From assembly GCF_002407185.1 (NCBI RefSeq), contig NZ_CP023563.1, forward strand, positions 2,542,001-2,606,000: DNA of 64,000 nt, written 5' to 3'. The notes beneath the pieces were generated by a model. The model saw only the letters and a list, made by a program, of their open reading frames with translations. It was not told where the DNA came from and ran no database searches. The translations under genes were made by a program, and so were the position numbers. The stretch comes from Brachybacterium vulturis (lineage in GTDB: Bacteria > Actinomycetota > Actinomycetes > Actinomycetales > Dermabacteraceae). Below, piece by piece: positions 1-64,000 of the stretch (position 1 is the stretch's first letter; each line of letters starts with the position of its first letter).

Positions 1-144
1 CGCGTCGAGTCGGCAATGTGGCACGCCGACGGGGACATCGCCGTGCCGATCCTCGGCAACGCCGGAAGCACCCGCGAATGGGTCCTGTGCGGCGCGTTGA
101 CCCTGTACGTCGTCGTGGCGATCACCACGACGATCCTTCCCTGA
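1..144 (+). CDS. C-terminal end of a membrane protein (partial)
   Basis: The reading frame is open from the first base and ends with TGA at 142-144, giving 47 residues of an incomplete protein. The last 22 residues or so are almost entirely hydrophobic (Leu, Val, Ala, Ile, Thr), which fits a C-terminal membrane helix. It precedes the 235-792 gene with a 90-base gap, so it may belong to the same rightward unit. The family cannot be recognised from this fragment. Confidence 0.5.
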   Translation, partial: RVESAMWHADGDIAVPILGNAGSTREWVLCGALTLYVVVAITTTILP

Positions 145-186
145 CCCGGCGCCACTGCGGCGGTCCGTCCCGCCGGAGGCCCGCTT

Positions 187-194
187 CGCCCACT
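187..194 (+). promoter_or_regulatory. CGCCCACT box upstream of the 235 gene
   Basis: CGCCCACT lies 40 bases before the ATG at 235. It is one of nine copies of this 8-mer found in the element backbone, all in the same orientation relative to the nearby downstream start. Its function is unknown. Confidence 0.4.
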
Positions 195-234
195 GTCCCG
201 CCGAGACCCCTAACTGCTGGAGGAGAACGAGCTC

Positions 235-792
235 ATGGCTTCCCTGATCGAGTCCGTCCGCAAGCTGCACGGTCCCCACGTCGTCGCCCATGACAACGGC
301 TACGACGTCGACGTCATTTGCTCCGAATGCACCCGCCTGCGGCTGGAGGCCCTGGACCAGGCCGCCGGGGTCGGGGAGGACCTGTCCTACAGCGTCGAGA
401 GCATCCGCGTTTCCTACCCGTGCACCACTCAAGTCGTCGCCGGCACCACCGCCGTCGAGGGGAAGGAAGAGGCCGCCCGCATGCGGCTCGAGCGTTTGGT
501 CATCCAGCGTCAAGAGATCGAGGAGCAGATGGAGCGGCTCGATGCCGTGATCACGCTGATCCGCCGCGACCTCGGCGAAGATCTCGACCAGGACGTCCCG
601 GAACCGGACGACGACCCCAAACATGAGCCGGAGCCGGGTGACGCTGGCGACAACCAGAACGACGAGGACGAGCAGCCCGACCCGGCCAAGCGCAGCAAGA
701 AAGCGAAGGCCAAGGAACCCGACGAGCCGGACCGCGAGCCGGGGAAGACGCCGCCACAGACCACAGACCCGGGCGACGATTTCGATTTCTGA
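235..792 (+). CDS. Hypothetical protein with coiled coil and acidic tail
   Basis: This is a 185-residue protein of unrecognised family. The start is chosen from a good ribosome site, GGAGGAGAA, about 7 bases before the ATG. Residues 1-75 contain a single CSEC pair that could bind a metal. Residues 80-115 are rich in Glu, Arg and Leu in a heptad-like pattern that suggests a coiled coil. From about residue 118 to the end the chain is mostly Asp, Glu, Pro and Lys, so it is probably disordered, and it finishes on DDFDF. Acidic tails of this kind occur on proteins that contact DNA-binding partners, but no function can be assigned. Confidence 0.6.
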   Translation: MASLIESVRKLHGPHVVAHDNGYDVDVICSECTRLRLEALDQAAGVGEDLSYSVESIRVSYPCTTQVVAGTTAVEGKEEAARMRLERLVIQRQEIEEQMERLDAVITLIRRDLGEDLDQDVPEPDDDPKHEPEPGDAGDNQNDEDEQPDPAKRSKKAKAKEPDEPDREPGKTPPQTTDPGDDFDF

Positions 793-1002
793 GCCGTAGC
801 ATCGGCTCTTCGTCAGCACGCTCGTGTAAGTGTCCTCGGTCAATGGTCCGAAACCACGGCCACCGCCGGCCTACGCTGTTGCCCTCAGCGGCGCCCCAGG
901 AGACGTCTACCTCGGCCCTGGACCAGGCTCCCTACTTGTGGTCCATGCCGCGCACACCCGTGCGCACCGTCGTCGAACCGGTCGAGCAAAGCTGTAGTTC
1001 CA

Positions 1003-1737
1003 CTACTCGTCGTCACCCCACTGCTCGTACCCCAACGGGGCTTCGTTCAACTCGTCCCGGCGTGCCCTCCAGTCTGGAAGGATGGAGTCGAGCAGAGCCA
1101 CGAACCCGTCACCGTGCCCGCGCTCACGCAGGTGCGCCAGCTCGTGCACGACGATGTACTCGAGACTGCGTGGATCCTTCTTCGCCAGCTCCGGGTTGAG
1201 CCAAATCGTGCCTGACCTCGTGATACACGTACCCCACTTGGTCCTCATCCGCCGTACGACGAATTTGGAAGCTTCGACTCCGAGCACCGGCTGCCACTTC
1301 TTGAGCAGTGCAGGTACACGTGCCTTCACTTCACGGCGGTACCAACGATCCAGCGCCCCGAACCTCCCCGCTGCGCCGGTGCCAGGCGGAGTGATCACCC
1401 AGAGCGTGTTCCCTGTGATCTCGACTCCGTACGCACCACTGGACCTGGACACGTCCAGCAGGTACCTCTTGCCCCACACGTAGTGGGTCTCCCCCGAGAC
1501 CATCTGTCGCTCAGTCTGCCTGTCTGCGTTCCGGAGCGTCTCCCGCTGGCGCTTGATCCACGGAAGACGCTGTACGACCGCGAGCCGGATCGCGTCCTCG
1601 GTCGTTCGGTGGGGCGCCGCGACACGCACCCTTCCGATCGGCGGGTAAACCGAAATGTGCATGTTCTTGATGTCCTTGAAAACGACATCCACGTCCAAGC
1701 CCGACACCGTGATGGAACTACTAGCGATACTCTTCAT
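1003..1737 (-). CDS. YgjP/DUF45-type zinc metallopeptidase linked to a type I restriction locus
   Basis: The protein is 244 residues. It carries the zinc-peptidase signature HELAH at about residues 198-202, with a third likely ligand at His208 (RERGHGDGF), and the KWGTC segment (167-171) typical of the YgjP-like (DUF45, COG1451) family. The family is found as an accessory gene beside type I restriction operons, although its substrate is not established. Its ATG lies inside the end of hsdR, overlapping it by 17 bases, so the two are probably translated together. No signal peptide is visible, so it should be cytoplasmic. Confidence 0.85.
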   Translation of the reverse strand: MKSIASSSITVSGLDVDVVFKDIKNMHISVYPPIGRVRVAAPHRTTEDAIRLAVVQRLPWIKRQRETLRNADRQTERQMVSGETHYVWGKRYLLDVSRSSGAYGVEITGNTLWVITPPGTGAAGRFGALDRWYRREVKARVPALLKKWQPVLGVEASKFVVRRMRTKWGTCITRSGTIWLNPELAKKDPRSLEYIVVHELAHLRERGHGDGFVALLDSILPDWRARRDELNEAPLGYEQWGDDE

Positions 1738-4700
1738 GATTCTTCAACATCTCGATGAAATTCCCGAGGGACCCGTCATCAACTCCTGGAAGCTCGCTGC
1801 GCAGCTCACGAGCCAGCGCCCGTTCTTTGAGTCGTGCGCCAGCACCGCCGTCAGCCCAGCCGTGGTCCTTGCTCGACTGGATCCGCTGATACAGAGCTGC
1901 GTGATCGACGGCTAGGTCCTCCGGCGACCATGGGAAGTCGACGATCGCCCGACGAGCAGGCGTGCTGGCCCACTCCGGGTAGACGCTGCCATCTGCAGAA
2001 TCTCGAGAGCCAACCTTGTTCGTGAACTCGATGAGCTCATGAAGATACGTCGCGTAGTCCTCGGCGTCTTCCCGCTGCTTCTCGATGAGTGCGTCCAGGA
2101 GTTCAGACATATGGTCGTAGTAGCGCGGGTTCATCGCGTGCTCGTCAACAATGGTCTTGCGGACGTTGTTGATGATCGTCTCCGCGGTAGCCGTACCGCT
2201 GCTCCGGATACCGGCAGGAAGCGAATCGATGGCTTCCGATCCGCGCTCGACGATCAGCTGCACCAGGGTCTTCTCCAAATCGGCGACCTGATCTACTGGC
2301 CTGGCGTGGACGTAGGTGTCGAGAAGTTGGCGCATGCCGGCCTCGTACTGCTTCACGTCGATGTTCTCGCCCGCGCCGGCTTCGACCTCGCGCTTGACTG
2401 CCGTGTAGTGCTCGACCTCGTCCTTGATCGACGCCATCTCCGCGGCCGAGAACCCGACGGACTCCATGTCACTGGCAACCGCACCGAACGCGCGCACGAG
2501 ACTGGCCACGGACTTGTAGAGGAGGACACGCCTGGGCTCGTTGTCCTTGATCTGCTCCGCATCACCGGGCGTCGTCGCGACGAAATAGCGCTGGTACTCA
2601 AGCGTGCCCTTCGGCGGTAAGACGGGCTCGCACAGGGCGCGGACAGCGTCGAGAGCGTCATCGAGGTCCGCACGATCCTGCTCATCGCGGTCACTGATCA
2701 GGCCATCGACATCATCATCGTCGTACTCCCCGAAGGCCTCGGACGTGTAGTCGGTCACCGTCTTGTCGAGAGACTTGAAGAGATCCCGGTAGTCGACGAT
2801 GTACCCGTAGGACTTGTCGTCACCGTCGAGTCGGTTTACCCGGCAGATCGCCTGGAACAAGCCGTGGTCGCGCATATTCTTGTCGATGTACAAGTACGTC
2901 GCGCTCGGAGCATCGAAACCGGTCAAGAGCTTGTCGACGACGATCAAGAGTCGCATCTGACCGGGTTCATGGATGAACTTCTTCTTGACGTCGGCCTCGA
3001 AATCCTCGACGCGGTTGATCGCCTTGTCCGAATCCTCGCCGAAGTGGTCGGCGAGCATCTGCCGGTAGATCTCGTACTTGCGCAGCTCCTCGGTGTCCCC
3101 TTCGCCGGCATCCTCCTTGGCGATCGCGCTCGGGTTCGGCTTGTAGCTGGTCACGATGGCGATCTTGCCCTTGAAGCCGCTCTTCACGAACGCCTCGTAG
3201 AAGGTGCATGCCTGATAGACCGAGTCGCTGACGAGCATGGCATTGCCGTGCCCACTGACCAGTCGTGGCTGGGTCTCCATGTCCATGAGGATGTCCTGGA
3301 CGATCTGCGCCGTGCGCGGTGCAGAGGAGAAGACCTTCTGCATCGTGCCCCACTTCTTCTTCAGCCGAGCCTTCGACAGATCCGTCAGATTACGAGTCTT
3401 CGCCTCGAACCACTTGTCCACCGCAGCGGACCCCTGCAGCTCTTGCTCCACCTTCCGTGCTTCGTACTTCAGGTCCAGTACGACACCGTCGCGGACGCCC
3501 TCGTCGAACTTGTAGGTGTGGATGAACGACCCGAAGGTCTCGATACTGGTCTTCTTGTCATCCTTCAGCAGCGGGGTGCCGGTGAAGCCGATGAACAACG
3601 CTCCCGGCAGGAGGTCCTTCATGATGCGATGCATCTTGCCGCTCTGGGTCCGGTGAGCTTCATCCACGAACACGAAGACGTTGCCCTTTGCCGTGAACCC
3701 GTCCGGGACCCGAGTCTTCAGATCCTTCGCGAAGTCCTCGGCGGCCTCGCCGCGAGCCGAGTCATCGCCACCTCGGAACTTGTGCACCAACGAACACATC
3801 AGCGGCGGGTTGGAGGTGTTGAGCATCGCAAGCATGTCAGCACCCGACTGCGTGCGGACGATCTTCTCCCCCACCCCGATGAAACCACCCTCGATCTGAT
3901 CATCCAGTTCGGTACGATCGGTGATCATCAGGACTCGGGCGTCGCGCTGGGTCTCGAGGATCCACTTGGCCAGCCACACCATCGTCAGACTCTTGCCCGA
4001 CCCCTGGGTGTGCCAGATGATGCCGCCTTCACGCCTGGCGATCCGCGCCTGGGAAACTTTGACCCCGAAGTACTGATTGTGGCGCGGGGCCTTCTTCACC
4101 CCTGCGTCGTAGACGATGAAGTCATGGATGAGCTCGAGGAATCGTTCCTTGGAGCACATCTGAGCAAGCGCCAGGTCGAGGTCGGCGTTCTCGCCGTCCT
4201 CCTTCCACCGCAACCAGTACTTCTCCTGAGTCTCGATGACCCCATAGCGGAGCCCCTCGACGTCGTTGCCCGCGAACAGGTACTGCACGGTGGTGAAGAA
4301 CGGACGGACGAAGTCGTCCCGCTGATTGCCGATGTTCTGCCGGATACCGCTGGCGGCGCTCACGGTCGAACGCTTCAGCTCGATGACCGCTAGCGCGATG
4401 CCGTTGACGTAGAGCACGAGATCAGGACGCTTGGTGTGAACGCCGCGGACCGTGACCTCCTCGGCCACCACGAACTCGTTCTCCGCCGGCATCGCCCAGT
4501 CGATCAAGTGGACGGTCTGCGTGGTCTCCCCGACTTCGGTCTTGACCTTCGCACCGTACCGGAGGAGCTCGTAGACCTTGCGGTTCTGGTCGTAGAGCGA
4601 ACTGCCACCGCTGAGTGCCGCAGCAGTAAGCAGCTGCTGGACCGCACGCGAGACCAGGGCCTCGTCGTAGCCACGGCCGAGCAGGGATGATCGTAGCCTT

Positions 4701-4825
4701 GTTTCGTCGACGTTCCAGTTGTCCTGATCCTTCAGGTTCCCGCCGTAGACGTACCCGAGCTGATCTCGGAACAGCTCAACGACACGGCGCTGCGTTTCTC
4801 GCTCTCTCTGACCAACCGTGCTCAT
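1721..4825 (-). CDS. hsdR: Type I restriction enzyme, R (motor and nuclease) subunit
   Basis: This is a 1034-residue HsdR, full length for the family. The N-terminal nuclease has the PD...ELK pattern (Asp135, Glu149, Lys151). The translocase has Walker A HTQGSGKS at about 272-279, DEAH at 388-391, FTGTP as motif III, and a late GFDAP and CRVNR region as motifs V and VI. In a complete enzyme HsdR needs HsdM and HsdS to choose sites and to protect the host. Here the stop of the hsdS remnant overlaps the hsdR start (ATGA), but hsdS is only a stub and no hsdM is present. The restriction activity is therefore probably dead unless partners are supplied elsewhere. Confidence 0.93.
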   Translation of the reverse strand: MSTVGQRERETQRRVVELFRDQLGYVYGGNLKDQDNWNVDETRLRSSLLGRGYDEALVSRAVQQLLTAAALSGGSSLYDQNRKVYELLRYGAKVKTEVGETTQTVHLIDWAMPAENEFVVAEEVTVRGVHTKRPDLVLYVNGIALAVIELKRSTVSAASGIRQNIGNQRDDFVRPFFTTVQYLFAGNDVEGLRYGVIETQEKYWLRWKEDGENADLDLALAQMCSKERFLELIHDFIVYDAGVKKAPRHNQYFGVKVSQARIARREGGIIWHTQGSGKSLTMVWLAKWILETQRDARVLMITDRTELDDQIEGGFIGVGEKIVRTQSGADMLAMLNTSNPPLMCSLVHKFRGGDDSARGEAAEDFAKDLKTRVPDGFTAKGNVFVFVDEAHRTQSGKMHRIMKDLLPGALFIGFTGTPLLKDDKKTSIETFGSFIHTYKFDEGVRDGVVLDLKYEARKVEQELQGSAAVDKWFEAKTRNLTDLSKARLKKKWGTMQKVFSSAPRTAQIVQDILMDMETQPRLVSGHGNAMLVSDSVYQACTFYEAFVKSGFKGKIAIVTSYKPNPSAIAKEDAGEGDTEELRKYEIYRQMLADHFGEDSDKAINRVEDFEADVKKKFIHEPGQMRLLIVVDKLLTGFDAPSATYLYIDKNMRDHGLFQAICRVNRLDGDDKSYGYIVDYRDLFKSLDKTVTDYTSEAFGEYDDDDVDGLISDRDEQDRADLDDALDAVRALCEPVLPPKGTLEYQRYFVATTPGDAEQIKDNEPRRVLLYKSVASLVRAFGAVASDMESVGFSAAEMASIKDEVEHYTAVKREVEAGAGENIDVKQYEAGMRQLLDTYVHARPVDQVADLEKTLVQLIVERGSEAIDSLPAGIRSSGTATAETIINNVRKTIVDEHAMNPRYYDHMSELLDALIEKQREDAEDYATYLHELIEFTNKVGSRDSADGSVYPEWASTPARRAIVDFPWSPEDLAVDHAALYQRIQSSKDHGWADGGAGARLKERALARELRSELPGVDDGSLGNFIEMLKNHEEYR

Positions 4826-4940
4826 GCTTCCTCCTCTACCGGCAAGCGGCTGCTGCCCGTCAGTAGCTCCTGCACCATCCCGACCTTTACTGCTCTCGCG
4901 GACTCAAGACGCTGCTCCAGCGCCAGAAGCTCTTCACTAG
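4822..4940 (-). pseudogene. hsdS: 3' remnant of a type I specificity subunit
   Basis: Read leftward from the IS boundary, the frame gives about 39 residues ending in GMVQELLTGSSRLPVEEEA and a TGA that overlaps the hsdR ATG. The pattern LEQRLESARAVKVGMVQELLTG is the usual end of HsdS, where the coiled-coil spacer is followed by the (M)xQELLTG tail. All of the target-recognition domains are missing: the coding sequence stops where the IS1380-family element begins, and no hsdS sequence resumes on its far side. Confidence 0.85.
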
Positions 4941-4987
4941 CCTCGGTATTTCATGGTGGTGTGGTCCCGACCGGCGGACGGCATAGA

Positions 4988-5059
4988 GAAAGGTGCTCCT
5001 GACCTGGAATGATACGGGGTGTTGAAGCTCGTATCGATCTGGCGGAAGGAGCACCTTTC
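4988..5059 (+). promoter_or_regulatory. Fold-back inverted repeat covering the transposase ribosome site (copy 1)
   Basis: GAAAGGTGCTCCT at 4988-5000 is perfectly complementary to AGGAGCACCTTTC at 5047-5059, giving a 13-bp stem with a 46-base loop. The distal arm overlaps the AAGGAG ribosome site (5046-5051) of the transposase. Transcripts that read in from outside the element would fold and hide this site. Such protection is known for IS10 and IS50, and its role here is inferred. Confidence 0.55.
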
Positions 5060-5061
5060 AG

Positions 5062-6474
5062 GTGTCCCACCCTACCTTGTTCTTCTACCCCCGACCGCGA
5101 GTGGACATCGCCGAGGTCCCGGCGGTGTCGCATGCCGGCGCGGTGCTACTGACCGACACGATCGGTGCCACCGGCCTCGCCCGCTCGCTGCGCGAAGCAC
5201 TGGATCCGTGGACGAAACCGCTGGCAGAGCACCACGCGGCGAAGGTCTTGCTGGACCTGGCGATGACTCTCGCGGTGGGCGGGGAGGTCGCCTCGGATAC
5301 CGATCTGCTGCGGTGCGAGCCGGGAGTGTTCGGTGACGTCGCCTCGGCTCCGACGATCTCCCGCATACTCACCGCGCTCGCCCAGGACGCTCCTGCCGTG
5401 ATCGAAGCGATCTCCCAGGCCCGCCGGGTTGCGCGAGAGCGGGCATGGGTCCTGGCCGGCGACCATTCCCCGGCTGCGGCGGCCAGCGCAAAGAAGCCGC
5501 TGGTCATCGACCTCGACGCCACCTTGATCACCGCCCACAGCGAGAAGGAGCAGGCCGCACCCAACTTCAAACGTGGCTACGGCTTTCACCCCCTGTGCGC
5601 GTTCCTGGACCACGGCAGCGACGGGACCGGGGAGCCGTTGGCGATCCAGCTCCGTCCCGGCAACGCCGGGTCCAACACGGCTGCCGATCACATCACCGTC
5701 ACCCGTCAGGCTCTCGCTCAGCTGCCTGCGGGCCCGCTTGTCCGGGGTGGGCAGGGATCGAAGAAGGTCCTGATCCGCACCGATGGAGCCGGCGGCACCA
5801 AGGACTTCCTCCAGTGGCTGACCAGACGGCGGCTGGCTTACTCCGTCGGGTTCACCCTCCCCGCAAACACGCCTGACCTGCTGAAACGCATCGACGAGGC
5901 CGCGGCGTGGACCCCCGCCTATGACAGTGACGACGATGGCGTCCGCGATGGGGCATTCGTGGCGGAGCTGACCGGACTGCTGGACCTGACCGGCTGGCCT
6001 GCGGGGATGCGGGTGATCGTGCGGAAGGAGCGCCCCCACCCCGGAGCGCAGCTGCGGATCACCGACCACGAAGGAATGCGGATCACCGCGTTCGCGACCA
6101 ACACCCCGCGCGGCCAGCTGCCGACCCTGGAGCTGAGACACCGTCGCCGAGCGCGCTGCGAAGATCGGATCCGTAACGCCAAGGACATGGGCCTTGAGAA
6201 GTTCCCGCTGCAGGGATTCGCGCAGAACCAGATCTGGTGCCAGATCATCCAGCTCGCCTCCGAGCTGGTCGCCTGGATGCAGACCATCGCGCTGACCAGT
6301 ACTGATGCGAGGAAGTGGGAGCCCAAACGACTTCGCGCGCGGCTGTTCGAGGTCCCCGCGATCCTCGTGCGCCGTGCCCGGCGCAAGATCCTCCACCTCG
6401 CCCAGCACGCTCCCGAAGCCATTAAGGTCCTGACCGGCGTCAACCGGCTCCGCACCGCCGTCGCGCAGACCTGA
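5062..6474 (+). CDS. IS1380-family DDE transposase, copy 1
   Basis: This is a 470-residue transposase, typical in length for IS1380. Candidate catalytic acids are Asp152 in VIDLDAT, Asp241 in IRTDGAGG and Glu367 in RCEDRIRNAKD; the last is followed by the conserved basic stretch seen in the family. The start is GTG at 5062, preceded by AAGGAG at a workable spacing. It acts on the element's own ends in the cytoplasm. The frame is intact, so this copy could be active. A long open frame on the opposite strand is only a shadow. Confidence 0.93.
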   Translation: MSHPTLFFYPRPRVDIAEVPAVSHAGAVLLTDTIGATGLARSLREALDPWTKPLAEHHAAKVLLDLAMTLAVGGEVASDTDLLRCEPGVFGDVASAPTISRILTALAQDAPAVIEAISQARRVARERAWVLAGDHSPAAAASAKKPLVIDLDATLITAHSEKEQAAPNFKRGYGFHPLCAFLDHGSDGTGEPLAIQLRPGNAGSNTAADHITVTRQALAQLPAGPLVRGGQGSKKVLIRTDGAGGTKDFLQWLTRRRLAYSVGFTLPANTPDLLKRIDEAAAWTPAYDSDDDGVRDGAFVAELTGLLDLTGWPAGMRVIVRKERPHPGAQLRITDHEGMRITAFATNTPRGQLPTLELRHRRRARCEDRIRNAKDMGLEKFPLQGFAQNQIWCQIIQLASELVAWMQTIALTSTDARKWEPKRLRARLFEVPAILVRRARRKILHLAQHAPEAIKVLTGVNRLRTAVAQT

Positions 6475-6644
6475 CCAGGCGGCTCCACCTGTCCCTACGG
6501 CCCCCAGCACCTTCTCGGGAGTGGAACCCGACCGCCCGCAACGGACACTGCGACAATCTGTCACACCCAGATGCCAGAATCAGCAGCTGAGCATCGGCAA
6601 CGACGCCGACCGCCCCCGCTCACCAACCCGATGAAACATCGAGG

Positions 6645-6855
6645 CTGGGTCGGGTATAAGCGGGCGAAGCTCTCTGGCCTCGCCCTGCTCGGGTACGAAA
6701 CTTCACTTCTCGTCGGTGCCATGGACCACATTATCGACGAGCTTGAGCTTGCGAAAGGCCAAAGACTACTGGCTCTGAAGGGAGCTGGCCGCGAGAGGAA
6801 TCAGCGCCTAGAGGTTCTCACCGGTGAGAGAATCAGGAGATTCGGCCGGGGGTGA
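6645..6855 (+). pseudogene. 3' fragment of an unknown gene truncated at the IS1380 junction
   Basis: The open frame enters from inside the IS and ends with TGA at 6853-6855. The non-IS part codes about 69 residues, including IIDELELAKGQRLLALKG, a believable helical segment. It does not resemble HsdS or HsdM on either strand. It is best read as the tail of a gene whose front was lost when sequence beside the IS was deleted. The family is not recognised. Confidence 0.35.
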
Positions 6856-6914
6856 CAACAGTCTGCTGTTCACGACCTTCCCCAGGATCCGGGACACGCG
6901 TGCTCCGAAGATCG

Positions 6915-7151
6915 TCAGTGCGCCCCTCGCCCGGCCACGCCTGTCTCGCCCGGCGGGTGGAGCCGATCCGGGTGGGCGCGGCGGAACTCGAGCCGCGCGC
7001 GGATCACATCACGGGACGGGCCGGTGGGGGTATATGCCTGTTCGACTGCGTCGTCGATGCTGGTGCCGTCGAGGCCGAGCATCGTTCGATAGCCCTGAAC
7101 GAGCGGGGAGACTGCCCCCGGCGGCAGGTTCGTCCGGTCAGTCGCCGTCAT
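6915..7151 (-). CDS. Small hypothetical protein
   Basis: This is a 78-residue frame beginning MTATDRTNLPPGAVSPLV and ending in GRGAH. The central part (DDAVEQAYTPTGPSRDVIR) has natural composition and wobble GC bias, so it looks like a real short protein. It lies just downstream of the methyltransferase on the same strand, 94 bases beyond its stop. Function unknown. Confidence 0.45.
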   Translation of the reverse strand: MTATDRTNLPPGAVSPLVQGYRTMLGLDGTSIDDAVEQAYTPTGPSRDVIRARLEFRRAHPDRLHPPGETGVAGRGAH

Positions 7152-7163
7152 AGCGGTGCCCCC

Positions 7164-7241
7164 TCAGTCGGACTCCCAGACGACGATGATTCTCCGCTCC
7201 TCGCCGGGTGTCCGGACCAATGCCCGCGGCTCTCCCCGCAT
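7164..7241 (-). CDS. Possible 25-residue mini-ORF between methyltransferase and the 78-residue gene
   Basis: A leftward frame starting at the ATG of 7241 gives MRGEPRALVRTPGEERRIIV and five more residues. It overlaps the last bases of the methyltransferase gene and has a CGCCCACT box 16 bases upstream. It is too short to judge by composition, so expression is uncertain. Confidence 0.2.
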   Translation of the reverse strand: MRGEPRALVRTPGEERRIIVVWESD

Positions 7242-7245
7242 GCAT

Positions 7246-8418
7246 TCATCCCGCCACAGTGGGCGCAACCGCCCTCTCGCGGGACAGGTCGACCTCGTCG
7301 CCGTAGACCTGCTCGCAGTGATCCAGCCGCGGGGCCAGCACGTTCTCGACGATGCCACCTTCGTCCAGTGCGATCCCGGTGACGTGCCGGATGCCGCCGT
7401 CGGTGCCGTTCAACCGCATCGCCACCTCGATCGTGGTGCCGGAGCCGAGGAAGGGGTCGAGGATGGTCGCGTCGGGCCCGGCGACAGTGGAGAACCAGCG
7501 GGCGAGCACATCGACGTCCTTGGGGACCGGGAACTCGCCCGTGCCGGGGATGCTTGCCAGGTGACGGGCTCCCTCCCGCTCTTGGCGGAACACGGAGCGG
7601 GGCACGGCGGTGGAGTTGTCGGCCAGCAGCCGCTTCAGCTTCGGCTGGGTGGTGTGGTCGGGGCCGAACTCGATCATGCCGGCGGCGAGCATGCGGTCCA
7701 TCGACGCGTCCGACATGCGCCATCCGCGCTTGGGCACCGGGCACGCCTGCCCAGTCGTCGGGTGAGTCAGAGGGCGGAAGGAGCGGCCCTTCTGCACCGA
7801 GGGTGCGCCAGGGTCCGAGACGCGGTACAGCCTGCCGTGCTCGTCGATCCGGTCGTACTCCGTCAGCCCCCTCGGCAAGGTGGCCCGGAGCGGGGACAGC
7901 CAAGACCGGAACCGCTTCTGCGCCTCGGCCCGGTCGCCGGCGGCGGTGCGCCACGCATCGGTGGCGGCCTCGAGGACCATCTCGGCGTCGGGTCGCTCCT
8001 GCCGCCAACGGGTGCCGGAGGCCTGCAGCGCGGCGAGGTCTGCAGCGTAGATGACGAGGTAGTCGTGGGAGACGGACAGCAGATGCGCGGAGTTGATGGT
8101 CGACCCGTCCCACACGACCGTGCCGACGAAGTTGTCGGCGCCGAGGCACTCGTCGAGCAGGATGCGCAGGTGGTGGATCTCGCGGTCGTCGATCGAGGCG
8201 ATGACGATCCCGGTTTCGGCCAGTAGGCGCGGCAGTTGCGCCAGCCGGTCGCGCATGAACGAGGTCCAGTCGTCGCGGTCGTCGTCGTAGGCGGTCACCA
8301 CCCGGCCGCCGGTGTTGTACGGCGGGTCGAGGTAGATCAGGTCGAACGGTCCATCCAGGGTCGGCAGGACGTCGAGGTTGTCGCCGACACGGACGTGATG
8401 GGGCGTGGGGCTGCTCAT
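7246..8418 (-). CDS. Orphan site-specific DNA methyltransferase (beta-class, Mod-like)
   Basis: This is a 390-residue amino-methyltransferase. Motif IV is DPPY at 31-34 and the SAM-binding motif I is DPFLGSGTT at 321-329. The order IV before I marks the beta class, which includes type III Mod subunits and many N6-adenine or N4-cytosine enzymes. Between them lies a roughly 200-residue variable region that should hold target recognition (about 130-310). No restriction partner lies beside it, so it probably works alone, for example by masking sites recognised by host restriction after transfer. The start is ATG at 8418. Target base and sequence cannot be read from the protein. Confidence 0.88.
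   Translation of the reverse strand: MSSPTPHHVRVGDNLDVLPTLDGPFDLIYLDPPYNTGGRVVTAYDDDRDDWTSFMRDRLAQLPRLLAETGIVIASIDDREIHHLRILLDECLGADNFVGTVVWDGSTINSAHLLSVSHDYLVIYAADLAALQASGTRWRQERPDAEMVLEAATDAWRTAAGDRAEAQKRFRSWLSPLRATLPRGLTEYDRIDEHGRLYRVSDPGAPSVQKGRSFRPLTHPTTGQACPVPKRGWRMSDASMDRMLAAGMIEFGPDHTTQPKLKRLLADNSTAVPRSVFRQEREGARHLASIPGTGEFPVPKDVDVLARWFSTVAGPDATILDPFLGSGTTIEVAMRLNGTDGGIRHVTGIALDEGGIVENVLAPRLDHCEQVYGDEVDLSRERAVAPTVAG
7258..7265 (-). promoter_or_regulatory. CGCCCACT box inside the methyltransferase 3' end
   Basis: This is a copy of the backbone box, read leftward, 16 bases before the mini-ORF at 7241. Because it lies within coding sequence it may be a chance match. Confidence 0.2.
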
Positions 8419-8478
8419 GCCCTCGCCAGTGCGCGGGGGTCTCGCAATCGTGCGATCAGGCGACGTTTGTGCTGGTGA

Positions 8479-9108
8479 TCAGACCAGCGGGCGGCGGAAA
8501 GTGGGGCCACCACGGCGCACCCCGATGCCGCGGAGGTAGGCGTCGCGGGCTGCCTCGTCGGGGTCCTCGAACGACTCCTTGATCCCGTCCTCGGCCGCGC
8601 CATCATCCACGGCCAGGTCCCGCATCACGGCAGGGATCTCCTGTGCGGCGCGGTCGACGTCGAATGTCACCTCGACGGTGGCCTCGTTGCTGCAGCCGGG
8701 ATAGTTGTCCTCGAAGTCGTAGAACATGGTGGCCTTGCCCGTGGTCAGGTCGAAGGTGGCCTGGTCCAGCGTCCCGTCGTTGCTGTCACGGTTGAGCAGG
8801 TACTCGGCGTGGATGCGGCCCGGCCCGTCCGGGCGCAGGTAGAACTCACGGGTCCCGTCCTCGGCATCCACGCTGAGTGCCCCCGCGTACCCGTCTCGTT
8901 CCTCGTCGATCTCTGAGCACATCTCGGCGATCGCCCTGCCGGACGGGCCCTGGGCTCGCAGCCCCACAGACGGATCGACGCTCGCCGTAGACGGCGGCAC
9001 GGCGACGTCCGCTTCGCCACGAGAAGTGGACCCGAACTCGCCACGATTGCCCTGTTCCCCGGTGTCGCGCTTCCGCGTGATCGCAGCACCCTTCTTGGTG
9101 ATGCTCAT
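8479..9108 (-). CDS. Hypothetical mobile-element protein
   Basis: This is a 209-residue protein of unrecognised family. I chose the ATG at 9108 because GGGAGAGGG lies upstream at a good distance and the N-terminus MSITKKGAAITRKRDTGEQG resembles starts of accessory proteins in actinobacterial elements (TGEQGNRGEFG segment). The rest is acidic, with a likely beta-rich middle (EFYLRPDGPGRIHAEYLL). It contains no membrane segment or recognised catalytic motif. A CGCCCACT box sits 43 bases before the start, which suggests its own promoter region. Confidence 0.6.
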   Translation of the reverse strand: MSITKKGAAITRKRDTGEQGNRGEFGSTSRGEADVAVPPSTASVDPSVGLRAQGPSGRAIAEMCSEIDEERDGYAGALSVDAEDGTREFYLRPDGPGRIHAEYLLNRDSNDGTLDQATFDLTTGKATMFYDFEDNYPGCSNEATVEVTFDVDRAAQEIPAVMRDLAVDDGAAEDGIKESFEDPDEAARDAYLRGIGVRRGGPTFRRPLV

Positions 9109-9151
9109 AATGCCCTCTCCCTCGCTGCCGACTGGCTTCTCACCGTCGGCA

Positions 9152-9159
9152 AGTGGGCG
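9152..9159 (-). promoter_or_regulatory. CGCCCACT box upstream of the 9108 gene
   Basis: Read leftward the site is CCCGCCCACTTGCC, 43 bases before the ATG at 9108. This distance is close to that of the copies before 235 (40 bases), 17622 (40) and 61055 (49). Confidence 0.4.
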
Positions 9160-9325
9160 GGGCACGTACGGGCAGGCGGCCTGACGAAAGCGATAGCTGA
9201 TTCCGACCGCGAGGTCGGACAGCAAGCTCGTCTACCTGGTCAGCGGTGAGGACCTGGTGGTCCTCCAGGCGCGGCACCACTACTGACCCGTCGCACGAGA
9301 CCGTCGCCGCCTGCGCCCTCGGCCT

Positions 9326-11470
9326 TCAGGCCGCGTCCGCCAGCATCCTCGCGGCCGCTTTCTCGCAGCGGTGCAGCAGCGGTTCGGCAAGCTCCCACAT
9401 GATCTCGCCGACGGCGCGGGAGTCGAACTCATCCTCGGGCACGGAGACCTGGTGCCCGGTGCCGCCGACGATCGCGTCGAGGACTTCGCTGTTGGAGCGT
9501 TGGACCATCTGAATGGTGTGGTCGAGGGTTCCGGGGGCGACCATGGTGGTGGCCAGCACCGTACGGGTCTGGCCGATGCGGTGCTGCCGGTCAACGGCCT
9601 GGGAGACCAGGTCGGGAAGCCATTCGGTCTCGACGAACAAGGCGTCAGACCCGCGTGTGAGCGTGATGCCGACGCCGGCGGCGACGATGTTCGCCAGGAT
9701 CACCGCGATCTGGCCGTCCTGGTATTCGGCCACGATGCGGTCACGGCGAGACATGGGGGTGGCGCCGTTGATGACGGCGTGCGGGACGCCGAGCTCCGTC
9801 AGGTGTTTATCGAGGGATTCCATGACGGCCTGGTGGGTGCCCCAGGCGATCATCGGCCGGTCGTAGACCGTCTCCCCGTCGATGTCCCGGCTGGTGGAGG
9901 AGATCCAGTCGGAGATGTAGTCGGCCGCCGCCGGGATCTTCGCCAGTCCAGCGGCGCGACGCAGCAGCGACACGCACCCCATCTGCTCGGCGCACCAGGC
10001 GCGCACCTCCTTCTGGGACGGTGCCTTGCCGAGTTCGCGGGTGCGCGTACGCAGGTAGGTCTTGATCTTCTCGTCCACCTCTCGGGTGGCGGCGCGGTAT
10101 TCGGTCTGTGGCACGTCGACAATCATCGTGCGCGGCGGAGCCTTTTCGGGCAGGTCCTTCAGCACCTGGTCCTTGTCGCGGCGCACCCACACCCGCTCGG
10201 ACAGGAGTCCGCCGAGCTCGCTCAGGTGCTTGCGGTTCGGCACGATCTTCTCGATCTGCCGGGCCCCGACGTTGATCGTGTAGCTGCGGGTGTAGCGGGA
10301 CATGAATCGGGTGCGGGAGCCGAACACGGGCTCGAGCTGCCCGGTGATGGCCAGCAGTGGCGCGAGGTCGGAGGGGTTGGACATCACTGGAGTGCCGGTG
10401 AGCACGATGCGCTCTCGCGCCGACCCGGCCAGGTCCCGCATGGTCGTCGATCGGGCGGTGTCCCAGGTGCGGGCGCGGTGCCCCTCGTCGTAGATCAGCA
10501 GGTCCGCACTCCAGGCCTTGAGGTCCTCCAGCAGGCCGCGGCGGGTGGGGGCCGCCAGCAGTGAGTCGGTGACGATCACGATCCCTGTCTCGGGCAGGTC
10601 GGGGGCCTTCCGTCCGGGCCGGATCAGGGCGACGGTTCCGTCCAGGTGCTCGGGGACGTGGCAGCGGTCGAGTTCGTGGGCCCAGTTGGATTGGACCACG
10701 GGCGGGCAGGCGACGATCCAACGTGTTGCGCCGAGCAGGGTGCCAGCCAGGATCGCCTGAACGGATTTTCCCAGCCCCGGGACGTCCGCGAGCAGCCGCC
10801 GGCCTCCTGCGGCGACGCACAGCGCCCCGATGCGCTGGTACGGGTACGGGGTCATCCCGAACCACTCCGGCACATCCCCGAAGCGGGCCGTGAGCAGGTC
10901 GACTTCGCGGTCGCACCCGTCGGCGTCGGCAGCTTCGGCGAGGTTCTGCGCAGCCTCGGCGGGGGTGGTGGGGTTCTGGATTCGGGGGGCCCGGGGCACG
11001 TCGAGCGTTCCCTGCCGGCCGGTCTGCTCGGTGGTCGGTGCGGTGGTGGCCTGTCCGCACAGTGTCTCGGGCAAGTGGTGGTCGGGCCAGTCGGCGACTG
11101 CGGTGGCGGGTGCGGCGAAGATGCCGCGGGTGGGGTCGAACACTGCCTCCTCCCCCAGGTCGAACTCGATGCTCGCGAGGTCGGCGAGCCGCGGGTGCAC
11201 CTCGATCTCGCTGTTGCCCACGTCGACGACGAGGGGTCGGTGCAGGGAGGCGAGGGTCTCGGGGAAGTCGAACGCATCCAGGACGATCCCGGCCTCGTCC
11301 AGCTGCGCCAGCAGTGCCGGGGTCGGAGCGTCGGCGACCCAGGTGTCACCGGTTCCCACCGTCACGATCCCGTCCAACCGCTCCAGTACTGCGTCGAGAT
11401 CGGATCCTGGCGCGGCCTGGAGTTCCACGCGGGGCCGCTGCGGGGTTCCGGTCAGGACGGCGTATCGCAT
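9326..11470 (-). CDS. SNF2-family DEAD-like helicase/translocase
   Basis: This is a 714-residue protein starting MRYAVLTGTPQRP; the open frame extends further upstream but there it only shadows the neighbouring gene. It has Walker A DVPGLGKSVQ near 232, DEGH near 330, LTGTPVMSNPSDL as motif III, and the C-terminal VDRQHRIGQTRTV that defines SNF2 motif VI. SNF2 proteins translocate on duplex DNA and remodel bound proteins. In mobile elements they occur with methyltransferases or replication genes. Residues 1-200 are a divergent N-terminal domain. It is the last gene of a leftward run and lies near the orphan methyltransferase. Confidence 0.85.
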   Translation of the reverse strand: MRYAVLTGTPQRPRVELQAAPGSDLDAVLERLDGIVTVGTGDTWVADAPTPALLAQLDEAGIVLDAFDFPETLASLHRPLVVDVGNSEIEVHPRLADLASIEFDLGEEAVFDPTRGIFAAPATAVADWPDHHLPETLCGQATTAPTTEQTGRQGTLDVPRAPRIQNPTTPAEAAQNLAEAADADGCDREVDLLTARFGDVPEWFGMTPYPYQRIGALCVAAGGRRLLADVPGLGKSVQAILAGTLLGATRWIVACPPVVQSNWAHELDRCHVPEHLDGTVALIRPGRKAPDLPETGIVIVTDSLLAAPTRRGLLEDLKAWSADLLIYDEGHRARTWDTARSTTMRDLAGSARERIVLTGTPVMSNPSDLAPLLAITGQLEPVFGSRTRFMSRYTRSYTINVGARQIEKIVPNRKHLSELGGLLSERVWVRRDKDQVLKDLPEKAPPRTMIVDVPQTEYRAATREVDEKIKTYLRTRTRELGKAPSQKEVRAWCAEQMGCVSLLRRAAGLAKIPAAADYISDWISSTSRDIDGETVYDRPMIAWGTHQAVMESLDKHLTELGVPHAVINGATPMSRRDRIVAEYQDGQIAVILANIVAAGVGITLTRGSDALFVETEWLPDLVSQAVDRQHRIGQTRTVLATTMVAPGTLDHTIQMVQRSNSEVLDAIVGGTGHQVSVPEDEFDSRAVGEIMWELAEPLLHRCEKAAARMLADAA

Positions 11471-11475
11471 GGCGG

Positions 11476-11853
11476 TCAGTCCGTTTCGGCCTGCAACGCG
11501 TGGGGATGGTGGCGGCGCCAGGCGCGGGCCCCGACGAGGGTGTAGCCGCCGATCAGCAGCAGTGCCCCGTAGACGGGCAGGGCGGTGAAGTACAGCAGCC
11601 ACACCAGGGCGTGCTCGAACCACCGGTGCCGCTCGGTCCGCGAGAGCACCATCTGTGCGGTCCCGGGCAGGGCCGCCAGGACCAGCACCAGCAGGGCACT
11701 GCCGGTCGTCTCCGTGGCCGCGGCGATCACTACGAGCCACACGGTGGCCAGCAACGCGGAGACCACCAGCGGCAGCAAGTAGATACGCAGCAGCACCATG
11801 ATGGCGGTGAGGGCGGAACGGAGCCCACCGGTGAGGGTCGTGGTCGTGGTCAT
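11476..11853 (-). CDS. Small polytopic membrane protein
   Basis: This is a 125-residue protein starting MTTTTTLTGGLRS. It has about four hydrophobic segments (near residues 12-32, 35-55, 57-72 and 84-105), and ends in a basic RRHHPH tail. Its start overlaps the previous stop and the helicase begins 5 bases after its own stop, so it is in one transcript with them. It lies downstream of the VirB4-type ATPase gene, so it may be a small subunit of a transfer channel, but no family is recognised. Confidence 0.6.
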   Translation of the reverse strand: MTTTTTLTGGLRSALTAIMVLLRIYLLPLVVSALLATVWLVVIAAATETTGSALLVLVLAALPGTAQMVLSRTERHRWFEHALVWLLYFTALPVYGALLLIGGYTLVGARAWRRHHPHALQAETD

Positions 11854-12998
11854 CGCGGGAACCTCCAAGCGGTCGCGGCGAAGTTGCGGGATTCGACGAT
11901 GGCGAGCTGTTCGGTGAACAAGCCGACCAGGCCCGAGGTCACGTCCACAGGCGTGACGCCCAGCTGCCGCGCGGCTTCCGCGACAAGGCCGGGAAGTGCG
12001 GTCCTCGAGGCTTCCCGGCGCGACCGCTCCATGTCGGCGAGAGGGCGGCGGATACGGTCGAAGTCGGTGTAGGCCTCCACCTCGACGTCCAAGAACGCCT
12101 CCAGCACGCCCTGCACCGCTGGACGGGCACTGGCCGGCACCCCGCCGTGGGCGCGGGCACGGATACGGGAGAGCTCACCGGAGCGGGCCCTGGGCCGGGG
12201 AAGGGGTCGCAACGCTGCCTGGCACAGCAAGCGGGGAATGTCGCGACCGGGGGTGGAGGCGGCGAGCATCGCGGCAACGTCGTCCCGCGACCATCCGCCC
12301 CACAGCACGGAGACCAGGGTCGCGATCGAGCCGTCGGTCGCGGAGCCGGCCAGAACCCTGGCGGGAAGTCCCGGGTCCTCCCCGACAGATTCCAGCACGG
12401 CCTCTCGCTGCGCCGGAGTGAGCTCCCACGCGTGCAGCGGCGGCAGCCCGAGCAAATCGTGGAGGGCGGAGGCATGGATCAGGCAGACCGTCGCACTGGC
12501 CGCAGGCAACCCCTTGGTGTGGTCCTCGAGGACGGACGGCCGCGGGGCAAGCAGCTGCTCCTCGACCCCCGGTGCCGGGACCTGCTCGAGTGTCTCGGAA
12601 TCCGTCAGCACGGCGGTGTCCGTGTGCATCTCGCGCAAGATCCTCGTCGCGCGCATCGCCCCGATCACCTTGCCGATCCAGCCGGAGGCGGAGCTGGTGC
12701 CGTCGGCGAACCGGGTCACGTCCAAGTGTCCAGCCCGGTCCGAGCTGGGCAGGGAGTAGGACACCAGCATGGAGGTGACGGCGCTGGTGATTTCGTCGAC
12801 GTCCCAGGCAGCAGCCAGTCCCCGGTGGTGGCGGGCGCACATGCGCGCGACCACCGAGGATTCGACCGCCTCGGCCAGGACCTGACCAGCCGCCTCGAGC
12901 TCGGAGATGTCTCCGGCCAGCACGGCGCGTCCCAGCTGGTGGGCGCGCTCGTCCAGCCGGGCGGTGCCGACGTCGAGGGTGGCGCTGCGCGAATCCAT
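11850..12998 (-). CDS. Hypothetical protein, helical
   Basis: This is a 382-residue protein (ATG at 12998; a GTG lies one codon earlier). It is almost entirely helical, with many Ala, Arg, Glu and Leu and no membrane segments. The region EITSAVTSMLVSYSLPSS followed by FADGTSSASGWIGKVIGAMR loosely recalls region 2 of sigma-like proteins, but the match is too weak to name. Its stop overlaps the start of the membrane protein gene (ATGA-type junction). A CGCCCACT box is 11 bases upstream. Confidence 0.55.
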   Translation of the reverse strand: MDSRSATLDVGTARLDERAHQLGRAVLAGDISELEAAGQVLAEAVESSVVARMCARHHRGLAAAWDVDEITSAVTSMLVSYSLPSSDRAGHLDVTRFADGTSSASGWIGKVIGAMRATRILREMHTDTAVLTDSETLEQVPAPGVEEQLLAPRPSVLEDHTKGLPAASATVCLIHASALHDLLGLPPLHAWELTPAQREAVLESVGEDPGLPARVLAGSATDGSIATLVSVLWGGWSRDDVAAMLAASTPGRDIPRLLCQAALRPLPRPRARSGELSRIRARAHGGVPASARPAVQGVLEAFLDVEVEAYTDFDRIRRPLADMERSRREASRTALPGLVAEAARQLGVTPVDVTSGLVGLFTEQLAIVESRNFAATAWRFPR

Positions 12999-13009
12999 CA
13001 CGCCTGCCC

Positions 13010-13017
13010 AGTGGGCG
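13010..13017 (-). promoter_or_regulatory. CGCCCACT box upstream of the 12998 gene
   Basis: The leftward reading is CTCGCCCACTGGGC, only 11 bases before the ATG, so if bound it would affect translation initiation or the transcript start rather than a standard -35. Confidence 0.3.
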
Positions 13018-13058
13018 AGTCGACGCCCTCGCAGGACGCGGCGGTCCCGGACCGCCGG

Positions 13059-15581
13059 TCAGATCACCTGGCGGCCCTCTCGCTTCGCCCGGTCCAGCGC
13101 GTTGGTGGAGGCTCGGGCCAGGAAGTCCGGGGGGATCTTGATCTCGACGTCCACCGCCCGGTCGTCGAGGTCGCAGTACAGCCCGACCGCTCCGCGCAGC
13201 AGTGAAGTGCGTTCGTCCCTGTCGTTGTAGCTGAACAGCGGCTTGCGAGACTTCCAGTTCGCTCCGCCCTTGCCGATCCGCTCCGGCGCCGTGGTGGCGT
13301 CCATCCGCGACTGCGTCGGCTCGACACCGAACAGGCGGAAGGCGGCCTCGGCCTCCTTGGGGTCCTTGATGTGCAAGATGACGCCGCGAGCGATGTGGTT
13401 GGTCAGGTTCGCCTCCAGCAGGTCCGAGATGCGCTGGGTGAACAGGATCGGGTAGACCTCCAGCGATCGCGACAGGCGCCCCAGCCGCTCCATCTCCTCG
13501 GCGCCGGCTCCGAGGAACACCCATGCCTCGTCCAGCATCATCACCCCGCGGCGACCGCGCAGCGCCTCGGCGGAGCCGAACACGAGCATGCGGATCAGCG
13601 CCGCGGAGATCCGCTGCGTCAGTCCGAGGGATTTCTGATCCACGCCCATCGGCGGCAGCTCGAGGTTGGCGTTGCCGACCTTGATGTAGGTGATGTCCTC
13701 GGCGGCGCTGAGCACCTCGCCCTCGTCCTGCAGCCCCACGATGGCGCCGAACATGGGGTCGTTGCCCGACTGGCGCAGGATCGGATCGGTCAATTCCTTG
13801 CTCGCCTCTCCGTCCCGCTTGGCGATCTCCAAGGCGGTGCCGATGGCCTTCGCTCCCTTGGAGACGCCGTACTTCAACGCCGCCTGCAGGTCGGCCTCGA
13901 AGTTCTGCCGTGCTCCGTGCGGCCACAGGTTGACGTCATGAAGGACCGACACGGCGGTGTTGATCCCGTCCGCCGGAGTCTTCGAGAATCGCAGTGGATC
14001 GCACACGCCCGTGCCGCCAGAGCCGCCCAGTCCACCAGAAGCGCCAGCGAACTCATCCAGCGAGAAGGTCGTGCACTTTTCGCCGAAGGCGGGCGAGAGA
14101 TCCGAACCCTTCTTCGGGTCGATGACGATCACCGGACGACCTTCCAGCGCGTACTGGAACGCGGAATAGGCCAGATGCTGGGTCTTGCCGGCTCCTGAGC
14201 TGCCAACTATCGCCCCGATCGGATAAATGTCCTGGTCAGAGGACTTTGTAGCCGACATGAGGGCTTCCTGCCGATCGTGGACGGTGAACCCCACGTTGAT
14301 GCCGCGAGCATCACCGACTGTCGCCAGGGACGGCAGTCCCGAGTAGGCGACCGCCGAGGACGGCAGGTCCATCAAGTTCGGGTTCGCCCTGGCCGGGGAC
14401 CCGACCCAGGACTCGGCCAGTGCCAGATCCTGCCGGTTGTCCATCGAGGCGATCTCGAAGGCGGTGCCGTTGCCCAGAGAGTCCAGACGCTTTCTACCGT
14501 GCCCGGTGAACGCGGCGACGACACTGGTCTCCACCAGCGTCGGGAACGCCTCGCCGGAGGAGTAGGCACCCTCGACGGACTCCAGGGTTGCCAGCATCTC
14601 GTCCTGCTGCTGGTCGTCCATGCGTCCCTCGGCGCGGGCAGTATGGATGTCGCGCAGGTAGCGTTCTCGCTGGCGCCGCAGTTCCTTGTGGGTGATCGGA
14701 CTGGGCTCAACCTTCCCGCGGATCGAGATCATCACCGCTCCCTTGTCCAGCAAGGACGTCGCCCAGGCGGACAGGTGGTTCTTCGCGGCCGAGAACGGCA
14801 GGTCGAGACCGTGGACCGACCCCATGCGCAGCACGTGGTGGCCCTCGATGCCAGTCGGCCAGTCAGCGCACGAGTTCACATCCATCCGCGCGGCAGCCTG
14901 GACCCCGGCGACGGTGCGGAAGACGTGCAGGTGGTCGGCGTGCGGAAGGATGGTGGCGTCCGGGGAGCCTCCGGCGGCCCACCAGGACTCCGCCAGGTGG
15001 AAGTCCTTCGGTGTGGGGATGGTGAACCCGGAGCGGGTGTACATCGCGTCGACATCCTCGAGGTCAGCCTGGTAATCGGCCATCGGCACCTCGGCGGTGG
15101 CCAGGGAGGTGGCCACCGAGTCGAAGGCGTCCCGCAGCGAGCGGTCGGAGCCGCCGAGGGTGTCATTGAGCTTGGTGCCCATCAGCAGCCCCCGGTCCTG
15201 GATCCGTTCGTCACCGAACCAGTTCTGCAGCGTCTGTGGGATACGCGAATCCTGCGGCGGGGAATACCGCCGCGGCAGGTTGGTCAGCAGCAGGTGGAAG
15301 GGGCGGTACCGGGAGCGGGCCATGGACCGCCTCCTGGTGGTGTACTGCGTCTCGGCGGCGATCTCCTCGAACGCTGCCGCGATCGGATCACCCACCTCCA
15401 GGGCACGGGCATGGGACTTCGCATCCCGGGCCGGGGCCAGCGGCGCCTTCCGGTACAGCCACAGTCCTCCGCCGACCGGCAGGACGCGTCCGTCGCCGTA
15501 GCGGACCTTGGTGGCGGTCGGCATCGACGGGATCCGATGGTCCTGCAGCCGGATCGGTGCGGTCTTGGTCGTCGTGCTCAT
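13059..15581 (-). CDS. VirB4/TraC-type conjugation ATPase
   Basis: This is an 840-residue ATPase of a type IV secretion or conjugation system. The N-terminal half (about 1-430) is the divergent VirB4 N-domain. The C-terminal half is a P-loop ATPase with Walker A GSSGAGKTQH near 452, followed by VIVIDPKKGSDL, and Walker B GVMMLDEAWVFLG near 678. The phrase LDEAW with a downstream FTQRISD segment is characteristic of VirB4 and related TraC/TraE proteins. It would power pilus or channel assembly at the inner face of the membrane. It follows the TcpC-like gene by 6 bases and belongs to the same leftward operon. No coupling protein or relaxase is visible in the window; they may lie to the left. 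Confidence 0.85.
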   Translation of the reverse strand: MSTTTKTAPIRLQDHRIPSMPTATKVRYGDGRVLPVGGGLWLYRKAPLAPARDAKSHARALEVGDPIAAAFEEIAAETQYTTRRRSMARSRYRPFHLLLTNLPRRYSPPQDSRIPQTLQNWFGDERIQDRGLLMGTKLNDTLGGSDRSLRDAFDSVATSLATAEVPMADYQADLEDVDAMYTRSGFTIPTPKDFHLAESWWAAGGSPDATILPHADHLHVFRTVAGVQAAARMDVNSCADWPTGIEGHHVLRMGSVHGLDLPFSAAKNHLSAWATSLLDKGAVMISIRGKVEPSPITHKELRRQRERYLRDIHTARAEGRMDDQQQDEMLATLESVEGAYSSGEAFPTLVETSVVAAFTGHGRKRLDSLGNGTAFEIASMDNRQDLALAESWVGSPARANPNLMDLPSSAVAYSGLPSLATVGDARGINVGFTVHDRQEALMSATKSSDQDIYPIGAIVGSSGAGKTQHLAYSAFQYALEGRPVIVIDPKKGSDLSPAFGEKCTTFSLDEFAGASGGLGGSGGTGVCDPLRFSKTPADGINTAVSVLHDVNLWPHGARQNFEADLQAALKYGVSKGAKAIGTALEIAKRDGEASKELTDPILRQSGNDPMFGAIVGLQDEGEVLSAAEDITYIKVGNANLELPPMGVDQKSLGLTQRISAALIRMLVFGSAEALRGRRGVMMLDEAWVFLGAGAEEMERLGRLSRSLEVYPILFTQRISDLLEANLTNHIARGVILHIKDPKEAEAAFRLFGVEPTQSRMDATTAPERIGKGGANWKSRKPLFSYNDRDERTSLLRGAVGLYCDLDDRAVDVEIKIPPDFLARASTNALDRAKREGRQVI

Positions 15582-15587
15582 CCCGGT

Positions 15588-16673
15588 TCAGTTCTCCTCG
15601 GCGTCGGTGGATGTGGTCGGCTCCGCTCCCCCGCCATCGGACGGGCCGGTCTGTTCCAGCGGACTCTCGCCACCACCGTCGGAGGGTTGGATCTGGTTGG
15701 ACTGCGCGTCGTCGACCGTCCCGTCCAGGGAGGTCGCGTTCTCGTGGTCGGACAGCTCGGTGCCCGAACCGGCCGGGCCCCAGGCGGTCACGTACGGAGC
15801 AGCCGTATCGGCACCACGGACCAGCACGTCATAGGACACGGTGGTGACCGCCTCGTCATCCTCGGCATCGGAGGGGATCAGCTCGACGCTGACGGTGGCC
15901 ACGAGGGTGGAGGTGTCCGCTGCGCCCTGCCTGGTCTCCGGCGACATCGCGTCGGTCACGCCGACCTCGGCGGTCGTCACGCCGGTCAGTGTCGCGTACA
16001 CGTGCGAGGCGTCCTCGTCGCGGGTGGCGAGCTTGAGGTCCTCCGAGGAGGAGGTCAGCGCGGTCGCCCAGGAGTCGATCGCATCGGTGGCCGGGGCGGA
16101 TGCCGACACGTCCCGCCAGCCTTCGGTGGGCTCTTCCGGCTCCCAGTCCGCCACCGCCGTGGGTGCGATCGGGGTGACCGTGGGTGTCGAGATCACCTTC
16201 ACTCCCTTGGAGGGGGTGTAGGCGACGCGAACTGCTGCCCGGTAGTAGGTGTCCTCCGTGGTGCGGATGGTGAAGTCGTGGGTGGACAGCTGGTAGCCGA
16301 CCTCTCCCTCTGTGGCCTCGACGTCCTCGGTGTTGCTGACTCCGTCCCAGGAGACGATCGTCGAGTCGGCAAAGGCGGAGTCGTCCTTGTCCAGCCAGTC
16401 CTGCAGGGAGCTCTCAGCCTGGATTCGGCCGGTCTGGGAGGTCGACGCGTCATCGGCTGCGCTGCTGCCTGCCTGCATGTTCTGGATCATCAGGCCGACG
16501 GCGATGAACGCCACCAACGCACAGAATGCCGTCATGAACGGAGACATCACCAGGGCCCGGCGGGCCAGGCGGTAGCGCCGCTTCGGGCGCGTGGAGACGT
16601 CGGCGTTCGGCACCACCTCGGCGGTGTCGAGCATGTCTTCAACCTGGTTGCGGCGACGCTTCGTAGCGGCCAT
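15588..16673 (-). CDS. TcpC/VirB8-like conjugal transfer membrane protein
   Basis: This is a 361-residue protein with a basic cytoplasmic N-terminus (about 1-40), one membrane helix near residues 42-62, and a long extracytoplasmic part. The external part looks like two repeated NTF2-like folds: segments ending in VRVAYTPSKGVKVIS and VSVELIPSDAEDDEAV sit at similar places in each half. The layout matches TcpC of Gram-positive conjugative elements, a VirB8 analogue that scaffolds the channel. The tail is low-complexity, rich in Ser, Gly, Asp and Thr. Its start overlaps the stop of the previous gene (ATGA). Assignment is by layout and neighbourhood. Confidence 0.65.
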   Translation of the reverse strand: MAATKRRRNQVEDMLDTAEVVPNADVSTRPKRRYRLARRALVMSPFMTAFCALVAFIAVGLMIQNMQAGSSAADDASTSQTGRIQAESSLQDWLDKDDSAFADSTIVSWDGVSNTEDVEATEGEVGYQLSTHDFTIRTTEDTYYRAAVRVAYTPSKGVKVISTPTVTPIAPTAVADWEPEEPTEGWRDVSASAPATDAIDSWATALTSSSEDLKLATRDEDASHVYATLTGVTTAEVGVTDAMSPETRQGAADTSTLVATVSVELIPSDAEDDEAVTTVSYDVLVRGADTAAPYVTAWGPAGSGTELSDHENATSLDGTVDDAQSNQIQPSDGGGESPLEQTGPSDGGGAEPTTSTDAEEN

Positions 16674-17047
16674 CAGCTCTCACTCCCCGATCGGTCGTTG
16701 GCGTGGCGGCGGTTCTCGCGGTCGGTGATCTGGTCGAGAAGGTCCCGAGCGTTGAACGCCACCGGGGCGGACAGGTCGTCGGTCAGGTACTCCAGCACGT
16801 CCACCGGGACGTCCCGGCGGGAAGCGACCCCGGCCCTGACCCGGTCGGCGGGATGGGCGGCCAGCAGCATCCAGCACTGCGGGCAGAAGTCCGTGCCCGG
16901 GCGGCGGTCGGCGAAGCACGGCTGCCAGCACACCCGGCAGGATCCCGGTTCATGGATGGCCGGGTGCCCGTCCGGTCGCAGGGCCGGTCGCCACGCCCGG
17001 CATCGGCCCCGTAGCGGGGAAGGGATCGAACGCATGGCGGTTCTCAC
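16673..17047 (-). CDS. Small zinc-ribbon protein
   Basis: This is a protein of up to 124 residues with two Cys pairs, CRVCWQPC and CPQCW, spaced like a zinc ribbon (about residues 37-60). The GTG at 17047 overlaps the TGA of the upstream gene; an ATG at 17035 is an alternative start. Its stop overlaps the start of the TcpC-like gene. Position in the transfer operon suggests a role in conjugation or its control. The family is not recognised. Confidence 0.55.
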   Translation of the reverse strand: MRTAMRSIPSPLRGRCRAWRPALRPDGHPAIHEPGSCRVCWQPCFADRRPGTDFCPQCWMLLAAHPADRVRAGVASRRDVPVDVLEYLTDDLSAPVAFNARDLLDQITDRENRRHANDRSGSES

Positions 17048-17622
17048 TTGGCCAGCAGGCTCTGGAGCTGATCGAGGGCATGCTGGTCGATCTGTGCATC
17101 ACGCACCGGCTCCACCAGCGTCAGGGCGGCGTCGGTCGACTTCGCCGGCACCTTCTCGGGCAGCTTCACATCCGACAGCGCACTCACCAGCTGCACCAGT
17201 GCCGCCAGTTCGCTGCGCCCCATCCCCACCAGATGCACGGTGGCCTCGGGCACGGACCCGGACTGGACCCCGACCAGGTCTGCGACGGCCGATTCGACCG
17301 GCGACCTCTTCGCCTCCATGATCGCCGTGGTCAGGTCCGCGACGCCGGCGGATCGGGCGCCGACCAGCTCAGCGGCCAGAGCCCGAGTGCCCTCGTCCGC
17401 GTCGATGATCTGCTCTGCCTTGTCCGTGATGCGCCTCACCGATGCCTTGCCGGTCCTGCTCGTGGTGCGGCTGCGGCCGGTCGTGCGCCGCTTCGCCGGA
17501 GCGGGCGTCGAATCCTCGGCGTTGTTCTTCGCGGGCTCCTGGTCGACGTCTCCGGCGGTCTCTGCGGCCTCGAGCCCAGAGGCGAGCTCGGTGTTGGGGT
17601 TGGTCAGGGTGTTCTCGCTCAT
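17044..17622 (-). CDS. Hypothetical basic/acidic protein, first gene of the transfer operon
   Basis: This is a 192-residue protein starting MSENTLTNPN after GAGGAGCC. Residues 1-45 are acidic, about 44-65 are strongly basic (KRRTTGRSRTTSRTGK), and the rest is helical. The basic patch could bind DNA or RNA. It heads the leftward run 17622 to 9326, in which genes overlap or nearly abut. A CGCCCACT box lies 40 bases upstream. The family is not recognised. Confidence 0.6.
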   Translation of the reverse strand: MSENTLTNPNTELASGLEAAETAGDVDQEPAKNNAEDSTPAPAKRRTTGRSRTTSRTGKASVRRITDKAEQIIDADEGTRALAAELVGARSAGVADLTTAIMEAKRSPVESAVADLVGVQSGSVPEATVHLVGMGRSELAALVQLVSALSDVKLPEKVPAKSTDAALTLVEPVRDAQIDQHALDQLQSLLAK

Positions 17623-18063
17623 GAAGGCTCCTCGCCGGTGCGCTGTGTCGGTCGCCCCGGCCAGTGGGCGGATAATCGCCTACGTGTCGCGAACCAGCAT
17701 CAGCGCAGGTCGCGCCGGCAGAGTCATCAGGAGTTTTAGCAGCTGGGAGCTATCCCACGCGAGTCGCACGAGGCAGGCAATCGACCGGCAGGCCGCAACT
17801 CATCGAGGACGACGTGCTCGCCAAAAGCGTGCCGATCACGTCCCAGGGCGCGACTCAAGCGCAGCCAGTCTCGGGCGACTTCCTCATCAGCTCCATAGGG
17901 CCCCGTCACCGGACAGTTCACCGGACGGATCGTGGCGTATACGGCAGGCAAGGGAGACTTCGTCCGCCGTGTCGCCGACGAGCAATCGAACCCGGACCAG
18001 GAATGATGGCCGCCCCGTCACCAGCTCCCGCTTCGATATGGGCGGAGAGAGTTCGAGCACGCG
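17623..18063. other. Intergenic region without a convincing gene
   Basis: These 441 bases hold the CGCCCACT box at 17663-17670 and presumably the promoter of the leftward transfer operon. A 71-codon frame at 17736-17951 (minus) has no ribosome site or recognisable motif, and I do not call it. Confidence 0.4.
17663..17670 (-). promoter_or_regulatory. CGCCCACT box upstream of the transfer operon
   Basis: The leftward reading is TCCGCCCACTGGCC, 40 bases before the ATG at 17622, the first gene of the operon containing the VirB4-type ATPase. Confidence 0.4.
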
Positions 18064-18846
18064 TCAGTGAGTACCGGTCAGGATGAGCTCCACCGCCTCG
18101 TGCGGCGCGTCCCATTGCGGGAAGTGTCCGCACCGGGGGAACCAGTGCAGCGTCGCATTGGGGAAAGCCGCAACAGCCCGATGGGCCTGCCGCGGAACGG
18201 TAACAAGGTCTCGACGTCCCCAGCCGATGGTGACGCGACCGGGGACCGTCTCGGGCGGAGCTCCCTGCTGCGTGGGTCCCTTTGTGAGCGCGTCCATCGC
18301 CGCATCCGTCGCTGTAGCATCAGCCAACCCGAGCAGGTCGGGCAGCACGGTTTGCCGCGTCAGCGACCACGGGTGGGCCGAGAACTGCGCGAGCAGCGCG
18401 GTCCGGCTGACGCGATTGTCCAACAGCGCCGGCAGGGCACCGCGCAAAGCACGGACCAGGGCGATCGAAGGCCGAAGTGTATAGCCGAAGATCGCCAGTT
18501 CACGCTTGTTCCAGAAACCACCAGGGTCCAGCGCCACGGTGTCACCACCGATCCCGCGTCTGGCGAGCTCGAGCACGATCCGTCCACCCATCGACTGTCC
18601 GGCAGTGGCAATGCCGTCCAGGCCCTCCTCGCCGATGAATCGTGCGACCGAATCGGCGAGCGTGGCGATCGACACCTCGCCAGGTAGCGGCGCCGTCTGG
18701 CCGAATCCGGGGAGATCGACCGCGATGACCTCCCGGCGCGCGGCCAACGCGTCGATGATCGGATCCCAGGAGCGCAGACCCGACCCGAGGCCGTGCACCA
18801 GCAGTAGGGGGCTTCCGTTGCCTCTCCGGACATGGTGAAGGCTCAT
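18064..18846 (-). CDS. Alpha/beta-hydrolase
   Basis: This is a 260-residue alpha/beta-hydrolase starting MSLHHVRRGNGSPLLLVHG. The oxyanion region is HGLGSGLRSWD, the nucleophile elbow GQSMGG (Ser near residue 97), the acid likely Asp in GWGRRDLV and the catalytic His in RCGHFPQWD. No signal peptide, so it is cytoplasmic. The substrate cannot be predicted. The open frame continues 16 codons upstream to 18894, but the inner ATG matches the usual family start. It is not visibly linked to transfer genes and may be cargo of the element. Confidence 0.8.
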   Translation of the reverse strand: MSLHHVRRGNGSPLLLVHGLGSGLRSWDPIIDALAARREVIAVDLPGFGQTAPLPGEVSIATLADSVARFIGEEGLDGIATAGQSMGGRIVLELARRGIGGDTVALDPGGFWNKRELAIFGYTLRPSIALVRALRGALPALLDNRVSRTALLAQFSAHPWSLTRQTVLPDLLGLADATATDAAMDALTKGPTQQGAPPETVPGRVTIGWGRRDLVTVPRQAHRAVAAFPNATLHWFPRCGHFPQWDAPHEAVELILTGTH

Positions 18847-19102
18847 CACACCACTGTACGGCGGGGCTCGGCGCCGAACCATCCCAGCAGCCAATCCCCT
18901 TGCGGACGTCGGCTCAGCTGGTCACCGCCGATCGCCTCGGCACCGCAACCGTCCGCCGAAGGGTCAGTTGATCATGGAACGGCGACGCACCGTCGGTGAA
19001 AGCCGAACTCGTCCTTGCTCCGTTCCGTAGCCGTTCTCTGCTGGACAGGGCAGTAGGTGGACCACCCCCGGCTATTCGGAGATGGCCCATGGGCGCTGGC
19101 CG

Positions 19103-19654
19103 TCAGGCCGCCAGGGTGCCTGCGTCGGCGTCGTAGCGGTCGTCGGCTCCCAGGTCCATCAGGTGGACCAGAACGCGGGTCTTGCGGTCGGAGTCGCTGG
19201 CCCAGGGCTCGAGGATCACCCACACCAGCACGCGGTGGCCGAGCAGGGCCTTCGCCTCGGAGGCGACCATCAGCCCGTCGGGTCCATCGGTCCGCTCGGT
19301 GCGGACGATCTCGTATCCGGGGTCGACGCCATCGACCTTCTTCTTCGTGCCGGTGTACAGCAGCAGCTTGCCGCGGGTGGAGGACTTCTCCCGGGTGACC
19401 TTGACGATGGTGCCCACGAAGTTCTTCAGGTCCAGGCCCTCGGCGTTGCCGGTCATCCGGTCGATCAGCTTCCAGGAGGCCGACCCCTCGGACAGTTCGG
19501 CGACCAGCTCTCGGATCGCCTTGGACACGGCCACCTGTCGGGGCACGGCCTTCTCGATGCCGGGGACTCGCACCAGGCCGTCCTCGGTGGTTTCCAGCTT
19601 CGCCACTCGGTCGTGGGCGGCCATGATGATCTGCGCGTGGTCAGCGGTGCTCAT
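19103..19654 (-). CDS. Hypothetical protein in the replication block
   Basis: This is a 183-residue protein of unrecognised family. It begins MSTADHAQIIMAAHDR and has a mixed alpha/beta pattern. The central part (FVGTIVKVTREKSSTRGKLL) resembles a small beta-barrel, as in OB-fold proteins, but this is only a shape impression. It starts 4 bases after the RecB-like nuclease gene ends, so it is co-expressed with that nuclease and probably acts with it on DNA. Confidence 0.5.
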   Translation of the reverse strand: MSTADHAQIIMAAHDRVAKLETTEDGLVRVPGIEKAVPRQVAVSKAIRELVAELSEGSASWKLIDRMTGNAEGLDLKNFVGTIVKVTREKSSTRGKLLLYTGTKKKVDGVDPGYEIVRTERTDGPDGLMVASEAKALLGHRVLVWVILEPWASDSDRKTRVLVHLMDLGADDRYDADAGTLAA

Positions 19655-19657
19655 GGC

Positions 19658-21139
19658 TCAGTCCTCCGCAGGGGTCGGGGCGATGGTGGTCAGGGTGTCG
19701 ATGTCGACCCCGGGGTCGTCGACCTCGGCCAGCCGGACGGCGGCGGCAGCGATCGACCGGGTGTGGCCGGTGGTCATCTTTATCCATCGCTGCCAGGTCG
19801 CCGCGTCCTCACCGAACGGCGGAGGGACGGCGTCGAGCACGGTCCGCAGGACGCCGCGCACGCGGGTGTTGGTCCCGTCCTGGAACGAGGCCCGCCCGGT
19901 CAGGCCCTCCTGCACGTCGATGATGATGCTGGCCAGGGTGGCGGTCAGGGAGTCGACGGCCACGCGCTGGATCGGCACGTTGCGCTTGCCCAGTAGCTCG
20001 TAGGCCAGGGAGGCGGTCCCGAAGTAGCCGATGGTCGCGTAGCTGGCGCCGTTGAGCGTGCCGGCGATCTCCTCCTCCCACGGCTTGCCCTCCGCAAGTG
20101 CGTACTCGGACATGTCGGTTCCTTCCCTCGAATGTTCGATCTCCTCCCCCGGCTCCTCCGGGGGCATCTGGACAGTGGGCGCGTCCGGCCCTTCGCAGGA
20201 CGGGGTCACGGTGGTCTCGTCGATGTCGATCAGGTCCGTGGCGGTCAGTGCGGTCTGCCCCTCGGTGCGGTCGGTGCCCCACCGTGAGGCCTGAGCGGCG
20301 GGGCAGAGGTTCACCAGCGGGCACCATCCGCACAGCGGCGATGTCACGGTCGGAAACATGGCCTGATCGACCATGTCGTTGTGCACGTCCCAAGCGCGGG
20401 AGAACTCCCCGACGGTCTGGGCGACCCGCTTGTCGGACACGGCGATGATCCGCGACTTCCCGAAGCGGGTGTAGTAGACCCGTCCTTCGAGGATCGGCTC
20501 GTCGACCAGCTGACGCAGCGCGGCGGTGTACAGGCGGATCTGGTCGCCGTGGTCGTCGCCGTAGTTCTCGATCTTGTGTTTGTCGGGGACCTTGCCGGTC
20601 TTGTGGTCGACCACCCGCAGCCCGGTCTTGCCGCGGGCGGTGACGTGCTGGGTCAGGTCGATGTACCCGGCGAAGGGAACCCCGCCGACCTCGATGCCTT
20701 GCAGGTGCCACTCGGTGGCCGCGACGTCGATCTCGCGGGGGTCCTCGATCTCGAAGATGCCCTGGTACTTGCCCATCACATCGGCGATGAACAGCTGCCG
20801 GGTGACCGGGTCGGCAAGCGCTGTGAGGTCTCCGTGTCGCCACTGCGCCACCCGTGACAGCAGGAGGTTGGCGGCCTTGCGACGGGTGCGCTTGCCGCGC
20901 GGGAGGCCGTAGAGGTCCTCCAGCACGGAGTGCGCGGCCGTGCCCTGCGTGGTGGCGGCGAACGGGTCGGGGGTCTGCTCGCCGACCAGCTTGCCGAAGG
21001 CGTACCCGGCGGCGCAGCCGGACGACAGCGTTTTCGCCGTCGACGGCGACAGCGCCGCACGCCGCACCGCCGCGAGGTCATCCGCGTCCAGGTGCAGGCC
21101 GTCGCGGGTCAGTGTCGAGGCCACCCGGCCCCCTTTCAT
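19658..21139 (-). CDS. RecB/Cas4-like PD-(D/E)XK nuclease with extra C-terminal domain
   Basis: This is about 493 residues from the ATG at 21139; a GTG at 21124 preceded by AAAGGGGG is an equally good start. The nuclease core has AHSVLEDL, then GYIDL and VVDHKTGK (the D...DHK acid-lysine set), and a late cysteine group CGWCPLVNLCP which with an early Cys (SSGCAAGY) suggests a Cas4/AddB-type iron-sulfur cluster. Such nucleases process DNA ends in replication or recombination. After about residue 342 a separate domain begins at MSEYALAEGKPWEEE, with its own ATG (20113), an upstream AAGGA and a CGCCCACT box. The gene may therefore give both a long and a short product. It follows the primase gene. 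Confidence 0.75.
   Translation of the reverse strand: MKGGRVASTLTRDGLHLDADDLAAVRRAALSPSTAKTLSSGCAAGYAFGKLVGEQTPDPFAATTQGTAAHSVLEDLYGLPRGKRTRRKAANLLLSRVAQWRHGDLTALADPVTRQLFIADVMGKYQGIFEIEDPREIDVAATEWHLQGIEVGGVPFAGYIDLTQHVTARGKTGLRVVDHKTGKVPDKHKIENYGDDHGDQIRLYTAALRQLVDEPILEGRVYYTRFGKSRIIAVSDKRVAQTVGEFSRAWDVHNDMVDQAMFPTVTSPLCGWCPLVNLCPAAQASRWGTDRTEGQTALTATDLIDIDETTVTPSCEGPDAPTVQMPPEEPGEEIEHSREGTDMSEYALAEGKPWEEEIAGTLNGASYATIGYFGTASLAYELLGKRNVPIQRVAVDSLTATLASIIIDVQEGLTGRASFQDGTNTRVRGVLRTVLDAVPPPFGEDAATWQRWIKMTTGHTRSIAAAAVRLAEVDDPGVDIDTLTTIAPTPAED
20174..20181 (-). promoter_or_regulatory. CGCCCACT box before an internal start of the nuclease gene
   Basis: The leftward reading is CGCGCCCACTGTCC, 60 bases before the in-frame ATG at 20113. 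It suggests that the C-terminal 151 residues can be made separately. Confidence 0.3.
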
Positions 21140-21158
21140 CGTGGTCGTTTCCGAGGTA

Positions 21159-21166
21159 AGTGGGCG
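21159..21166 (-). promoter_or_regulatory. CGCCCACT box upstream of the nuclease gene
   Basis: The leftward reading is GCGCCCACTTACC, 19 bases before the ATG at 21139 and 34 before the GTG at 21124. Confidence 0.35.
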
Positions 21167-21218
21167 CATGCGGACCCTGGCAGGACAGGACCGTCCGGGC
21201 CCGCTTCAGCTCCGGTGG

Positions 21219-24200
21219 TCACTCCTCGTCGTAGAGGGTGGCCACGTCGATCGGCACCCCGCGCACGCGCGCCCCACCGGCACGGGATTCGATCTCCCCG
21301 GTCGGCACTCCGTGGCGGATCCGCGGGCCCCAGATGCCTTCGGCGGCCAGACCCTCATGCCAGACGGCCTTCCAGCTGGTGCGGGCTGTCTGCCCGGCCG
21401 GGATCAGGTGACGGGCTCGGGCGCGGGCGACCTGGAACGCATCGCGGGAGAAGACGATCACGTCGCGGCCCTTGCCGCGGGCGTTGGGGACGTAGCGGCC
21501 CAGAGGTTCGCCGCGCGGCTCCCGGCCCGCGGGCCAGCCCAGTCGCAGGTTCACGCTGGGGTCGTCGGTCGGTGGAGATCCCACGTCGCTGGGCACCAGC
21601 GGTTCGACGTAGCCCTTCTGCGATTCGAGCAGGTACCGCAGGGCGTCGACCAGGGCATGGCCAGCGGTGCGGCCCTGCTGGGTGCGCGAGAGGTCCACGG
21701 TCAGCGCCGCGAGGTCGTCGCGCATCGCTTCGACGCGCTCCAGGAACCGAACATCCATCTCCAGGTCCAGTGCGTACTGCTCAAGCATGGTGACACTGAG
21801 GAGGTACTCCGAGACGATCTGCGCGTGCCGGGTGGCGTTGACCTGGCCGCCGAGTTCCTGCTCGACGTGCTGGCGGGCGTCGCCGGCTGCGTCGTCGCGT
21901 TCGCGCATGAACGTGGTGCGCACATGCTGGTAGGAGTCCCGGGCGGCCCAGTTGCACATCCATCGCAGCATTTGTGCGGACAGGCGCGCCTGGTCTCCGC
22001 GGCGGGACATCGCGTTCAGCGTGGCCAGAGGGTCGGCTGAGCGCGGGTTGATGAACCCTCCCCCGTCGTCGGAGTACAGCGTCAGCATCCGGTCGCGCAC
22101 GGAGTCGATCTGCAGCTCGTTCTCGGCGGTGACCACGACGAGCGAGCGGGGCGGGTTCTGCACGCGGGTCTTCATGTCCGAGGTCATGCGGCCCTTGCCG
22201 GTGCCGTTGAACGCGGAGCGGACCATCGCCTCCAGGTCGCTGGTCTGCTTCTCCCACTGGCGCTGGTCGGAGTTGGGGGCGAAGTCGTCGATCACCCACA
22301 TCATCGACTTCGACACCGCGTTCTCCATCCAGGCGCGGGTGTCCATGGCCGAGCCTGGCAGTCGTTCGGCGCTCCATGCCCCGCCGCGCGAGGCCCAGAA
22401 CCCCTGGACCATCGACGCGAGCCATGACTTGCCGGAGCGGCGGCCGCCGACGATGTACAGCACCGAATGCGGGGTGATCGGCACGATCGGTCGCACCCCG
22501 GCGAGCAGGGCGACCATCCCGAACCTCGGATCGACGAACGTGTCGGCGCTGGTGTAGGCATCGACCACCTGGCGCAGCAGGTCTCGCTGCTGCTGAAGGC
22601 TCATCGCGGAGTCGATCACGCCGTAGTCATCGATGCTGGGGAAATCGTCGGCGGTCAGGCCTGCCTGGGCCCGCTCGTCGCCGGCGCCGGTCGGGCCGAC
22701 CACCTGTCGTCCGGCGATGAAGGCGGGGATCCCGTCGCGGGTCGGCACCCATCCCTGGCAGCCCCACAGCACGTCGTCGGTGCTCTCGGAGGCGCGGTAG
22801 TCCTTGATCGCGCGGGTCCAGTTGATGCCGGATCGCGGCGGCCAGGACGACAGTGCCGAGACCTTCGTGGGCACGTCGGCGCCGTAGCGGGTCTCCCACT
22901 TGGCGGGGTCTTCATCGAGCATGGCCTTGGGGCCGCGGATGATCGCGGAATCGACCAGGTCCTCGGAGCTCTTCCACTGCACGGCGACCACGGCCTGACG
23001 TTCGGCGCGGGAGACGGCACCGGGGATGATCCGTCCGCCCTCGAGCTCGTCGGCGGTCGGCATGCGGAACTCTTCGAAGCTGACCAGGCGCCCGCCGATG
23101 TCGTCGATCCTCTTCCAGGTCGTGATGTCCGGGCCGCCGGCGGGGTCGGTGCGCACGTTGCACACCTCGACCCCGAGTCCGTCCTGGGTCACGCGGGTCT
23201 GGCCCTTCTCGCCGGTGTCGTCCACGGGTCGCTGGGGCAGTTCACCGATCCGCAGGCCGAGTGCGTCGCTCCAGGTGCCGGAGTAGGCCAGGAAGTCGTC
23301 GATGCCCCGTTTGGGATCGACGGTGTCATCGCCCCGGGGGGACAGGTCGATCAGGCTGGTCTGGGCGGTGTTGCGCTTGGCCAGGAACTCCATCAGCCCG
23401 TAGGCGGCGTCCCACACGGCCGCGTTGCGGGCGATGTCGCCGTCGAAGCAGATGATCGCTTCGCGGTCGCGCATGCCGATGGTGTTCCACTCGTCGTTGC
23501 GTCGCCAGGACTGGACGCCGGGGATGGCCAGCACCAGGATCCGCTTGTCGGTGGGAACCTGCTCCAGCAGTTCGCCCAGGTGCTGGCGGGGCTTGGTGGC
23601 GCCGACCGCAGTGGACAGCGTCTCGTCGGTGATGCCGGCGTCTCGCAGCATGGCCGTCAGCACGGAGTCGGCCTTGACCACGCCTTCGGTGAGCAGCACC
23701 GGGATCGTGGGGTCGGCGAACCAGCTTGCCGGGGTCGCCGGATGGGCGTCGATTGCGGTGCCGGATCCGGCCAGGAACATGTACTTCGCCCAGCTCAATC
23801 CTTCCGGCGGATCGTCTTCCGGGCGCAGCTGCAGCGTGCCGAGGATCGGTTCGCCCCGGGCGATGGAGTCCATCTTGAAGTACGGGATCTCCATCCAGGC
23901 TGCCTGTCGGGCCAGGCTCAGCAGGTGGCGTCCCGGGTTGCGGCGGCCGTCGAAGCCGAAACGACGCAGCGCGTCCTTGGCGTCGTCGGGGCCGGTGATG
24001 GTGCGGTAGCCGCGGGCCTGGGCGACCAGCGGGGCGACGATCGAGGATCGCAGCTTGGCCACGGACACGTCGCCGATGGACCCGGGGTAGGCGGAGGTTG
24101 AGAACGGCTGCTCGCGCATCTGCGTCACGGCGGTGTCGATGTCGGCCACCGACAGTCCGGCGTCCTCGTCCTCGAAGGAGGCGTCCTCCTCGAGCTCGGG

Positions 24201-24299
24201 GCTGTCGGCGGCGTGGTCGTCGCTCGGGGCCTGCGCGGCGTCCGGGGCGCCCCCCTCGATGGGGGTTTCGGCAGGGGTGTGCGGATCGGGAGCGTTCAT
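21219..24299 (-). CDS. Element replication protein: DUF3854/Toprim-like primase fused to a P-loop helicase-type ATPase
   Basis: This is a 1026-residue protein. After an acidic N-terminus (1-50), the region around 190-300 has VLLTEGVVKADSV and ICFDGDIARNAAV, the acid pattern of DUF3854/Toprim-like domains of plasmid and element primases. A P-loop ATPase follows, with VGGRRSGKSWLAS near 618 and a Walker B-like MMWVIDDF near 670, then VVVTAENELQIDS. The layout is that of primase-helicase proteins that start replication of actinobacterial plasmids and integrative elements. It lies just left of the iteron-like repeats at 24.5-24.8 kb, which are its likely target. No good ribosome site precedes the ATG; a CGCCCACT box ends 9 bases before it. 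Confidence 0.75.
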   Translation of the reverse strand: MNAPDPHTPAETPIEGGAPDAAQAPSDDHAADSPELEEDASFEDEDAGLSVADIDTAVTQMREQPFSTSAYPGSIGDVSVAKLRSSIVAPLVAQARGYRTITGPDDAKDALRRFGFDGRRNPGRHLLSLARQAAWMEIPYFKMDSIARGEPILGTLQLRPEDDPPEGLSWAKYMFLAGSGTAIDAHPATPASWFADPTIPVLLTEGVVKADSVLTAMLRDAGITDETLSTAVGATKPRQHLGELLEQVPTDKRILVLAIPGVQSWRRNDEWNTIGMRDREAIICFDGDIARNAAVWDAAYGLMEFLAKRNTAQTSLIDLSPRGDDTVDPKRGIDDFLAYSGTWSDALGLRIGELPQRPVDDTGEKGQTRVTQDGLGVEVCNVRTDPAGGPDITTWKRIDDIGGRLVSFEEFRMPTADELEGGRIIPGAVSRAERQAVVAVQWKSSEDLVDSAIIRGPKAMLDEDPAKWETRYGADVPTKVSALSSWPPRSGINWTRAIKDYRASESTDDVLWGCQGWVPTRDGIPAFIAGRQVVGPTGAGDERAQAGLTADDFPSIDDYGVIDSAMSLQQQRDLLRQVVDAYTSADTFVDPRFGMVALLAGVRPIVPITPHSVLYIVGGRRSGKSWLASMVQGFWASRGGAWSAERLPGSAMDTRAWMENAVSKSMMWVIDDFAPNSDQRQWEKQTSDLEAMVRSAFNGTGKGRMTSDMKTRVQNPPRSLVVVTAENELQIDSVRDRMLTLYSDDGGGFINPRSADPLATLNAMSRRGDQARLSAQMLRWMCNWAARDSYQHVRTTFMRERDDAAGDARQHVEQELGGQVNATRHAQIVSEYLLSVTMLEQYALDLEMDVRFLERVEAMRDDLAALTVDLSRTQQGRTAGHALVDALRYLLESQKGYVEPLVPSDVGSPPTDDPSVNLRLGWPAGREPRGEPLGRYVPNARGKGRDVIVFSRDAFQVARARARHLIPAGQTARTSWKAVWHEGLAAEGIWGPRIRHGVPTGEIESRAGGARVRGVPIDVATLYDEE

Positions 24300-24308
24300 G
24301 GCCGGGCA

Positions 24309-24316
24309 AGTGGGCG
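24309..24316 (-). promoter_or_regulatory. CGCCCACT box upstream of the primase-helicase gene
   Basis: The leftward reading is CCCGCCCACTTGCCC, ending 9 bases before the ATG at 24299. No separate ribosome site is seen there. Confidence 0.35.
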
Positions 24317-24469
24317 GGGAAGTCGTCTCGTGGGACGTTCCCGCTCACGCAGACCTCGGCGATCCGTCGGGGTTCCTGGTCACGGAACCTCGGGCCGGTC
24401 TGCGGTCGGGATCCGAGCCCAGGGGTGGACCCGGGGGCTGCTGCGCGAGGGTGGTGGCGCGTCCGGACG

Positions 24470-24800
24470 GCCGGATATCCAACATAGCGCACCCGGTCGT
24501 CCGTGCAGGTCAGCCAGGGTTCTTGGTGCTGAGCGACAACAGTGCGCGCCCCTAGCGCACCCCATGAACCCGCAGGTCACTGACCAAAATCCTACATATC
24601 CAACATCTATAACTATCTCTCTTATGGAGATTGAGATGTGTGTGTATAAGGGGGATGTCTCCGAGATCCCCTACATGTATCCAATCGCGGGGCGCGATGG
24701 GGGATATGTTGGATTTCGCGCTCTGACCTGCACGTTTACCGAACCCTGCGTGTTGGCGCTGCGTTGGATATGTTGGATTTCCTGGTCTGACCTGCGGTAA
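24470..24800. repeat. Iteron-like repeat cluster, candidate replication origin
   Basis: This gene-free, relatively AT-rich stretch holds a repeated unit made of GGATATGTTGGATTT plus CTGACCTGC about 5 bases later. Two direct copies are at 24702-24731 and 24766-24795, 64 bp apart. An inverted, slightly diverged copy is at 24573-24600 (GGATATGTAGGATTT on the minus strand). Partial inverted pieces are at 24475-24485 (ATATCCAACAT) and 24504-24512 (GCAGGTCAG). Between the two arms is an AT-rich segment (24581-24660). The cluster lies upstream of the primase-helicase gene. Repeats placed like this are typical of initiator-bound origins; activity is inferred. Confidence 0.6.
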
Positions 24801-24824
24801 CGCGGGCGACGCGGAGGGGTGGGG

Positions 24825-25547
24825 TCAGATGTCCCGCTGCTCCGGAGGGAGCTCAGCCCGGTCCGGGATGCCAGCGGCGAGGCGATAGTCCTCATCGGTC
24901 AGCGTGGCGGTGAAGATGTCGGGGTCGATCACTTCATGGGGCACGGACTGGCCGTCCTCGACGGTACTGGCGTAGGACAGCCAGGCGTACATCATCGACA
25001 GCGGGAACTCGTCGTCCGCTCCGACGTAGGCGCGGCGGCGCCACAGCGACCACAGCACGATGGCCTGGGCGATGTCGGCGGTGACCGCGTCGCGGCGCGA
25101 AGTGGTCTGGCCGCGGATCTCGGTCAGGGCGAACTGTCCGTCCTCGGCCCCGGCGGCGCAGGCGCCCAGGACACGGGCCGCTCCCGGCGGCAGCGGGTCG
25201 GCGACGGCGGCGAGGTTGATGTCCATCAGCAGCCGGTCGTGGTCCCAGTCATCCTCGTCATCGGGGGTGAAGGTCACGTCGGCGGCATCGCGGAAGGTGC
25301 CGAACCCGGGGTGCGGATTTCGCCACGGGTCCGACGGCGGGAGCGTGTCCAAGATCGTGGCCGCTACGCCGGTGGCCCAGACGATGGTGAAGGTCGGGGT
25401 GCGCCGTGTCCACTCCCGGAGGCGTCGGTCGATATCGACTCGGGCGATCATCGGCAGCAGCGGCTCGTAGGCAGCTCCGGCCCACTGGGCAAACGTGCGC
25501 CGCCGCGATGTCGCCTCCTCCCGCGTGATGTCCATGATTCCGCCCAT
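24825..25547 (-). CDS. Hypothetical protein
   Basis: This is a 240-residue protein from the ATG at 25547, chosen because GAGGGA lies 7 bases upstream; earlier in-frame starts lack a site. It is acidic and helical, with no membrane segment and no catalytic motif I can name. A Pro- and Asp-rich loop (FTPDDEDDWDHDRLL) lies in the middle. It ends at the origin-like repeats and is divergent from the ParA-like operon (97 bases between starts), so a link to replication or copy control is possible but unproven. Confidence 0.55.
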   Translation of the reverse strand: MGGIMDITREEATSRRRTFAQWAGAAYEPLLPMIARVDIDRRLREWTRRTPTFTIVWATGVAATILDTLPPSDPWRNPHPGFGTFRDAADVTFTPDDEDDWDHDRLLMDINLAAVADPLPPGAARVLGACAAGAEDGQFALTEIRGQTTSRRDAVTADIAQAIVLWSLWRRRAYVGADDEFPLSMMYAWLSYASTVEDGQSVPHEVIDPDIFTATLTDEDYRLAAGIPDRAELPPEQRDI

Positions 25548-25634
25548 CTGTCGTCCCTCGTGCATGTGTCTATGTTTCCACGTCCGACCAGGGGCGACGA
25601 AACCGCCATGCACTTGATTGGCCCGACCCTGGCA

Positions 25635-25647
25635 TATAACCAGTATG
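25635..25647 (+). promoter_or_regulatory. -10 element and likely leaderless start of the ParA-like operon
   Basis: TATAAC at 25635-25640 lies 4 bases before the ATG at 25645, with TTGATT at 25614-25619 as a weak -35. The transcript would begin at or next to the ATG, so the mRNA is probably leaderless, as is common in actinobacteria. Confidence 0.4.
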
Positions 25648-27555
25648 AGCACTTTCCGCGTCGGCCTCATCGGCCTGCCCCACATCCGCGACGCACTGGG
25701 TCATCTAGGCGTCGAGATCGTCACCGGGGACACGTTCCTGGAGACGACCCGCAACCTGCGCGAAGCGGCTGATTCGGACGGCATTCCGGTCCTGGCCGAG
25801 GACCATCGACAGACCGGTCTGGCCCAGCTTCTCGCGCGCCTTGCCGAGACTGGCACGGTCACCATCGTGCGCCGGGAGGAGCCTGTGCTCGATGACATGT
25901 GGGCGTCGATCCCGATTGCCTCGTCCCTGGGTGATTACCTGCGTGCCGCCGGCGCGGAGGACATCGACCCGGCCGCCGACGAGGTCGTGGTTGACGGGGA
26001 CGGAACCGTCCACGGGCAGGCCCCCACGGTGCCCGCAGAGCCGGAGCACCCGACGGAGCTCGAGCCGCAGACCGAGGAGCCCGGCGGCGAATCCCCCGTC
26101 GCAGAGCCGGTCGAGGAGACGGACTGGCTTTCCGACACCGACGAGCCCGAGACCGAGACGGCATCCACGTCGGTTTTGAAGGACCCCACCAGCGATTCGT
26201 CGCATCCGGCGCCCCTGCCCGAGGCGTCGGCGCTGACCGATTGGCTCTCCGACGGCGACGAGGACGCCACTCCCCTCCCCTCGCCGGCAGCCTCCGTCCC
26301 GGACACGGCCGAGGCCTCGAGTGAAGCCCCCGACGGGGACGAGGATTCGGACGACGAGGACTTCGACGGCCTCTACGCACCCACTGCCGCCACGGCACCG
26401 GAGCAGGACGATGCCGCCGAGGACGATCCCACTGCCCCGCCGGCATCCAGCGACAAGCCTCGACGCGCCCGGCGGAAGATCTCCCTGCCGACCTTCGCCC
26501 CGCGCAACGATCCCGAGCCCGCCGACAGCGAAGCCCGCCCCTCTGCCGACGAGTCGATCGACCAGGACCTGCTCGACGGCGTCCCCGACCACGAACCCGA
26601 TGACGAGGACCAGGAGAGCGACCTGGACGTCGACGGTGCCCTCGATGACCTGGCCGGAACCTCCCGTGCCACCGTCGCCCGGCAGAACGCCGCCCTGGGC
26701 CTGCTGCTGGTCGTCTACGGCGGCAAGGGCGGGGTCGGCAAGTCCACCCTGTCCATGTGCCTCGCACAGGCGGCCGCCCAGACCGGCGGACTGTCGGTAT
26801 GCCTGATCGACGCCAACCGCGGCCAGGGCGACCTCGGCCTGTACATGCGGGTGCGCAAGTCCGACCTTCCCTCGATCTACGACGCCGTCACCATCGGCGA
26901 CCTGCCCTCAGCGATCATCGGTCCGGAGCAGATCAACACCGCCCGTCACGACGCCGGCGACCAGATCGCCTTCTGGTTCGTCCAGGCGCCCCGGCCCCAG
27001 CGGGACGGAGACATCTCCCTGGAGGTCGCTGCAGTCCGCCCCGAGCACTACGCCGAAATGATCAGCTTGGCCCGCAAGCGCTTCGACCTGGTCGTCGTCG
27101 ACACCCAGATCACCGAGGCCATGGATACCTCCGGACTGATCGACCACGCCGTCGGACCCGCCCTGTCCCGCGGCGGCTACGCACTAGGGATGGCCGAGCT
27201 GTCCACCCCCGGGATCGAGAACCTGCTGACCTCGATGACCAACCTGCAACAGCTCGGTGCCGACCCCGCCCGCATGATGACCATCGCCAACAACATCTCC
27301 CCCGACGTGCGCGACTACGGCAAGGTCCCCCACCTGCTCGGTCAGCATTCTCGCTGGAAGGGCGTCATCCACCACGACCAGCGCATCTACGACGACATGG
27401 TCTCCCGCCGTATCCCCCACGCAGTGCCGCCGATGCACGCGGTCACCGCCGACGTGCTGCAGACGATGACCGGGATGGTCGAGTTCGCCGACCCCCCGAC
27501 AGGGACAGAGGACCGGTCCCGCCTGCCGTGGTGGAAGCGGTGGCTGTCGCGATGA
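25645..27555 (+). CDS. ParA/CpaE-like ATPase with long acidic N-terminal region
   Basis: This is a 636-residue protein starting MSTFRVGLIGLPHIRDALG. Residues 1-115 form a small domain resembling a receiver-like fold, and 120-350 are a long acidic, low-complexity linker. The C-terminal domain (about 355-630) is a MinD/ParA-type ATPase with deviant Walker A GGKGGVGKSTL near 359, then LIDANRGQGDLG and VVVDTQITEAMD. CpaE and related ATPases have this receiver-plus-ATPase order. In an integrative element it most likely serves partition or positions the transfer apparatus at a pole. It heads an operon of four genes joined by ATGA or short overlaps. Confidence 0.75.
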   Translation: MSTFRVGLIGLPHIRDALGHLGVEIVTGDTFLETTRNLREAADSDGIPVLAEDHRQTGLAQLLARLAETGTVTIVRREEPVLDDMWASIPIASSLGDYLRAAGAEDIDPAADEVVVDGDGTVHGQAPTVPAEPEHPTELEPQTEEPGGESPVAEPVEETDWLSDTDEPETETASTSVLKDPTSDSSHPAPLPEASALTDWLSDGDEDATPLPSPAASVPDTAEASSEAPDGDEDSDDEDFDGLYAPTAATAPEQDDAAEDDPTAPPASSDKPRRARRKISLPTFAPRNDPEPADSEARPSADESIDQDLLDGVPDHEPDDEDQESDLDVDGALDDLAGTSRATVARQNAALGLLLVVYGGKGGVGKSTLSMCLAQAAAQTGGLSVCLIDANRGQGDLGLYMRVRKSDLPSIYDAVTIGDLPSAIIGPEQINTARHDAGDQIAFWFVQAPRPQRDGDISLEVAAVRPEHYAEMISLARKRFDLVVVDTQITEAMDTSGLIDHAVGPALSRGGYALGMAELSTPGIENLLTSMTNLQQLGADPARMMTIANNISPDVRDYGKVPHLLGQHSRWKGVIHHDQRIYDDMVSRRIPHAVPPMHAVTADVLQTMTGMVEFADPPTGTEDRSRLPWWKRWLSR

Positions 27556-28481
27556 GCACGACCGCCTCCAGCCAGCTGTGCACCCTGCTGGATCGGATGA
27601 GCTGGGCGCAGACCGCCGCCGGGCGGGAGCGTCCGACCCGCCCGGTACGGGTCCACGCCCTCCCGCCGACCATGTGGATCACCCCCAACCGGTCCGTTGG
27701 AGGGGCCAAGTCCGCCGCCGACGGGGTGTTGCCCGCCGCGATCACCTGGACCCACGGGACGATCCACCTCGCCGGCACCGACGACGAGAACACCACCGGA
27801 TGGCAGGTCCGCGCTGCGGGCGTCAAGCAATCCGGATTCATCCACCTGGCACCGGGTGAGGCCACCTGTGGTCGTCCCGACCGGCGCATGTGGCCGGTCC
27901 ACCACTCCCCAGTGCTCACCTCCCGCGAGGCCGGGCAGGCTCTCGACGAGCTGCAGGAGGACGGGGAGCTGGCGCGCTGGCAGATGCTGGCCAGTCTCGA
28001 GGACTTCGCCCACCGTCAGGTCGGCTCGGTGGCCACGTCGATCTTCCGGGAAGTCGCCGACCTCGCAGACACCGAGGTGGCACCGGACCTTCTCGATGCT
28101 CAGCAACTCGAGGTCGTGGTCACCGACGTGGTCTACGGCCGCTCCGGGGCCGACAGCCGCATCCTGCGCAGCCTGGACCGCTGCTTGGATCCCGCTACTA
28201 CTCGCACCGTCGACCCCATCCGTTACCTCACCACCCAGATCCGCCGCGACCTCGCCGACCAAGTGCGCGTGGCCATCGGCGACCCGCAAGTCGGGTCCCG
28301 CGTGCGCCGCATCGCCCGCGCCCTGGGCACCGGAGCGACCCTGGAGGACATCATCGACCGCTACAACCAGGTCCACTCCTCCGACCGCATCTCCACCACC
28401 CGCGCGATCCGGGCGCTCACGGTCGCCCCGTCGATCGAATCGACCGCCCTCCGCCACGTCTTCGAGGCCCGCGATGTGTAA
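27552..28481 (+). CDS. Hypothetical protein, ParA-operon partner
   Basis: This is a 309-residue protein that starts within the end of the ParA-like gene (ATGA). The N-terminal 120 residues include several short beta-like segments and a single Cys. The C-terminal part has IRYLTTQIRRDLADQVRVA and then RRIARALGTGATLEDIIDRY, which reads like a helix-turn-helix. It could be a DNA-binding partner of the ATPase (a ParB role) or a regulator. Neither can be shown from the sequence. Confidence 0.5.
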   Translation: MSTTASSQLCTLLDRMSWAQTAAGRERPTRPVRVHALPPTMWITPNRSVGGAKSAADGVLPAAITWTHGTIHLAGTDDENTTGWQVRAAGVKQSGFIHLAPGEATCGRPDRRMWPVHHSPVLTSREAGQALDELQEDGELARWQMLASLEDFAHRQVGSVATSIFREVADLADTEVAPDLLDAQQLEVVVTDVVYGRSGADSRILRSLDRCLDPATTRTVDPIRYLTTQIRRDLADQVRVAIGDPQVGSRVRRIARALGTGATLEDIIDRYNQVHSSDRISTTRAIRALTVAPSIESTALRHVFEARDV

Positions 28482-28929
28482 CCCCACCCAACACTCCCCC
28501 GACATGCAACGGCTCATCACCCAGCGCCACCGCGCCAACATCGCACGCGGCGAACTGCTGCAGCTGATCGCCGACGGCATCCTGACCCCCTGGGAAGCCC
28601 TCGTCGCTGCCGCCACCGTGGACGACAAGGCGCTGCTGCGCCTGACACTGGATCAGCTCATCACTGCCAGCCCCGGCATCGGGCAGGCCCGCGCCCGCCT
28701 GGTCACCACCCAGGTCACCCGCATCCTCGCCACCACCGAAGCGCACTCCCCCACGGGTCGCGTCACCCTCGCCTATGTCCTGGACGAGCAGGCTCGTGGC
28801 AGAAGGCTCCTGGCGGTACTGGACGCTTTCATCTCCCATGGCCTCATCCGCGAGGAAGGAGACCTCCCGGTGTGGACCGGCTTCCCGTTCACCCCCTGCC
28901 CCGTCGACACGAAGGAGGGGGAACGATGA
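28474..28929 (+). CDS. Actinobacterial integration-host-factor-like protein
   Basis: This is a 151-residue protein overlapping the previous gene by 8 bases. Residues about 10-85 follow the plan of the actinobacterial IHF (mIHF): a leading helix with RHRANIARGELLQLIADG, then LLRLTLDQLITASPGIGQ, whose PGIGQARARL resembles the PGVGKxRA helix-two-turn-helix signature. mIHF binds and bends DNA and assists integrase reactions. The extra C-terminal 55 residues, with YVLDEQARGRRLLAVLD, are not in the classic protein. An element-borne copy may support its own integration or replication. Confidence 0.6.
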   Translation: MCNPTQHSPDMQRLITQRHRANIARGELLQLIADGILTPWEALVAAATVDDKALLRLTLDQLITASPGIGQARARLVTTQVTRILATTEAHSPTGRVTLAYVLDEQARGRRLLAVLDAFISHGLIREEGDLPVWTGFPFTPCPVDTKEGER

Positions 28930-29912
28930 GGACCATTCCCTTCGCCCCGCCTGCTACCCGCACGACGACCCGTCACCACCGTCGCTGCGAGTGCGACCGC
29001 GACACGCTGGCGACCCCGTGGAAGGCGCAGATGTGCCAGATCCTGCACACCCGCGACCAGGAGGCGGCCCGGGCCCTGCTGGATGACTTCCTGCTCGAGA
29101 ACGAGGCCGAGATCGCGAGGGTCATCCGTCGCGCCCAGCGCATCGCCCACCTCGACTACCGCGACAAGGACACGGCGCTGTCCTACTTCGGCCAGGCGCT
29201 GATGAAGATGGTCGACACGCGCTGGCGCGCCAAGGCCGGCCCCGGCACCAGCCAGGTCTTCAACTACTCGCGAAACCTCCCGGTGATCCTGGAGCAGGAG
29301 ACGCGCTACTTCGTTCGCGAGGACCGTCGCCGCGGCCTGCTGGACGGCACCGCTGGCGTCCCCGGCGACAGCGCCCATGACCGCAAGGCCAAGGCGCTGG
29401 CACGGTCCCGCCAACTGTTCGAACGCGAACACGCCCGTACCCCGGCAGACGAGGAACTGGTCGAATTCCACAACGCACGCATGCGCGCCACTCGCAAGGA
29501 CCCCGCACGCCAGTCCGTCCTGGCCACCGCCGAGGACCTGTGCTCGTTGACCGCCGTCCCGCTGCAGGATCCGAATCTGACCAACGAGCCCGGACTGGTC
29601 AGCGAAGACACCCCGGACCTGGCCCTGCCGGAGCGTCAGCAGCGCCTGGATGCCGTCATCGCCGAATGCGAGCGACAGGACGAGGAGCGTCAGCTCTCGG
29701 GTCGCCGAGCCATGAAGCGCGAACCGGTGCAGATGGCCACGGTCGCCCGCATCTATCTCGCCGACCACGCCCAAGGCGATCTCGCCACCCGACAAGAGAT
29801 CATCGACAAGCTCGGCGCCACCCAGCAGGCCGCTCGACGTGAAGTCGGATCCCATCTGAGCGAGGTCATGAAACTGCTGAAGTGTGCGTTCTCCGACTAC
29901 AGTCGCCCATGA
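28926..29912 (+). CDS. Sigma-70-like regulatory protein
   Basis: This is a 328-residue protein starting by ATGA overlap with the IHF-like gene. The N-terminal part (about 45-110) has ALLDDFLLENEAEIARVIRR and then SYFGQALMKMVDTRW, helical like sigma region 2. The middle LFEREHARTPADEELVEFHN matches the sense of region 3 (EREHGRxPTDEEL). The end has a helix-turn-helix of region 4 type, ATRQEIIDKLGATQQAARRE. It may be an element-specific sigma-like factor, but the core-binding signature is not strong enough to be sure. Confidence 0.5.
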   Translation: MRTIPFAPPATRTTTRHHRRCECDRDTLATPWKAQMCQILHTRDQEAARALLDDFLLENEAEIARVIRRAQRIAHLDYRDKDTALSYFGQALMKMVDTRWRAKAGPGTSQVFNYSRNLPVILEQETRYFVREDRRRGLLDGTAGVPGDSAHDRKAKALARSRQLFEREHARTPADEELVEFHNARMRATRKDPARQSVLATAEDLCSLTAVPLQDPNLTNEPGLVSEDTPDLALPERQQRLDAVIAECERQDEERQLSGRRAMKREPVQMATVARIYLADHAQGDLATRQEIIDKLGATQQAARREVGSHLSEVMKLLKCAFSDYSRP

Positions 29913-29938
29913 CGTAGAACTCGAACATGGAGGTATCG

Positions 29939-30250
29939 ATGGCTCGTAAGACGAAAACCGTCCTGGTCGATGACATCGACGGATCAGTTGCGACCAGCAC
30001 CGTTACTTTCGCATTGGATGGTGTCCGCTACGAGATCGACTTGAACGACGAGAACGCATCCGAGATGCGCTCGGATTTCGTGACGTGGACGTCGTCCGCG
30101 CGACGCATCGGGGGTCGTGCGAAGCGTGGAACGGGCTCGGGGAATGAGGCGAAGCTGATCCGCGACTGGGCCGGGAGAAACGGGTACGTTGTCTCCGATC
30201 GCGGACGCATCCCGGTCACGGTGAAGGAGGCGTACCTCAAGTCCAGCTGA
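29939..30250 (+). CDS. lsr2: Lsr2-family nucleoid-associated protein
   Basis: This is a 103-residue Lsr2. It begins MARKTKTVLVDDIDGS and has the DGVRYEIDLNDENASEMR dimerisation domain. The linker is Gly- and Arg-rich. The C-terminal DNA-binding domain is IRDWAGRNGYVVSDRGRIP, and its RGR is the AT-hook-like minor-groove contact. Lsr2 silences AT-rich and horizontally acquired DNA; element-borne copies are common. The ATG at 29939 follows GGAGG. It lies 26 bases after the sigma-like gene, so it is probably the last gene of the ParA-like operon. Confidence 0.93.
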   Translation: MARKTKTVLVDDIDGSVATSTVTFALDGVRYEIDLNDENASEMRSDFVTWTSSARRIGGRAKRGTGSGNEAKLIRDWAGRNGYVVSDRGRIPVTVKEAYLKSS

Positions 30251-30268
30251 CGTCGTGGCCTCGCCTCG

Positions 30269-30871
30269 TCAGAGCCCGATCTGACCGGCAGTGGAGTCTT
30301 CGACAGCGCTGGCCGGACGGACGTACCTGGCCAGTGAGTCCAGTCGCCGATGCCGGGTGGTGCGCGCGATGGTCATCGGGTCGAGCCCTGCTTCGGCGGC
30401 CGAGGTGGCATGCCCTGCACGAAGCGAGTGGCCGGAGATCCGGGACTCGGTGCCGAACACCTGGGAATACTCCTTGCCCGTGACCCCGGCTGCCGCCGCG
30501 CGAGCCTGGACGATCCGGGCGATGGAACGGTCGGAGATCTTCGTGGTGGACACGCGTGCCTGGTTGAAGACGCGGGAAAATAGCGGGTGCCCGTCACCGA
30601 TTCGTCGGCCGCTCGCTTCTAGCCAGTCTTCGACCGCGAGAACGGGGCAGGTCTCAGGGTGTTTTCCCAGGGGCACCCCGATCACGTCTCGTTTCCCCGT
30701 CTGGTCTGTCTTCGAAGGCCTGATGCGCACGAGGAGTCCGCTGTCGAGGCGGGTGAGGTCCTTGGTGGTCAGATCGGCGATTTCGCTGCGACGTTGGGCA
30801 GTTGCCAGACCCAACAGGAGAACTGCGCGATCACGCTTGCCGACAATGGTGGACAGATCGTCCATCGACTC
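30269..30871 (-). pseudogene. 3' half of a split tyrosine recombinase
   Basis: These 200 codons and a stop encode the catalytic C-terminal domain of a tyrosine recombinase: ATAQRRSEIADL supplies the first Arg, SGHSLRAGHATS the His-x-x-Arg, and TRHRRLDSLARYVR the second His and the nucleophile Tyr. The N-terminal half is missing here, and the frame instead runs in from an ISL3-family transposase. The missing half is at 60,274-60,684 on the same strand. Joining ATG ATT there to GAG TCG ATG here restores a 337-residue recombinase without losing a base. Confidence 0.85.
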
Positions 30872-32058
30872 AATCGCCTCGGTGGGACCGTTGCTGGTGC
30901 CGGGTCGGTCGAAGAATGCCAGGACGTCGTCAGCGCGTTTAGCCAGCGTCCGGCCCAGCTTTCCCAGCTCGACGAGGGCGTCCGGGGCCTTCGCGCTGAG
31001 TGCCGCGATGACCTTCTCCATCATCGTTCTGGCTCGGACCCGGTCGGCTTCTCGATAGGCGGCGATCATGGCCTGGGAGATCTCCCAGGTCGCCTCGACC
31101 GCGGCGTGCTTCTCACTGCTGAACAGACTGCTGAGGCGCTCGCTCTGCCGCTCGGTAAGGAACTTGGACCCGGTGTGGAGAGTGCGGCGGGCCTTGTAGA
31201 GCGGGTCGTCCTTACGGCCTCTGCGCTGGTGGAGCTGCTGCTGGATCCGGCGCCGACAGTCATCCAGAGCGTCCCCGGCGAGGCGGACGACGTGGAACGG
31301 ATCCATCACCGCGACCGCGCCGGGCAGGGCCTCGCTGGTGGCGGTCTTGAACCCGGAGAACCCGTCCATCGCGACGACCTCGATATGGTCCTTCCACGCC
31401 TCGGGGCGGGCCTCCAGCCAAGCCTTGAACGCTGCTTTGAAACGTCTCTCGAGCATGTCCAGCAGCCTCGCCGGCCCGGTCTTGTCCCTGATGGGGGTGA
31501 GGTCGATGATCACGGTGACGTACTTGTCGCCGCGGCGGGTGTGGCGCCAGACATGCTCATCGACGCCGATCACGCGAACGCCGTCGAAGCGGGCCGGGTC
31601 ATCGATGAGCAGTCGTTTCCCCTCGGCCAAGACGGCGTCGTTCGCGGTGTGCCAGGCCACGCCCAGCCCAGCGGCGACCCGCGCGATCGAAAGGTGATCG
31701 ATGACCAGGGCCTCCAGCGCCCACCGCATCCCGCCACGGGAGAGCTTCGCCCGCTCGGCCGCTGCAGCGGTGATGTCCTCGCGCCAGCGGTACCCGCAGT
31801 GGTCACACAGGTAACGGCGGATCCGCACCAGCAGCGTCGTGGGACGGTGACCGAACGGCTCCTGCGCCAGGTCCGCGAGATGGAGCCCCGCGAGGTCGAG
31901 AGTGCTCCGCAGGCGCGGCACCATGGATCCTCCTCGGCGACCCGGCATTCCAGCACCGCTCGGTGGGCCGTGAGTCTTTGGCCGACCACGACCAGACCGA
32001 GTTCCTCGAGCCGGGTGAAGGTCGTCAGGTCGGGGCTGTCGAAGGTAGCGTTGGGCAC
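30872..32058 (-). pseudogene. ISL3-family transposase, frameshifted and truncated
   Basis: The N-terminal zinc-binding part (MPNATFDSPDLTTFTRLEEL ... WCRACGA) is in one frame, and the rest, starting near STLDLAGLHLADLAQEPFGH, is in another, so a frameshift lies near 31,915. The second frame has the DDE region with VIGVDEHVW and VAMDGFSGFK and then MDPFHVV. The coding sequence then breaks after TSNGPTEAI and continues into recombinase sequence. A complete ISL3 transposase would be about 420-440 residues; this one lacks its last segment. Confidence 0.85.
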
Positions 32059-32177
32059 GTCGAGGTCTTCCTGATGGCGAGCGTGAGAACTTCCATCTTC
32101 GGGAGACCTCGGCGTCTATCCCGGCACCGGCGCGCCCGGCCCGTGCCCCGCAGCTACCCTCTCAGCTGCGAAGAGCC
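30872..32177 (-). mobile_element. Truncated ISL3-family insertion sequence
   Basis: This is the 5' portion of an ISL3-type element, read leftward. The outer end is set by GGCTCTTCGCAGC (minus strand, starting at 32177), a typical ISL3 terminal repeat. The other terminal repeat is absent because the element stops at the junction with the split recombinase. The transposase within is also frameshifted, so this copy cannot move by itself. Confidence 0.75.
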
Positions 32178-32349
32178 TCAAAAACGTGCTCACCAGCCCT
32201 AATATCCTCAGGACGGCTGCGAACCGCTCTCAACCTGTGCAAGTCAGGAGGGAGGGGGCAGCACGCTGTTCACGGCGTCGCGTGTCCAGATCCGCTCCCG
32301 GATCCCGACACCGTCGAGATCCCCACCTCCACCAGGACATGAAGAACCC

Positions 32350-32375
32350 CCGTCACCTGCCGCAGCAGGTGACGG
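32350..32375 (-). terminator. Strong hairpin downstream of the 33430 gene
   Basis: CCGTCACCTGC and GCAGGTGACGG form a perfect 11-bp stem with a 4-base loop, 24 bases past the stop of the membrane protein gene. There is no long U tract, which is usual for GC-rich hosts. Confidence 0.65.
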
Positions 32376-32398
32376 CGGCTTCCTCCGAGTGGGGGCGT

Positions 32399-33430
32399 TC
32401 AGCCTTGGGCGGCCTCCTGCTCGAGCCAGCTGCGCTTCCAGTCCTCAAGTTCGTCCAGGGACCAGTGGCCGTAGCCGATCCAGGTGACACCGCCGGATCC
32501 CCCAACGATGCCGCCGTCTGCGTTCGTGACGAGGCTTGGGGCGACGGGATCGGAGTGATTGCGCCGCGCCATCATGCTCTTGTGCAGCGTGCGCTGATCA
32601 GAACGCGGGATCGCGTCGATCGGGAAGTCGTCTCCGGGATAGACGCCGCGCGCCTTGGCTGCTTCGCTCAGACGCCTGGCTTCGAGATGGGTTTGCAGTT
32701 CACGCAGCAGATTCTTCGAGTGGGCATCGGGATCGTTCCTCTCCACATCCATCTGGTAGGCCTCCCAATCCATGTAGATCTGCTCATCCATGACCGCCGG
32801 CGGGGTCTTGCCCTCCCAGCGCTTCCGGCGGGCCTCTCGCACCTTCTCGCCCTTCAGGGCCTTCGTCTCCCTGCTCTCGATTCGTCGGTCCCTGCCGGTG
32901 ACGTGGACCAGACTGTCGAAAGCCGCCTCGAGACCCAGGAGGGTCAGGAGCAGGCCCGTGATGACGAGATCGGTGTCGGTCGGGTGGAGGTAGCTCTCCC
33001 CGACGAACATCAGGATCAGCCCGAGCGCGGCGGCAATCAGCCCCAGAGGCATGTTGATCAGCGGGACCGGCCGCACCAGGAGCAGGACGAACGTCGCGAA
33101 GAGCGCGGTCAGGAACGAGCTGTCCATCTCGACGCTCTGCGCCGACATTGCGATCCAGATGATGCCGCACGCGAGAGCGCGGGGGTAGAGCTGAAGGATC
33201 CACTTATCCTCGGGAATGGATTCACCGCGGAGCGGGTAGATCCGGATCAAGAGGTTGCGGAGACGACCCCACGCGATCACCGCGACCGCTGCTACTGCGA
33301 CGTTCTGAGCTGTATGCGGTGAAGGCTCGATGTCGTTCATGCCCGAGAACCACATGAAGAAATAGATGACGACGGCCAGCTTGAGGAGCCAGTAGACGGG
33401 GGCGGAGCGAATAGCTCGAACAAGCCGCAA
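32399..33430 (-). CDS. Hypothetical membrane protein
   Basis: This is a 343-residue protein from a TTG start at 33430, with a purine-rich GAGAG upstream. About six hydrophobic segments fill residues 10-165, including VVIYFFMWFSGM, LTALFATFVLLLV and LGLIAAALGLILMF types. The remaining half is soluble, basic and helical, with a charged segment KGEKVREARRKRWEGK. No transporter or enzyme signature is recognised. It lies inside the insert, between the ISL3 remnant and the SorC-type regulator, and ends at a strong hairpin. Confidence 0.6.
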   Translation of the reverse strand: MRLVRAIRSAPVYWLLKLAVVIYFFMWFSGMNDIEPSPHTAQNVAVAAVAVIAWGRLRNLLIRIYPLRGESIPEDKWILQLYPRALACGIIWIAMSAQSVEMDSSFLTALFATFVLLLVRPVPLINMPLGLIAAALGLILMFVGESYLHPTDTDLVITGLLLTLLGLEAAFDSLVHVTGRDRRIESRETKALKGEKVREARRKRWEGKTPPAVMDEQIYMDWEAYQMDVERNDPDAHSKNLLRELQTHLEARRLSEAAKARGVYPGDDFPIDAIPRSDQRTLHKSMMARRNHSDPVAPSLVTNADGGIVGGSGGVTWIGYGHWSLDELEDWKRSWLEQEAAQG

Positions 33431-33882
33431 AGTGCTCTCGTTTCTGTGAAGCGGTCCATCGAAAAGTGTCCGACAGGCGGCATCTTAGCCACTCATGAGG
33501 GCGGCTTCACGACGGGGGGATCCCTTCGAGGGAGACGACTGCACGAAGAGCGACTCCGTCTGGCGCGTCCGACGAGCGCGAGATCAGTCGTGACACCTCT
33601 TGGAGCTAAGCCTGCCGAACTTGCCGCCCCTCGCGCGCCGACAACCTAGTCAACTTGAACCTGGGGGTTCCGCGTGTCGCTCTTTAACACCATCGGGCTG
33701 ATCAATCCCCCTAACAGGAGCGCGCCCCGCCCGAGCTCCCGAGGGGGTCGCTCCACCACCAGCTGTCGTAGCCCCAGTCCCCCTCGCCTAGGTGTATGAG
33801 GTCATGACGTTGTCGACACCGGGGTGCGATCGGTGGGCAGGTCGCGGCAGCCGAGCTCGGTCACCAACCGCACGGTCCCCGG
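33431..33882. other. Intergenic region without a recognised gene
   Basis: These 452 bases contain no frame with a ribosome site and natural composition. The region separates the membrane protein promoter side from the 3' end of the SorC-type regulator. No repeat of note was seen. Confidence 0.4.
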
Positions 33883-34842
33883 TCATAGAAGTCGCCCGCC
33901 CGGCCGGTCGGCGTTCTCGAGCACTTGCCGGGCAGCTCCCTCGGCGGTTACCAACGTGTCCGCCACACCTGCTCGCAGCGCCGCAACGACAGCATGCGAT
34001 CGTTCTGCACGGGCGACGACCACGACATTCTCGCGGGTGGCGCGGAGTCTTTCGAGGGGTACGGCGAGGCAGCATGCGGTGACGGCGGGGGCGACGGTTT
34101 TGCCCTCCCTGTCGATCAGGTGACCGCAGAATTCGGCGACGGCACCCTCCCGCGTGGCCCGCTGGCGCAGTCCCTCATCGAGGGCTGGGGCGTCGAACAC
34201 ATTGGACTCCCCTGCTTCCCAGGAGCCGATGGTGATCAGGGCGAGCCTCAGCCGGTCCCAGGTGGCAAAGGCCCGCACCAGGCTCGGATGCTGCTGCTTC
34301 TCCGCGGCGAGCGCAGCAGTAGGCTGCACCATCGGCTCATAGACCGGGCGCACCTTCTGCTCGGTCATCCGGGCAGCCCGCCGCACCGTCTCCACGGAGC
34401 TGTCGGAGACACTGCCGGGCGCGGTGAGTCCGGTGAGCTGGACGACCTCACTGCGGGGCAGCCGACGGATCGCGGAGACGACCCGGTTGACTGTGTATCC
34501 GCAGGCGAGGCCGACGACATCCCCCGCCTCGGCACTGTCCTCGATCGCATCTGCGGCGGCGCGCTCAAGGGCTGGCCGGCCGCCCTCATCCGGTGTCACC
34601 AGCACCCGCCCCACCCCGTGCACCCGGCCCAGCTCCGCCAGTTCCCGGGAGAGACCCGAATCGAGGCCGGGCGGGTCGGCGATGCGGATGTCCACCCAGC
34701 CCTGTTCCCGAGCGGCCTGCATCAGCCTGCCGGCGCGGAACCGGCTGATACTGAGCTCGGCCGCGATCTCGGTGAGCGACCGGCCGTCCACCAGATGCGC
34801 TCTGGCGACCTCGATTGCCTGCAGTGCACTCCAGGTGTCCAT
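33883..34842 (-). CDS. SorC-family sugar-responsive transcriptional regulator
   Basis: This is a 319-residue regulator starting MDTWSALQAIEVARAHLVDG after GAGGGAGGG. The N-terminal helix-turn-helix is SLTEIAAELSISRFRAGRLM. The large C-terminal domain is the SorC effector domain, recognisable from GLACGYTVNRVVSAI, EVVQLTGL and the end with AVPLERLRATRENVV. SorC proteins bind phosphorylated sugars and control adjacent catabolic genes. It diverges from the alcohol dehydrogenase gene at 35047, and the inverted repeat ATAGCC/GGCTAT in between is a candidate operator. Confidence 0.88.
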   Translation of the reverse strand: MDTWSALQAIEVARAHLVDGRSLTEIAAELSISRFRAGRLMQAAREQGWVDIRIADPPGLDSGLSRELAELGRVHGVGRVLVTPDEGGRPALERAAADAIEDSAEAGDVVGLACGYTVNRVVSAIRRLPRSEVVQLTGLTAPGSVSDSSVETVRRAARMTEQKVRPVYEPMVQPTAALAAEKQQHPSLVRAFATWDRLRLALITIGSWEAGESNVFDAPALDEGLRQRATREGAVAEFCGHLIDREGKTVAPAVTACCLAVPLERLRATRENVVVVARAERSHAVVAALRAGVADTLVTAEGAARQVLENADRPGGRLL

Positions 34843-34858
34843 CGGCCCTCCCTCGCGA

Positions 34859-34886
34859 ATAGCCCGTGCCGTGCCTCGAAGGCTAT
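34859..34886. promoter_or_regulatory. Inverted repeat between SorC gene and dehydrogenase gene
   Basis: ATAGCC (34859-34864) and GGCTAT (34881-34886) form a symmetric pair 16 bases apart, just upstream of the SorC gene start. It is a candidate autoregulatory operator, with no other support. Confidence 0.3.
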
Positions 34887-35046
34887 CCCTCGCGGATCCT
34901 TTGTGCCCCAGCCCACACCCCCGGTGCTCATCCGAGCGCAGGACGGTGCGGCTCGGCCCGATTCGATTGACGCCAACACCTACGGATCTGGATGCTCGAA
35001 AGCACCCCCCAGCGCTGTGAGCGCCCATCCGTCGAAGGAGACAGAC

Positions 35047-36141
35047 ATGACCGGCACCGCCACCCCCACCGCGGGTCCGCAGGACACCTCCGCGAGCACC
35101 GGGGAGACGACCATGCAAGCCGCGTACCTGCCCGGCGGATCGCGGACCGAGCTGCACAGTGTCCCGATCCCGGAGCCCGGCCGCGGCCAGGTCCTCCTCG
35201 AGGTGCGCGCCTCGACCATCTGCGGTAGCGACCTCCGCGCTATCTACCGCGAGCACCTGGGATCCGGCCCCGAGGCCTACCAGGGCGTAATCGGCGGGCA
35301 TGAGCCCTGCGGACGAGTCGTCGCCGTGGGCGAGGACGTCCAGGCCACCGCCGTCGGCGACCGCCGCGTTGTCTACCACATCTCCGGATGCGGTCTCTGC
35401 GAGGAGTGCCGCCGCGGATACCCCATCGGCTGCCTCTCGCCCCGCCGCGCCGCCTACGGCTGGCAGCGGGACGGCGGCCACGCCGAGTACCTGCTGGCCG
35501 AGGAGAAGGACCTCCTCTCCCTGCCGGACTCCCTCACCTACCTCGACGGCGCCTGCGTCGCCTGCGGCTTCGGCACCGCCTACGAGGCATTGCGCCGGGC
35601 CGACGTCACCGGCGCCGACACCGTCCTGGTCGTCGGGCTCGGCCCCGTCGGCCTCGCCACCGGGATGCTAGCCCGCGCTCTGGGCTCCACGACCGTCGTC
35701 GGCACCGATCCCTCCCCCGACCGCCGGGCGCAGGCGCTCGAGCTCGACGCTGTCGACCACGCCGTGGAGGCCGCCGACCTCCCCGGACTGCTCGGGGACG
35801 GCGCGCACGTGGCACTGGACTGTTCGGGTAGCGGGGCCGGCCAGTCCACCGCCCTGCGGAGTACTCGCCGCTGGGGCCGCACCGTGCTGGTGGGAGAGGG
35901 CGGCACGCTCACCACAGACGTCTCCGCGGAGCTGATCCACCGGCAGATCACTCTGCACGGCTCCTGGGTCTCGAGCATCCACCACATGCGTGAGCTGCTC
36001 GAAAACCTCGACCGCTGGGGCCTGCACCCCGAGAAGATCGTCACCCACGCCTTCCCCCTCGCCCAGGTCGACGAGGCATACCGGACCGCGGACTCCGGTG
36101 TCGGGGGCAAGGTCGCCGTGGTGCGGAGCGACGACCGATGA
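35047..36141 (+). CDS. Zinc-dependent medium-chain alcohol/polyol dehydrogenase
   Basis: This is a 364-residue MDR enzyme starting MTGTATPTAGPQD with GAAGGAG upstream. Catalytic zinc ligands lie in STICGSD and GGHEPCG; structural zinc cysteines are in SGCGLCEECRRGYPIGC. The NAD-binding motif is VVGLGPVGLATG. The substrate is probably a sugar alcohol or ketose, as suggested by the SorC regulator beside it. Its stop overlaps the ATG of a broken transporter gene, so an operon for uptake and oxidation once existed here. Confidence 0.85.
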   Translation: MTGTATPTAGPQDTSASTGETTMQAAYLPGGSRTELHSVPIPEPGRGQVLLEVRASTICGSDLRAIYREHLGSGPEAYQGVIGGHEPCGRVVAVGEDVQATAVGDRRVVYHISGCGLCEECRRGYPIGCLSPRRAAYGWQRDGGHAEYLLAEEKDLLSLPDSLTYLDGACVACGFGTAYEALRRADVTGADTVLVVGLGPVGLATGMLARALGSTTVVGTDPSPDRRAQALELDAVDHAVEAADLPGLLGDGAHVALDCSGSGAGQSTALRSTRRWGRTVLVGEGGTLTTDVSAELIHRQITLHGSWVSSIHHMRELLENLDRWGLHPEKIVTHAFPLAQVDEAYRTADSGVGGKVAVVRSDDR

Positions 36142-36292
36142 GCTCTCCCATCGCGCCCGTCTCACTCCCCGTGCCCTCGCGGCCGGTCATCCTCCTCGAG
36201 AAGTTGGGGCTCTCCGTCCCCTGTTGGTCGGCTACCTGGCCGTGCTGCTGTTTATGATCGGCGACAACATCGAGTCCCCATGGACCCGGTGA
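36138..36292 (+). pseudogene. 5' fragment of an MFS transporter
   Basis: An ATG overlaps the dehydrogenase stop (ATGA). About 25 codons on, the frame is broken, and a shift by one base gives LLVGYLAVLLFMIGDNIESP, the first helix of an MFS sugar or polyol transporter (GYLxLLLFMIGDGxE type). It ends after 8 more codons, and the 3' end of the RpiR gene follows within 5 bases. The rest of the transporter was lost. Confidence 0.65.
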
Positions 36293-36296
36293 GCGG

Positions 36297-37190
36297 TCAG
36301 GTGACAGTCTTGCCGGCGCGGAACCGACCGAGTTCACGCTTCATCGTCCGCACCCGATCGAGGTGATGGGTGCCAAGCTTGGCTGCCACAGCCGTGGCAA
36401 GGATGTCGATGACGACGAGGCCGGCGAGACGGCTGACTGTGGGGGTGAACACCTCTGTGTCCTCATAGGTCTTGGCGATGAGCGCCACGTCGCAGTACGG
36501 CACCAGGGGTGTTTGACCCCCGGTGAGGCCGATAACGGTTGCTCCGTACCGTCTCGCCAGCTCAGCGACCTCGAGCACGATCTCCGTGTTGCCGGTGTTG
36601 GAGATGATGAAAAAGACCGAGCCTGGCTCACACATGGACGCTGCCATGAATTGCTGATGCGCATCGGTCGGTGCGGAGCAGGGCACTCCGAACAGTCCGG
36701 ATTTCTGCTCGGCATCTTGGGCGATGATGCTCGAGGCGCCGAATCCGATGAACGTCACCGACGTCGCGGCGACCAGATGGTCGACGGCCAGGGCCAATGC
36801 CGCGGCATCGTAGGTCTTACGGGCCCGGTCAAGGCTACTGATGGTGTGGTCAAAGACCTTTTGCGCCATGATCTCCACAGAGTCGCCGGCTTCGATCCCC
36901 GAGTACGTGACCGGAACCCCCAGCGCGAGGACCTTCGCGAGGTCAAGCTTGAATGCCTGGAACCCGTCATATCCGAGCCGCAGCGCAAAACGCATCACTG
37001 TGGGCTCGGAGACGCCAGCGGCCTCTGCCACCGCGACCATCGTAGACCCGAGGATGTCCGCCGGAGACTCCAGTACGAGCTTGGCGACCTTCTGCTCAGA
37101 CTTCCGCATCGTCGACATCTCTTGGCGCAACCGCTCGAAAACCGAAAACCCCTCGACATACCGTGTCGTCGTAGAGTCGTGTGTAGTCAT
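36297..37190 (-). CDS. RpiR/HexR-family transcriptional regulator
   Basis: This is a 297-residue regulator from the ATG at 37190 with GGGGGAG upstream; a GTG one codon earlier is possible. The helix-turn-helix is in TMVAVAEAAGVSEPTVMRFA and GYDGFQAFKLDL. The C-terminal SIS domain (about 120-260), with FIGFGASSIIAQDAEQK and FFIISNTGNTEIVLEV, should bind a sugar phosphate. Close relatives such as HexR recognise TGTARTnnnAYTACA. Three promoters of this island carry GTAGTnnnACTAC, which makes this the likely controller. It is the last gene of the leftward operon. Confidence 0.9.
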   Translation of the reverse strand: MTTHDSTTTRYVEGFSVFERLRQEMSTMRKSEQKVAKLVLESPADILGSTMVAVAEAAGVSEPTVMRFALRLGYDGFQAFKLDLAKVLALGVPVTYSGIEAGDSVEIMAQKVFDHTISSLDRARKTYDAAALALAVDHLVAATSVTFIGFGASSIIAQDAEQKSGLFGVPCSAPTDAHQQFMAASMCEPGSVFFIISNTGNTEIVLEVAELARRYGATVIGLTGGQTPLVPYCDVALIAKTYEDTEVFTPTVSRLAGLVVIDILATAVAAKLGTHHLDRVRTMKRELGRFRAGKTVT

Positions 37191-37259
37191 CACTCCCCCT
37201 CCGTCAAGGCTTGGCCCGCAACAGATACGTGCCGTCGCGCGCCTGGAATTCGGTTGTGG

Positions 37260-37910
37260 TCATGGTGTGCGGCTGCGGAGCTGCGAGGCGTCCCGTGCCA
37301 ACTGCTCGATCGTGTCCCAATCCCCCGCCTCGACGGCTGCCTCTGGCGTGAGCCATGATCCACCGACGCACGCGACATTGGCGAGCGCGAGGTATTCCGA
37401 GGCATTCTTCCGATTCACGCCGCCGGTGGGGCAGAACTGCAGATCAGGTAGCGGTCCGCGAACGCTGGAAAGATAACTCATCCCGCCAGCAGCTTCCGCA
37501 GGGAAGAACTTCATGGATCGCCACCCGCGACTCGCGAGCTGCATCATCTCACATACCGTGGCTGCGCCGAGCAGAGCGGGAATATCGGCATCCAGGACGG
37601 CCTCCTGGAGCTCCCGCGGAGATCCCGGCGAGACGATGAAACGTGCGCCAGCCTCCACTGCGAGGAAGACCTGCTCGGGGGTGGTCACCGTGCCGGCGCC
37701 AAGCGTGATCTCGGGAACCTCCGCCGTTATCGCCCGAATCGCATCGATCGCCGCACTGGTGCGCAGCGTCAGCTCGATCACCGGTACACCTCCACGCACG
37801 AGCGCCTTAGCCACGTTCACGGCTGTCTCGACGTTCGGCACTTTGACTACGGGCACCACTGGGCTGATCCGGCAGATCTCTTCAATCGTGCTGTCTCCGT
37901 CTGTACTCAT
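37260..37910 (-). CDS. eda: KDPG/KDPGal-type 2-keto-3-deoxy aldolase
   Basis: This is a 216-residue class I aldolase. Lys134 in RSMKFFPAEAAGG is the Schiff-base lysine; Glu46 and Arg50 in GVPVIELTLR match the catalytic pair of E. coli Eda (Glu45, Arg49, Lys133) by position. CPTGGV is the phosphate loop. It cleaves 2-keto-3-deoxy-6-phospho-sugar acids to pyruvate and glyceraldehyde 3-phosphate or a related aldehyde. The ATG at 37910 fits better than one three codons upstream. Its presence means the pathway passes through a 2-keto-3-deoxy acid. Confidence 0.92.
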   Translation of the reverse strand: MSTDGDSTIEEICRISPVVPVVKVPNVETAVNVAKALVRGGVPVIELTLRTSAAIDAIRAITAEVPEITLGAGTVTTPEQVFLAVEAGARFIVSPGSPRELQEAVLDADIPALLGAATVCEMMQLASRGWRSMKFFPAEAAGGMSYLSSVRGPLPDLQFCPTGGVNRKNASEYLALANVACVGGSWLTPEAAVEAGDWDTIEQLARDASQLRSRTP

Positions 37911-37928
37911 GCTTGTCACCTCTTCTCC

Positions 37929-38891
37929 TCATTTCTCGGGTCCATATCGCCAGGTGAGCCATTCGGCAGGATTCACCGTGGTCAATCGAGTGACGGCCTC
38001 CTCGCCGATGGCAGCTCGTACGCGCGGCAGATATCTCCGGTAGGTGTACGCGAGACCCGGTAACCCACCATAGGACTCGTACCGACTACTTCGGGCGACG
38101 TCTCCGCCCAGCAACGCCCGGTCTCCACCACCGCCCGCAAAAACCTGCTCAAGGCAGTCGATCAGCATGCCATCGGGCCATGACTTGTGCCGTGCGCTGC
38201 CGTCGTAGCCCAGGTATGCGCCACGTGCCGCCAACTCGAGATGCAGCCCGGGATCGGGGTTGCGGTCGATGTGCGCGAGCGCAACGCGGTCCTCGGGACA
38301 GCCTGCCTCTGCGAGCATCGTAAGCACCTCATGCGCGGCACTGCCATGCTCGAGGTGAACCATCACGGGAGCGCCGAGTTCGGCACTCACAGCACCGGCT
38401 GCCTCTATAGCCCGCCGCTCGAACGTGGTGAGCGACCAGTATCCAATCCCGACCTTCACGAGGCCTGCGCGGCCATGGCTTCGGGCCGGCCCGCCACCGC
38501 TCGCCTCCGCGCCTTCACCGAAACCGTCAATAAGTTCCGCCCGGAACATCTCCGCGAGCTGCACAGCGCTCATGGTCGTCAAGTCTGGCTGTGACGGGTA
38601 ATGGGACTCTCGGTGGACTCCGGTGGTGTGGACGACGTGAATCCCGAGGGACCGCGAGATCCGCGCCACGGCGCTCGGCATCCTGCCGAGGCCGATGGGG
38701 GTGGCCTCCACCAAGCAGCCGACGCCCGTCGCCACCAGAGCTGCGGCCTCATCGTGGCTGCGCCCCTCGTCATTCAGCTCATCCCCGGGCAGCAGTGGGG
38801 TCGTCTGGAACAGGTGGTCGTGATAGTCCACGACACCCAGATCCTCGGGCGCCACGTCCCCGAGGATGGTGCGTACGATGCGTCCGCTCAC
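37929..38891 (-). CDS. Phosphotriesterase-family metal hydrolase (likely sugar lactonase)
   Basis: This is a 320-residue amidohydrolase-superfamily protein. Metal-binding features are the HxH in DYHDHLFQT, the bridging Lys in GLVKVGIG, His in MVHLEHG, His in ALAHIDRN, and the Asp of LLGGDVARSS. Homologues include phosphotriesterase-related proteins and sugar lactonases. In a sugar-acid pathway, hydrolysis of a lactone is the more likely role than organophosphate hydrolysis. The start is GTG at 38891, overlapping the kinase stop, so the two are translationally coupled. Confidence 0.85.
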   Translation of the reverse strand: MSGRIVRTILGDVAPEDLGVVDYHDHLFQTTPLLPGDELNDEGRSHDEAAALVATGVGCLVEATPIGLGRMPSAVARISRSLGIHVVHTTGVHRESHYPSQPDLTTMSAVQLAEMFRAELIDGFGEGAEASGGGPARSHGRAGLVKVGIGYWSLTTFERRAIEAAGAVSAELGAPVMVHLEHGSAAHEVLTMLAEAGCPEDRVALAHIDRNPDPGLHLELAARGAYLGYDGSARHKSWPDGMLIDCLEQVFAGGGGDRALLGGDVARSSRYESYGGLPGLAYTYRRYLPRVRAAIGEEAVTRLTTVNPAEWLTWRYGPEK

Positions 38892-40381
38892 AACAGCGCC
38901 GCCCGCTTTGTGAACCAGCCTTCCAGCCGGGAGTACGCGTCGAGGAACATCTCGTGATTGTTACGGTAGCCCGCGTGCGAATCCAGGTCGGGAGCGAACT
39001 CCGCAGAGATGTGCGATAGCCCTCGCGCAGCCCCGAAATCTGCGCGGCCCAGCCCTACGAGCCCGGTCACCGCTGCACCCATGCTGTTGGCCTCCCGGAC
39101 CACGGTCCTCCGACGGACCGGCAGACCCCAGATATCAGCGAGGATCTGCAGCCAGGTATCGCTCAATGCTCCCCCAGCAATCGCGTCGACCCCATCGATG
39201 TCTCGACCTGCGTCGCGCAGCGCCCCCAGGCAGGTGGCGAGGTTGAAGCCCACGCCCTCGAGCACAGCTCGCATCATGTCCTGAGACGTGTGGAACCTTT
39301 CCAGCCCGACGAAGGCGCCGGCGGCTTCAGCGTTCCAGTAGGGCGAGCGCTCCCCCATGAGGTGGGGCAGGAAGTACAGGCCGGCCGATGCGCCTCTCCC
39401 CTCTGCCGCTCCTTCGACTGCCTCGGTGGTCGACACTCCCGTCAGCTTCAGCGTCTCCCTCGCCCACGACACGCTGGCAGCTCCAGCCTGCATAGTGGCC
39501 GTCGGGACAAACTTTCCGGGCACCACGTGGTTGAAGGTCATTGACCGCATCTGCGGGTCATGCATCGGTACATCTGACGCGCAGGAGACCCAGGACGATG
39601 AACCAAGGCTGACGTAGACACCGTCGGCTTCGGAGATAACCCCGGCGCCAACTGCTGCCATCGGTCCGTCACCGCCACCCGCGACCACGGGTGTGCCAGC
39701 GCGCAGTCCGATCTTGGCTGCCGCCCGCTCAGTGACGTGGCCGATGATGTCGGTGGATGGCACGATGCGCGGCATCAGCGCAGGATCGATGCCCGCGGCT
39801 TCCAGCACCCGTGTCGACCACTGACCGATTTGCTGGTCATAGGCATTCGTGCTCGAGGCATCGGAGGGATCGGTCACCAGCTCTCCGGTGAGGAGGTAGT
39901 TCACATAGTCCTTTGCAAGGCACACGTGCCTCACCCGGCGCCACGCCTCGGGTTCATGATCCCGTACCCACATCACCTTCGCGATGGAGTAGGTCGGGTT
40001 CAGCTGGTGCCCCAGTTCACGGTATGCCTCCGCAGCGGGGATGCGTTCGAGAAGTTGAGCAGTCTGGACCGTTGCGCGGTCATCGGCCCAGATGATGGCG
40101 GGACGCACCGGGTGGAAGTCGCTGTCGAGTAGGACGGCGCCCATCATCTGCCCAGAGATGACGAGTCCGGACACTTCGTCCGCTGGCCGTCCGCTCGTCG
40201 CGAGCAGCTCACTCGTGGCGTGCCGAACGGCGTTCCACCAGTCGTCAGCGGACTGCTCAGCGACGCCACCAGGGCGGAAATCGGTGCTGTACTCCACCGT
40301 CGTCGCAACGAGCAATCGACCGGAGTCATCGTGGAGCGATGCCTTGTTCCCTGTGGTCCCCAGGTCATGAGCGAGTATCAC
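38888..40381 (-). CDS. FGGY-family sugar kinase (xylulokinase-like)
   Basis: This is a 497-residue kinase with the FGGY layout. The N-terminal ATPase-fold begins MILAHDLGTTGNKASL, the sugar-binding part has ISGQMMGAVLLD and WADDRA, and the C-terminal half has VVAGGGDGPMAAVGAG and then AIAGGALSDTWLQILAD. The QMMG and WADDRA segments resemble xylulokinases, but FGGY substrate range is broad and cannot be read from sequence. It probably phosphorylates the ketose made by the dehydrogenases and epimerase of this operon. Confidence 0.88.
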   Translation of the reverse strand: MILAHDLGTTGNKASLHDDSGRLLVATTVEYSTDFRPGGVAEQSADDWWNAVRHATSELLATSGRPADEVSGLVISGQMMGAVLLDSDFHPVRPAIIWADDRATVQTAQLLERIPAAEAYRELGHQLNPTYSIAKVMWVRDHEPEAWRRVRHVCLAKDYVNYLLTGELVTDPSDASSTNAYDQQIGQWSTRVLEAAGIDPALMPRIVPSTDIIGHVTERAAAKIGLRAGTPVVAGGGDGPMAAVGAGVISEADGVYVSLGSSSWVSCASDVPMHDPQMRSMTFNHVVPGKFVPTATMQAGAASVSWARETLKLTGVSTTEAVEGAAEGRGASAGLYFLPHLMGERSPYWNAEAAGAFVGLERFHTSQDMMRAVLEGVGFNLATCLGALRDAGRDIDGVDAIAGGALSDTWLQILADIWGLPVRRRTVVREANSMGAAVTGLVGLGRADFGAARGLSHISAEFAPDLDSHAGYRNNHEMFLDAYSRLEGWFTKRAALL

Positions 40382-40387
40382 AGCACC

Positions 40388-41422
40388 TCACGCCCCTGCA
40401 GATAGGACAGCGTCGGGTGTCACGACGACCTTGCCTTCAGCTCCGGAGAGTGCCGCAGCAAGCGCCGCCCCGGCTTCTTCGAGACCGTAGTACGAGGTGA
40501 TCAGGTCATCGAGACCGGCCGGGCGGCCGGCAAGGAACTCCATCGCCCATTCGAAGTCGTCCTTCGTGTACATGAGGGTTCCCAACACTCGCAGTTCGCG
40601 GTCCTGCACCAGGTGCAGCGGGAACATGAGCGACTCCGCCGGCACACCGACCACGATCATCGTCCCGCCCTTGCGGACCGCGCCGACAGCCTGTGCGGAG
40701 GAAGGTGCGTTGGCGACGCAGTCCAAGACGACGTCGAAGTCCGGCGCGTCAGCAGTCTGCTGCGAGAATTCCGCGGGGCTCAGCGCGACGTCGATGCCCA
40801 GACGGAGAGCACGTTCTCGTTTCATCGGATCGGTGTCGGTGATCACCACCTGGCGTGCCCCGCGAGCCTTGGAGACGAGCGCGACAAGCACTCCAATGGT
40901 GCCAGCACCAAGGACGGCCACCTTCGTCCCCTCGGACACTTCAGCCTTGGCCACAGCGTGGGCGGGCGTGGCGAGTGGCTCGATGAGCGCCGCATATGCG
41001 TCGGGAAGATTCGCCGGGATCGCATGGAGGCGGGATGCGTCGATGAGGAAATAGTCGCTCATGCCGCCAGGTGACTGGCAGCCGAAGACGATCAACTCGT
41101 CACAGATGTTGTAGGCGCCTGCCAGGCAGTTCGCGCAGGTACCGCAGTAGAGATTTGGCTCTATCACCACTCGATCTCCGACAGCGACGCCTTCAACGCC
41201 CTCGCCGACTGCGTCGACGATACCGACGGCCTCGTGCCCGGGCGAATAGGGCAGGTCGATGAAGGGATGGTCGCCCTGGACCGCATGGAGGTCCGTGCCG
41301 CACAGGCCGACAAGTCTCGTGGCGACCAGGACCTCTCCCTCCCCTGGATCAGCCACCGATTCGTGAGCGAGGCTCACCTCGGCGCCCCCATGAAAAGTGA
41401 TTCGACGGCTGTTGCGCGACAT
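40388..41422 (-). CDS. Zinc-binding medium-chain dehydrogenase (sorbitol/xylitol dehydrogenase-like)
   Basis: This is a 344-residue MDR enzyme. Catalytic zinc residues are in VGLCGTD and PGHEAVG. The structural zinc loop has the four cysteines of YCGTCANCLAGAYNIC, and the Rossmann motif is VLGAGTIGVLVAL. ATG at 41422 is preceded by AAAGGAG. It likely oxidises a polyol to a ketose. The gene lies 190 bases after the epimerase gene; that spacer has an imperfect symmetry (AACACTCAATAGTT) but no clear terminator. Confidence 0.87.
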   Translation of the reverse strand: MSRNSRRITFHGGAEVSLAHESVADPGEGEVLVATRLVGLCGTDLHAVQGDHPFIDLPYSPGHEAVGIVDAVGEGVEGVAVGDRVVIEPNLYCGTCANCLAGAYNICDELIVFGCQSPGGMSDYFLIDASRLHAIPANLPDAYAALIEPLATPAHAVAKAEVSEGTKVAVLGAGTIGVLVALVSKARGARQVVITDTDPMKRERALRLGIDVALSPAEFSQQTADAPDFDVVLDCVANAPSSAQAVGAVRKGGTMIVVGVPAESLMFPLHLVQDRELRVLGTLMYTKDDFEWAMEFLAGRPAGLDDLITSYYGLEEAGAALAAALSGAEGKVVVTPDAVLSAGA

Positions 41423-41612
41423 CTCCGGCTCCTTTGGTAAATAACACTCAATAGTTGCAATGCGACATTTTAACGAGGCAGTTCATAGCGGCTCCGGAAA
41501 GCATCCATCCACCACATCGGCGTCCCGGCCGGTTCTTCAGAACAACTGCATGCATGCAGCGCCAGTCGAGCAGGAACCCTCCGCGAGACCAGATGGAGAC
41601 ACTCGCGTGCGA

Positions 41613-42482
41613 CTAGTGCAGCGCGATGGTCTCGACAGCTTCGAGGCGATCTCGAATGAATCGATTGGCGTGGGCTCCGAGAGCAGCGCTGTCGCTCCAG
41701 AGGTTTCGCCAGATCCCAAGAGATCGGCTCAGATCCGGCGCCACCACGGCGGAGGAGAACGATTCGAAGGTGATAGGGCCATCGTACGAGACCCGACCAA
41801 GCGCCTTGAAAAAATTGTCGAAGTCAACAGACCCCGTCCCGAGATATCCGCGATGGCTCTCGCCGATATGGACATATCTGAGCACGTCGCCTGCGTCCAG
41901 GACAGGAGAAACCATATCGGATTCTTCAATATTCATATGGTAGGTATCGAGGTGCATGCTGAGGTTCGGCCGCTCGACCTCCTCGATGAATCTCATCGCT
42001 TGCCGAGCCGTGTTCAGGATGTTCGTCTCATACCGATTCACGACTTCGAGTCCCAGATTCACACCACGCTCCGCAGCGTGATCGGCCACCCGTCCGATAG
42101 CGCGCTTGGAGTTCTGGAGACCCACCTCGGTGGCCGGCTCCATGTACTTCGACATCGCACTGGAGATCACGCCCGTCAGGTACGTCCCTCCAATGTCTGC
42201 GAGGACGTCGACTGCACGCATGAGCAGCTCCTCGCCAGCGGCGACGATCTGAGCGTCGGAGCTTGACACGTCTGTGCCCTCTGACAGGCCGAGGGAGGCG
42301 CTCGCCTTCAGGCCGTACTCATCCAAGGCCGACACCGCCGCCTTGGTATCGAAAGAGAAGGGGTCCATGAGGGGGTACTCGATAAGGTCGAACCCCGCTT
42401 CCTTCGTCTTCTGTGCAGCCAGGCGAATGCCCGGAGCCTCGAAGGAACCAGTCCACACCAGTCCATGACATCCAATGTCCAT
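41613..42482 (-). CDS. D-tagatose/D-psicose 3-epimerase-type ketose epimerase
   Basis: This is a 289-residue TIM-barrel protein of the sugar phosphate isomerase/epimerase class. Metal ligands Glu146, Asp179, His205 and Glu240, plus His182 and Arg211, all sit exactly six positions before those of Pseudomonas cichorii D-tagatose 3-epimerase (Glu152, Asp185, His211, Glu246, His188, Arg217). The full active site is therefore kept. It should interconvert ketohexoses or ketopentoses at C3. It ends 16 bases before the next dehydrogenase gene in the operon, which suggests tight co-expression. Confidence 0.88.
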   Translation of the reverse strand: MDIGCHGLVWTGSFEAPGIRLAAQKTKEAGFDLIEYPLMDPFSFDTKAAVSALDEYGLKASASLGLSEGTDVSSSDAQIVAAGEELLMRAVDVLADIGGTYLTGVISSAMSKYMEPATEVGLQNSKRAIGRVADHAAERGVNLGLEVVNRYETNILNTARQAMRFIEEVERPNLSMHLDTYHMNIEESDMVSPVLDAGDVLRYVHIGESHRGYLGTGSVDFDNFFKALGRVSYDGPITFESFSSAVVAPDLSRSLGIWRNLWSDSAALGAHANRFIRDRLEAVETIALH

Positions 42483-42498
42483 TTTTACTTCCGCCTAA

Positions 42499-43542
42499 TC
42501 AAAATTTGAGAACGATTTTCCCAGACGTTCTGCCGGCAAGATAGCGTTCGAAGAGCTCGGGGGAGTCATCGACCGGAACGATCTCAGAAATAAATTTAGA
42601 GAGCACGATATCGCCACACTCAGCCCAGTCGACGATCTGCTGATGGCATTCACCCTCCTCGTCCTTGCGAGGAAACTGCTGGAACTTGAGAGTCCAGTTG
42701 TAGGGAGCCTCCGACCATTCAAGGTCCATGCTGTGCGTTTTCGGGACTCCGTAGCAGAACATGATGCCTCGGTCCTGGAGCAGCGGGATGCCCTCATTGA
42801 TGACGGACGCACTTCCGACCGCATCGATGACTGCGCCGACTCCAGAAACCTCTAGGTCACGGAGTCCATCCTGGACGCTCTGGGCACAAGAGTTGATGGT
42901 GCTGCTCGCACCGAATCTCCTCATCAACTCCGCCTTCTCGTCACTGCGGACCACCGCGATGAGCTGTTCGGCGCAGAGCTGCCGAAGCAGTGCCGTGAAC
43001 GCCATCGCCACCGGACCAGAGCCGTAGATGATGATCGGCTGCCCGAGGTCGATGCCGCTCACGCGGATGCCGCTGAGGACTTCTCGCAGCGTGATGATAA
43101 CCGTTGCGTCCACGGGATCGATTGACGCCGGCACGATCGATTGCGCGAAAGCAGCCTCAGGCGCCAGGCCTGCAATCTTGCCGGTAGCGAAGGCAGCGGC
43201 GTCGTCCACCAGCGTGAACTCGCTGAAAGCTCCCCACGCAGAACCGAGGTTTTGGCCATCTGCACTAGGTTGCGGCACGAAGGGCAGAAGGACAATATCC
43301 CCGCGCTTGTAAGAGATAACATCCTCGCCCACGTCGATAACCCGCCCCACGGACTCGTGGCCCAGCACGAGGGGATAGCTTGCGGGCCCGACTCCCTTGA
43401 AGCTGCATTGGAGCAGGGTGGCATCCGTGCCGCAGATCCCCCCGGCAATGGTCGCCACGAGAGCCTGGTGAGACTTCACGTCGGGCCGATCGATCTCCTT
43501 GACCTGAACACGCCCGTCTGCGTTCACCACGATCGCCTTCAT
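42499..43542 (-). CDS. Medium-chain dehydrogenase lacking the structural zinc loop
   Basis: This is a 347-residue MDR protein from the ATG at 43542, with AAAGGAG upstream (a TTG two codons earlier is less likely). Catalytic residues are in GGICGTD and LGHESVG. The usual four-cysteine structural zinc loop is replaced by LLPFVPQPSADGQNLG, so this enzyme binds one zinc at most. The nucleotide motif is IIYGSGPVAMAFT. Its substrate probably differs from that of the dehydrogenase at 40388. It follows the permease gene by 20 bases. Confidence 0.83.
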   Translation of the reverse strand: MKAIVVNADGRVQVKEIDRPDVKSHQALVATIAGGICGTDATLLQCSFKGVGPASYPLVLGHESVGRVIDVGEDVISYKRGDIVLLPFVPQPSADGQNLGSAWGAFSEFTLVDDAAAFATGKIAGLAPEAAFAQSIVPASIDPVDATVIITLREVLSGIRVSGIDLGQPIIIYGSGPVAMAFTALLRQLCAEQLIAVVRSDEKAELMRRFGASSTINSCAQSVQDGLRDLEVSGVGAVIDAVGSASVINEGIPLLQDRGIMFCYGVPKTHSMDLEWSEAPYNWTLKFQQFPRKDEEGECHQQIVDWAECGDIVLSKFISEIVPVDDSPELFERYLAGRTSGKIVLKF

Positions 43543-43562
43543 CGCCAATCTCCTTTCGTCAC

Positions 43563-44531
43563 TCAGACGGTTTTCTCCTTCTTACCGGTGGCCACCTGCA
43601 GCAGAACGGCCGCGATGATGATTACGCCCTTGATGATGCCCTGCGGGTAAGAAGGCACCGCCATGAGATTCATGATGTTCCCGATCAGGCCCAGGATCAG
43701 GGCGCCCGCCACGGTGTTCATGACAAAGCCTTTGCCCCCCATCAGGCTTGCTCCACCAATGACCACCGCTGCGATGGCGTCGAGCTCCTGCCCAACGCCG
43801 ATCGTCGCGCTTCCGGTCGAGGAGCGCGCCGTAAGAAAAACGCCGGCCAGCGCCGCGAGCACCCCCGATAGTGCGTATGTGGACAGGATGAACCGCTTGG
43901 TGCGCACACCGGCCAGCTTGAGCGCAGTCTCGTTGCTACCGATGGCGACAACTTTTCTTCCGTAGCCAGTGTATCGATGGACGATCGTCGCCGAGATGAC
44001 GATCACGGCGGTGACCCAAATGATCGGATACCAGGCGGCTGGGGAAACAAGCGAGTTGATCGTCCCACCCTCTACACTGACGGGGCGGCCGTTCGTGATG
44101 ACGAATGCCGTTCCACGAGCAATTGTCATGGTCGCAAGGGTCGCGACGAATCCCTGTATCCCGAAATAGGCTACGAGAACGCCGGCCAGACAGCCGAAGG
44201 CAAGCCCCACAGCGAGTGTCAGTGCGATGGAGAGCGAGTAGTGCATCCCCATTTCCGTGATCAGCATGGCGGAGACCGCTGATCCGACAGCCATCACCGA
44301 CCCGACAGAGAGGTCAATCCCGCCGGCGAGGATGACCCACAAGAGTCCCAGCGCCACCAAAATCGGGCCTGCCTGCTGCAGGAAAATATTTCGCACGTTG
44401 ATGAACGTGAAAAAGTTATCGGAAAGCAGTGAACTGGCCACCACTAGCAGCAACAAAATAATAAATGTATTGTTGCTTATCAGGAACTCTTTCCAGCTGA
44501 AGCCCCGCTTCGCTGACAGACTTGTCGTCAT
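43563..44531 (-). CDS. CUT2-family sugar ABC transporter permease (RbsC-like), system A
   Basis: This is a 322-residue integral membrane protein with eight to ten hydrophobic segments, the first at FIILLLLVVASSLL. It has the family signatures LAGGIDLSVGSVMA and IGGASLMGGKG, and VRTKRFILSTYALSG before the coupling loop. It forms the pore with its ATPase, whose stop overlaps its start. The genes of this system are noticeably richer in AT than the neighbouring ones, for example around 44,440-44,480, which suggests a separate origin. Confidence 0.92.
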   Translation of the reverse strand: MTTSLSAKRGFSWKEFLISNNTFIILLLLVVASSLLSDNFFTFINVRNIFLQQAGPILVALGLLWVILAGGIDLSVGSVMAVGSAVSAMLITEMGMHYSLSIALTLAVGLAFGCLAGVLVAYFGIQGFVATLATMTIARGTAFVITNGRPVSVEGGTINSLVSPAAWYPIIWVTAVIVISATIVHRYTGYGRKVVAIGSNETALKLAGVRTKRFILSTYALSGVLAALAGVFLTARSSTGSATIGVGQELDAIAAVVIGGASLMGGKGFVMNTVAGALILGLIGNIMNLMAVPSYPQGIIKGVIIIAAVLLQVATGKKEKTV

Positions 44532-46030
44532 GATTCGACACCCATCGCCAGTTTGATCAGATTACTTTCGGTCAGCTCTTCCTTGTTGAGCTCGCCCGTG
44601 ACCTCTCCCTCTCGCATCACGAGCGCCCGGTCGCAGATCCCGATGATCTCGATCATCTCCGACGAGACGAGGACGACTCCGACCCCGCTGTCCGCAAGAG
44701 AATTGATAAGGCCGTACATCTCGACCTTCGCACCGACATCCACGCCTCGAGTGGGCTCATCCAAAATGATGAGCTCGGTATCCACTGCCAACCACTTTGC
44801 CAGTGACACCTTCTGCTGGTTCCCACCGCTGAGGCTCTCCACGTTGTCGTCCATCGAGCCGTACCGAGTGGCAACCGTCTCCAGCAGTTCAGTGACTTTT
44901 CGCCGTTCCGCTTTCGCGCCGATGAAGCCGTTCCCCCGCTGCGATACCAGCGTCGCGTTGGTGCGAATCGGTTGCTCTAACACGAGGCCCTGACCCTTGC
45001 GGTCCTCGGGCAGAAGACCGATTCCCATCCGGATAGACTTCCGGGGATTCTTGGGCGAGATTTTCTCGCCCTTCCAAAAGATCTCCCCACCTGTCTTTTT
45101 GTCGACGCCGAAGATCGCTCTCATGGTCTCGGTGCGGCCCGCGCCGATAAGACCACTGAACCCAACGATCTCGCCGCGGCGCACCGTGAAGTTCACATCC
45201 TTGACAAGGTCACCTACGGACAGCCCTTCGACACGCAGCAGTTCGCTCTGCTCTTCCCGGGTCAATCCGGGCCCTTCGCGCGCCGGGAAGAGCTGCTCGA
45301 TCTCGCGGCCTACCATCATCGTCACGAGTTGCTCCTCCGAAATCGAGGAGGTATCAACCGTACCGACGAGGCCACCGTCTTTGAGCACTGAAATGCGGTC
45401 AGAGATGGCGAACAGCTCTTTGAGGCGGTGCGAGATGTAGACGATCGTGACGCCGCTGCCGTTCAGCTTCCGGATGATATCCAGGAGCCCCTCGGTCTCG
45501 GCGTGGGTGAGCACAGCGGTTGGCTCATCGAAGATGATGAGCTTCGATTTTTTCACCAGGGATTTACAGATCTCTACGATCTGCTGGTAGGCGACGCTGA
45601 GGTTATGCACCTTGGTCGTGGGGCTGATGTGCCCAAATCCGAGCTTCTGCAGTTCTTCGCTGGCTCGCCGATTCAGGTCACTCCAGTTGATGAAGAGATG
45701 AGACTGCTGGAGATCGTCGATGAAGATGTTCTCGGCAACCGTCAGATCCGGTGCGAGCATGAATTCTTGATAGATCACCGAGATGCCACGATTGATGATG
45801 TCTCTCGGCGACTGCGCGTCCACGAGCTCTCCATCGATTACGATGGTACCCTCGTCCTTTTTGTACGCGCCCGCCAGTATCTTCATCAGCGTTGATTTTC
45901 CAGCCCCGTTCTCACCGATGATGGCGTGGACCTCTCCACGCCTGACTTCCATCGAGACGTCACGCAGCGCATGGACTCCACCGAACTGCTTGGAAATGTT
46001 ACGCACTTCAACGATACTGTCTGGTGCCAT
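44528..46030 (-). CDS. CUT2-family sugar ABC transporter ATP-binding protein (RbsA/MglA-like), system A
   Basis: This is a 500-residue protein with two fused ABC domains. Domain 1 has Walker A GENGAGKST and DEPTAV. Domain 2 has the degenerate P-loop FSGLIGAGRTE usual for this family, the signature LSGGNQQKVSLAKWLA, and LDEPTRGVDVGAK. Only this ATPase is needed for one transporter. It sits between the binding-protein gene, separated by a hairpin, and the permease gene (4-base overlap). Confidence 0.94.
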   Translation of the reverse strand: MAPDSIVEVRNISKQFGGVHALRDVSMEVRRGEVHAIIGENGAGKSTLMKILAGAYKKDEGTIVIDGELVDAQSPRDIINRGISVIYQEFMLAPDLTVAENIFIDDLQQSHLFINWSDLNRRASEELQKLGFGHISPTTKVHNLSVAYQQIVEICKSLVKKSKLIIFDEPTAVLTHAETEGLLDIIRKLNGSGVTIVYISHRLKELFAISDRISVLKDGGLVGTVDTSSISEEQLVTMMVGREIEQLFPAREGPGLTREEQSELLRVEGLSVGDLVKDVNFTVRRGEIVGFSGLIGAGRTETMRAIFGVDKKTGGEIFWKGEKISPKNPRKSIRMGIGLLPEDRKGQGLVLEQPIRTNATLVSQRGNGFIGAKAERRKVTELLETVATRYGSMDDNVESLSGGNQQKVSLAKWLAVDTELIILDEPTRGVDVGAKVEMYGLINSLADSGVGVVLVSSEMIEIIGICDRALVMREGEVTGELNKEELTESNLIKLAMGVES

Positions 46031-46093
46031 TTTCTACCCCGTCGTCGTTATCTGCGCTCTGCACTGCAGAGGGCAACCCGTCCCGCGAGACCG

Positions 46094-46122
46094 GCAACGG
46101 CGGGCTGAGGGGCCCCCGTTGC
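46094..46122 (-). terminator. Hairpin between binding-protein and ATPase genes (system A)
   Basis: GCAACGGCGGGC and its near complement GGCCCCCGTTGC form a stem with one mismatch. The position just after the binding-protein stop is typical for hairpins that keep that mRNA segment abundant and reduce expression of the transporter core. Confidence 0.5.
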
Positions 46123-46130
46123 ATATGACC

Positions 46131-47207
46131 TCAGAAGCCGAGGTCGTAGTACTCGTCAACGTTCTCAGCCGTGATGGCGGCCGGCTCCGTCAAAGTGATG
46201 TCCTCGTAGCTGTCGGCGTCCGCGCCGTCGACGAGGATCTCGTAGGCGATGTCGACGCCCTTCTGCGCTACCAGTGACGGGCTGTTCAGCCCAGTCGCGA
46301 AGTAGGTGCCTTCGCGGATCATGTCCATGGCCTCCTGGGCGCCGTCAGCAGCCGCCACGATGTCGACGTCCTGCAGACCGGAGGTGCCCAGTGCGGTGAT
46401 GGCACCGAAGAGCATGGCGTCGTTCTCGCCGAGGAAGGCAGTGATGTTCGGGTTGGCCGTGATGAGGTCCTCCGCAGCTACCAGGCCCCCGGGTTCAGTC
46501 CACTCCCCCCAGCCCTGGCCGAGAACATGGAAGCCGGCCTCGTCGTTCGAGGCCTTGCCGGAGGAGGTGAGTTCCTGCTCGAACTCCTCGGCGAGCGTCC
46601 ACGCCTCATCCTCTTCGATGCCCAGTTTGCCCTGGATGATGCCGGCGAACAGGCCCGTGCGGCGCTCCAGGCCGGCGACGTTGCCCTGAGAGCCGCTAAG
46701 GATCACGGCATCGATCTCTTCGTCGCCCACATGCTCCGCGTACGCCACGCCGACCAGTCGTCCATTCTCCTTGTTATCGGAGTAGACGGTGGTGACATCG
46801 TTGGCATCTTCGGAGACGCCACTGTCGAGGTTGATGACTGGAATGCCCATCTCAGCGGCCGCATTGATTTTCGGGACGATGGCGTCCGGTTCGATCGCAT
46901 CGACGAAGATCAGGTCCTTGCCCTGGGCGATGAACGTGTCCATGTTCGCCGATTCCTGCTGCAAGTCGCCGCCGGCGTCCAACACGGTGATGTCCCAGCC
47001 GTGCTCACTGCCGAACTCCTTGACCTTTTCTGCGAGCGAGACGAAGTAGGGAGCATCCTGCACCTTCAGCGCGAACCCGATGGAGAACTTCTCGCCGCCG
47101 CCGCCATCGCTGCTGCCACCGGACCCGCCGTTCCCACCGCAGGCCGCGAGTGTCACCGTGGCGAATCCGCCCAATGCGAACGCCTGACGCCTATTGAACT
47201 TGACCAT
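46131..47207 (-). CDS. Sugar-binding lipoprotein of ABC system A
   Basis: This is a 358-residue protein starting at the ATG of 47207, with AAGGAG upstream; the open frame before it is not coding. The N-terminus MVKFNRRQAFALGGF and the lipobox LAAC (Cys21) show a lipoprotein; the Arg pair could allow Tat export. The Gly/Ser linker after Cys21 tethers it to the membrane. The mature domain is a periplasmic-binding-protein type 1 fold (KFSIGFALKVQDAPYF...; DLIFVDAIEPDAIVPKI; GENDAMLFGAITAL), like ribose or xylose binders. Ligand not predictable. Confidence 0.93.
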   Translation of the reverse strand: MVKFNRRQAFALGGFATVTLAACGGNGGSGGSSDGGGGEKFSIGFALKVQDAPYFVSLAEKVKEFGSEHGWDITVLDAGGDLQQESANMDTFIAQGKDLIFVDAIEPDAIVPKINAAAEMGIPVINLDSGVSEDANDVTTVYSDNKENGRLVGVAYAEHVGDEEIDAVILSGSQGNVAGLERRTGLFAGIIQGKLGIEEDEAWTLAEEFEQELTSSGKASNDEAGFHVLGQGWGEWTEPGGLVAAEDLITANPNITAFLGENDAMLFGAITALGTSGLQDVDIVAAADGAQEAMDMIREGTYFATGLNSPSLVAQKGVDIAYEILVDGADADSYEDITLTEPAAITAENVDEYYDLGF

Positions 47208-47291
47208 GACTGTCTCCTTGTCGTTGTTGCCCCACCGGCACGAATCGGGGGTGAGGCCTGAAGCTGCCCGCGCCTTGCCCTGCCCTGGCAC

Positions 47292-48062
47292 CTACACGAT
47301 GGTGAATCCACCGTCGACGGTGAGTTCTGCCCCCGTGGTGAAGCTGGATGAATCCGCCAGGAGGTATATGACTGTGCTTGCCAGCTCTTCGGGACGGCCC
47401 AATCGCTTCATCGGGGTCAGCTCCGCCCACTGGTTCCGCCAATCCTTGCGAACAGAAGAAGTGAGATCTGTGAAGATGTAACCGGGGCTCATACAGTTGA
47501 CACGGATGTCGTGTTCTGCCCACTCGAATGCCAGGGATTTCGTCAAATGAACGACTCCAGCCTTCGACACGTTGTATGACGCCTGCAACTGCGGGTAGTT
47601 GACAATGGTGCCTGACATCGATCCGGTATTGACGATCGAGCCACTGGCTTCGTTGTCGATGAGCTTCTTCCCGAAGAGCTGCGCAACGATGAACGCACCG
47701 TTCAAATTGACGTCGATCACGTGCCGCCACTCTTCGGGAGAGGCCTCGACCGCAGGCTTCTGCATGACGATGCCAGCATTGTTGAAGAGCAACTGAATCG
47801 GGCCGAGCTGCTCCCAGGCCGCATCGATCGCGGCGCGGACGGCATCATGGTCCGTCACGTTCACGACGCTCGCAAGAACTCGGCGCCCCGTACTCTCTCG
47901 CAATTCGCCCGCAGCGGCCTCCAGAGAGTCCTTCTCGAGGTCGAAAAGAACAAGATCTGCCCCTGCGTGACCAAGCGCCTCCGCTACAGTCTTGCCAATT
48001 CCGCGAGCACCGCCTGTGATGAGGGCGGTCTTGCCGTGCAAGGAGAACATCTCGTCACGCAT
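47292..48062 (-). CDS. Short-chain dehydrogenase/reductase, first gene of the leftward sugar operon
   Basis: This is a 256-residue classical SDR starting MRDEMFSLHG, with GGGAG upstream. The cofactor motif is TGGARGIGK, followed by LLFNNAG, the catalytic Ser in NTGSMSG and the YNVSK (Tyr-x-x-x-Lys) pair; the end TVDGGFTIV is usual. Asp in VLFDLEKD suggests NAD rather than NADP. It probably oxidises a sugar or polyol. It heads an 11-gene run down to the RpiR gene and has a promoter with a GTAGTnnnACTAC palindrome about 150 bases upstream. Confidence 0.9.
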   Translation of the reverse strand: MRDEMFSLHGKTALITGGARGIGKTVAEALGHAGADLVLFDLEKDSLEAAAGELRESTGRRVLASVVNVTDHDAVRAAIDAAWEQLGPIQLLFNNAGIVMQKPAVEASPEEWRHVIDVNLNGAFIVAQLFGKKLIDNEASGSIVNTGSMSGTIVNYPQLQASYNVSKAGVVHLTKSLAFEWAEHDIRVNCMSPGYIFTDLTSSVRKDWRNQWAELTPMKRLGRPEELASTVIYLLADSSSFTTGAELTVDGGFTIV

Positions 48063-48211
48063 TGTCGCTCCCAGATCGTCGATGATGATGGTGTGCTTGT
48101 GTTCGCCTACGACATCGACCGCTGAGTCTCGATACGATCCCCACGATCGCCACATTGCGCAACCGTTCAGCCGAGTCCACCTCGCCCGGGACTACCTCTG
48201 GGCCTCGTGGA

Positions 48212-48246
48212 GTAGTGATACTACATACATCACTAGGTACTCGCAA
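48212..48246 (-). promoter_or_regulatory. Promoter and RpiR-type operator of the leftward sugar operon
   Basis: On the minus strand TTGCGA (48246-48241) is followed after 17 bases by TAGTAT (48223-48218), good -35 and -10 elements. The palindrome GTAGTATCACTAC (48224-48212, minus) covers the -10. A longer symmetry TAGTGAT/ATCACTA spans the same place. It belongs to the TGTARTnnnAYTACA class seen for HexR-type regulators. Confidence 0.7.
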
Positions 48247-48990
48247 CCCCACTGCCTACGCACGCCGATGCGATCCCAGACCGCCCGGCCGAACATGGCG
48301 TCGCTGCTCTACCGAAGCCGTCCCGCGCTATACCAGCACGGCCTACTATTCAGGTCACGTCTCGGGCATAGTCACGGCAACACTGCGGCCCTCGATGGGA
48401 TCCGACGTCCACTCTCCGCGTAGCGCGCCTGCACGGGATGCCCCGACAGCGGGGGCCCACACGCGATCGCCACACAGAGCTGGCACCGCGCAGCAGGCTC
48501 GACTGTGGCATCTCGATACCTGCTTTAGACCCGGGGTTGCGAGCGCATCCACCACCGCGGCGCTGGCACCCGAGTCCGCCCTCCTCATCGACCGCCAAGC
48601 GTCGCGGGCGGAGTCGCATTATAGGCTGGACCAGGTTTTTTAATCGCCTTCAGTTGGCCGCAAGCCCACACCCAGAGAGCGGCGCTTAGTCGCAGTGTGT
48701 GGTGCGGGCCGGTACCTGGTCGCTTCGAGTGCGCGCCGCGTTTCGACGCCGTAGAGAAGACTTGACCGTCCGGCACGGCAGGCAGGCGACGTTTGTGCCG
48801 GCAGCTTCGGTCATAACCCCTCGCCCCGAGGCGCTTTGAAGAACTGCGCCGCCACCGCGACGCGCTGCCACTGCACCACGCGGACCGTTCACCGTTCCAG
48901 ACTGGGCATGCCAGCCACTCGGGCGCAACGGAGCCGTGGTGGAGCCTCGCCGCGCCTCCGCCACGACCCCGGGGTCGCTCGAAGCGGAAG
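48247..48990. other. Long spacer between the two divergent sugar operons
   Basis: About 740 bases between the two promoters. Frames on both strands are open for 70-150 codons, but their composition is odd (many Arg, Ser, Cys, Trp), they lack ribosome sites and show no motif. It may be a decayed gene or IS relic. Nothing can be named. Confidence 0.4.
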
Positions 48991-48996
48991 TTTGCT

Positions 48997-49009
48997 GTAG
49001 TCTCACTAC
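48997..49009 (+). promoter_or_regulatory. RpiR-type operator upstream of the cupin isomerase gene
   Basis: GTAGTCTCACTAC, flanked by TG and AT, is a perfect 5-3-5 palindrome 22 bases before the ATG at 49032. It contains TAGTCT, a likely -10, although no clear -35 is seen. It has the same arms as the sites at 48212 and 53053. Confidence 0.65.
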
Positions 49010-49031
49010 ATCTACGCGAAAGGGGACTACG

Positions 49032-49631
49032 ATGTCTATCCACCAGCCGGTAACTGTTGATATCTCAGCGGACGGGGTGATGACTGGAGCCTCGCGGATC
49101 TACGAGAAGCGCCTCGGCGACCTCAAAGGCGTTTATCGAGATTCCGAGGATTTCGCAGCCCAGGTGCGTGAACGAGGTGCTGACGAGCTCGTCTACGTCG
49201 TCCATGAACAGAAGTACGACTCAAGCCCCGGTGCTCTCATCGTCGGCACGAGTGCACTTCTGCCGGGGCAGGTGGGCAGTGAGTTCGCCGTGACTCGCGG
49301 CCATCTCCACGCCGTCGCCGACCGCGCTGAGCTCTACCACTGCCTCAGCGGGCACGGCATCATGCTCCTTGACACCGTCGAAGGAGACTCAGTCGCCATC
49401 GAGCTGACACCAGGCAAGGCAGTGAACGTTCCCGGCCACTGGGTTCACCGCAGCGTCAATGTGGGAAACGAACCCTTCGTGACGCTGTTCAGCTACGCAG
49501 CGGACGCTGGCCAGGACTACTCGCTCATCGAGCGGGCCGGCGGGATGCGCACACTCATCGTCAAGGACGGCGACAGCTGGAGTCAGGTCCCGAATCCTGA
49601 CCACTGCGGTTATACCGCCACCACTCTCTGA
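49032..49631 (+). CDS. Cupin-type glucose-6-phosphate isomerase
   Basis: This is a 199-residue protein of the cupin glucose-6-phosphate isomerase family (PF06560). The metal-binding region TRGHLHAVADRAELYHCLSG has the two His, the Glu and a later His (NVPGHWVHRSVN) expected for the metal centre. It interconverts glucose 6-phosphate and fructose 6-phosphate in those archaea and bacteria that have it; here it may act on another sugar phosphate made by the kinase. AAAGGGGA precedes the ATG. It is the first of three close rightward genes. Confidence 0.85.
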   Translation: MSIHQPVTVDISADGVMTGASRIYEKRLGDLKGVYRDSEDFAAQVRERGADELVYVVHEQKYDSSPGALIVGTSALLPGQVGSEFAVTRGHLHAVADRAELYHCLSGHGIMLLDTVEGDSVAIELTPGKAVNVPGHWVHRSVNVGNEPFVTLFSYAADAGQDYSLIERAGGMRTLIVKDGDSWSQVPNPDHCGYTATTL

Positions 49632-49687
49632 GCAATGCCACGGCGCATGTACGCACGGTGCAGCGCACCAGGACGATAGGGACTGCC

Positions 49688-50653
49688 ATGCCACTCACTT
49701 ACACCTATGACACTCTTCAGCCTGCGACCAAGCCGACGTTCTACTTCGTCGGTGTGACCACGGGAAAGTCGTCGATCCGCAGAGTCTTTCCCGCTTGGGC
49801 TGAGGCACTTGGTCTTGGGGACATCGAGATGGTCGGCATCGACCTCGAGCTGCACGCTCCGCGCGATCACTACCGCACAGTCGTGGAGTTCCTCAAGAAG
49901 GACCCGCTCAGCCTCGGCGGACTCGTCACCACTCACAAGATTGACCTCTTCCACGCGGCCGAGGATCTCTTCGACAGCGTCGACCCGTTGGCCGAGCTGA
50001 TGGGAGAGGTCAGTTGCCTGGCCAAGCGGGACGGCTTGCTTCAGGCAAGTGCGAAGGACCCCTTCTCCTCCGGCCATTCACTCGATGCCTTCATCCCTAA
50101 CGGCCATTTTGCGAGCACCGAGGCGGAGGTGTTCATCATGGGCGCCGGTGGTTCCGCCATCGCGATCGATTGGCACTTGGGCCAGGAAGGGAAGGGAGCG
50201 GACCGCCCCTCCCGCACGGTAGTTTCCAACCGTAGCACTCCGCGGCTAGAGCGGTTCAAGGAGGTCCATGAGCAGGCCGGAATCGAGGTTCCTCTCGAAC
50301 TCGTCCACACACCGGATCCCGCCGACAACGACGCCGTTCTCGCCGCTCTCTCCCCGGGTAGCGTGGTCATCAACGCCACGGGCCTCGGCAAAGACGCTCC
50401 CGGGTCACCTCTCACCGACGCTGCGGTCTTCCCCCAGGGTGCACTGGTGTGGGACCTCAACTACCGCGGCAACCTCATGTTCCTCGACCAGGCGCGGGCT
50501 CAGGAGAGTGCTCTTGGCCTCCACGTCGAGGATGGATGGGTGTACTTCCTGCACGGCTGGACGCAGGTGATCAGCGAAGTCTTCCAAGTCGACATCCCCA
50601 CTTCCGGTCCCACTTTCGACCAGCTGGCCGAGATCGCTGGAGCAACCCGATGA
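49688..50653 (+). CDS. Shikimate-dehydrogenase-like oxidoreductase
   Basis: This is a 321-residue protein with the AroE layout. The catalytic lysine is in GLVTTHKIDLF, the nucleotide loop is MGAGGSAIAIDWH, and VVINATGLGKDAPG corresponds to the NATxxG part of shikimate dehydrogenases. Sequence around it is divergent, for example TTHK rather than TxPHK, so the substrate is probably another hydroxy acid or sugar acid. It overlaps the next gene by 4 bases (ATGA). No other shikimate-pathway gene is near. Confidence 0.72.
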   Translation: MPLTYTYDTLQPATKPTFYFVGVTTGKSSIRRVFPAWAEALGLGDIEMVGIDLELHAPRDHYRTVVEFLKKDPLSLGGLVTTHKIDLFHAAEDLFDSVDPLAELMGEVSCLAKRDGLLQASAKDPFSSGHSLDAFIPNGHFASTEAEVFIMGAGGSAIAIDWHLGQEGKGADRPSRTVVSNRSTPRLERFKEVHEQAGIEVPLELVHTPDPADNDAVLAALSPGSVVINATGLGKDAPGSPLTDAAVFPQGALVWDLNYRGNLMFLDQARAQESALGLHVEDGWVYFLHGWTQVISEVFQVDIPTSGPTFDQLAEIAGATR

Positions 50654-51585
50654 GGGGGCGCGGGAGAATCCTCATCACGCCGCGGTCCCTTACCTCCGCC
50701 GGCGTCGACACCGTCGCGGAGCTCGAGCCCTTGCGCCGAGCGCAGTTCGAGTTGGTGGCCGCGCCGGCTGGCGAGGTCCCGGACCCGGCGGAGCTCACGT
50801 CACTGCTCTCCACCGGCGAGGTCGTAGGCTGGCTCGCCGGGGTGGAGCGCATTTCTGCAGACGTGCTCGAATCCGCGAGCTCACTTCGCATCATCGCGCG
50901 CAATGGGGTCGGTGCAGACAGCATCGATCTCGAGGCTGCCAAGCGCTGTGGCATTGAGGTTCGCACTGCGCCCGGGGCCAACGCTCAAGGCGTGGCTGAG
51001 CTTGCCGTCGCCCACGGGCTGTCGTTGCTCCGTAGCATTCCGCAGGGAAACTCTGCTCTCCGCGACGGACGCTGGGACCGTTCCAAGGGCCGCGAGATCG
51101 GTGATATCTGCGTCGGCATCGTCGGCTACGGCGCGATCGGCAGACGCGTCGCCGACCTCTTCACGGCCCTGGGCGCCTCCGTCGCGTTCCATGACCCGTT
51201 TGCGACCGGCCTTTTTCAGCACGAGTCCGTGAGCGACCTGGACCTGCTCCTCAGCAGATCTGACCTGCTCAGTCTCCATGTACCGCCGTCACCCGACGGT
51301 CCCATGCTTGACGCCAAGAGGGTGGGCCTATTGCCCAAGGGGGCGATCGTCGTCAATACGGCGCGCGCAGCTCTTGTCGACCCGATCGCCATGCACCGCG
51401 CACTCGATTCCGGTGCGATCAGCGGCTATGCCATCGATGCCTTCGATCAGGAGCCGCCGGAGCTCGACGCTCTGCTGTCCCACCCGCGGACCGTTATGAC
51501 GCCACACGTCGGCGGGTTCACGGATTCAAGTGTGCGTCGAGCGACGGAAGCTGCGGTCGCCCAACTCCTCGACGTACTCGGGTAG
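50650..51585 (+). CDS. D-isomer 2-hydroxyacid dehydrogenase (SerA/hydroxypyruvate-reductase-like)
   Basis: This is a 311-residue enzyme. The NAD motif is GIVGYGAIGRRVAD followed by an Asp in AFHDPFA, and the catalytic set is Arg in VNTARAALVD, Glu in FDQEPPE and His in MTPHVGG. IARNGVGADSID is the family substrate-loop signature. It likely reduces or oxidises a 2-keto/2-hydroxy acid in this pathway. Its start overlaps the previous stop, so the pair is co-translated. Confidence 0.88.
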   Translation: MRGRGRILITPRSLTSAGVDTVAELEPLRRAQFELVAAPAGEVPDPAELTSLLSTGEVVGWLAGVERISADVLESASSLRIIARNGVGADSIDLEAAKRCGIEVRTAPGANAQGVAELAVAHGLSLLRSIPQGNSALRDGRWDRSKGREIGDICVGIVGYGAIGRRVADLFTALGASVAFHDPFATGLFQHESVSDLDLLLSRSDLLSLHVPPSPDGPMLDAKRVGLLPKGAIVVNTARAALVDPIAMHRALDSGAISGYAIDAFDQEPPELDALLSHPRTVMTPHVGGFTDSSVRRATEAAVAQLLDVLG

Positions 51586-51945
51586 AACACAGCTTGCTGC
51601 ATCATCTGTTCGGACGTCGAGTTGCTCGGTTCTCGGAGCTCTCTCCTGCTGCCTTCGTAGTCCTAGCTGCATGAAGTCTTGACCTTGTCGCCATTTTCGT
51701 TTGCGCGGGGCTTGGAGCTGCTCCGTGTGGGCGACGAGATGGCGGCGACTTCTGCAGTGATGAGCTCGGATGCTGAACGCATCCCGCAGATATTTGGCCC
51801 GCACAAGTGGATCAACTCGCGTAGCGCGGAATGCACTCCGCGGCCTCGGCAACAGCGTTGCTGGTCTTGGAGTCACCGCTCGCGTAGTGTTATTGGAGTC
51901 ACCACCTTACAACCCGCAGTGCTCTAGAATTCACGGAGGAACACC
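51586..51945. other. Intergenic region before the second SDR
   Basis: These 360 bases contain no gene that I can support. A direct repeat GGAGTCACC occurs at 51870-51878 and 51896-51904, and a half-site GTAGTGTTA lies between them at 51884-51892. This could be a weakened version of the regulon operator upstream of the gene at 51946. Confidence 0.35.
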
Positions 51946-52707
51946 ATGAAGAACCCTTTTGACCTCACCGGCCGTACCGCCCTGGTCACAGGCGGCAACC
52001 AGGGCCTCGGTAAGGCCTTCGCCCGAAGCCTCGCCGAAGCCGGCGCATCTGTAGTGATCGCGGCCCGCAATGCCGAGCGGAACCGCGCCGTGATGGGCGA
52101 GTTCGCCGCGGACGGCATCACCGTGAATGCCATCACAGCGGATATCACCGACGCCGCTGACATCGAACGCATGGTCACCGAGACGATCGAGGCCGCCGAC
52201 CGGATCGACATCCTCGTCAACAACGCAGGCACCTGCATTCACAATCCCGCCTTCGACGTCACCGAGCAGGAGTGGGATGACGTGTTCAACCTGAATGTGA
52301 AGGCCCTGTGGCGCACCACCCGAGCGGTGGGCGAGCACATGGTGAAAATCGGGGGTGGCTCGGTTGTGAACATCGGGTCAATGTCCGGGTTCATCGTCAA
52401 CCGACCCCAGTGGCAGCCGGCCTACAACGCATCCAAGGCAGCGGTGCATCACCTCACTAAGTCACTCGCAGTGGAATGGGCTCCCCTGAACATCCGCGTG
52501 AACGCCGTGGCCCCCGGCTACGTGAAAACCGAGATGTCCCCTGTGGATCAGCCCGAGTTCCAGCGCTACTGGGTCGAGGACACCCCGCAGCAGCGCGTCG
52601 CGCTGCCCGAGGAGATCGCTCCCAGCGTCGTATTTCTCGCCAGCGATGCCGCATCATTCATCACCGGCACCGTGCTCTCCGCCGACGGCGGTTACACCGC
52701 GGTCTGA
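51946..52707 (+). CDS. Short-chain dehydrogenase/reductase
   Basis: This is a 253-residue classical SDR beginning MKNPFDLTGRTALVTGG, with GGAGG 6 bases upstream. The TGxxxGxG motif is TGGNQGLGK, then LVNNAG, Ser in NIGSMSG and YNASK as the catalytic pair; C-terminus SADGGYTAV. AARNAERNR after the second strand suggests NADP preference. It resembles gluconate 5-dehydrogenase or polyol dehydrogenases. It shares the GSMSGFIVNRPQ feature with the SDR at 47292, so the two may act on related substrates. Confidence 0.9.
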   Translation: MKNPFDLTGRTALVTGGNQGLGKAFARSLAEAGASVVIAARNAERNRAVMGEFAADGITVNAITADITDAADIERMVTETIEAADRIDILVNNAGTCIHNPAFDVTEQEWDDVFNLNVKALWRTTRAVGEHMVKIGGGSVVNIGSMSGFIVNRPQWQPAYNASKAAVHHLTKSLAVEWAPLNIRVNAVAPGYVKTEMSPVDQPEFQRYWVEDTPQQRVALPEEIAPSVVFLASDAASFITGTVLSADGGYTAV

Positions 52708-53030
52708 CCTAGCAGCCAGGCCCGGTGAGGTCCGTGGCGATTCCGCTGCGGTGGGGATCGGCGGGCGGCGCTCCTCTGCATTCCACTATCTGAGCACGGG
52801 CGCTGCGGGCGCGCAATCGCGATTATTGCCGAGGTCAGGTCGGGGTGCCCCTGCTGGCGCCCGCGCACGAGCCCGCGCCCCTCGCGCGTCACTAGAGATC
52901 GAATTTCTCCGGTATACCGGCCATCCTTTCGACTTCAAATGGCAGCGGCACAAGACCTAGGAACAGTGCCGGACAGTTGGAGGTGCGCCTAAACCGGCTC
53001 GCAGACAGTTTCCGTCAGCCAGCACGGAAG
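52708..53030. other. Intergenic region with a possible coding relic
   Basis: No complete gene is seen. A short frame ending at 52,960 has natural-looking sequence (EIEFLRYTGHPFDFKW) but no start or context, so it may be the tail of a lost gene. The promoter of the second transporter follows directly. Confidence 0.3.
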
Positions 53031-53031
53031 C

Positions 53032-53065
53032 TTGACATCCCCCTGATAGCGAGTAGTATCACTAC
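53032..53065 (+). promoter_or_regulatory. Promoter and RpiR-type operator of ABC system B
   Basis: TTGACA (53032-53037) and TAGTAT (53054-53059) are 16 bases apart and close to consensus. The palindrome GTAGTATCACTAC (53053-53065) covers the -10. It is the reverse complement of the core of the site at 48212. The leader to the ATG at 53255 is about 190 bases. Confidence 0.75.
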
Positions 53066-53254
53066 AAGCTTTTCGCGATGTCGCGAAGAGAAATTCTCGG
53101 CGCTCGCCCAACCAGGCTTGAAAGGGTCGGCCAGGGCAGACGCCGGGTGACCGACCCGCCTTCAGGGACTGCCCGATCGGGCAGCGTCCACCCTCGCCCA
53201 GCTGGCTGTCTCGCGGACATCCGACAGGCCCCACCAATGACGTTGGAGGTACGA

Positions 53255-54352
53255 ATGCTCTCCCTTCACAACACGCCTAAGTACACTCGCAGGACCGTGT
53301 CCGCCGCGATCGCGGCACTCTCGCTCGCGGCATGCTCCTCGACGAGCGGCGGCGGAGATGAGCCGGCAGCCGGCTCCGACGGCGACGTCCAGCTCGTGCT
53401 GGCGATCCGATCGCTGTCCAACCCGTACCACGCCAACTGGGTCGAAGGCGCGGAAATCTTCGCTGAATCCATTGGCCAGGAGCTGACCGTCCTCAGTGAT
53501 GACGGGGATTCCCAGAAGCAACTCTCCCAGATCCGTTCGCTGCTCGCGTCCGGTCAGACCATCGCACTGAATGTCGATCCGAACACCTCATCGGACACCC
53601 AAGCGATTGTGCGCGCCGTGGCTGACGCCGGAGGCTACGTCGTGACGCAGTGGAACAAGCCGGACGACCTGATGCCGGCGGATATTGGCGAAAACTGGGT
53701 TGCGCACGTCTCCTTCGACGGCATCGAGAGTGGCTACCAGATTGCCACCGCACTGTTCGATGAGATGGGCGGCGAAGGCGGCATCATCGCACTCCAGGGC
53801 ATCCTCGACAACGTCCCGGCACAGCAGCGCTTTGAAGGTCTGCAGAAGGCGTTGGAAGAGTACCCCGGCATCGAGCTGCTCGATGAGCAGACCGCAGAGT
53901 GGGACCGCAACACCGGCTTCGAAGTCACCCAGACCCTGCTGACCAAGCATGGCGAGGAGGTCCAGGGCATCTGGGCGGCCAACGACAACATGGCCCTCGG
54001 CGCGCTGGAGGCGATCAAGGCCGCCGGTCGCGGTGGCGGCGAAGTTCCCCTCGTGGGTGTCGACGCCGTCCCCGAGGCTCTGGACGAGATCGAGTCTGGT
54101 GAGAACGGATACCTCGCCACCGTGACGACCGATGCCTGGTGGCAGGGTGCGGTGCCGCTGGTACTCGCCTACAGGGCCGCCATCGGCGAGTTTGACGTCG
54201 CCGCCGCCACTCCGGAGCAGCGGGCCTTCTACGGTACCCAGTTCCTCGTGACGCAGGAGAACGTCGCCGAGCACATGGCGGCGCCAACGGCCGAAGAGCT
54301 CCAGGCCGACATCGACGACCCGTTCCTTCGGATCACGGCACCGATCGAGTAG
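53255..54352 (+). CDS. Sugar-binding lipoprotein of ABC system B
   Basis: This is a 365-residue protein from the ATG at 53255, preceded by GGAGG; longer frames upstream are non-coding. The signal peptide with RRTVSAAIAALSLAAC ends in a lipobox. The mature part is a type 1 periplasmic-binding fold with LAIRSLSNPYHANWVEGAE, ALNVDPNTSSDTQA and GIWAANDNMALGALEAIKAA. The binding pocket differs from that of system A (for example NPYHANW against VQDAPYF), so it probably takes a different sugar. Confidence 0.93.
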   Translation: MLSLHNTPKYTRRTVSAAIAALSLAACSSTSGGGDEPAAGSDGDVQLVLAIRSLSNPYHANWVEGAEIFAESIGQELTVLSDDGDSQKQLSQIRSLLASGQTIALNVDPNTSSDTQAIVRAVADAGGYVVTQWNKPDDLMPADIGENWVAHVSFDGIESGYQIATALFDEMGGEGGIIALQGILDNVPAQQRFEGLQKALEEYPGIELLDEQTAEWDRNTGFEVTQTLLTKHGEEVQGIWAANDNMALGALEAIKAAGRGGGEVPLVGVDAVPEALDEIESGENGYLATVTTDAWWQGAVPLVLAYRAAIGEFDVAAATPEQRAFYGTQFLVTQENVAEHMAAPTAEELQADIDDPFLRITAPIE

Positions 54353-54377
54353 GCCTGTTCGCTCGACTCAGAGAAAT

Positions 54378-54419
54378 AGTGCCGTCCGCGGCCCGGTCCA
54401 CCAAACCACGGACGGCACT
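54378..54419 (+). terminator. Hairpin between binding-protein and permease genes (system B)
   Basis: AGTGCCGTCCG (54378-54388) pairs perfectly with CGGACGGCACT (54409-54419), 11 bp with a 20-base loop, just after the binding-protein stop. It probably attenuates downstream expression or stabilises the upstream message. Confidence 0.6.
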
Positions 54420-54434
54420 GACGAAAGGCCAATG

Positions 54435-55475
54435 ATGTCGCAAGGACCACAGGTCCCTAAGAGTCCCGCACCTCCCTCGGAGGCGGCCACTATACAACCG
54501 GGACGATCCACCCTAAGGGGCTGGGCTCGCCGGCTGGTCAACATCGGCCCGCCGGTCGCGCTGGTGGCGCTGATCGTGTTGTTCGCCCTGTTGAGCGACC
54601 GATTCTTCACCGCCGCGAACCTCGGTGGCATCGCCAACCAGTCGTCGATCCTCCTCGTCATGGCGGTCGGTATGACCTTCGTCATCCTGCTCGGCGGCAT
54701 CGATCTGTCGACCGAGGGCGTCATGGCGACATCATCGATGGTCGTCGTGCTGCTGGCCGCCAACGATCGCAACGACAACGACTTCGGCATGCTTGCCGTT
54801 CTCGCCGGTGCCGGGGTCGGCGCGCTGTTCGGGCTGGTCAACGGGGTGCTGCACACCCGGCTGAAAATCCCCTCGTTCATGGTGACGCTGGGCGTCGGAG
54901 CGATCGGCACGGGTATCGCCACCGTGCTCTTCGCCGGCCGAGCCCCGCAGTTGCTTGACGAAGGAGTGCGTAGCTGGGGCCTGGGCCAGTGGCTCGGGGT
55001 CTCCAAGCTCGTCTTTATCGCGCTGCTGGTCGTCCTCATCGGCTACGGGATCCAACGTTTCACCCGGGCAGGGCGCTACGCCTACGTCATCGGCGGCGAC
55101 GAGTCCATTGCGCGGCTGTCAGGCATCTCCATCCCCAAGTACAAGACGCTGGCCTTTGTCATCTCCGGATCAACCGCCGGGCTCGGCGGGGCCATGGCCT
55201 CGATGCGCCTCGGTGTGGGAGACGTCCAGATCGGCGCCGGCCAGATGTTCGCCACCATCACCGCCGTGGTCATCGGCGGCACCCTGCTCGCCGGCGGTCG
55301 CGGCGGCGTGCTGCAAACCGTTATCGGTGCACTGATCATCGCCACGCTGGCCAACGGACTCATCCTCGTCGGCGTGCCACCGTACATACAGGTATCGCTG
55401 CAAGGTGCCATCATCGTCGTCGCGGTCGCCGGCACCGGTTGGCACCTGCGCAACAGGACAAGGGTCATTAAATGA
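54435..55475 (+). CDS. CUT2-family sugar ABC permease, system B (first)
   Basis: This is a 346-residue permease (ATG at 54435; another ATG one codon before). It has about nine hydrophobic segments starting with VALVALIVLFALLSD. Family marks are LLGGIDLSTEGVMA and IGGTLLAGGRGGVL. The coupling region is AGRYAYVIGGDESIARLSG. Its TGA overlaps the ATG of the ATPase gene. System B has two different permeases, so its pore is a heterodimer, unlike system A with one. Confidence 0.9.
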   Translation: MSQGPQVPKSPAPPSEAATIQPGRSTLRGWARRLVNIGPPVALVALIVLFALLSDRFFTAANLGGIANQSSILLVMAVGMTFVILLGGIDLSTEGVMATSSMVVVLLAANDRNDNDFGMLAVLAGAGVGALFGLVNGVLHTRLKIPSFMVTLGVGAIGTGIATVLFAGRAPQLLDEGVRSWGLGQWLGVSKLVFIALLVVLIGYGIQRFTRAGRYAYVIGGDESIARLSGISIPKYKTLAFVISGSTAGLGGAMASMRLGVGDVQIGAGQMFATITAVVIGGTLLAGGRGGVLQTVIGALIIATLANGLILVGVPPYIQVSLQGAIIVVAVAGTGWHLRNRTRVIK

Positions 55476-56995
55476 GCCAGCCCGTGATTTCTCTCGAGAA
55501 CGTGTCCAAGCGTTTCCCCGGCGTCCTCGCGATGGACTCAGTGAGCATGGAGCTCCGGCCGCATGAGGTCGTCGGCCTTATTGGCGAGAACGGTGCCGGG
55601 AAGTCCACCTTGTTGAAGATCCTCTCCGGCGTCTACCAACCGGATGAGGGAGTCATGAAGCTGGGCGGCGACCCGATCCGGCTACGTACCCCGCGTGCGG
55701 CAGCCGACGCCGGTATCGGGATGGTCCACCAGGAACAGTCGCTCATCGGGACGGTTTCCGTCGCAGAGAACATCCTGCTCGGTTCCGAGGGCTCGTCGGT
55801 GCGCGCCGGCATCTACCGCTGGGGCGAGATCAACCGGCGTGCCCAGCGACAGCTGGACAAGATCCAGTCCTCGATCAAGCCGACCGATAAGACCGAGTCG
55901 CTCACCTTCGCCCAGCGTCAGCTTGTCGAGCTCGCCAAGGCGCTGGGCGTGGAGGAACGCTCAGACAATGAGCCGGTGATCATCCTCGACGAACCGACCT
56001 CGGTGCTCGACGGCGACGATCTCGAGACGCTGTTCGAACAGGTCGAGCGACTGCGCTCAATCGCCTCGGTCGTCTTTGTCTCCCACCGCCTAGACGAGGT
56101 GCTGCGCGTCTCGGACCGCGTCTACGTCATGAAGGACGGCAAGGTCGTGGCCGAACGGGACCCCAAGACAGTCCACGTCGACGAGCTCTACAGGCTGATG
56201 GTCGGGCGCGAGTCCAGCGGTGGCTACTACCGCGAGGACGAGCAGCTGGCGATCACCGAGGACGCCCCCGTGGTGCTCGAGATAAACGCGCTCAACCGCG
56301 ACAATTCTTTCCGCGACATCAACCTCAAGGTGCGTGCTGGTGAAGTCCTCGGCCTCACCGGCGTGGTCGGCTCTGGTCGCGAAGGCCTGTGCCGCAGTCT
56401 CTTCGGCGCCGAACACTTCGACTCGGGGGAGGTCCTGCTCAACAACTCCCGGGTGCACTTCAGCTCGCCGCCGGACGCCGTCGACGTCGGTATCGGCTAC
56501 GTCCCCGCCGAGCGGCGCACCGAAGGTGTGGCGATGGGATTGTCCGTCGAACAAAACATCGTGCTGGCCGACCCAAGCACCGTGAGCACCGCAGGCGTCG
56601 TCGTGCCCTCGCGACGTTCGGCGCTGGTCGCCGAGTGGACCGACCGGCTGAAGATCAAAACGCCGACGCCACACGTCGATGTCGCCAACCTCAGTGGTGG
56701 CAACCAGCAGAAGGTCGTTCTGGCTAAGTGGCTGAGCTCGCCGAAGCTCAAGGTGCTCATACTCGACCACCCGACTCGAGGGCTCGATGTCGGGGCGAAG
56801 GAGGATGTGTTCACGTTCGTCCGCGAGGCGTGCGCCGAGGGCCTGGCGATCGTCCTCCTCGCCGACACGCTGGAGGAAACCATTGCGCTGAGCCACCACG
56901 TCGTGGTGTTCCGCGATGGTGCAATCACCGCCGAGTTCCCCGCGGGCCCCGGCAACAAACCGACCCAGATTCAACTTGTGGAGGCGATGGTCTGA
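55472..56995 (+). CDS. CUT2-family sugar ABC ATP-binding protein, system B
   Basis: This is a 507-residue protein with two ABC domains. Domain 1 has GENGAGKSTLLKILSG and LDEPTSVLDGDD. Domain 2 has GVVGSGREGL in the P-loop position, LSGGNQQKVVLAKWL and LDHPTRGLDVGAK, where His replaces the usual Glu after Asp. That replacement may reduce hydrolysis at one site, which is common in the second domain of this family. It is coupled by overlap to both permease genes. Confidence 0.93.
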   Translation: MSQPVISLENVSKRFPGVLAMDSVSMELRPHEVVGLIGENGAGKSTLLKILSGVYQPDEGVMKLGGDPIRLRTPRAAADAGIGMVHQEQSLIGTVSVAENILLGSEGSSVRAGIYRWGEINRRAQRQLDKIQSSIKPTDKTESLTFAQRQLVELAKALGVEERSDNEPVIILDEPTSVLDGDDLETLFEQVERLRSIASVVFVSHRLDEVLRVSDRVYVMKDGKVVAERDPKTVHVDELYRLMVGRESSGGYYREDEQLAITEDAPVVLEINALNRDNSFRDINLKVRAGEVLGLTGVVGSGREGLCRSLFGAEHFDSGEVLLNNSRVHFSSPPDAVDVGIGYVPAERRTEGVAMGLSVEQNIVLADPSTVSTAGVVVPSRRSALVAEWTDRLKIKTPTPHVDVANLSGGNQQKVVLAKWLSSPKLKVLILDHPTRGLDVGAKEDVFTFVREACAEGLAIVLLADTLEETIALSHHVVVFRDGAITAEFPAGPGNKPTQIQLVEAMV

Positions 56996-57990
56996 TGGCT
57001 CAGACGGAGGTGGAGGTTGCGACGCCTGAACGTCGCGTCGGCCGAGCACTCGTATCCAGAAGCACGGTCGTCACCGCATTGCCACTGATCATGCTGATCG
57101 GGCTCGTGCTGGCGGTGAGCCTGCGCGAGCCTACGTTCCTCAGCGGCACCAGCTTGCGCACGCTGGCCGAGAGCTCGGTACCGATCATCCTGCTCGCACT
57201 CGGGCAGATGTTCGTCATCCTCACCGGTGGCATCGACCTCTCGCTCGCGGTACTCGCCTCGCTCGGCACCATTTTGCTGGCATCGTGGATCGATCCCCTA
57301 GGGATGGTCGGCATCATCCTCATGATCGCGTGCATCACCGGCGCAGGCCTCCTCAACGGTTTCATCGCCGCGTACGCGCAGATCCCGTCCTTCGTCGTGA
57401 CTCTTGGCGCGATGGGCCTGTGGTCGGGGGTAGCACTGGGCATCTCGGGCGCCTCGACCGTCTCGATCGGCGAGAACTACCCGCTTATCGGTTGGCTGAC
57501 TGGCACGCGGTTCGTCGGGGTGGCAATGAGCTTCTGGATGACAATGTTCGTCGTGGTCGTCGTATTGGTGCTCATGTCGTTCCTGGCGCGCGGCAATTCG
57601 CTACACACCATCGGGCTCGCCGAACGTGCGGCTTTCATGTCGGGGGTCCGAACCCGCCGAGCACGGATCATTGCCTTCGGCACCGCGGGGTTCTTCTCGG
57701 CGCTGGCTGCGATTGTGTTGTCCTCATCCCAGTACAGCGGTGCCCCGACCCTTGCTGACGCGCTTCTGCTGCCCGCGATCGCTGCTGTCATCGTCGGTGG
57801 CACGGCGATCACCGGCGGTATCGGTGGCCCACTTCGAACTGTCGTGGGTGCGCTGATCATCGGCGTGCTGCGGGTGGGGATGAGCATCCTGGGCGTCCCG
57901 CCGGCCTACGAGCAGATCGTGTATGGCGCGCTTATCGTGATCGCGGTGGCGCTTTCGATGGACCGGTCACGAGCCCGCGTCGTCAAATGA
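56995..57990 (+). CDS. CUT2-family sugar ABC permease, system B (second)
   Basis: This is a 331-residue permease that starts at an ATG overlapping the ATPase stop (TGATG). Hydrophobic segments begin at TALPLIMLIGLVLAVS; the signatures LTGGIDLSLAVLAS and VGGTAITGGIGGPLRT are those of the RbsC class. It is the last gene of the rightward island and ends about 200 bases before IS remnants begin. No terminator hairpin is evident. Confidence 0.9.
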   Translation: MAQTEVEVATPERRVGRALVSRSTVVTALPLIMLIGLVLAVSLREPTFLSGTSLRTLAESSVPIILLALGQMFVILTGGIDLSLAVLASLGTILLASWIDPLGMVGIILMIACITGAGLLNGFIAAYAQIPSFVVTLGAMGLWSGVALGISGASTVSIGENYPLIGWLTGTRFVGVAMSFWMTMFVVVVVLVLMSFLARGNSLHTIGLAERAAFMSGVRTRRARIIAFGTAGFFSALAAIVLSSSQYSGAPTLADALLLPAIAAVIVGGTAITGGIGGPLRTVVGALIIGVLRVGMSILGVPPAYEQIVYGALIVIAVALSMDRSRARVVK

Positions 57991-58185
57991 ACGCACCCGA
58001 GCGGGCCTCGCGGCCAAGCACGGCGCCGAAATATCGTCCCCATTCCTAGATGGAATTTCTCACCGGAACGTAGTGTGCTCGGAGCGCCAAAAACGGAATG
58101 AACCGGATGTAAGCATTCCTGTAGGCCAACCACGGGGCTGGCCTCCACGAACACTCACGACTGAAGCATCCCAGGTTCTCTGCCG

Positions 58186-58406
58186 CTACTTTGCAGGTTC
58201 GGGCTCTCGGGTGAGGGCCTCGTAGCGGAGCGTCTCGAACTCTATCGGGGTGAGCATCCCGAGGCAGCCGTGGAGGCGCCTGTTGTTGTACCAGTCGACC
58301 CAGCCAGCGGTCGCGAACTCGACGTCCGCGAGCGTCCTGAACGGCCCGCCGTGGAAGATGGTGGTGCGGATGCATTCGGTCTTGTACAGGCCGTTCACGC
58401 TCTCCA
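58186..58406 (-). pseudogene. 3' remnant of an IS3-family transposase, interrupted by IS1380 copy 2
   Basis: The leftward frame gives MESVNGLYKTECIR, then GWVDWYNNRRLHGCLGM and PIEFETLRYEA, the end of an IS3-type OrfB integrase core with the catalytic Glu in ESVNG. The IS1380 copy is inserted just before it. Across the insertion, bases 60,119-60,132 continue the frame with about VNAL before MESVNG. Everything further upstream of OrfB is missing. Confidence 0.8.
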
Positions 58407-58457
58407 TTAGCCTCGGTATTTCATGGTGGTGTGGTCCCGACCGGCGGACGGCATAGA

Positions 58458-58529
58458 GAAAGGTGCTCCTGACCTGGAATGATACGGGGTGTTGAAGCTC
58501 GTATCGATCTGGCGGAAGGAGCACCTTTC
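58458..58529 (+). promoter_or_regulatory. Fold-back inverted repeat over the transposase ribosome site (copy 2)
   Basis: This is the same 13-bp complementary pair as in copy 1, at 58458-58470 and 58517-58529. Confidence 0.55.
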
Positions 58530-58531
58530 AG

Positions 58532-59944
58532 GTGTCCCACCCTACCTTGTTCTTCTACCCCCGACCGCGAGTGGACATCGCCGAGGTCCCGGCGGTGTCG
58601 CATGCCGGCGCGGTGCTACTGACCGACACGATCGGTGCCACCGGCCTCGCCCGCTCGCTGCGCGAAGCACTGGATCCGTGGACGAAACCGCTGGCAGAGC
58701 ACCACGCGGCGAAGGTCTTGCTGGACCTGGCGATGACTCTCGCGGTGGGCGGGGAGGTCGCCTCGGATACCGATCTGCTGCGGTGCGAGCCGGGAGTGTT
58801 CGGTGACGTCGCCTCGGCTCCGACGATCTCCCGCATACTCACCGCGCTCGCCCAGGACGCTCCTGCCGTGATCGAAGCGATCTCCCAGGCCCGCCGGGTT
58901 GCGCGAGAGCGGGCATGGGTCCTGGCCGGCGACCATTCCCCGGCTGCGGCGGCCAGCGCAAAGAAGCCGCTGGTCATCGACCTCGACGCCACCTTGATCA
59001 CCGCCCACAGCGAGAAGGAGCAGGCCGCACCCAACTTCAAACGTGGCTACGGCTTTCACCCCCTGTGCGCGTTCCTGGACCACGGCAGCGACGGGACCGG
59101 GGAGCCGTTGGCGATCCAGCTCCGTCCCGGCAACGCCGGGTCCAACACGGCTGCCGATCACATCACCGTCACCCGTCAGGCTCTCGCTCAGCTGCCTGCG
59201 GGCCCGCTTGTCCGGGGTGGGCAGGGATCGAAGAAGGTCCTGATCCGCACCGATGGAGCCGGCGGCACCAAGGACTTCCTCCAGTGGCTGACCAGACGGC
59301 GGCTGGCTTACTCCGTCGGGTTCACCCTCCCCGCAAACACGCCTGACCTGCTGAAACGCATCGACGAGGCCGCGGCGTGGACCCCCGCCTATGACAGTGA
59401 CGACGATGGCGTCCGCGATGGGGCATTCGTGGCGGAGCTGACCGGACTGCTGGACCTGACCGGCTGGCCTGCGGGGATGCGGGTGATCGTGCGGAAGGAG
59501 CGCCCCCACCCCGGAGCGCAGCTGCGGATCACCGACCACGAAGGAATGCGGATCACCGCGTTCGCGACCAACACCCCGCGCGGCCAGCTGCCGACCCTGG
59601 AGCTGAGACACCGTCGCCGAGCGCGCTGCGAAGATCGGATCCGTAACGCCAAGGACATGGGCCTTGAGAAGTTCCCGCTGCAGGGATTCGCGCAGAACCA
59701 GATCTGGTGCCAGATCATCCAGCTCGCCTCCGAGCTGGTCGCCTGGATGCAGACCATCGCGCTGACCAGTACTGATGCGAGGAAGTGGGAGCCCAAACGA
59801 CTTCGCGCGCGGCTGTTCGAGGTCCCCGCGATCCTCGTGCGCCGTGCCCGGCGCAAGATCCTCCACCTCGCCCAGCACGCTCCCGAAGCCATTAAGGTCC
59901 TGACCGGCGTCAACCGGCTCCGCACCGCCGTCGCGCAGACCTGA
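58532..59944 (+). CDS. IS1380-family DDE transposase, copy 2
   Basis: This is a 470-residue transposase with the same protein sequence as copy 1, including Asp152, Asp241 and Glu367. The GTG start is at 58532. Identity between the copies over the full frame indicates recent transposition or gene conversion. Homologous exchange between the two copies would remove the 53.5 kb between them. Confidence 0.93.
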   Translation: MSHPTLFFYPRPRVDIAEVPAVSHAGAVLLTDTIGATGLARSLREALDPWTKPLAEHHAAKVLLDLAMTLAVGGEVASDTDLLRCEPGVFGDVASAPTISRILTALAQDAPAVIEAISQARRVARERAWVLAGDHSPAAAASAKKPLVIDLDATLITAHSEKEQAAPNFKRGYGFHPLCAFLDHGSDGTGEPLAIQLRPGNAGSNTAADHITVTRQALAQLPAGPLVRGGQGSKKVLIRTDGAGGTKDFLQWLTRRRLAYSVGFTLPANTPDLLKRIDEAAAWTPAYDSDDDGVRDGAFVAELTGLLDLTGWPAGMRVIVRKERPHPGAQLRITDHEGMRITAFATNTPRGQLPTLELRHRRRARCEDRIRNAKDMGLEKFPLQGFAQNQIWCQIIQLASELVAWMQTIALTSTDARKWEPKRLRARLFEVPAILVRRARRKILHLAQHAPEAIKVLTGVNRLRTAVAQT

Positions 59945-60140
59945 CCAGGCGGCTCCACCTGTCCCTACGGCCCCCAGCACCTTCTCGGGAGTGGAACCCG
60001 ACCGCCCGCAACGGACACTGCGACAATCTGTCACACCCAGATGCCAGAATCAGCAGCTGAGCATCGGCAACGACGCCGACCGCCCCCGCTCACCAACCCG
60101 ATGAAACATCGAGGTTAGGGCGTTGACGCTCCTATAGTTG

Positions 60141-60273
60141 TCAACTCGCGATTTCGCCGGTTCTGGGGTTGATCTTGATGAGGTGGTAGACCTCGCGAAT
60201 GACGTAGCGCTTCAGGCAGCGGATGATGTCGCGTTTGCTTTTGCCTTCGGCGGTTCCGCGGGCGACGTAGGCG
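60141..60273 (-). pseudogene. 3' fragment of an IS110-type transposase
   Basis: Read leftward the frame gives AYVARGTAEGKSKRDIIRCL then KRYVIREVYHLIKINP and stops at 60,141. The pattern AYVARRTxEGKSKREIIRCLKRYxAREVY is the usual end of a group of actinobacterial IS110 transposases. Only about 43 residues remain. The fragment begins exactly where the 5' half of the split recombinase ends. Confidence 0.7.
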
Positions 60274-60684
60274 AATCATGCGGCGTATTGAAGCGGTAGT
60301 AAGGGGCGCGGCTCTTCGACTGGGTGCAGTGCCGTTGGCTCGCCCCACCGATCGTAGGGCGAGGCGGACACCATGGTGAGCCGTGGCGTCTTCAAGCCCG
60401 CCGTCGCGATGCGCGGCAGAAATCGCTGCAACATCTCGGGAGATCGTTGCATGGGACACGGTATTCGAGCGGTAGGCGATGAAGGCCGCGATCACTTCGG
60501 GTGAGGCCGGGAAGCTGCGGTATCCGCGCTCGCGGCACCACGTGGTGAAAGTGCGGATGGCGGAGGCGTAAGAGCGGCGCGTCTCTGCGGACCGACTGGA
60601 TGTCAGGAGGTCCCCGACGCTCTGGACGTCCTCGGGGCTGATCGCAGGGATATGCGAGGACGTGGTGTCGAGCTCTGCACCCAT
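60274..60684 (-). pseudogene. 5' half of a split tyrosine recombinase
   Basis: These 137 codons start at ATG 60684 (MGAELDTTSSHIPAISPEDV, with a GAGGGAGA site upstream) and encode the N-terminal core-binding domain of a tyrosine recombinase: SAETRRSYASAIRTFTTWC, SPEVIAAFIAY and APLTTASIRRMI. The catalytic half is missing. The frame then runs into IS110 sequence. Its natural continuation, ESMDDLSTIVGKRDRAVLLL, is at 30,871 and below. The gene lies downstream of the excisionase-like gene in the same direction. Confidence 0.85.
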
Positions 60685-60833
60685 GGCATCTCCCTCTGAG
60701 TCCTCGGGCCGGAGCGAGCAGTGCACGCATCCTGCCCCTTGGCCCCACACGACTCAGGCCTTCATCGATCAGTGCCGCCGGGACGTCCAAGGAGGTCCGG
60801 TTCGCCACTGAGTACCGGCCCGACGCGTGGCGA

Positions 60834-61055
60834 TCAGCCGACGGCGTCATGCTCCTGCTCTGCGATCCAGTCGTTGACGCTTGAGGCACGGTACCTGACG
60901 CGCCCACCGACCTTGAAGTTGGTGGGGCCGATCCCGAGGCTCCGCCAATTCGCGAGTGTGCCTGCGGAGAGCCCGAGTATCTCTCCCACTTCGCGGGCGG
61001 TGAGCAGGTCGTCGATCGTCGCGCCTTCGCGGGGCTGTGTCTTGCGGGGCATCAT
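60834..61055 (-). CDS. Excisionase-like (AlpA/MerR-type) helix-turn-helix protein
   Basis: This is a 73-residue protein with a winged helix-turn-helix: LLTAREVGEILGLSAGTLAN, then WRSLGIGPTNFKVGGRVRYR. This is the BldC/AlpA/excisionase type that binds tandem repeats near att sites. The ATG follows GGAGG. It is transcribed away from the integrase and towards the split recombinase, as an xis-int pair would be. The 22-23 bp repeats between it and the integrase are its likely binding sites. A CGCCCACT box is 49 bases upstream. Confidence 0.85.
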   Translation of the reverse strand: MMPRKTQPREGATIDDLLTAREVGEILGLSAGTLANWRSLGIGPTNFKVGGRVRYRASSVNDWIAEQEHDAVG

Positions 61056-61104
61056 GTCCTCCGGATCTGACTGGGGCCGCGACTCGGCCCCTCGTGCTCA
61101 CATC

Positions 61105-61112
61105 AGTGGGCG
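61105..61112 (-). promoter_or_regulatory. CGCCCACT box upstream of the excisionase gene
   Basis: The leftward reading is CCCGCCCACTGATG, 49 bases before the start at 61055. This copy lies on the far side of the 29.4-kb insert from the others, which supports a single ancestral element. Confidence 0.4.
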
Positions 61113-61233
61113 GGGGCGAGGACTCACGGGACATGTCGCGGAGGTAACGGCGGGCACAGCCGGGAGCATGGTGCTTAACGCGAAGTCCTCCTGGTTCAGG
61201 CTGCTCCAGACCCCTGCGGGGTGCCATGTGACG

Positions 61234-61324
61234 GGATGGAGTTGCCTCCCTGTGGGCGGACGGTTGGTCTCCTCGTCAGCGGACAGTTCATCTCCCTGCT
61301 CGCGGACTACTGATCTCCCGGCGG
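61234..61324 (+). repeat. Tandem 22-23 bp repeats upstream of the integrase
   Basis: Three units start at 61256, 61279 and 61302, each exactly 23 bases: GCGGACGGTTGGTCTCC, GCGGACAGTTCATCTCC and GCGGACTACTGATCTCC head each unit. A more diverged unit containing AGTTGCCTCCCTG lies before them at about 61234-61252. Spacing of about two helical turns fits cooperative binding on one face of DNA by an excisionase or integrase arm domain. Confidence 0.6.
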
Positions 61325-61397
61325 GGTCAGTACAGGGGAACTACGCCGACGACGATCGCGGCTTAGGCTGATGTGGACGACGAGAGGAGATCGGAGC

Positions 61398-62636
61398 ATG
61401 TCCCGAGCCGCGACCACCAGGTTGGAACCCGGGGAACACAGCATCGACAGGGCTCAGGTATTCCCGTACCGCGACGGTTTCGCTTTGCGATGGTCGATTC
61501 GGCTTCATAGCGGACGGCTCATGCGCCCGCTCACCCAGGGGCCGGCGAAGGGCAAGGTCAGGGCTCGAGCGAGGGCGAGGGCTGCAGACCTATTGAGTGG
61601 TTCCGGCGACGGTGGATGGAAGGGCACCAGCAAGACCCTCGACTACCTGGACACGGTCACCCTCCCGGCTATTCGTGCCGAGCGTCTCGCCGACAGCACC
61701 ACGAGACGTTACGAACTGGCCTACCGGCTACTGCGCGGCGAGTGCGAAGACGAGACATGCAAGCACGCCCATGCGTTGGCCGGTCTCTCGCTGCGAGAGG
61801 CGATGCGGCCCCGGGCCCTGACCTCGTGCCTGGAGGAGATCGGGAGACTGCACGGTGCGGTCAACGCGAAGCATGCCAAGACGGTCGCGAAGAAGTACCT
61901 GGCGGCGCCGCTGCGCGTGGACGAGGTAATCGAGTACAACCCCCTCATGGATCTGGACCTCGACCTGTCCGGGGCCAAGAAGCCGGCATACTCGCGGGGC
62001 GGGCGGGCGCTGACCGCAGAGCAGTACCGCGCGGCCATCGAGTACCTACTCGCCGCCGACCCGGAGGATGTGGAAGCGCCGAAGCGCGGACGGTGGACGC
62101 GGGAGCAACGGGTGATCGAGCGGGCCGCATGCATCGACATCGTGCTTGCGCAAGCTACGACGGGGCTGCGCACTTCCGAGCTGTGCATGAGGCCCACGGA
62201 GGACTGCCACGCGGACGCCTCCGGCACCTTCATCGTCGAACTGCCCCCGGATGCCACGAAGACGCGTACGGGCCGTCCAGTACCTGTCCTTGCTCCCGCG
62301 GTCAGTAAGCGTCTCGCGACGCGGCTGGATTCTGGGAGTCCGTGGCTCTTCCCTTCGCCGACCGACCAAGCGAAGGTATGGGACCCCCGCAACCGTGATC
62401 GGAAGCTCGCGGCGCTCTACCGAGAGCTCGCCGAGCAGCTCCACATCGAGATGTTCGAGTACGAGCGGGGGCACTCCTGGCGCACCACGAACAACACGCT
62501 GCTGTACGACGTGCTTCCCGAGGCGACCCGCACCCGGCTCTTCGGCCACACGGCGGCGGTCAACCGGCAGCGGTACACGGCCGTGACGAGCACCGAGGCT
62601 GTGGTCTCTGCGGCGGCCGGAATCTTCGAGAAGTGA
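61398..62636 (+). CDS. Tyrosine-recombinase integrase of the element
   Basis: This is a 412-residue integrase from the ATG at 61398, chosen for AGGAG 8 bases upstream; a further ATG at 61371 lacks a site. The arm-binding part is residues 1-80. A core-binding domain follows, with a CEDETCKHAH insertion that might bind metal. The catalytic domain has Arg258 (TTGLRTSEL), His359 and Arg362 (HSWRTTNN), His384 (LFGHTAAVN) and nucleophile Tyr393 (RQRYTAV). It lies 135 bases from the tRNA fragment, the usual place for an integrase using that tRNA as target. Confidence 0.92.
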   Translation: MSRAATTRLEPGEHSIDRAQVFPYRDGFALRWSIRLHSGRLMRPLTQGPAKGKVRARARARAADLLSGSGDGGWKGTSKTLDYLDTVTLPAIRAERLADSTTRRYELAYRLLRGECEDETCKHAHALAGLSLREAMRPRALTSCLEEIGRLHGAVNAKHAKTVAKKYLAAPLRVDEVIEYNPLMDLDLDLSGAKKPAYSRGGRALTAEQYRAAIEYLLAADPEDVEAPKRGRWTREQRVIERAACIDIVLAQATTGLRTSELCMRPTEDCHADASGTFIVELPPDATKTRTGRPVPVLAPAVSKRLATRLDSGSPWLFPSPTDQAKVWDPRNRDRKLAALYRELAEQLHIEMFEYERGHSWRTTNNTLLYDVLPEATRTRLFGHTAAVNRQRYTAVTSTEAVVSAAAGIFEK

Positions 62637-62771
62637 CCGCTAAGGTGACCGCAAGAGGCGGGATTTGGCGGTCACACCCAGGAATCTCCGTGAAGTTCTC
62701 GAGCGCGCAAAACCGTCAACTGCCTGCGCGTTCTCCGTACTACCAGGGCATCTACCCTTGATTGGCACAGA

Positions 62772-62810
62772 GTCAGGGGGTCGCAGGTTCAAATCCTGTC
62801 AGCCCGACCA
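62772..62810 (+). other. 3' fragment of a tRNA-Pro gene: candidate attachment site
   Basis: The 39 bases contain the anticodon-stem 3' side GTCAGGGGG, the T arm GCAGGTTCAAATCCTGT and the acceptor end CAGCCCGACCA, as in actinobacterial proline tRNAs. No matching 5' half (CGGGCTG acceptor strand) lies within the 80 bases upstream, so this is a truncated copy. Such fragments mark the end of an element that integrated into the tRNA and restored it at the other end. Chromosomal narI follows 41 bp later. Confidence 0.75.
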
Positions 62811-62851
62811 TCGGCCTGGGCCGTGTCATCGTTTCCGGACGATGGCGCGGC

Positions 62852-63625
62852 TCAGGTCTTTTTTCGTCGCCCTGCCGCCGCAGGCCCCGGCACCTCGGGG
62901 ATGTCGCTCTTCGCCCAACCCGGACGCGGCTTCCGCTCGGAGTCATCCCGGGAGCGATACAGGATGTACGGGCGGTTCAGGTAGCCGAACGGGATGGTGA
63001 ACGCGTGGACCAGACGGCTGAAGGGCCAGATCGCGAACAGCACCAGCGCCATCAGCACATGCAGCTGGAAGAACAACGGCGCCGCTGCCATCAGGGAGGG
63101 ATCCGGATTCAGGGTCCAGAAGTTCCGGAACCAGATCGACAGCCCCTCCCGATAGTTGTACGAGCTCTGGAGGTTGAACAGGGTCGCCAGGATCCCCAGC
63201 AGGATGGAGAGCCCCAGCAGGCCGAACATGATCTTGTCGCCGAACGGGGTCACGGTCTTCACGCGGTCGTTGGTGGTGCGTCGCCAGGCGAGGATCATGA
63301 TGCCCCCGGCGGCGACCGCCGAGGCGACGATCCCCATGCCGAAAGCTCCCCAGTGGTACATCGACTCGGTGATGCCGATCGCGTCGGTCCACCGCTGCGG
63401 GATCAGCAGCCCCATCAGATGCCCGAAGAAGACGGCGATGATGCCGTAGTGGAACAGGGGCGAGCCGAACCGGAGCAGCTTGGACTCGTAGAGCTGACTG
63501 GACCGGCTGGTGACCGTGTACTGGTCCGTGCGGAAGCGCCACACGTGCCCGAGGATGAAGATCGCCAGCACGAAGTAGGGCAGGACCGTCCAGAGCAGGA
63601 TGTCCAGCGTCGTGTCCTCACTCAT
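62852..63625 (-). CDS. narI: Respiratory nitrate reductase gamma subunit (cytochrome b)
   Basis: This is a 257-residue membrane protein with five hydrophobic segments (LLWTVLPYFVLAIFILGH; IIAVFFGHLMGLLI; a third near 95; GLLGLSILLGILATLF; QLHVLMALVLFAIWPF). The His residues in these segments are the haem b ligands that accept electrons from quinol and pass them to NarH. Its ATG overlaps the narJ stop (ATGA). It is host chromosome, not element, judging by gene order J-I and position beyond the tRNA fragment. Confidence 0.95.
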   Translation of the reverse strand: MSEDTTLDILLWTVLPYFVLAIFILGHVWRFRTDQYTVTSRSSQLYESKLLRFGSPLFHYGIIAVFFGHLMGLLIPQRWTDAIGITESMYHWGAFGMGIVASAVAAGGIMILAWRRTTNDRVKTVTPFGDKIMFGLLGLSILLGILATLFNLQSSYNYREGLSIWFRNFWTLNPDPSLMAAAPLFFQLHVLMALVLFAIWPFSRLVHAFTIPFGYLNRPYILYRSRDDSERKPRPGWAKSDIPEVPGPAAAGRRKKT

Positions 63626-64000
63626 CGTCGGGGGCCTTTCGTCAGTTCGATCGGGACGGCGCCTGCGGTAGCCTCGTGATCGCAGGAGGACGGGGCGGCC
63701 ATGGTGTGGGCGGCGACCGCGGCGGCGTCCTCGTCCTGCCCGTAGCCGTCGAGCCCGACGGTCTCGTCATCGGGTCCTTCGGCCGCGAGACGCATCACGG
63801 CCTCGCGGTCCTCCACGTCCAGCGGAGGCAGCGTCTCCGAGATCGCGTCGAGGACGCCGTGCCAGGGCGAGTCGATCTCCTGCAGGTGAATCCGCAGCAG
63901 CTCCAGGCCGGGCCGGTTGGTGCGCAGGATCTTCGCTCCCCGCTCCGCGTCGTACCCGGCGGCGAACTCGAGCACGGTGGGCAGATGATCGGGCAGCTCG
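63622..64000 (-). CDS. narJ: Nitrate reductase assembly chaperone (partial)
   Basis: The C-terminal 125 or so codons of NarJ; the gene continues beyond the right edge. The segment LPDHLPTVLEFAAGYDAERG followed by ILRTNRPGLELLRIHLQE is characteristic of the NarJ helical chaperone that loads the molybdenum cofactor into NarG. The tail (AAVAAHTMAAPSSCDHEATA) is variable. It precedes narI as in narGHJI operons, so narG and narH are expected to the right. Confidence 0.9.
   Translation of the reverse strand, partial: ELPDHLPTVLEFAAGYDAERGAKILRTNRPGLELLRIHLQEIDSPWHGVLDAISETLPPLDVEDREAVMRLAAEGPDDETVGLDGYGQDEDAAAVAAHTMAAPSSCDHEATAGAVPIELTKGPRR

Follow-up and report, generated by a model that had tools for sequence, protein, structure and literature searches.

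A 29.4-kb sugar catabolism insert in a tyrosine recombinase gene of a tRNA-Pro island in Brachybacterium vulturis, possibly captured by end joining

In the stretch of the Brachybacterium vulturis genome analysed here (the window, 64,000 nucleotides, to whose positions coordinates refer unless genome positions are specified), a tyrosine recombinase gene is interrupted by a large block of DNA carrying genes for sugar catabolism. Neither junction of the block coincides with the terminus of an insertion sequence (IS), and both ends lie inside transposase genes. How could such a block have entered the gene? The features that bear on this question are the following.

30269–30871, minus strand: 3' part of the tyrosine recombinase, catalytic domain, 200 amino acids plus stop (PF00589, E 4.1e-15)
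30873–60274, no strand: insert, 29,402 bp if no bases are duplicated (in the longest plasmid matches, similarity to ISL3 extends as far as 30873; similarity to IS110 begins at 60274)
30873–32177, minus strand: ISL3-family remnant (NF033550, 290.5 bits, cut-off 180; plasmid copies; reading frames)
32178–58185, no strand: sugar catabolism island (mostly family-level labels, below NCBIfam cut-offs)
58186–58406, minus strand: C-terminal remnant of an IS3-family transposase, beside the IS110 tail (PF13683, 47.0 bits, and PF13333, 38.4 bits, both above cut-off)
58411–60114, plus strand: complete IS1380-family element (TTAG target duplication at 58407–58410 and 60115–60118)
60119–60274, minus strand: IS110-family remnant, last ~43 codons and right end only (50 plasmid records, 60–90% identity)
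60274–60684, minus strand: 5' part of the tyrosine recombinase, 137 amino acids (PF02899, E 5.8e-5, scanned as 60115–60684)
61371–62636, plus strand: further recombinase-like gene, at the right-hand edge of the resident island (PF00589 at 24.6 bits, short of the curated cut-off of 27.1; PHROG integrase, E 3.4e-8)
62777–62808, plus strand: attR-like 32-bp copy of the tRNA-Pro(GGG) 3' end (other copy at genome 2485538–2485569)

The two recombinase parts lie on the same strand with order and frame intact and together encode 337 amino acids, in agreement with the coordinates and arrangement given in an earlier, sequence-only reading of this locus. The 5' part carries an N-terminal SAM-like domain (Pfam, 23.7 bits, cut-off 22.3) and the 3' part a Phage_integrase domain (Pfam), which is the layout of the tyrosine recombinase family, and both domains occur in one gene in six close homologues. 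The spacing of the parts was measured in 26 loci, 19 from a first search (the present locus not counted) and seven from a later one, with weaker matches lying outside the set. Both parts are present in 23 of these, on the same strand and in order in every case. The six closest loci, all from the same genus and 67–85% identical in the 3' part, have exactly zero extra nucleotides at the join, and the other 17 (35–45% identity) have a spacing of -6 to +69 nucleotides. The 3' part stands alone in three loci (L022, L125, and L028, which is the same as G023, a seventh same-genus locus where the recombinase is reduced to a 3' fragment). The proposal that the halves belong to one gene is thus borne out by single homologous genes that span both, without an extra residue at the join in the six closest intact relatives.

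Allele comparisons point the same way. Informative sites divide 14:4 and 13:5 on the two sides of the join (Fisher p = 1.0), and because the flanking sequence has the same allele affinity on either side, the two pieces are evidently one gene with a single insertion point. One same-genus locus, G013, keeps collinearity through the join, has 118 nucleotides between the aligned blocks as the present locus does, and reads as an empty-site homologue. The start of the gene is closest to G013 and the remainder mostly to a second relative, G025. This switch of affinity, a nuance against a simple picture of the gene, lies ~110–170 bp upstream of the join and not at it, which rules out a fusion of two alleles at the junction.

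An 18-mer spanning the joined halves has no exact copy in the host genome and three exact matches in viral contigs, and none of those three viral stretches matches either recombinase part. A tblastn search of plasmids with the 5' part returned 257 records, each of which covers less than 80% of the query. The 3' part and the ISL3 remnant can also be read in frame as a 559-amino-acid open reading frame (30269–31948).

The interrupted gene belongs to a resident island of ~119 kb that is flanked by a 32-bp tRNA-Pro repeat, whose two copies in the genome are exact, one of them lying within tRNA-Pro(GGG). The gene at 61371–62636 is possibly the working integrase of this island. The direct repeats of a tRNA 3' end, the recombinase-like gene at the edge, and FtsK-like and AAA_10 ATPases resemble those of tRNA-integrated islands and integrative elements. 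The 29.4-kb block is a passenger and not the core of the element, and the resident is at most a putatively mobile or conjugative one.

The suggestion that the insert is bounded by two unrelated broken transposases was confirmed for ISL3 by NCBIfam, and for IS110 by plasmid copies annotated as such and by 91% sequence identity with residues 314–356 of a 356-residue IS110 transposase, with no Pfam or NCBIfam match for so short a piece. To this description we add a frameshift in the ISL3 remnant, and the IS3 remnant and complete IS1380 at the right end. The ISL3 remnant has its outer end at ~32177 and is cut at its 3' end near residue 396 of 433 (SNGPTEAI); the shift lies near 31.9 kb, close to its 5' end, with the N-terminal residues in another frame. 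The IS3 remnant scores 48.8 bits against the last 52 positions of NF033516, under the whole-protein cut-off, and shares 45% identity with an IS3 fragment annotated after an IS110 on a plasmid of Microbacterium. The IS1380 element may have arrived in the insert later, because it is flanked by a duplication of its own and the genome contains four more full copies that are nearly identical.

The sugar island encodes, by labels that mostly reach the family level, two sets of ABC sugar transporters, an FGGY kinase, a lactonase-like protein, alcohol/polyol and SDR dehydrogenases, a cupin GPI, and HexR/RpiR-like and DeoR-like regulators. We found no donor of the insert in the sample of order genomes, the genus genomes, the plasmids or the species collection. 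At E ≤ 1e-150, positions 36,200–55,900 are held by none of the 395 other genomes sampled from the order. Positions 37,900–52,900 have matches in at least 36 of 37 other genomes of the genus, the best among the matches listed covering 754 bp (68% identity) and 503 bp (72% identity), and megablast of 34,000–58,000 against plasmids gave no match. The 53 relatives of the lactonase in the species collection are at most 65% identical, and the best 12 of these 53 loci match 6–9 of 20 island protein queries, with paralogous queries on one gene counted twice. The near search of plasmids gave one 45-base match to IS1380 and none to resident-island DNA. Within the host genome there is one other ISL3 copy, 76% identical, in addition to short fragments. 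The insert is probably foreign, because searches of the host genome did not recover the remainder of its IS110 copy and located just one other ISL3 3' part, which adjoins another ISL3 copy near 0.30 Mb.

GATT is present on both sides of the insert and had been proposed as a 4-bp target duplication, under which the insert would span 30876–60273. Such a duplication is not demonstrated: native ISL3 would account for three of the bases and native IS110 for the fourth. Related ISL3 copies read GCGAT at the breakpoint in two of three cases, and related IS110 copies supply the T in all three, although these copies are 72–88% identical relatives rather than the donor copies and base-by-base attribution could be off. 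A duplication is not needed because the bases of the related copies account for the repeat, and the target can be rebuilt with no base lost or duplicated. GATC stands at the breakpoint in two of three related ISL3 copies and two of three related IS110 copies, and is missing from one of three on each side; its frequency is 7.7–14.7 per kb in the four sequences counted. A restriction fragment cut at GATC was rejected, as its joins would read GATCGCC and GATCGAG and neither is observed. Similarity of IS110 to target sequence lying upstream of the break was put down to chance, the three copies compared giving p values of 0.53, 0.57 and 0.03. One IS110 alignment ran 21 bases beyond the junction.

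We consider it somewhat more probable than all else that the insert is a foreign fragment captured by end joining. The tRNA-Pro-integrated island would first have held an intact 337-residue recombinase gene besides the edge recombinase. We infer a double-strand break inside that gene and a foreign linear donor fragment of ~29.4 kb, itself broken within ISL3 at one end and within IS110 at the other. The fragment would have been joined into the break by Ku/LigD end joining or a similar illegitimate process guided by microhomology of ~3 bp (GAT) on the ISL3 side and 1 bp (T) on the IS110 side, with all target codons kept. Host Ku and NHEJ ligase genes, donor ends away from element termini and little homology at the joins are what such a capture calls for, and the first two of these are established here along with the single gene and its one insertion point. 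The overlaps with related IS copies, 3 bp and 1 bp, agree with the third. The Ku gene is at C1:3539542-3540072 (167.6 bits, curated cut-off 25) and the LigD-type ligase domain at C1:3536124-3537071 (261.3 bits, curated cut-off 227.75), ~2.5 kb apart. Among 14 named control genomes, the Ku model matches in one, and the ligase model in six, above cut-off in one. By themselves these genes prove nothing.

The passages on Streptomyces ambofaciens in PMC5869714 describe a similar process, in which fragments are joined at breaks in a host with Ku and ligase. Half of the NHEJ scars have 1–6 nucleotides of microhomology, healed breaks had gained inserts of between 30 bp and 18.8 kb in five cases, and one captured piece, of 30 bp, corresponded to the 5' end of a gene for a transposase. 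However, those breaks were induced and the captured DNA was the cell's own, whereas the present case is natural, its DNA apparently foreign and its mechanism deduced. The apparently foreign origin and the length, 29.4 kb against at most 18.8 kb in those passages (PMC5869714), count against end joining. So do the perfect retention of the target, which is cleaner than many end-joining scars, and microhomologies of 3 and 1 bp that are not beyond chance. That both ends fall in IS genes would have to be coincidental if the donor was not rich in IS, and end joining does not predict GATC at the breakpoint in two of three related copies per side.

Other explanations can be weighed against capture by end joining. 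A smaller ISL3 and IS110 insertion might have entered the gene, with homologous recombination in the IS later swapping in the sugar island. IS copies are natural substrates for recombination, both ends are IS sequence, and besides the other ISL3 copy (76%) the genome holds short fragments of ISL3 and five full IS1380 elements that are nearly identical. We nevertheless hold this course unlikely: it presupposes a previous insertion whose ends already lay mid-gene in IS sequence, and no intermediate stage was seen, since across the 23 loci that retain both parts the join holds nothing longer than 69 nucleotides. If a transposase, for instance one of the IS1380 type acting on pseudo-ends, had moved a unit with cryptic ends, GATT would be left on both sides; on the ISL3 side, CCTCGGT lies one base inside the insert and resembles the IS1380 terminus. 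ISEcp1, of the IS1380 family, is known for one-ended mobilisation, and an ISEcp1-like unit has a true IS1380 terminus at one end, flanked by the target duplication of the unit. Such a unit was rejected here, as IS1380 ends ~160 bp short of the right junction with a TTAG pair of its own. The IS1380 duplications seen (CTAA, CTAG, TTAG and TTAG; n = 4) are also unlike GATT, whose bases fit native IS sequence as described above, and cryptic-end transposition appears rather improbable.

Site-specific integration, by some recombinase, of a circle in which a GATC/GATT core linked the ISL3 and IS110 fragments agrees with GATT on both sides and with GATC in most of the related copies. A simple crossover, however, predicts GATCGCC on the IS110 side, where GATTCGCC is observed, and no recombinase besides the IS genes was identified among the insert proteins scanned. 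A search of 396 order genomes (the host included) for the joint pattern gave two matches, one of which we take by motif to be a methyltransferase-like gene, and the surroundings of neither match an ISL3 or IS110 protein; integration of a circle is decidedly improbable. More doubtful again is an undescribed integration route for large catabolic blocks, with GATY-like cores, a 4-bp GATT duplication and ends inside transposase genes. Least credible is an assembly artefact. The assembly was judged from the contig sequence alone, and the 1.7-kb IS1380 beside the right junction, with its five near-identical genome copies, could mislead an assembler; against this, the two junctions rebuild one target with no codon lost, and the genome is a single contig.

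An IS-flanked composite transposon likewise carries passenger genes between IS sequences. It was rejected for this locus: intact IS of the same family are required at both ends, whereas here remnants of two unrelated families are truncated within their genes, with no IS terminus at the junctions. GATT stands on both outer sides, where a target duplication would lie, and can also be explained by donor bases. The results support the earlier view of one insertion site, with a sugar island nested in a resident island of mobile type and neither flanking IS explaining the insert.

Large blocks of genes are thought to be gained by bacteria mainly through dedicated elements or homologous recombination. 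In this host, with its Ku and LigD genes, a 29-kb metabolic island seemingly entered without either. The locus is a useful natural case and not a new system; its exact junctions and empty-site homologue make it testable, and a clean natural case of this kind would offer a concrete instance of gene transfer fed by end joining.

On re-reading, the 5' piece (60,274-60,684) and the 3' piece (30,269-30,871) of the split tyrosine recombinase gene, both on the minus strand, have exactly the sequence first described. An integrase N-domain of the SAM-like type is encoded in the 5' piece, and a Phage_integrase domain in the 3' piece. A search with the 3' piece matched 27 of 148 related genomes, our own counted, and loci were available for 20 of these matches (the own copy and 19 others). 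The spacing of the pieces was measured in 26 loci, consisting of these 19 and seven on viral contigs. Both pieces are present in 23, always on the same strand and in the same order, and the other three carry the 3' piece alone. The join holds no extra residues: in all six same-genus loci with both pieces, where the 3' piece is 67-85% identical, there are 0 extra nucleotides. In the remaining 17 two-piece loci identity is 35-45% and the join spacing ranges from -6 to +69 nucleotides. One of the three loci with the 3' piece alone is the seventh same-genus match, a 60-residue fragment in genome G023.

The clean single-site insertion proposed from sequence alone is real. The same-genus genome G013 aligns collinearly, on a single strand, to 24,825-30,844 and 60,365-62,809 of the window. 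The gap between the aligned blocks is 118 nucleotides in G013 versus 27 + 91 = 118 in the window minus the insert and, because this spacing is equal, the 29.4 kb are simply absent from G013. Spacing agrees in the same way in two further related genomes, G006 and G033 (99 and 80 nucleotides).

By their pattern of allele affinity, the pieces read as one gene rather than two joined alleles. Over gene nucleotides 1-290, 17 sites match only G025, another related locus, and 87 match only G013. The last 121 nucleotides of the 5' piece (14:4, G025-only to G013-only) and the first 120 of the 3' piece (13:5) are both G025-like, and these blocks flanking the junction do not differ (Fisher p = 1.0), whereas the first 290 and last 121 nucleotides of the 5' piece do (p = 5e-7). 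The remainder of the 3' piece gives 71:37, the trend being broken at nucleotides 601-660 (5:6) and from 961 to the end, the last 54 nucleotides (2:8, leaning to G013). The main change, from G013-like to G025-like sequence, falls some 110-170 bp upstream of the junction (gene nucleotides ~240-300, window ~60385-60445), which suggests an older homologous recombination within the recombinase gene.

We agree that neither bounding insertion sequence explains the insert ends. The ISL3 remnant has its outer end at ~32,177; its frame shifts after about residue 62, and it is cut off at about residue 396 of 433. At 30269-31948, the reading frame of this truncated transposase continues into that of the recombinase catalytic domain, and the resulting open reading frame of 559 residues, which lacks the ISL3 N-terminus, is a DDE/tyrosine recombinase fusion by chance. 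A further ISL3 copy, 76% identical and split by IS1380 with a CTAG duplication, lies at C1:300334-303283 of the genome contig. At its right end the insert retains the final 43 residues of an IS110 transposase, adjoining an IS3 remnant; a Microbacterium plasmid is annotated with the same arrangement. An IS1380 element with its own TTAG duplication sits at the border of these two remnants, and may have arrived later than the insert because the genome holds five near-identical full copies. A second full copy, at 4941-6644, has mismatched flanks (CTAG and CTGG), unlike the other four, possibly through rearrangement or mutation.

The sequence-only reading had also suggested a 4-bp target duplication, which is not supported. 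At the ISL3 breakpoint the window has GCGAT|TGAG, where two related plasmid copies have GCGAT|CAAC and a third has GCCAT|GAAC; at the IS110 breakpoint it has ATGAT|TCGC, against ACGA|TCGC in two related copies and ACCA|TCGC in another. The target rebuilds from CATGAT and TGAG to CATGATTGAG with no base lost or gained, so that a 1- to 4-bp duplication is possible and not required. Attribution of the junction bases to ISL3 and IS110 is likely rather than certain, since they were read from six relatives, 72-88% identical, and not from the donor copies themselves.

The insert encodes two ABC sugar transporter sets, an FGGY kinase, a lactonase-like phosphotriesterase relative, alcohol/polyol and SDR dehydrogenases, a cupin glucose-6-phosphate isomerase, and HexR/RpiR-like and DeoR-like regulators. 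These labels are family-level only, as most NCBIfam matches fall under curated cut-offs; those passing are to the xylulokinase model and, for both SDRs, to a glucose-1-dehydrogenase subfamily model, while Pfam cut-offs are passed by the isomerase and by the DeoR-like sugar-binding domain. GC content per 2 kb is 57-71%, mostly lower than in window 6,001-30,000 (67-70%), but neither window 1-6,000 nor the right flank exceeds the insert. The relatives of the mobile elements and sugar genes suggest that the host is an actinobacterium.

At high similarity, searches found the sugar island in none of 395 other sampled genomes of the order, in none of 37 others of the genus (36 of them with short matches only, among the matches listed) and nowhere in the plasmid collection. 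A search of the own genome with one plasmid copy found the missing part of IS110 nowhere else. The sole further ISL3 3' part found there adjoins the IS1380-split ISL3 copy at C1:300334-303283, and short ISL3 fragments lie at three other places. On these searches, the insert is probably foreign.

The mechanism of insertion is probably of a known kind, and end-joining capture fits best: at a putative DNA break, a fragment from a foreign donor would have been captured by end joining, putatively dependent on Ku. In the host genome, a Ku gene lies about 2.5 kb from one for a LigD-type ligase. In Streptomyces ambofaciens, half of the end-joining scars show 1-6 nucleotides of microhomology and 40% show nucleotide additions, fill-in of 1-4 nucleotides among them; on five occasions a piece of the cell's own DNA, between 30 bp and 18.8 kb long, was captured (PMC5869714).

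At each edge of the resident island lies an exact 32-bp copy of the tRNA-Pro(GGG) 3' end, one at genome positions 2485538-2485569 (inside the tRNA gene) and one at 2604777-2604808 (window 62,777-62,808); a genome search found no third copy within two mismatches. Both G013 and G033 cease to match the window at the latter copy. From these positions, the island spans about 119 kb (C1:2485538-2604808), or about 90 kb minus the insert. It encodes FtsK-like and AAA_10 ATPases, and its defence-like genes are as follows.

Defence-like genes of the resident island (window coordinates)
1721-4825, type I restriction subunit
7246-8418, N6/N4 methylase
9326-11740, SNF2 helicase
13059-15581, AAA_10 ATPase

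A second recombinase-like gene is kept at the right edge of the island (61371-62636), so loss of the split recombinase need not have immobilised it.
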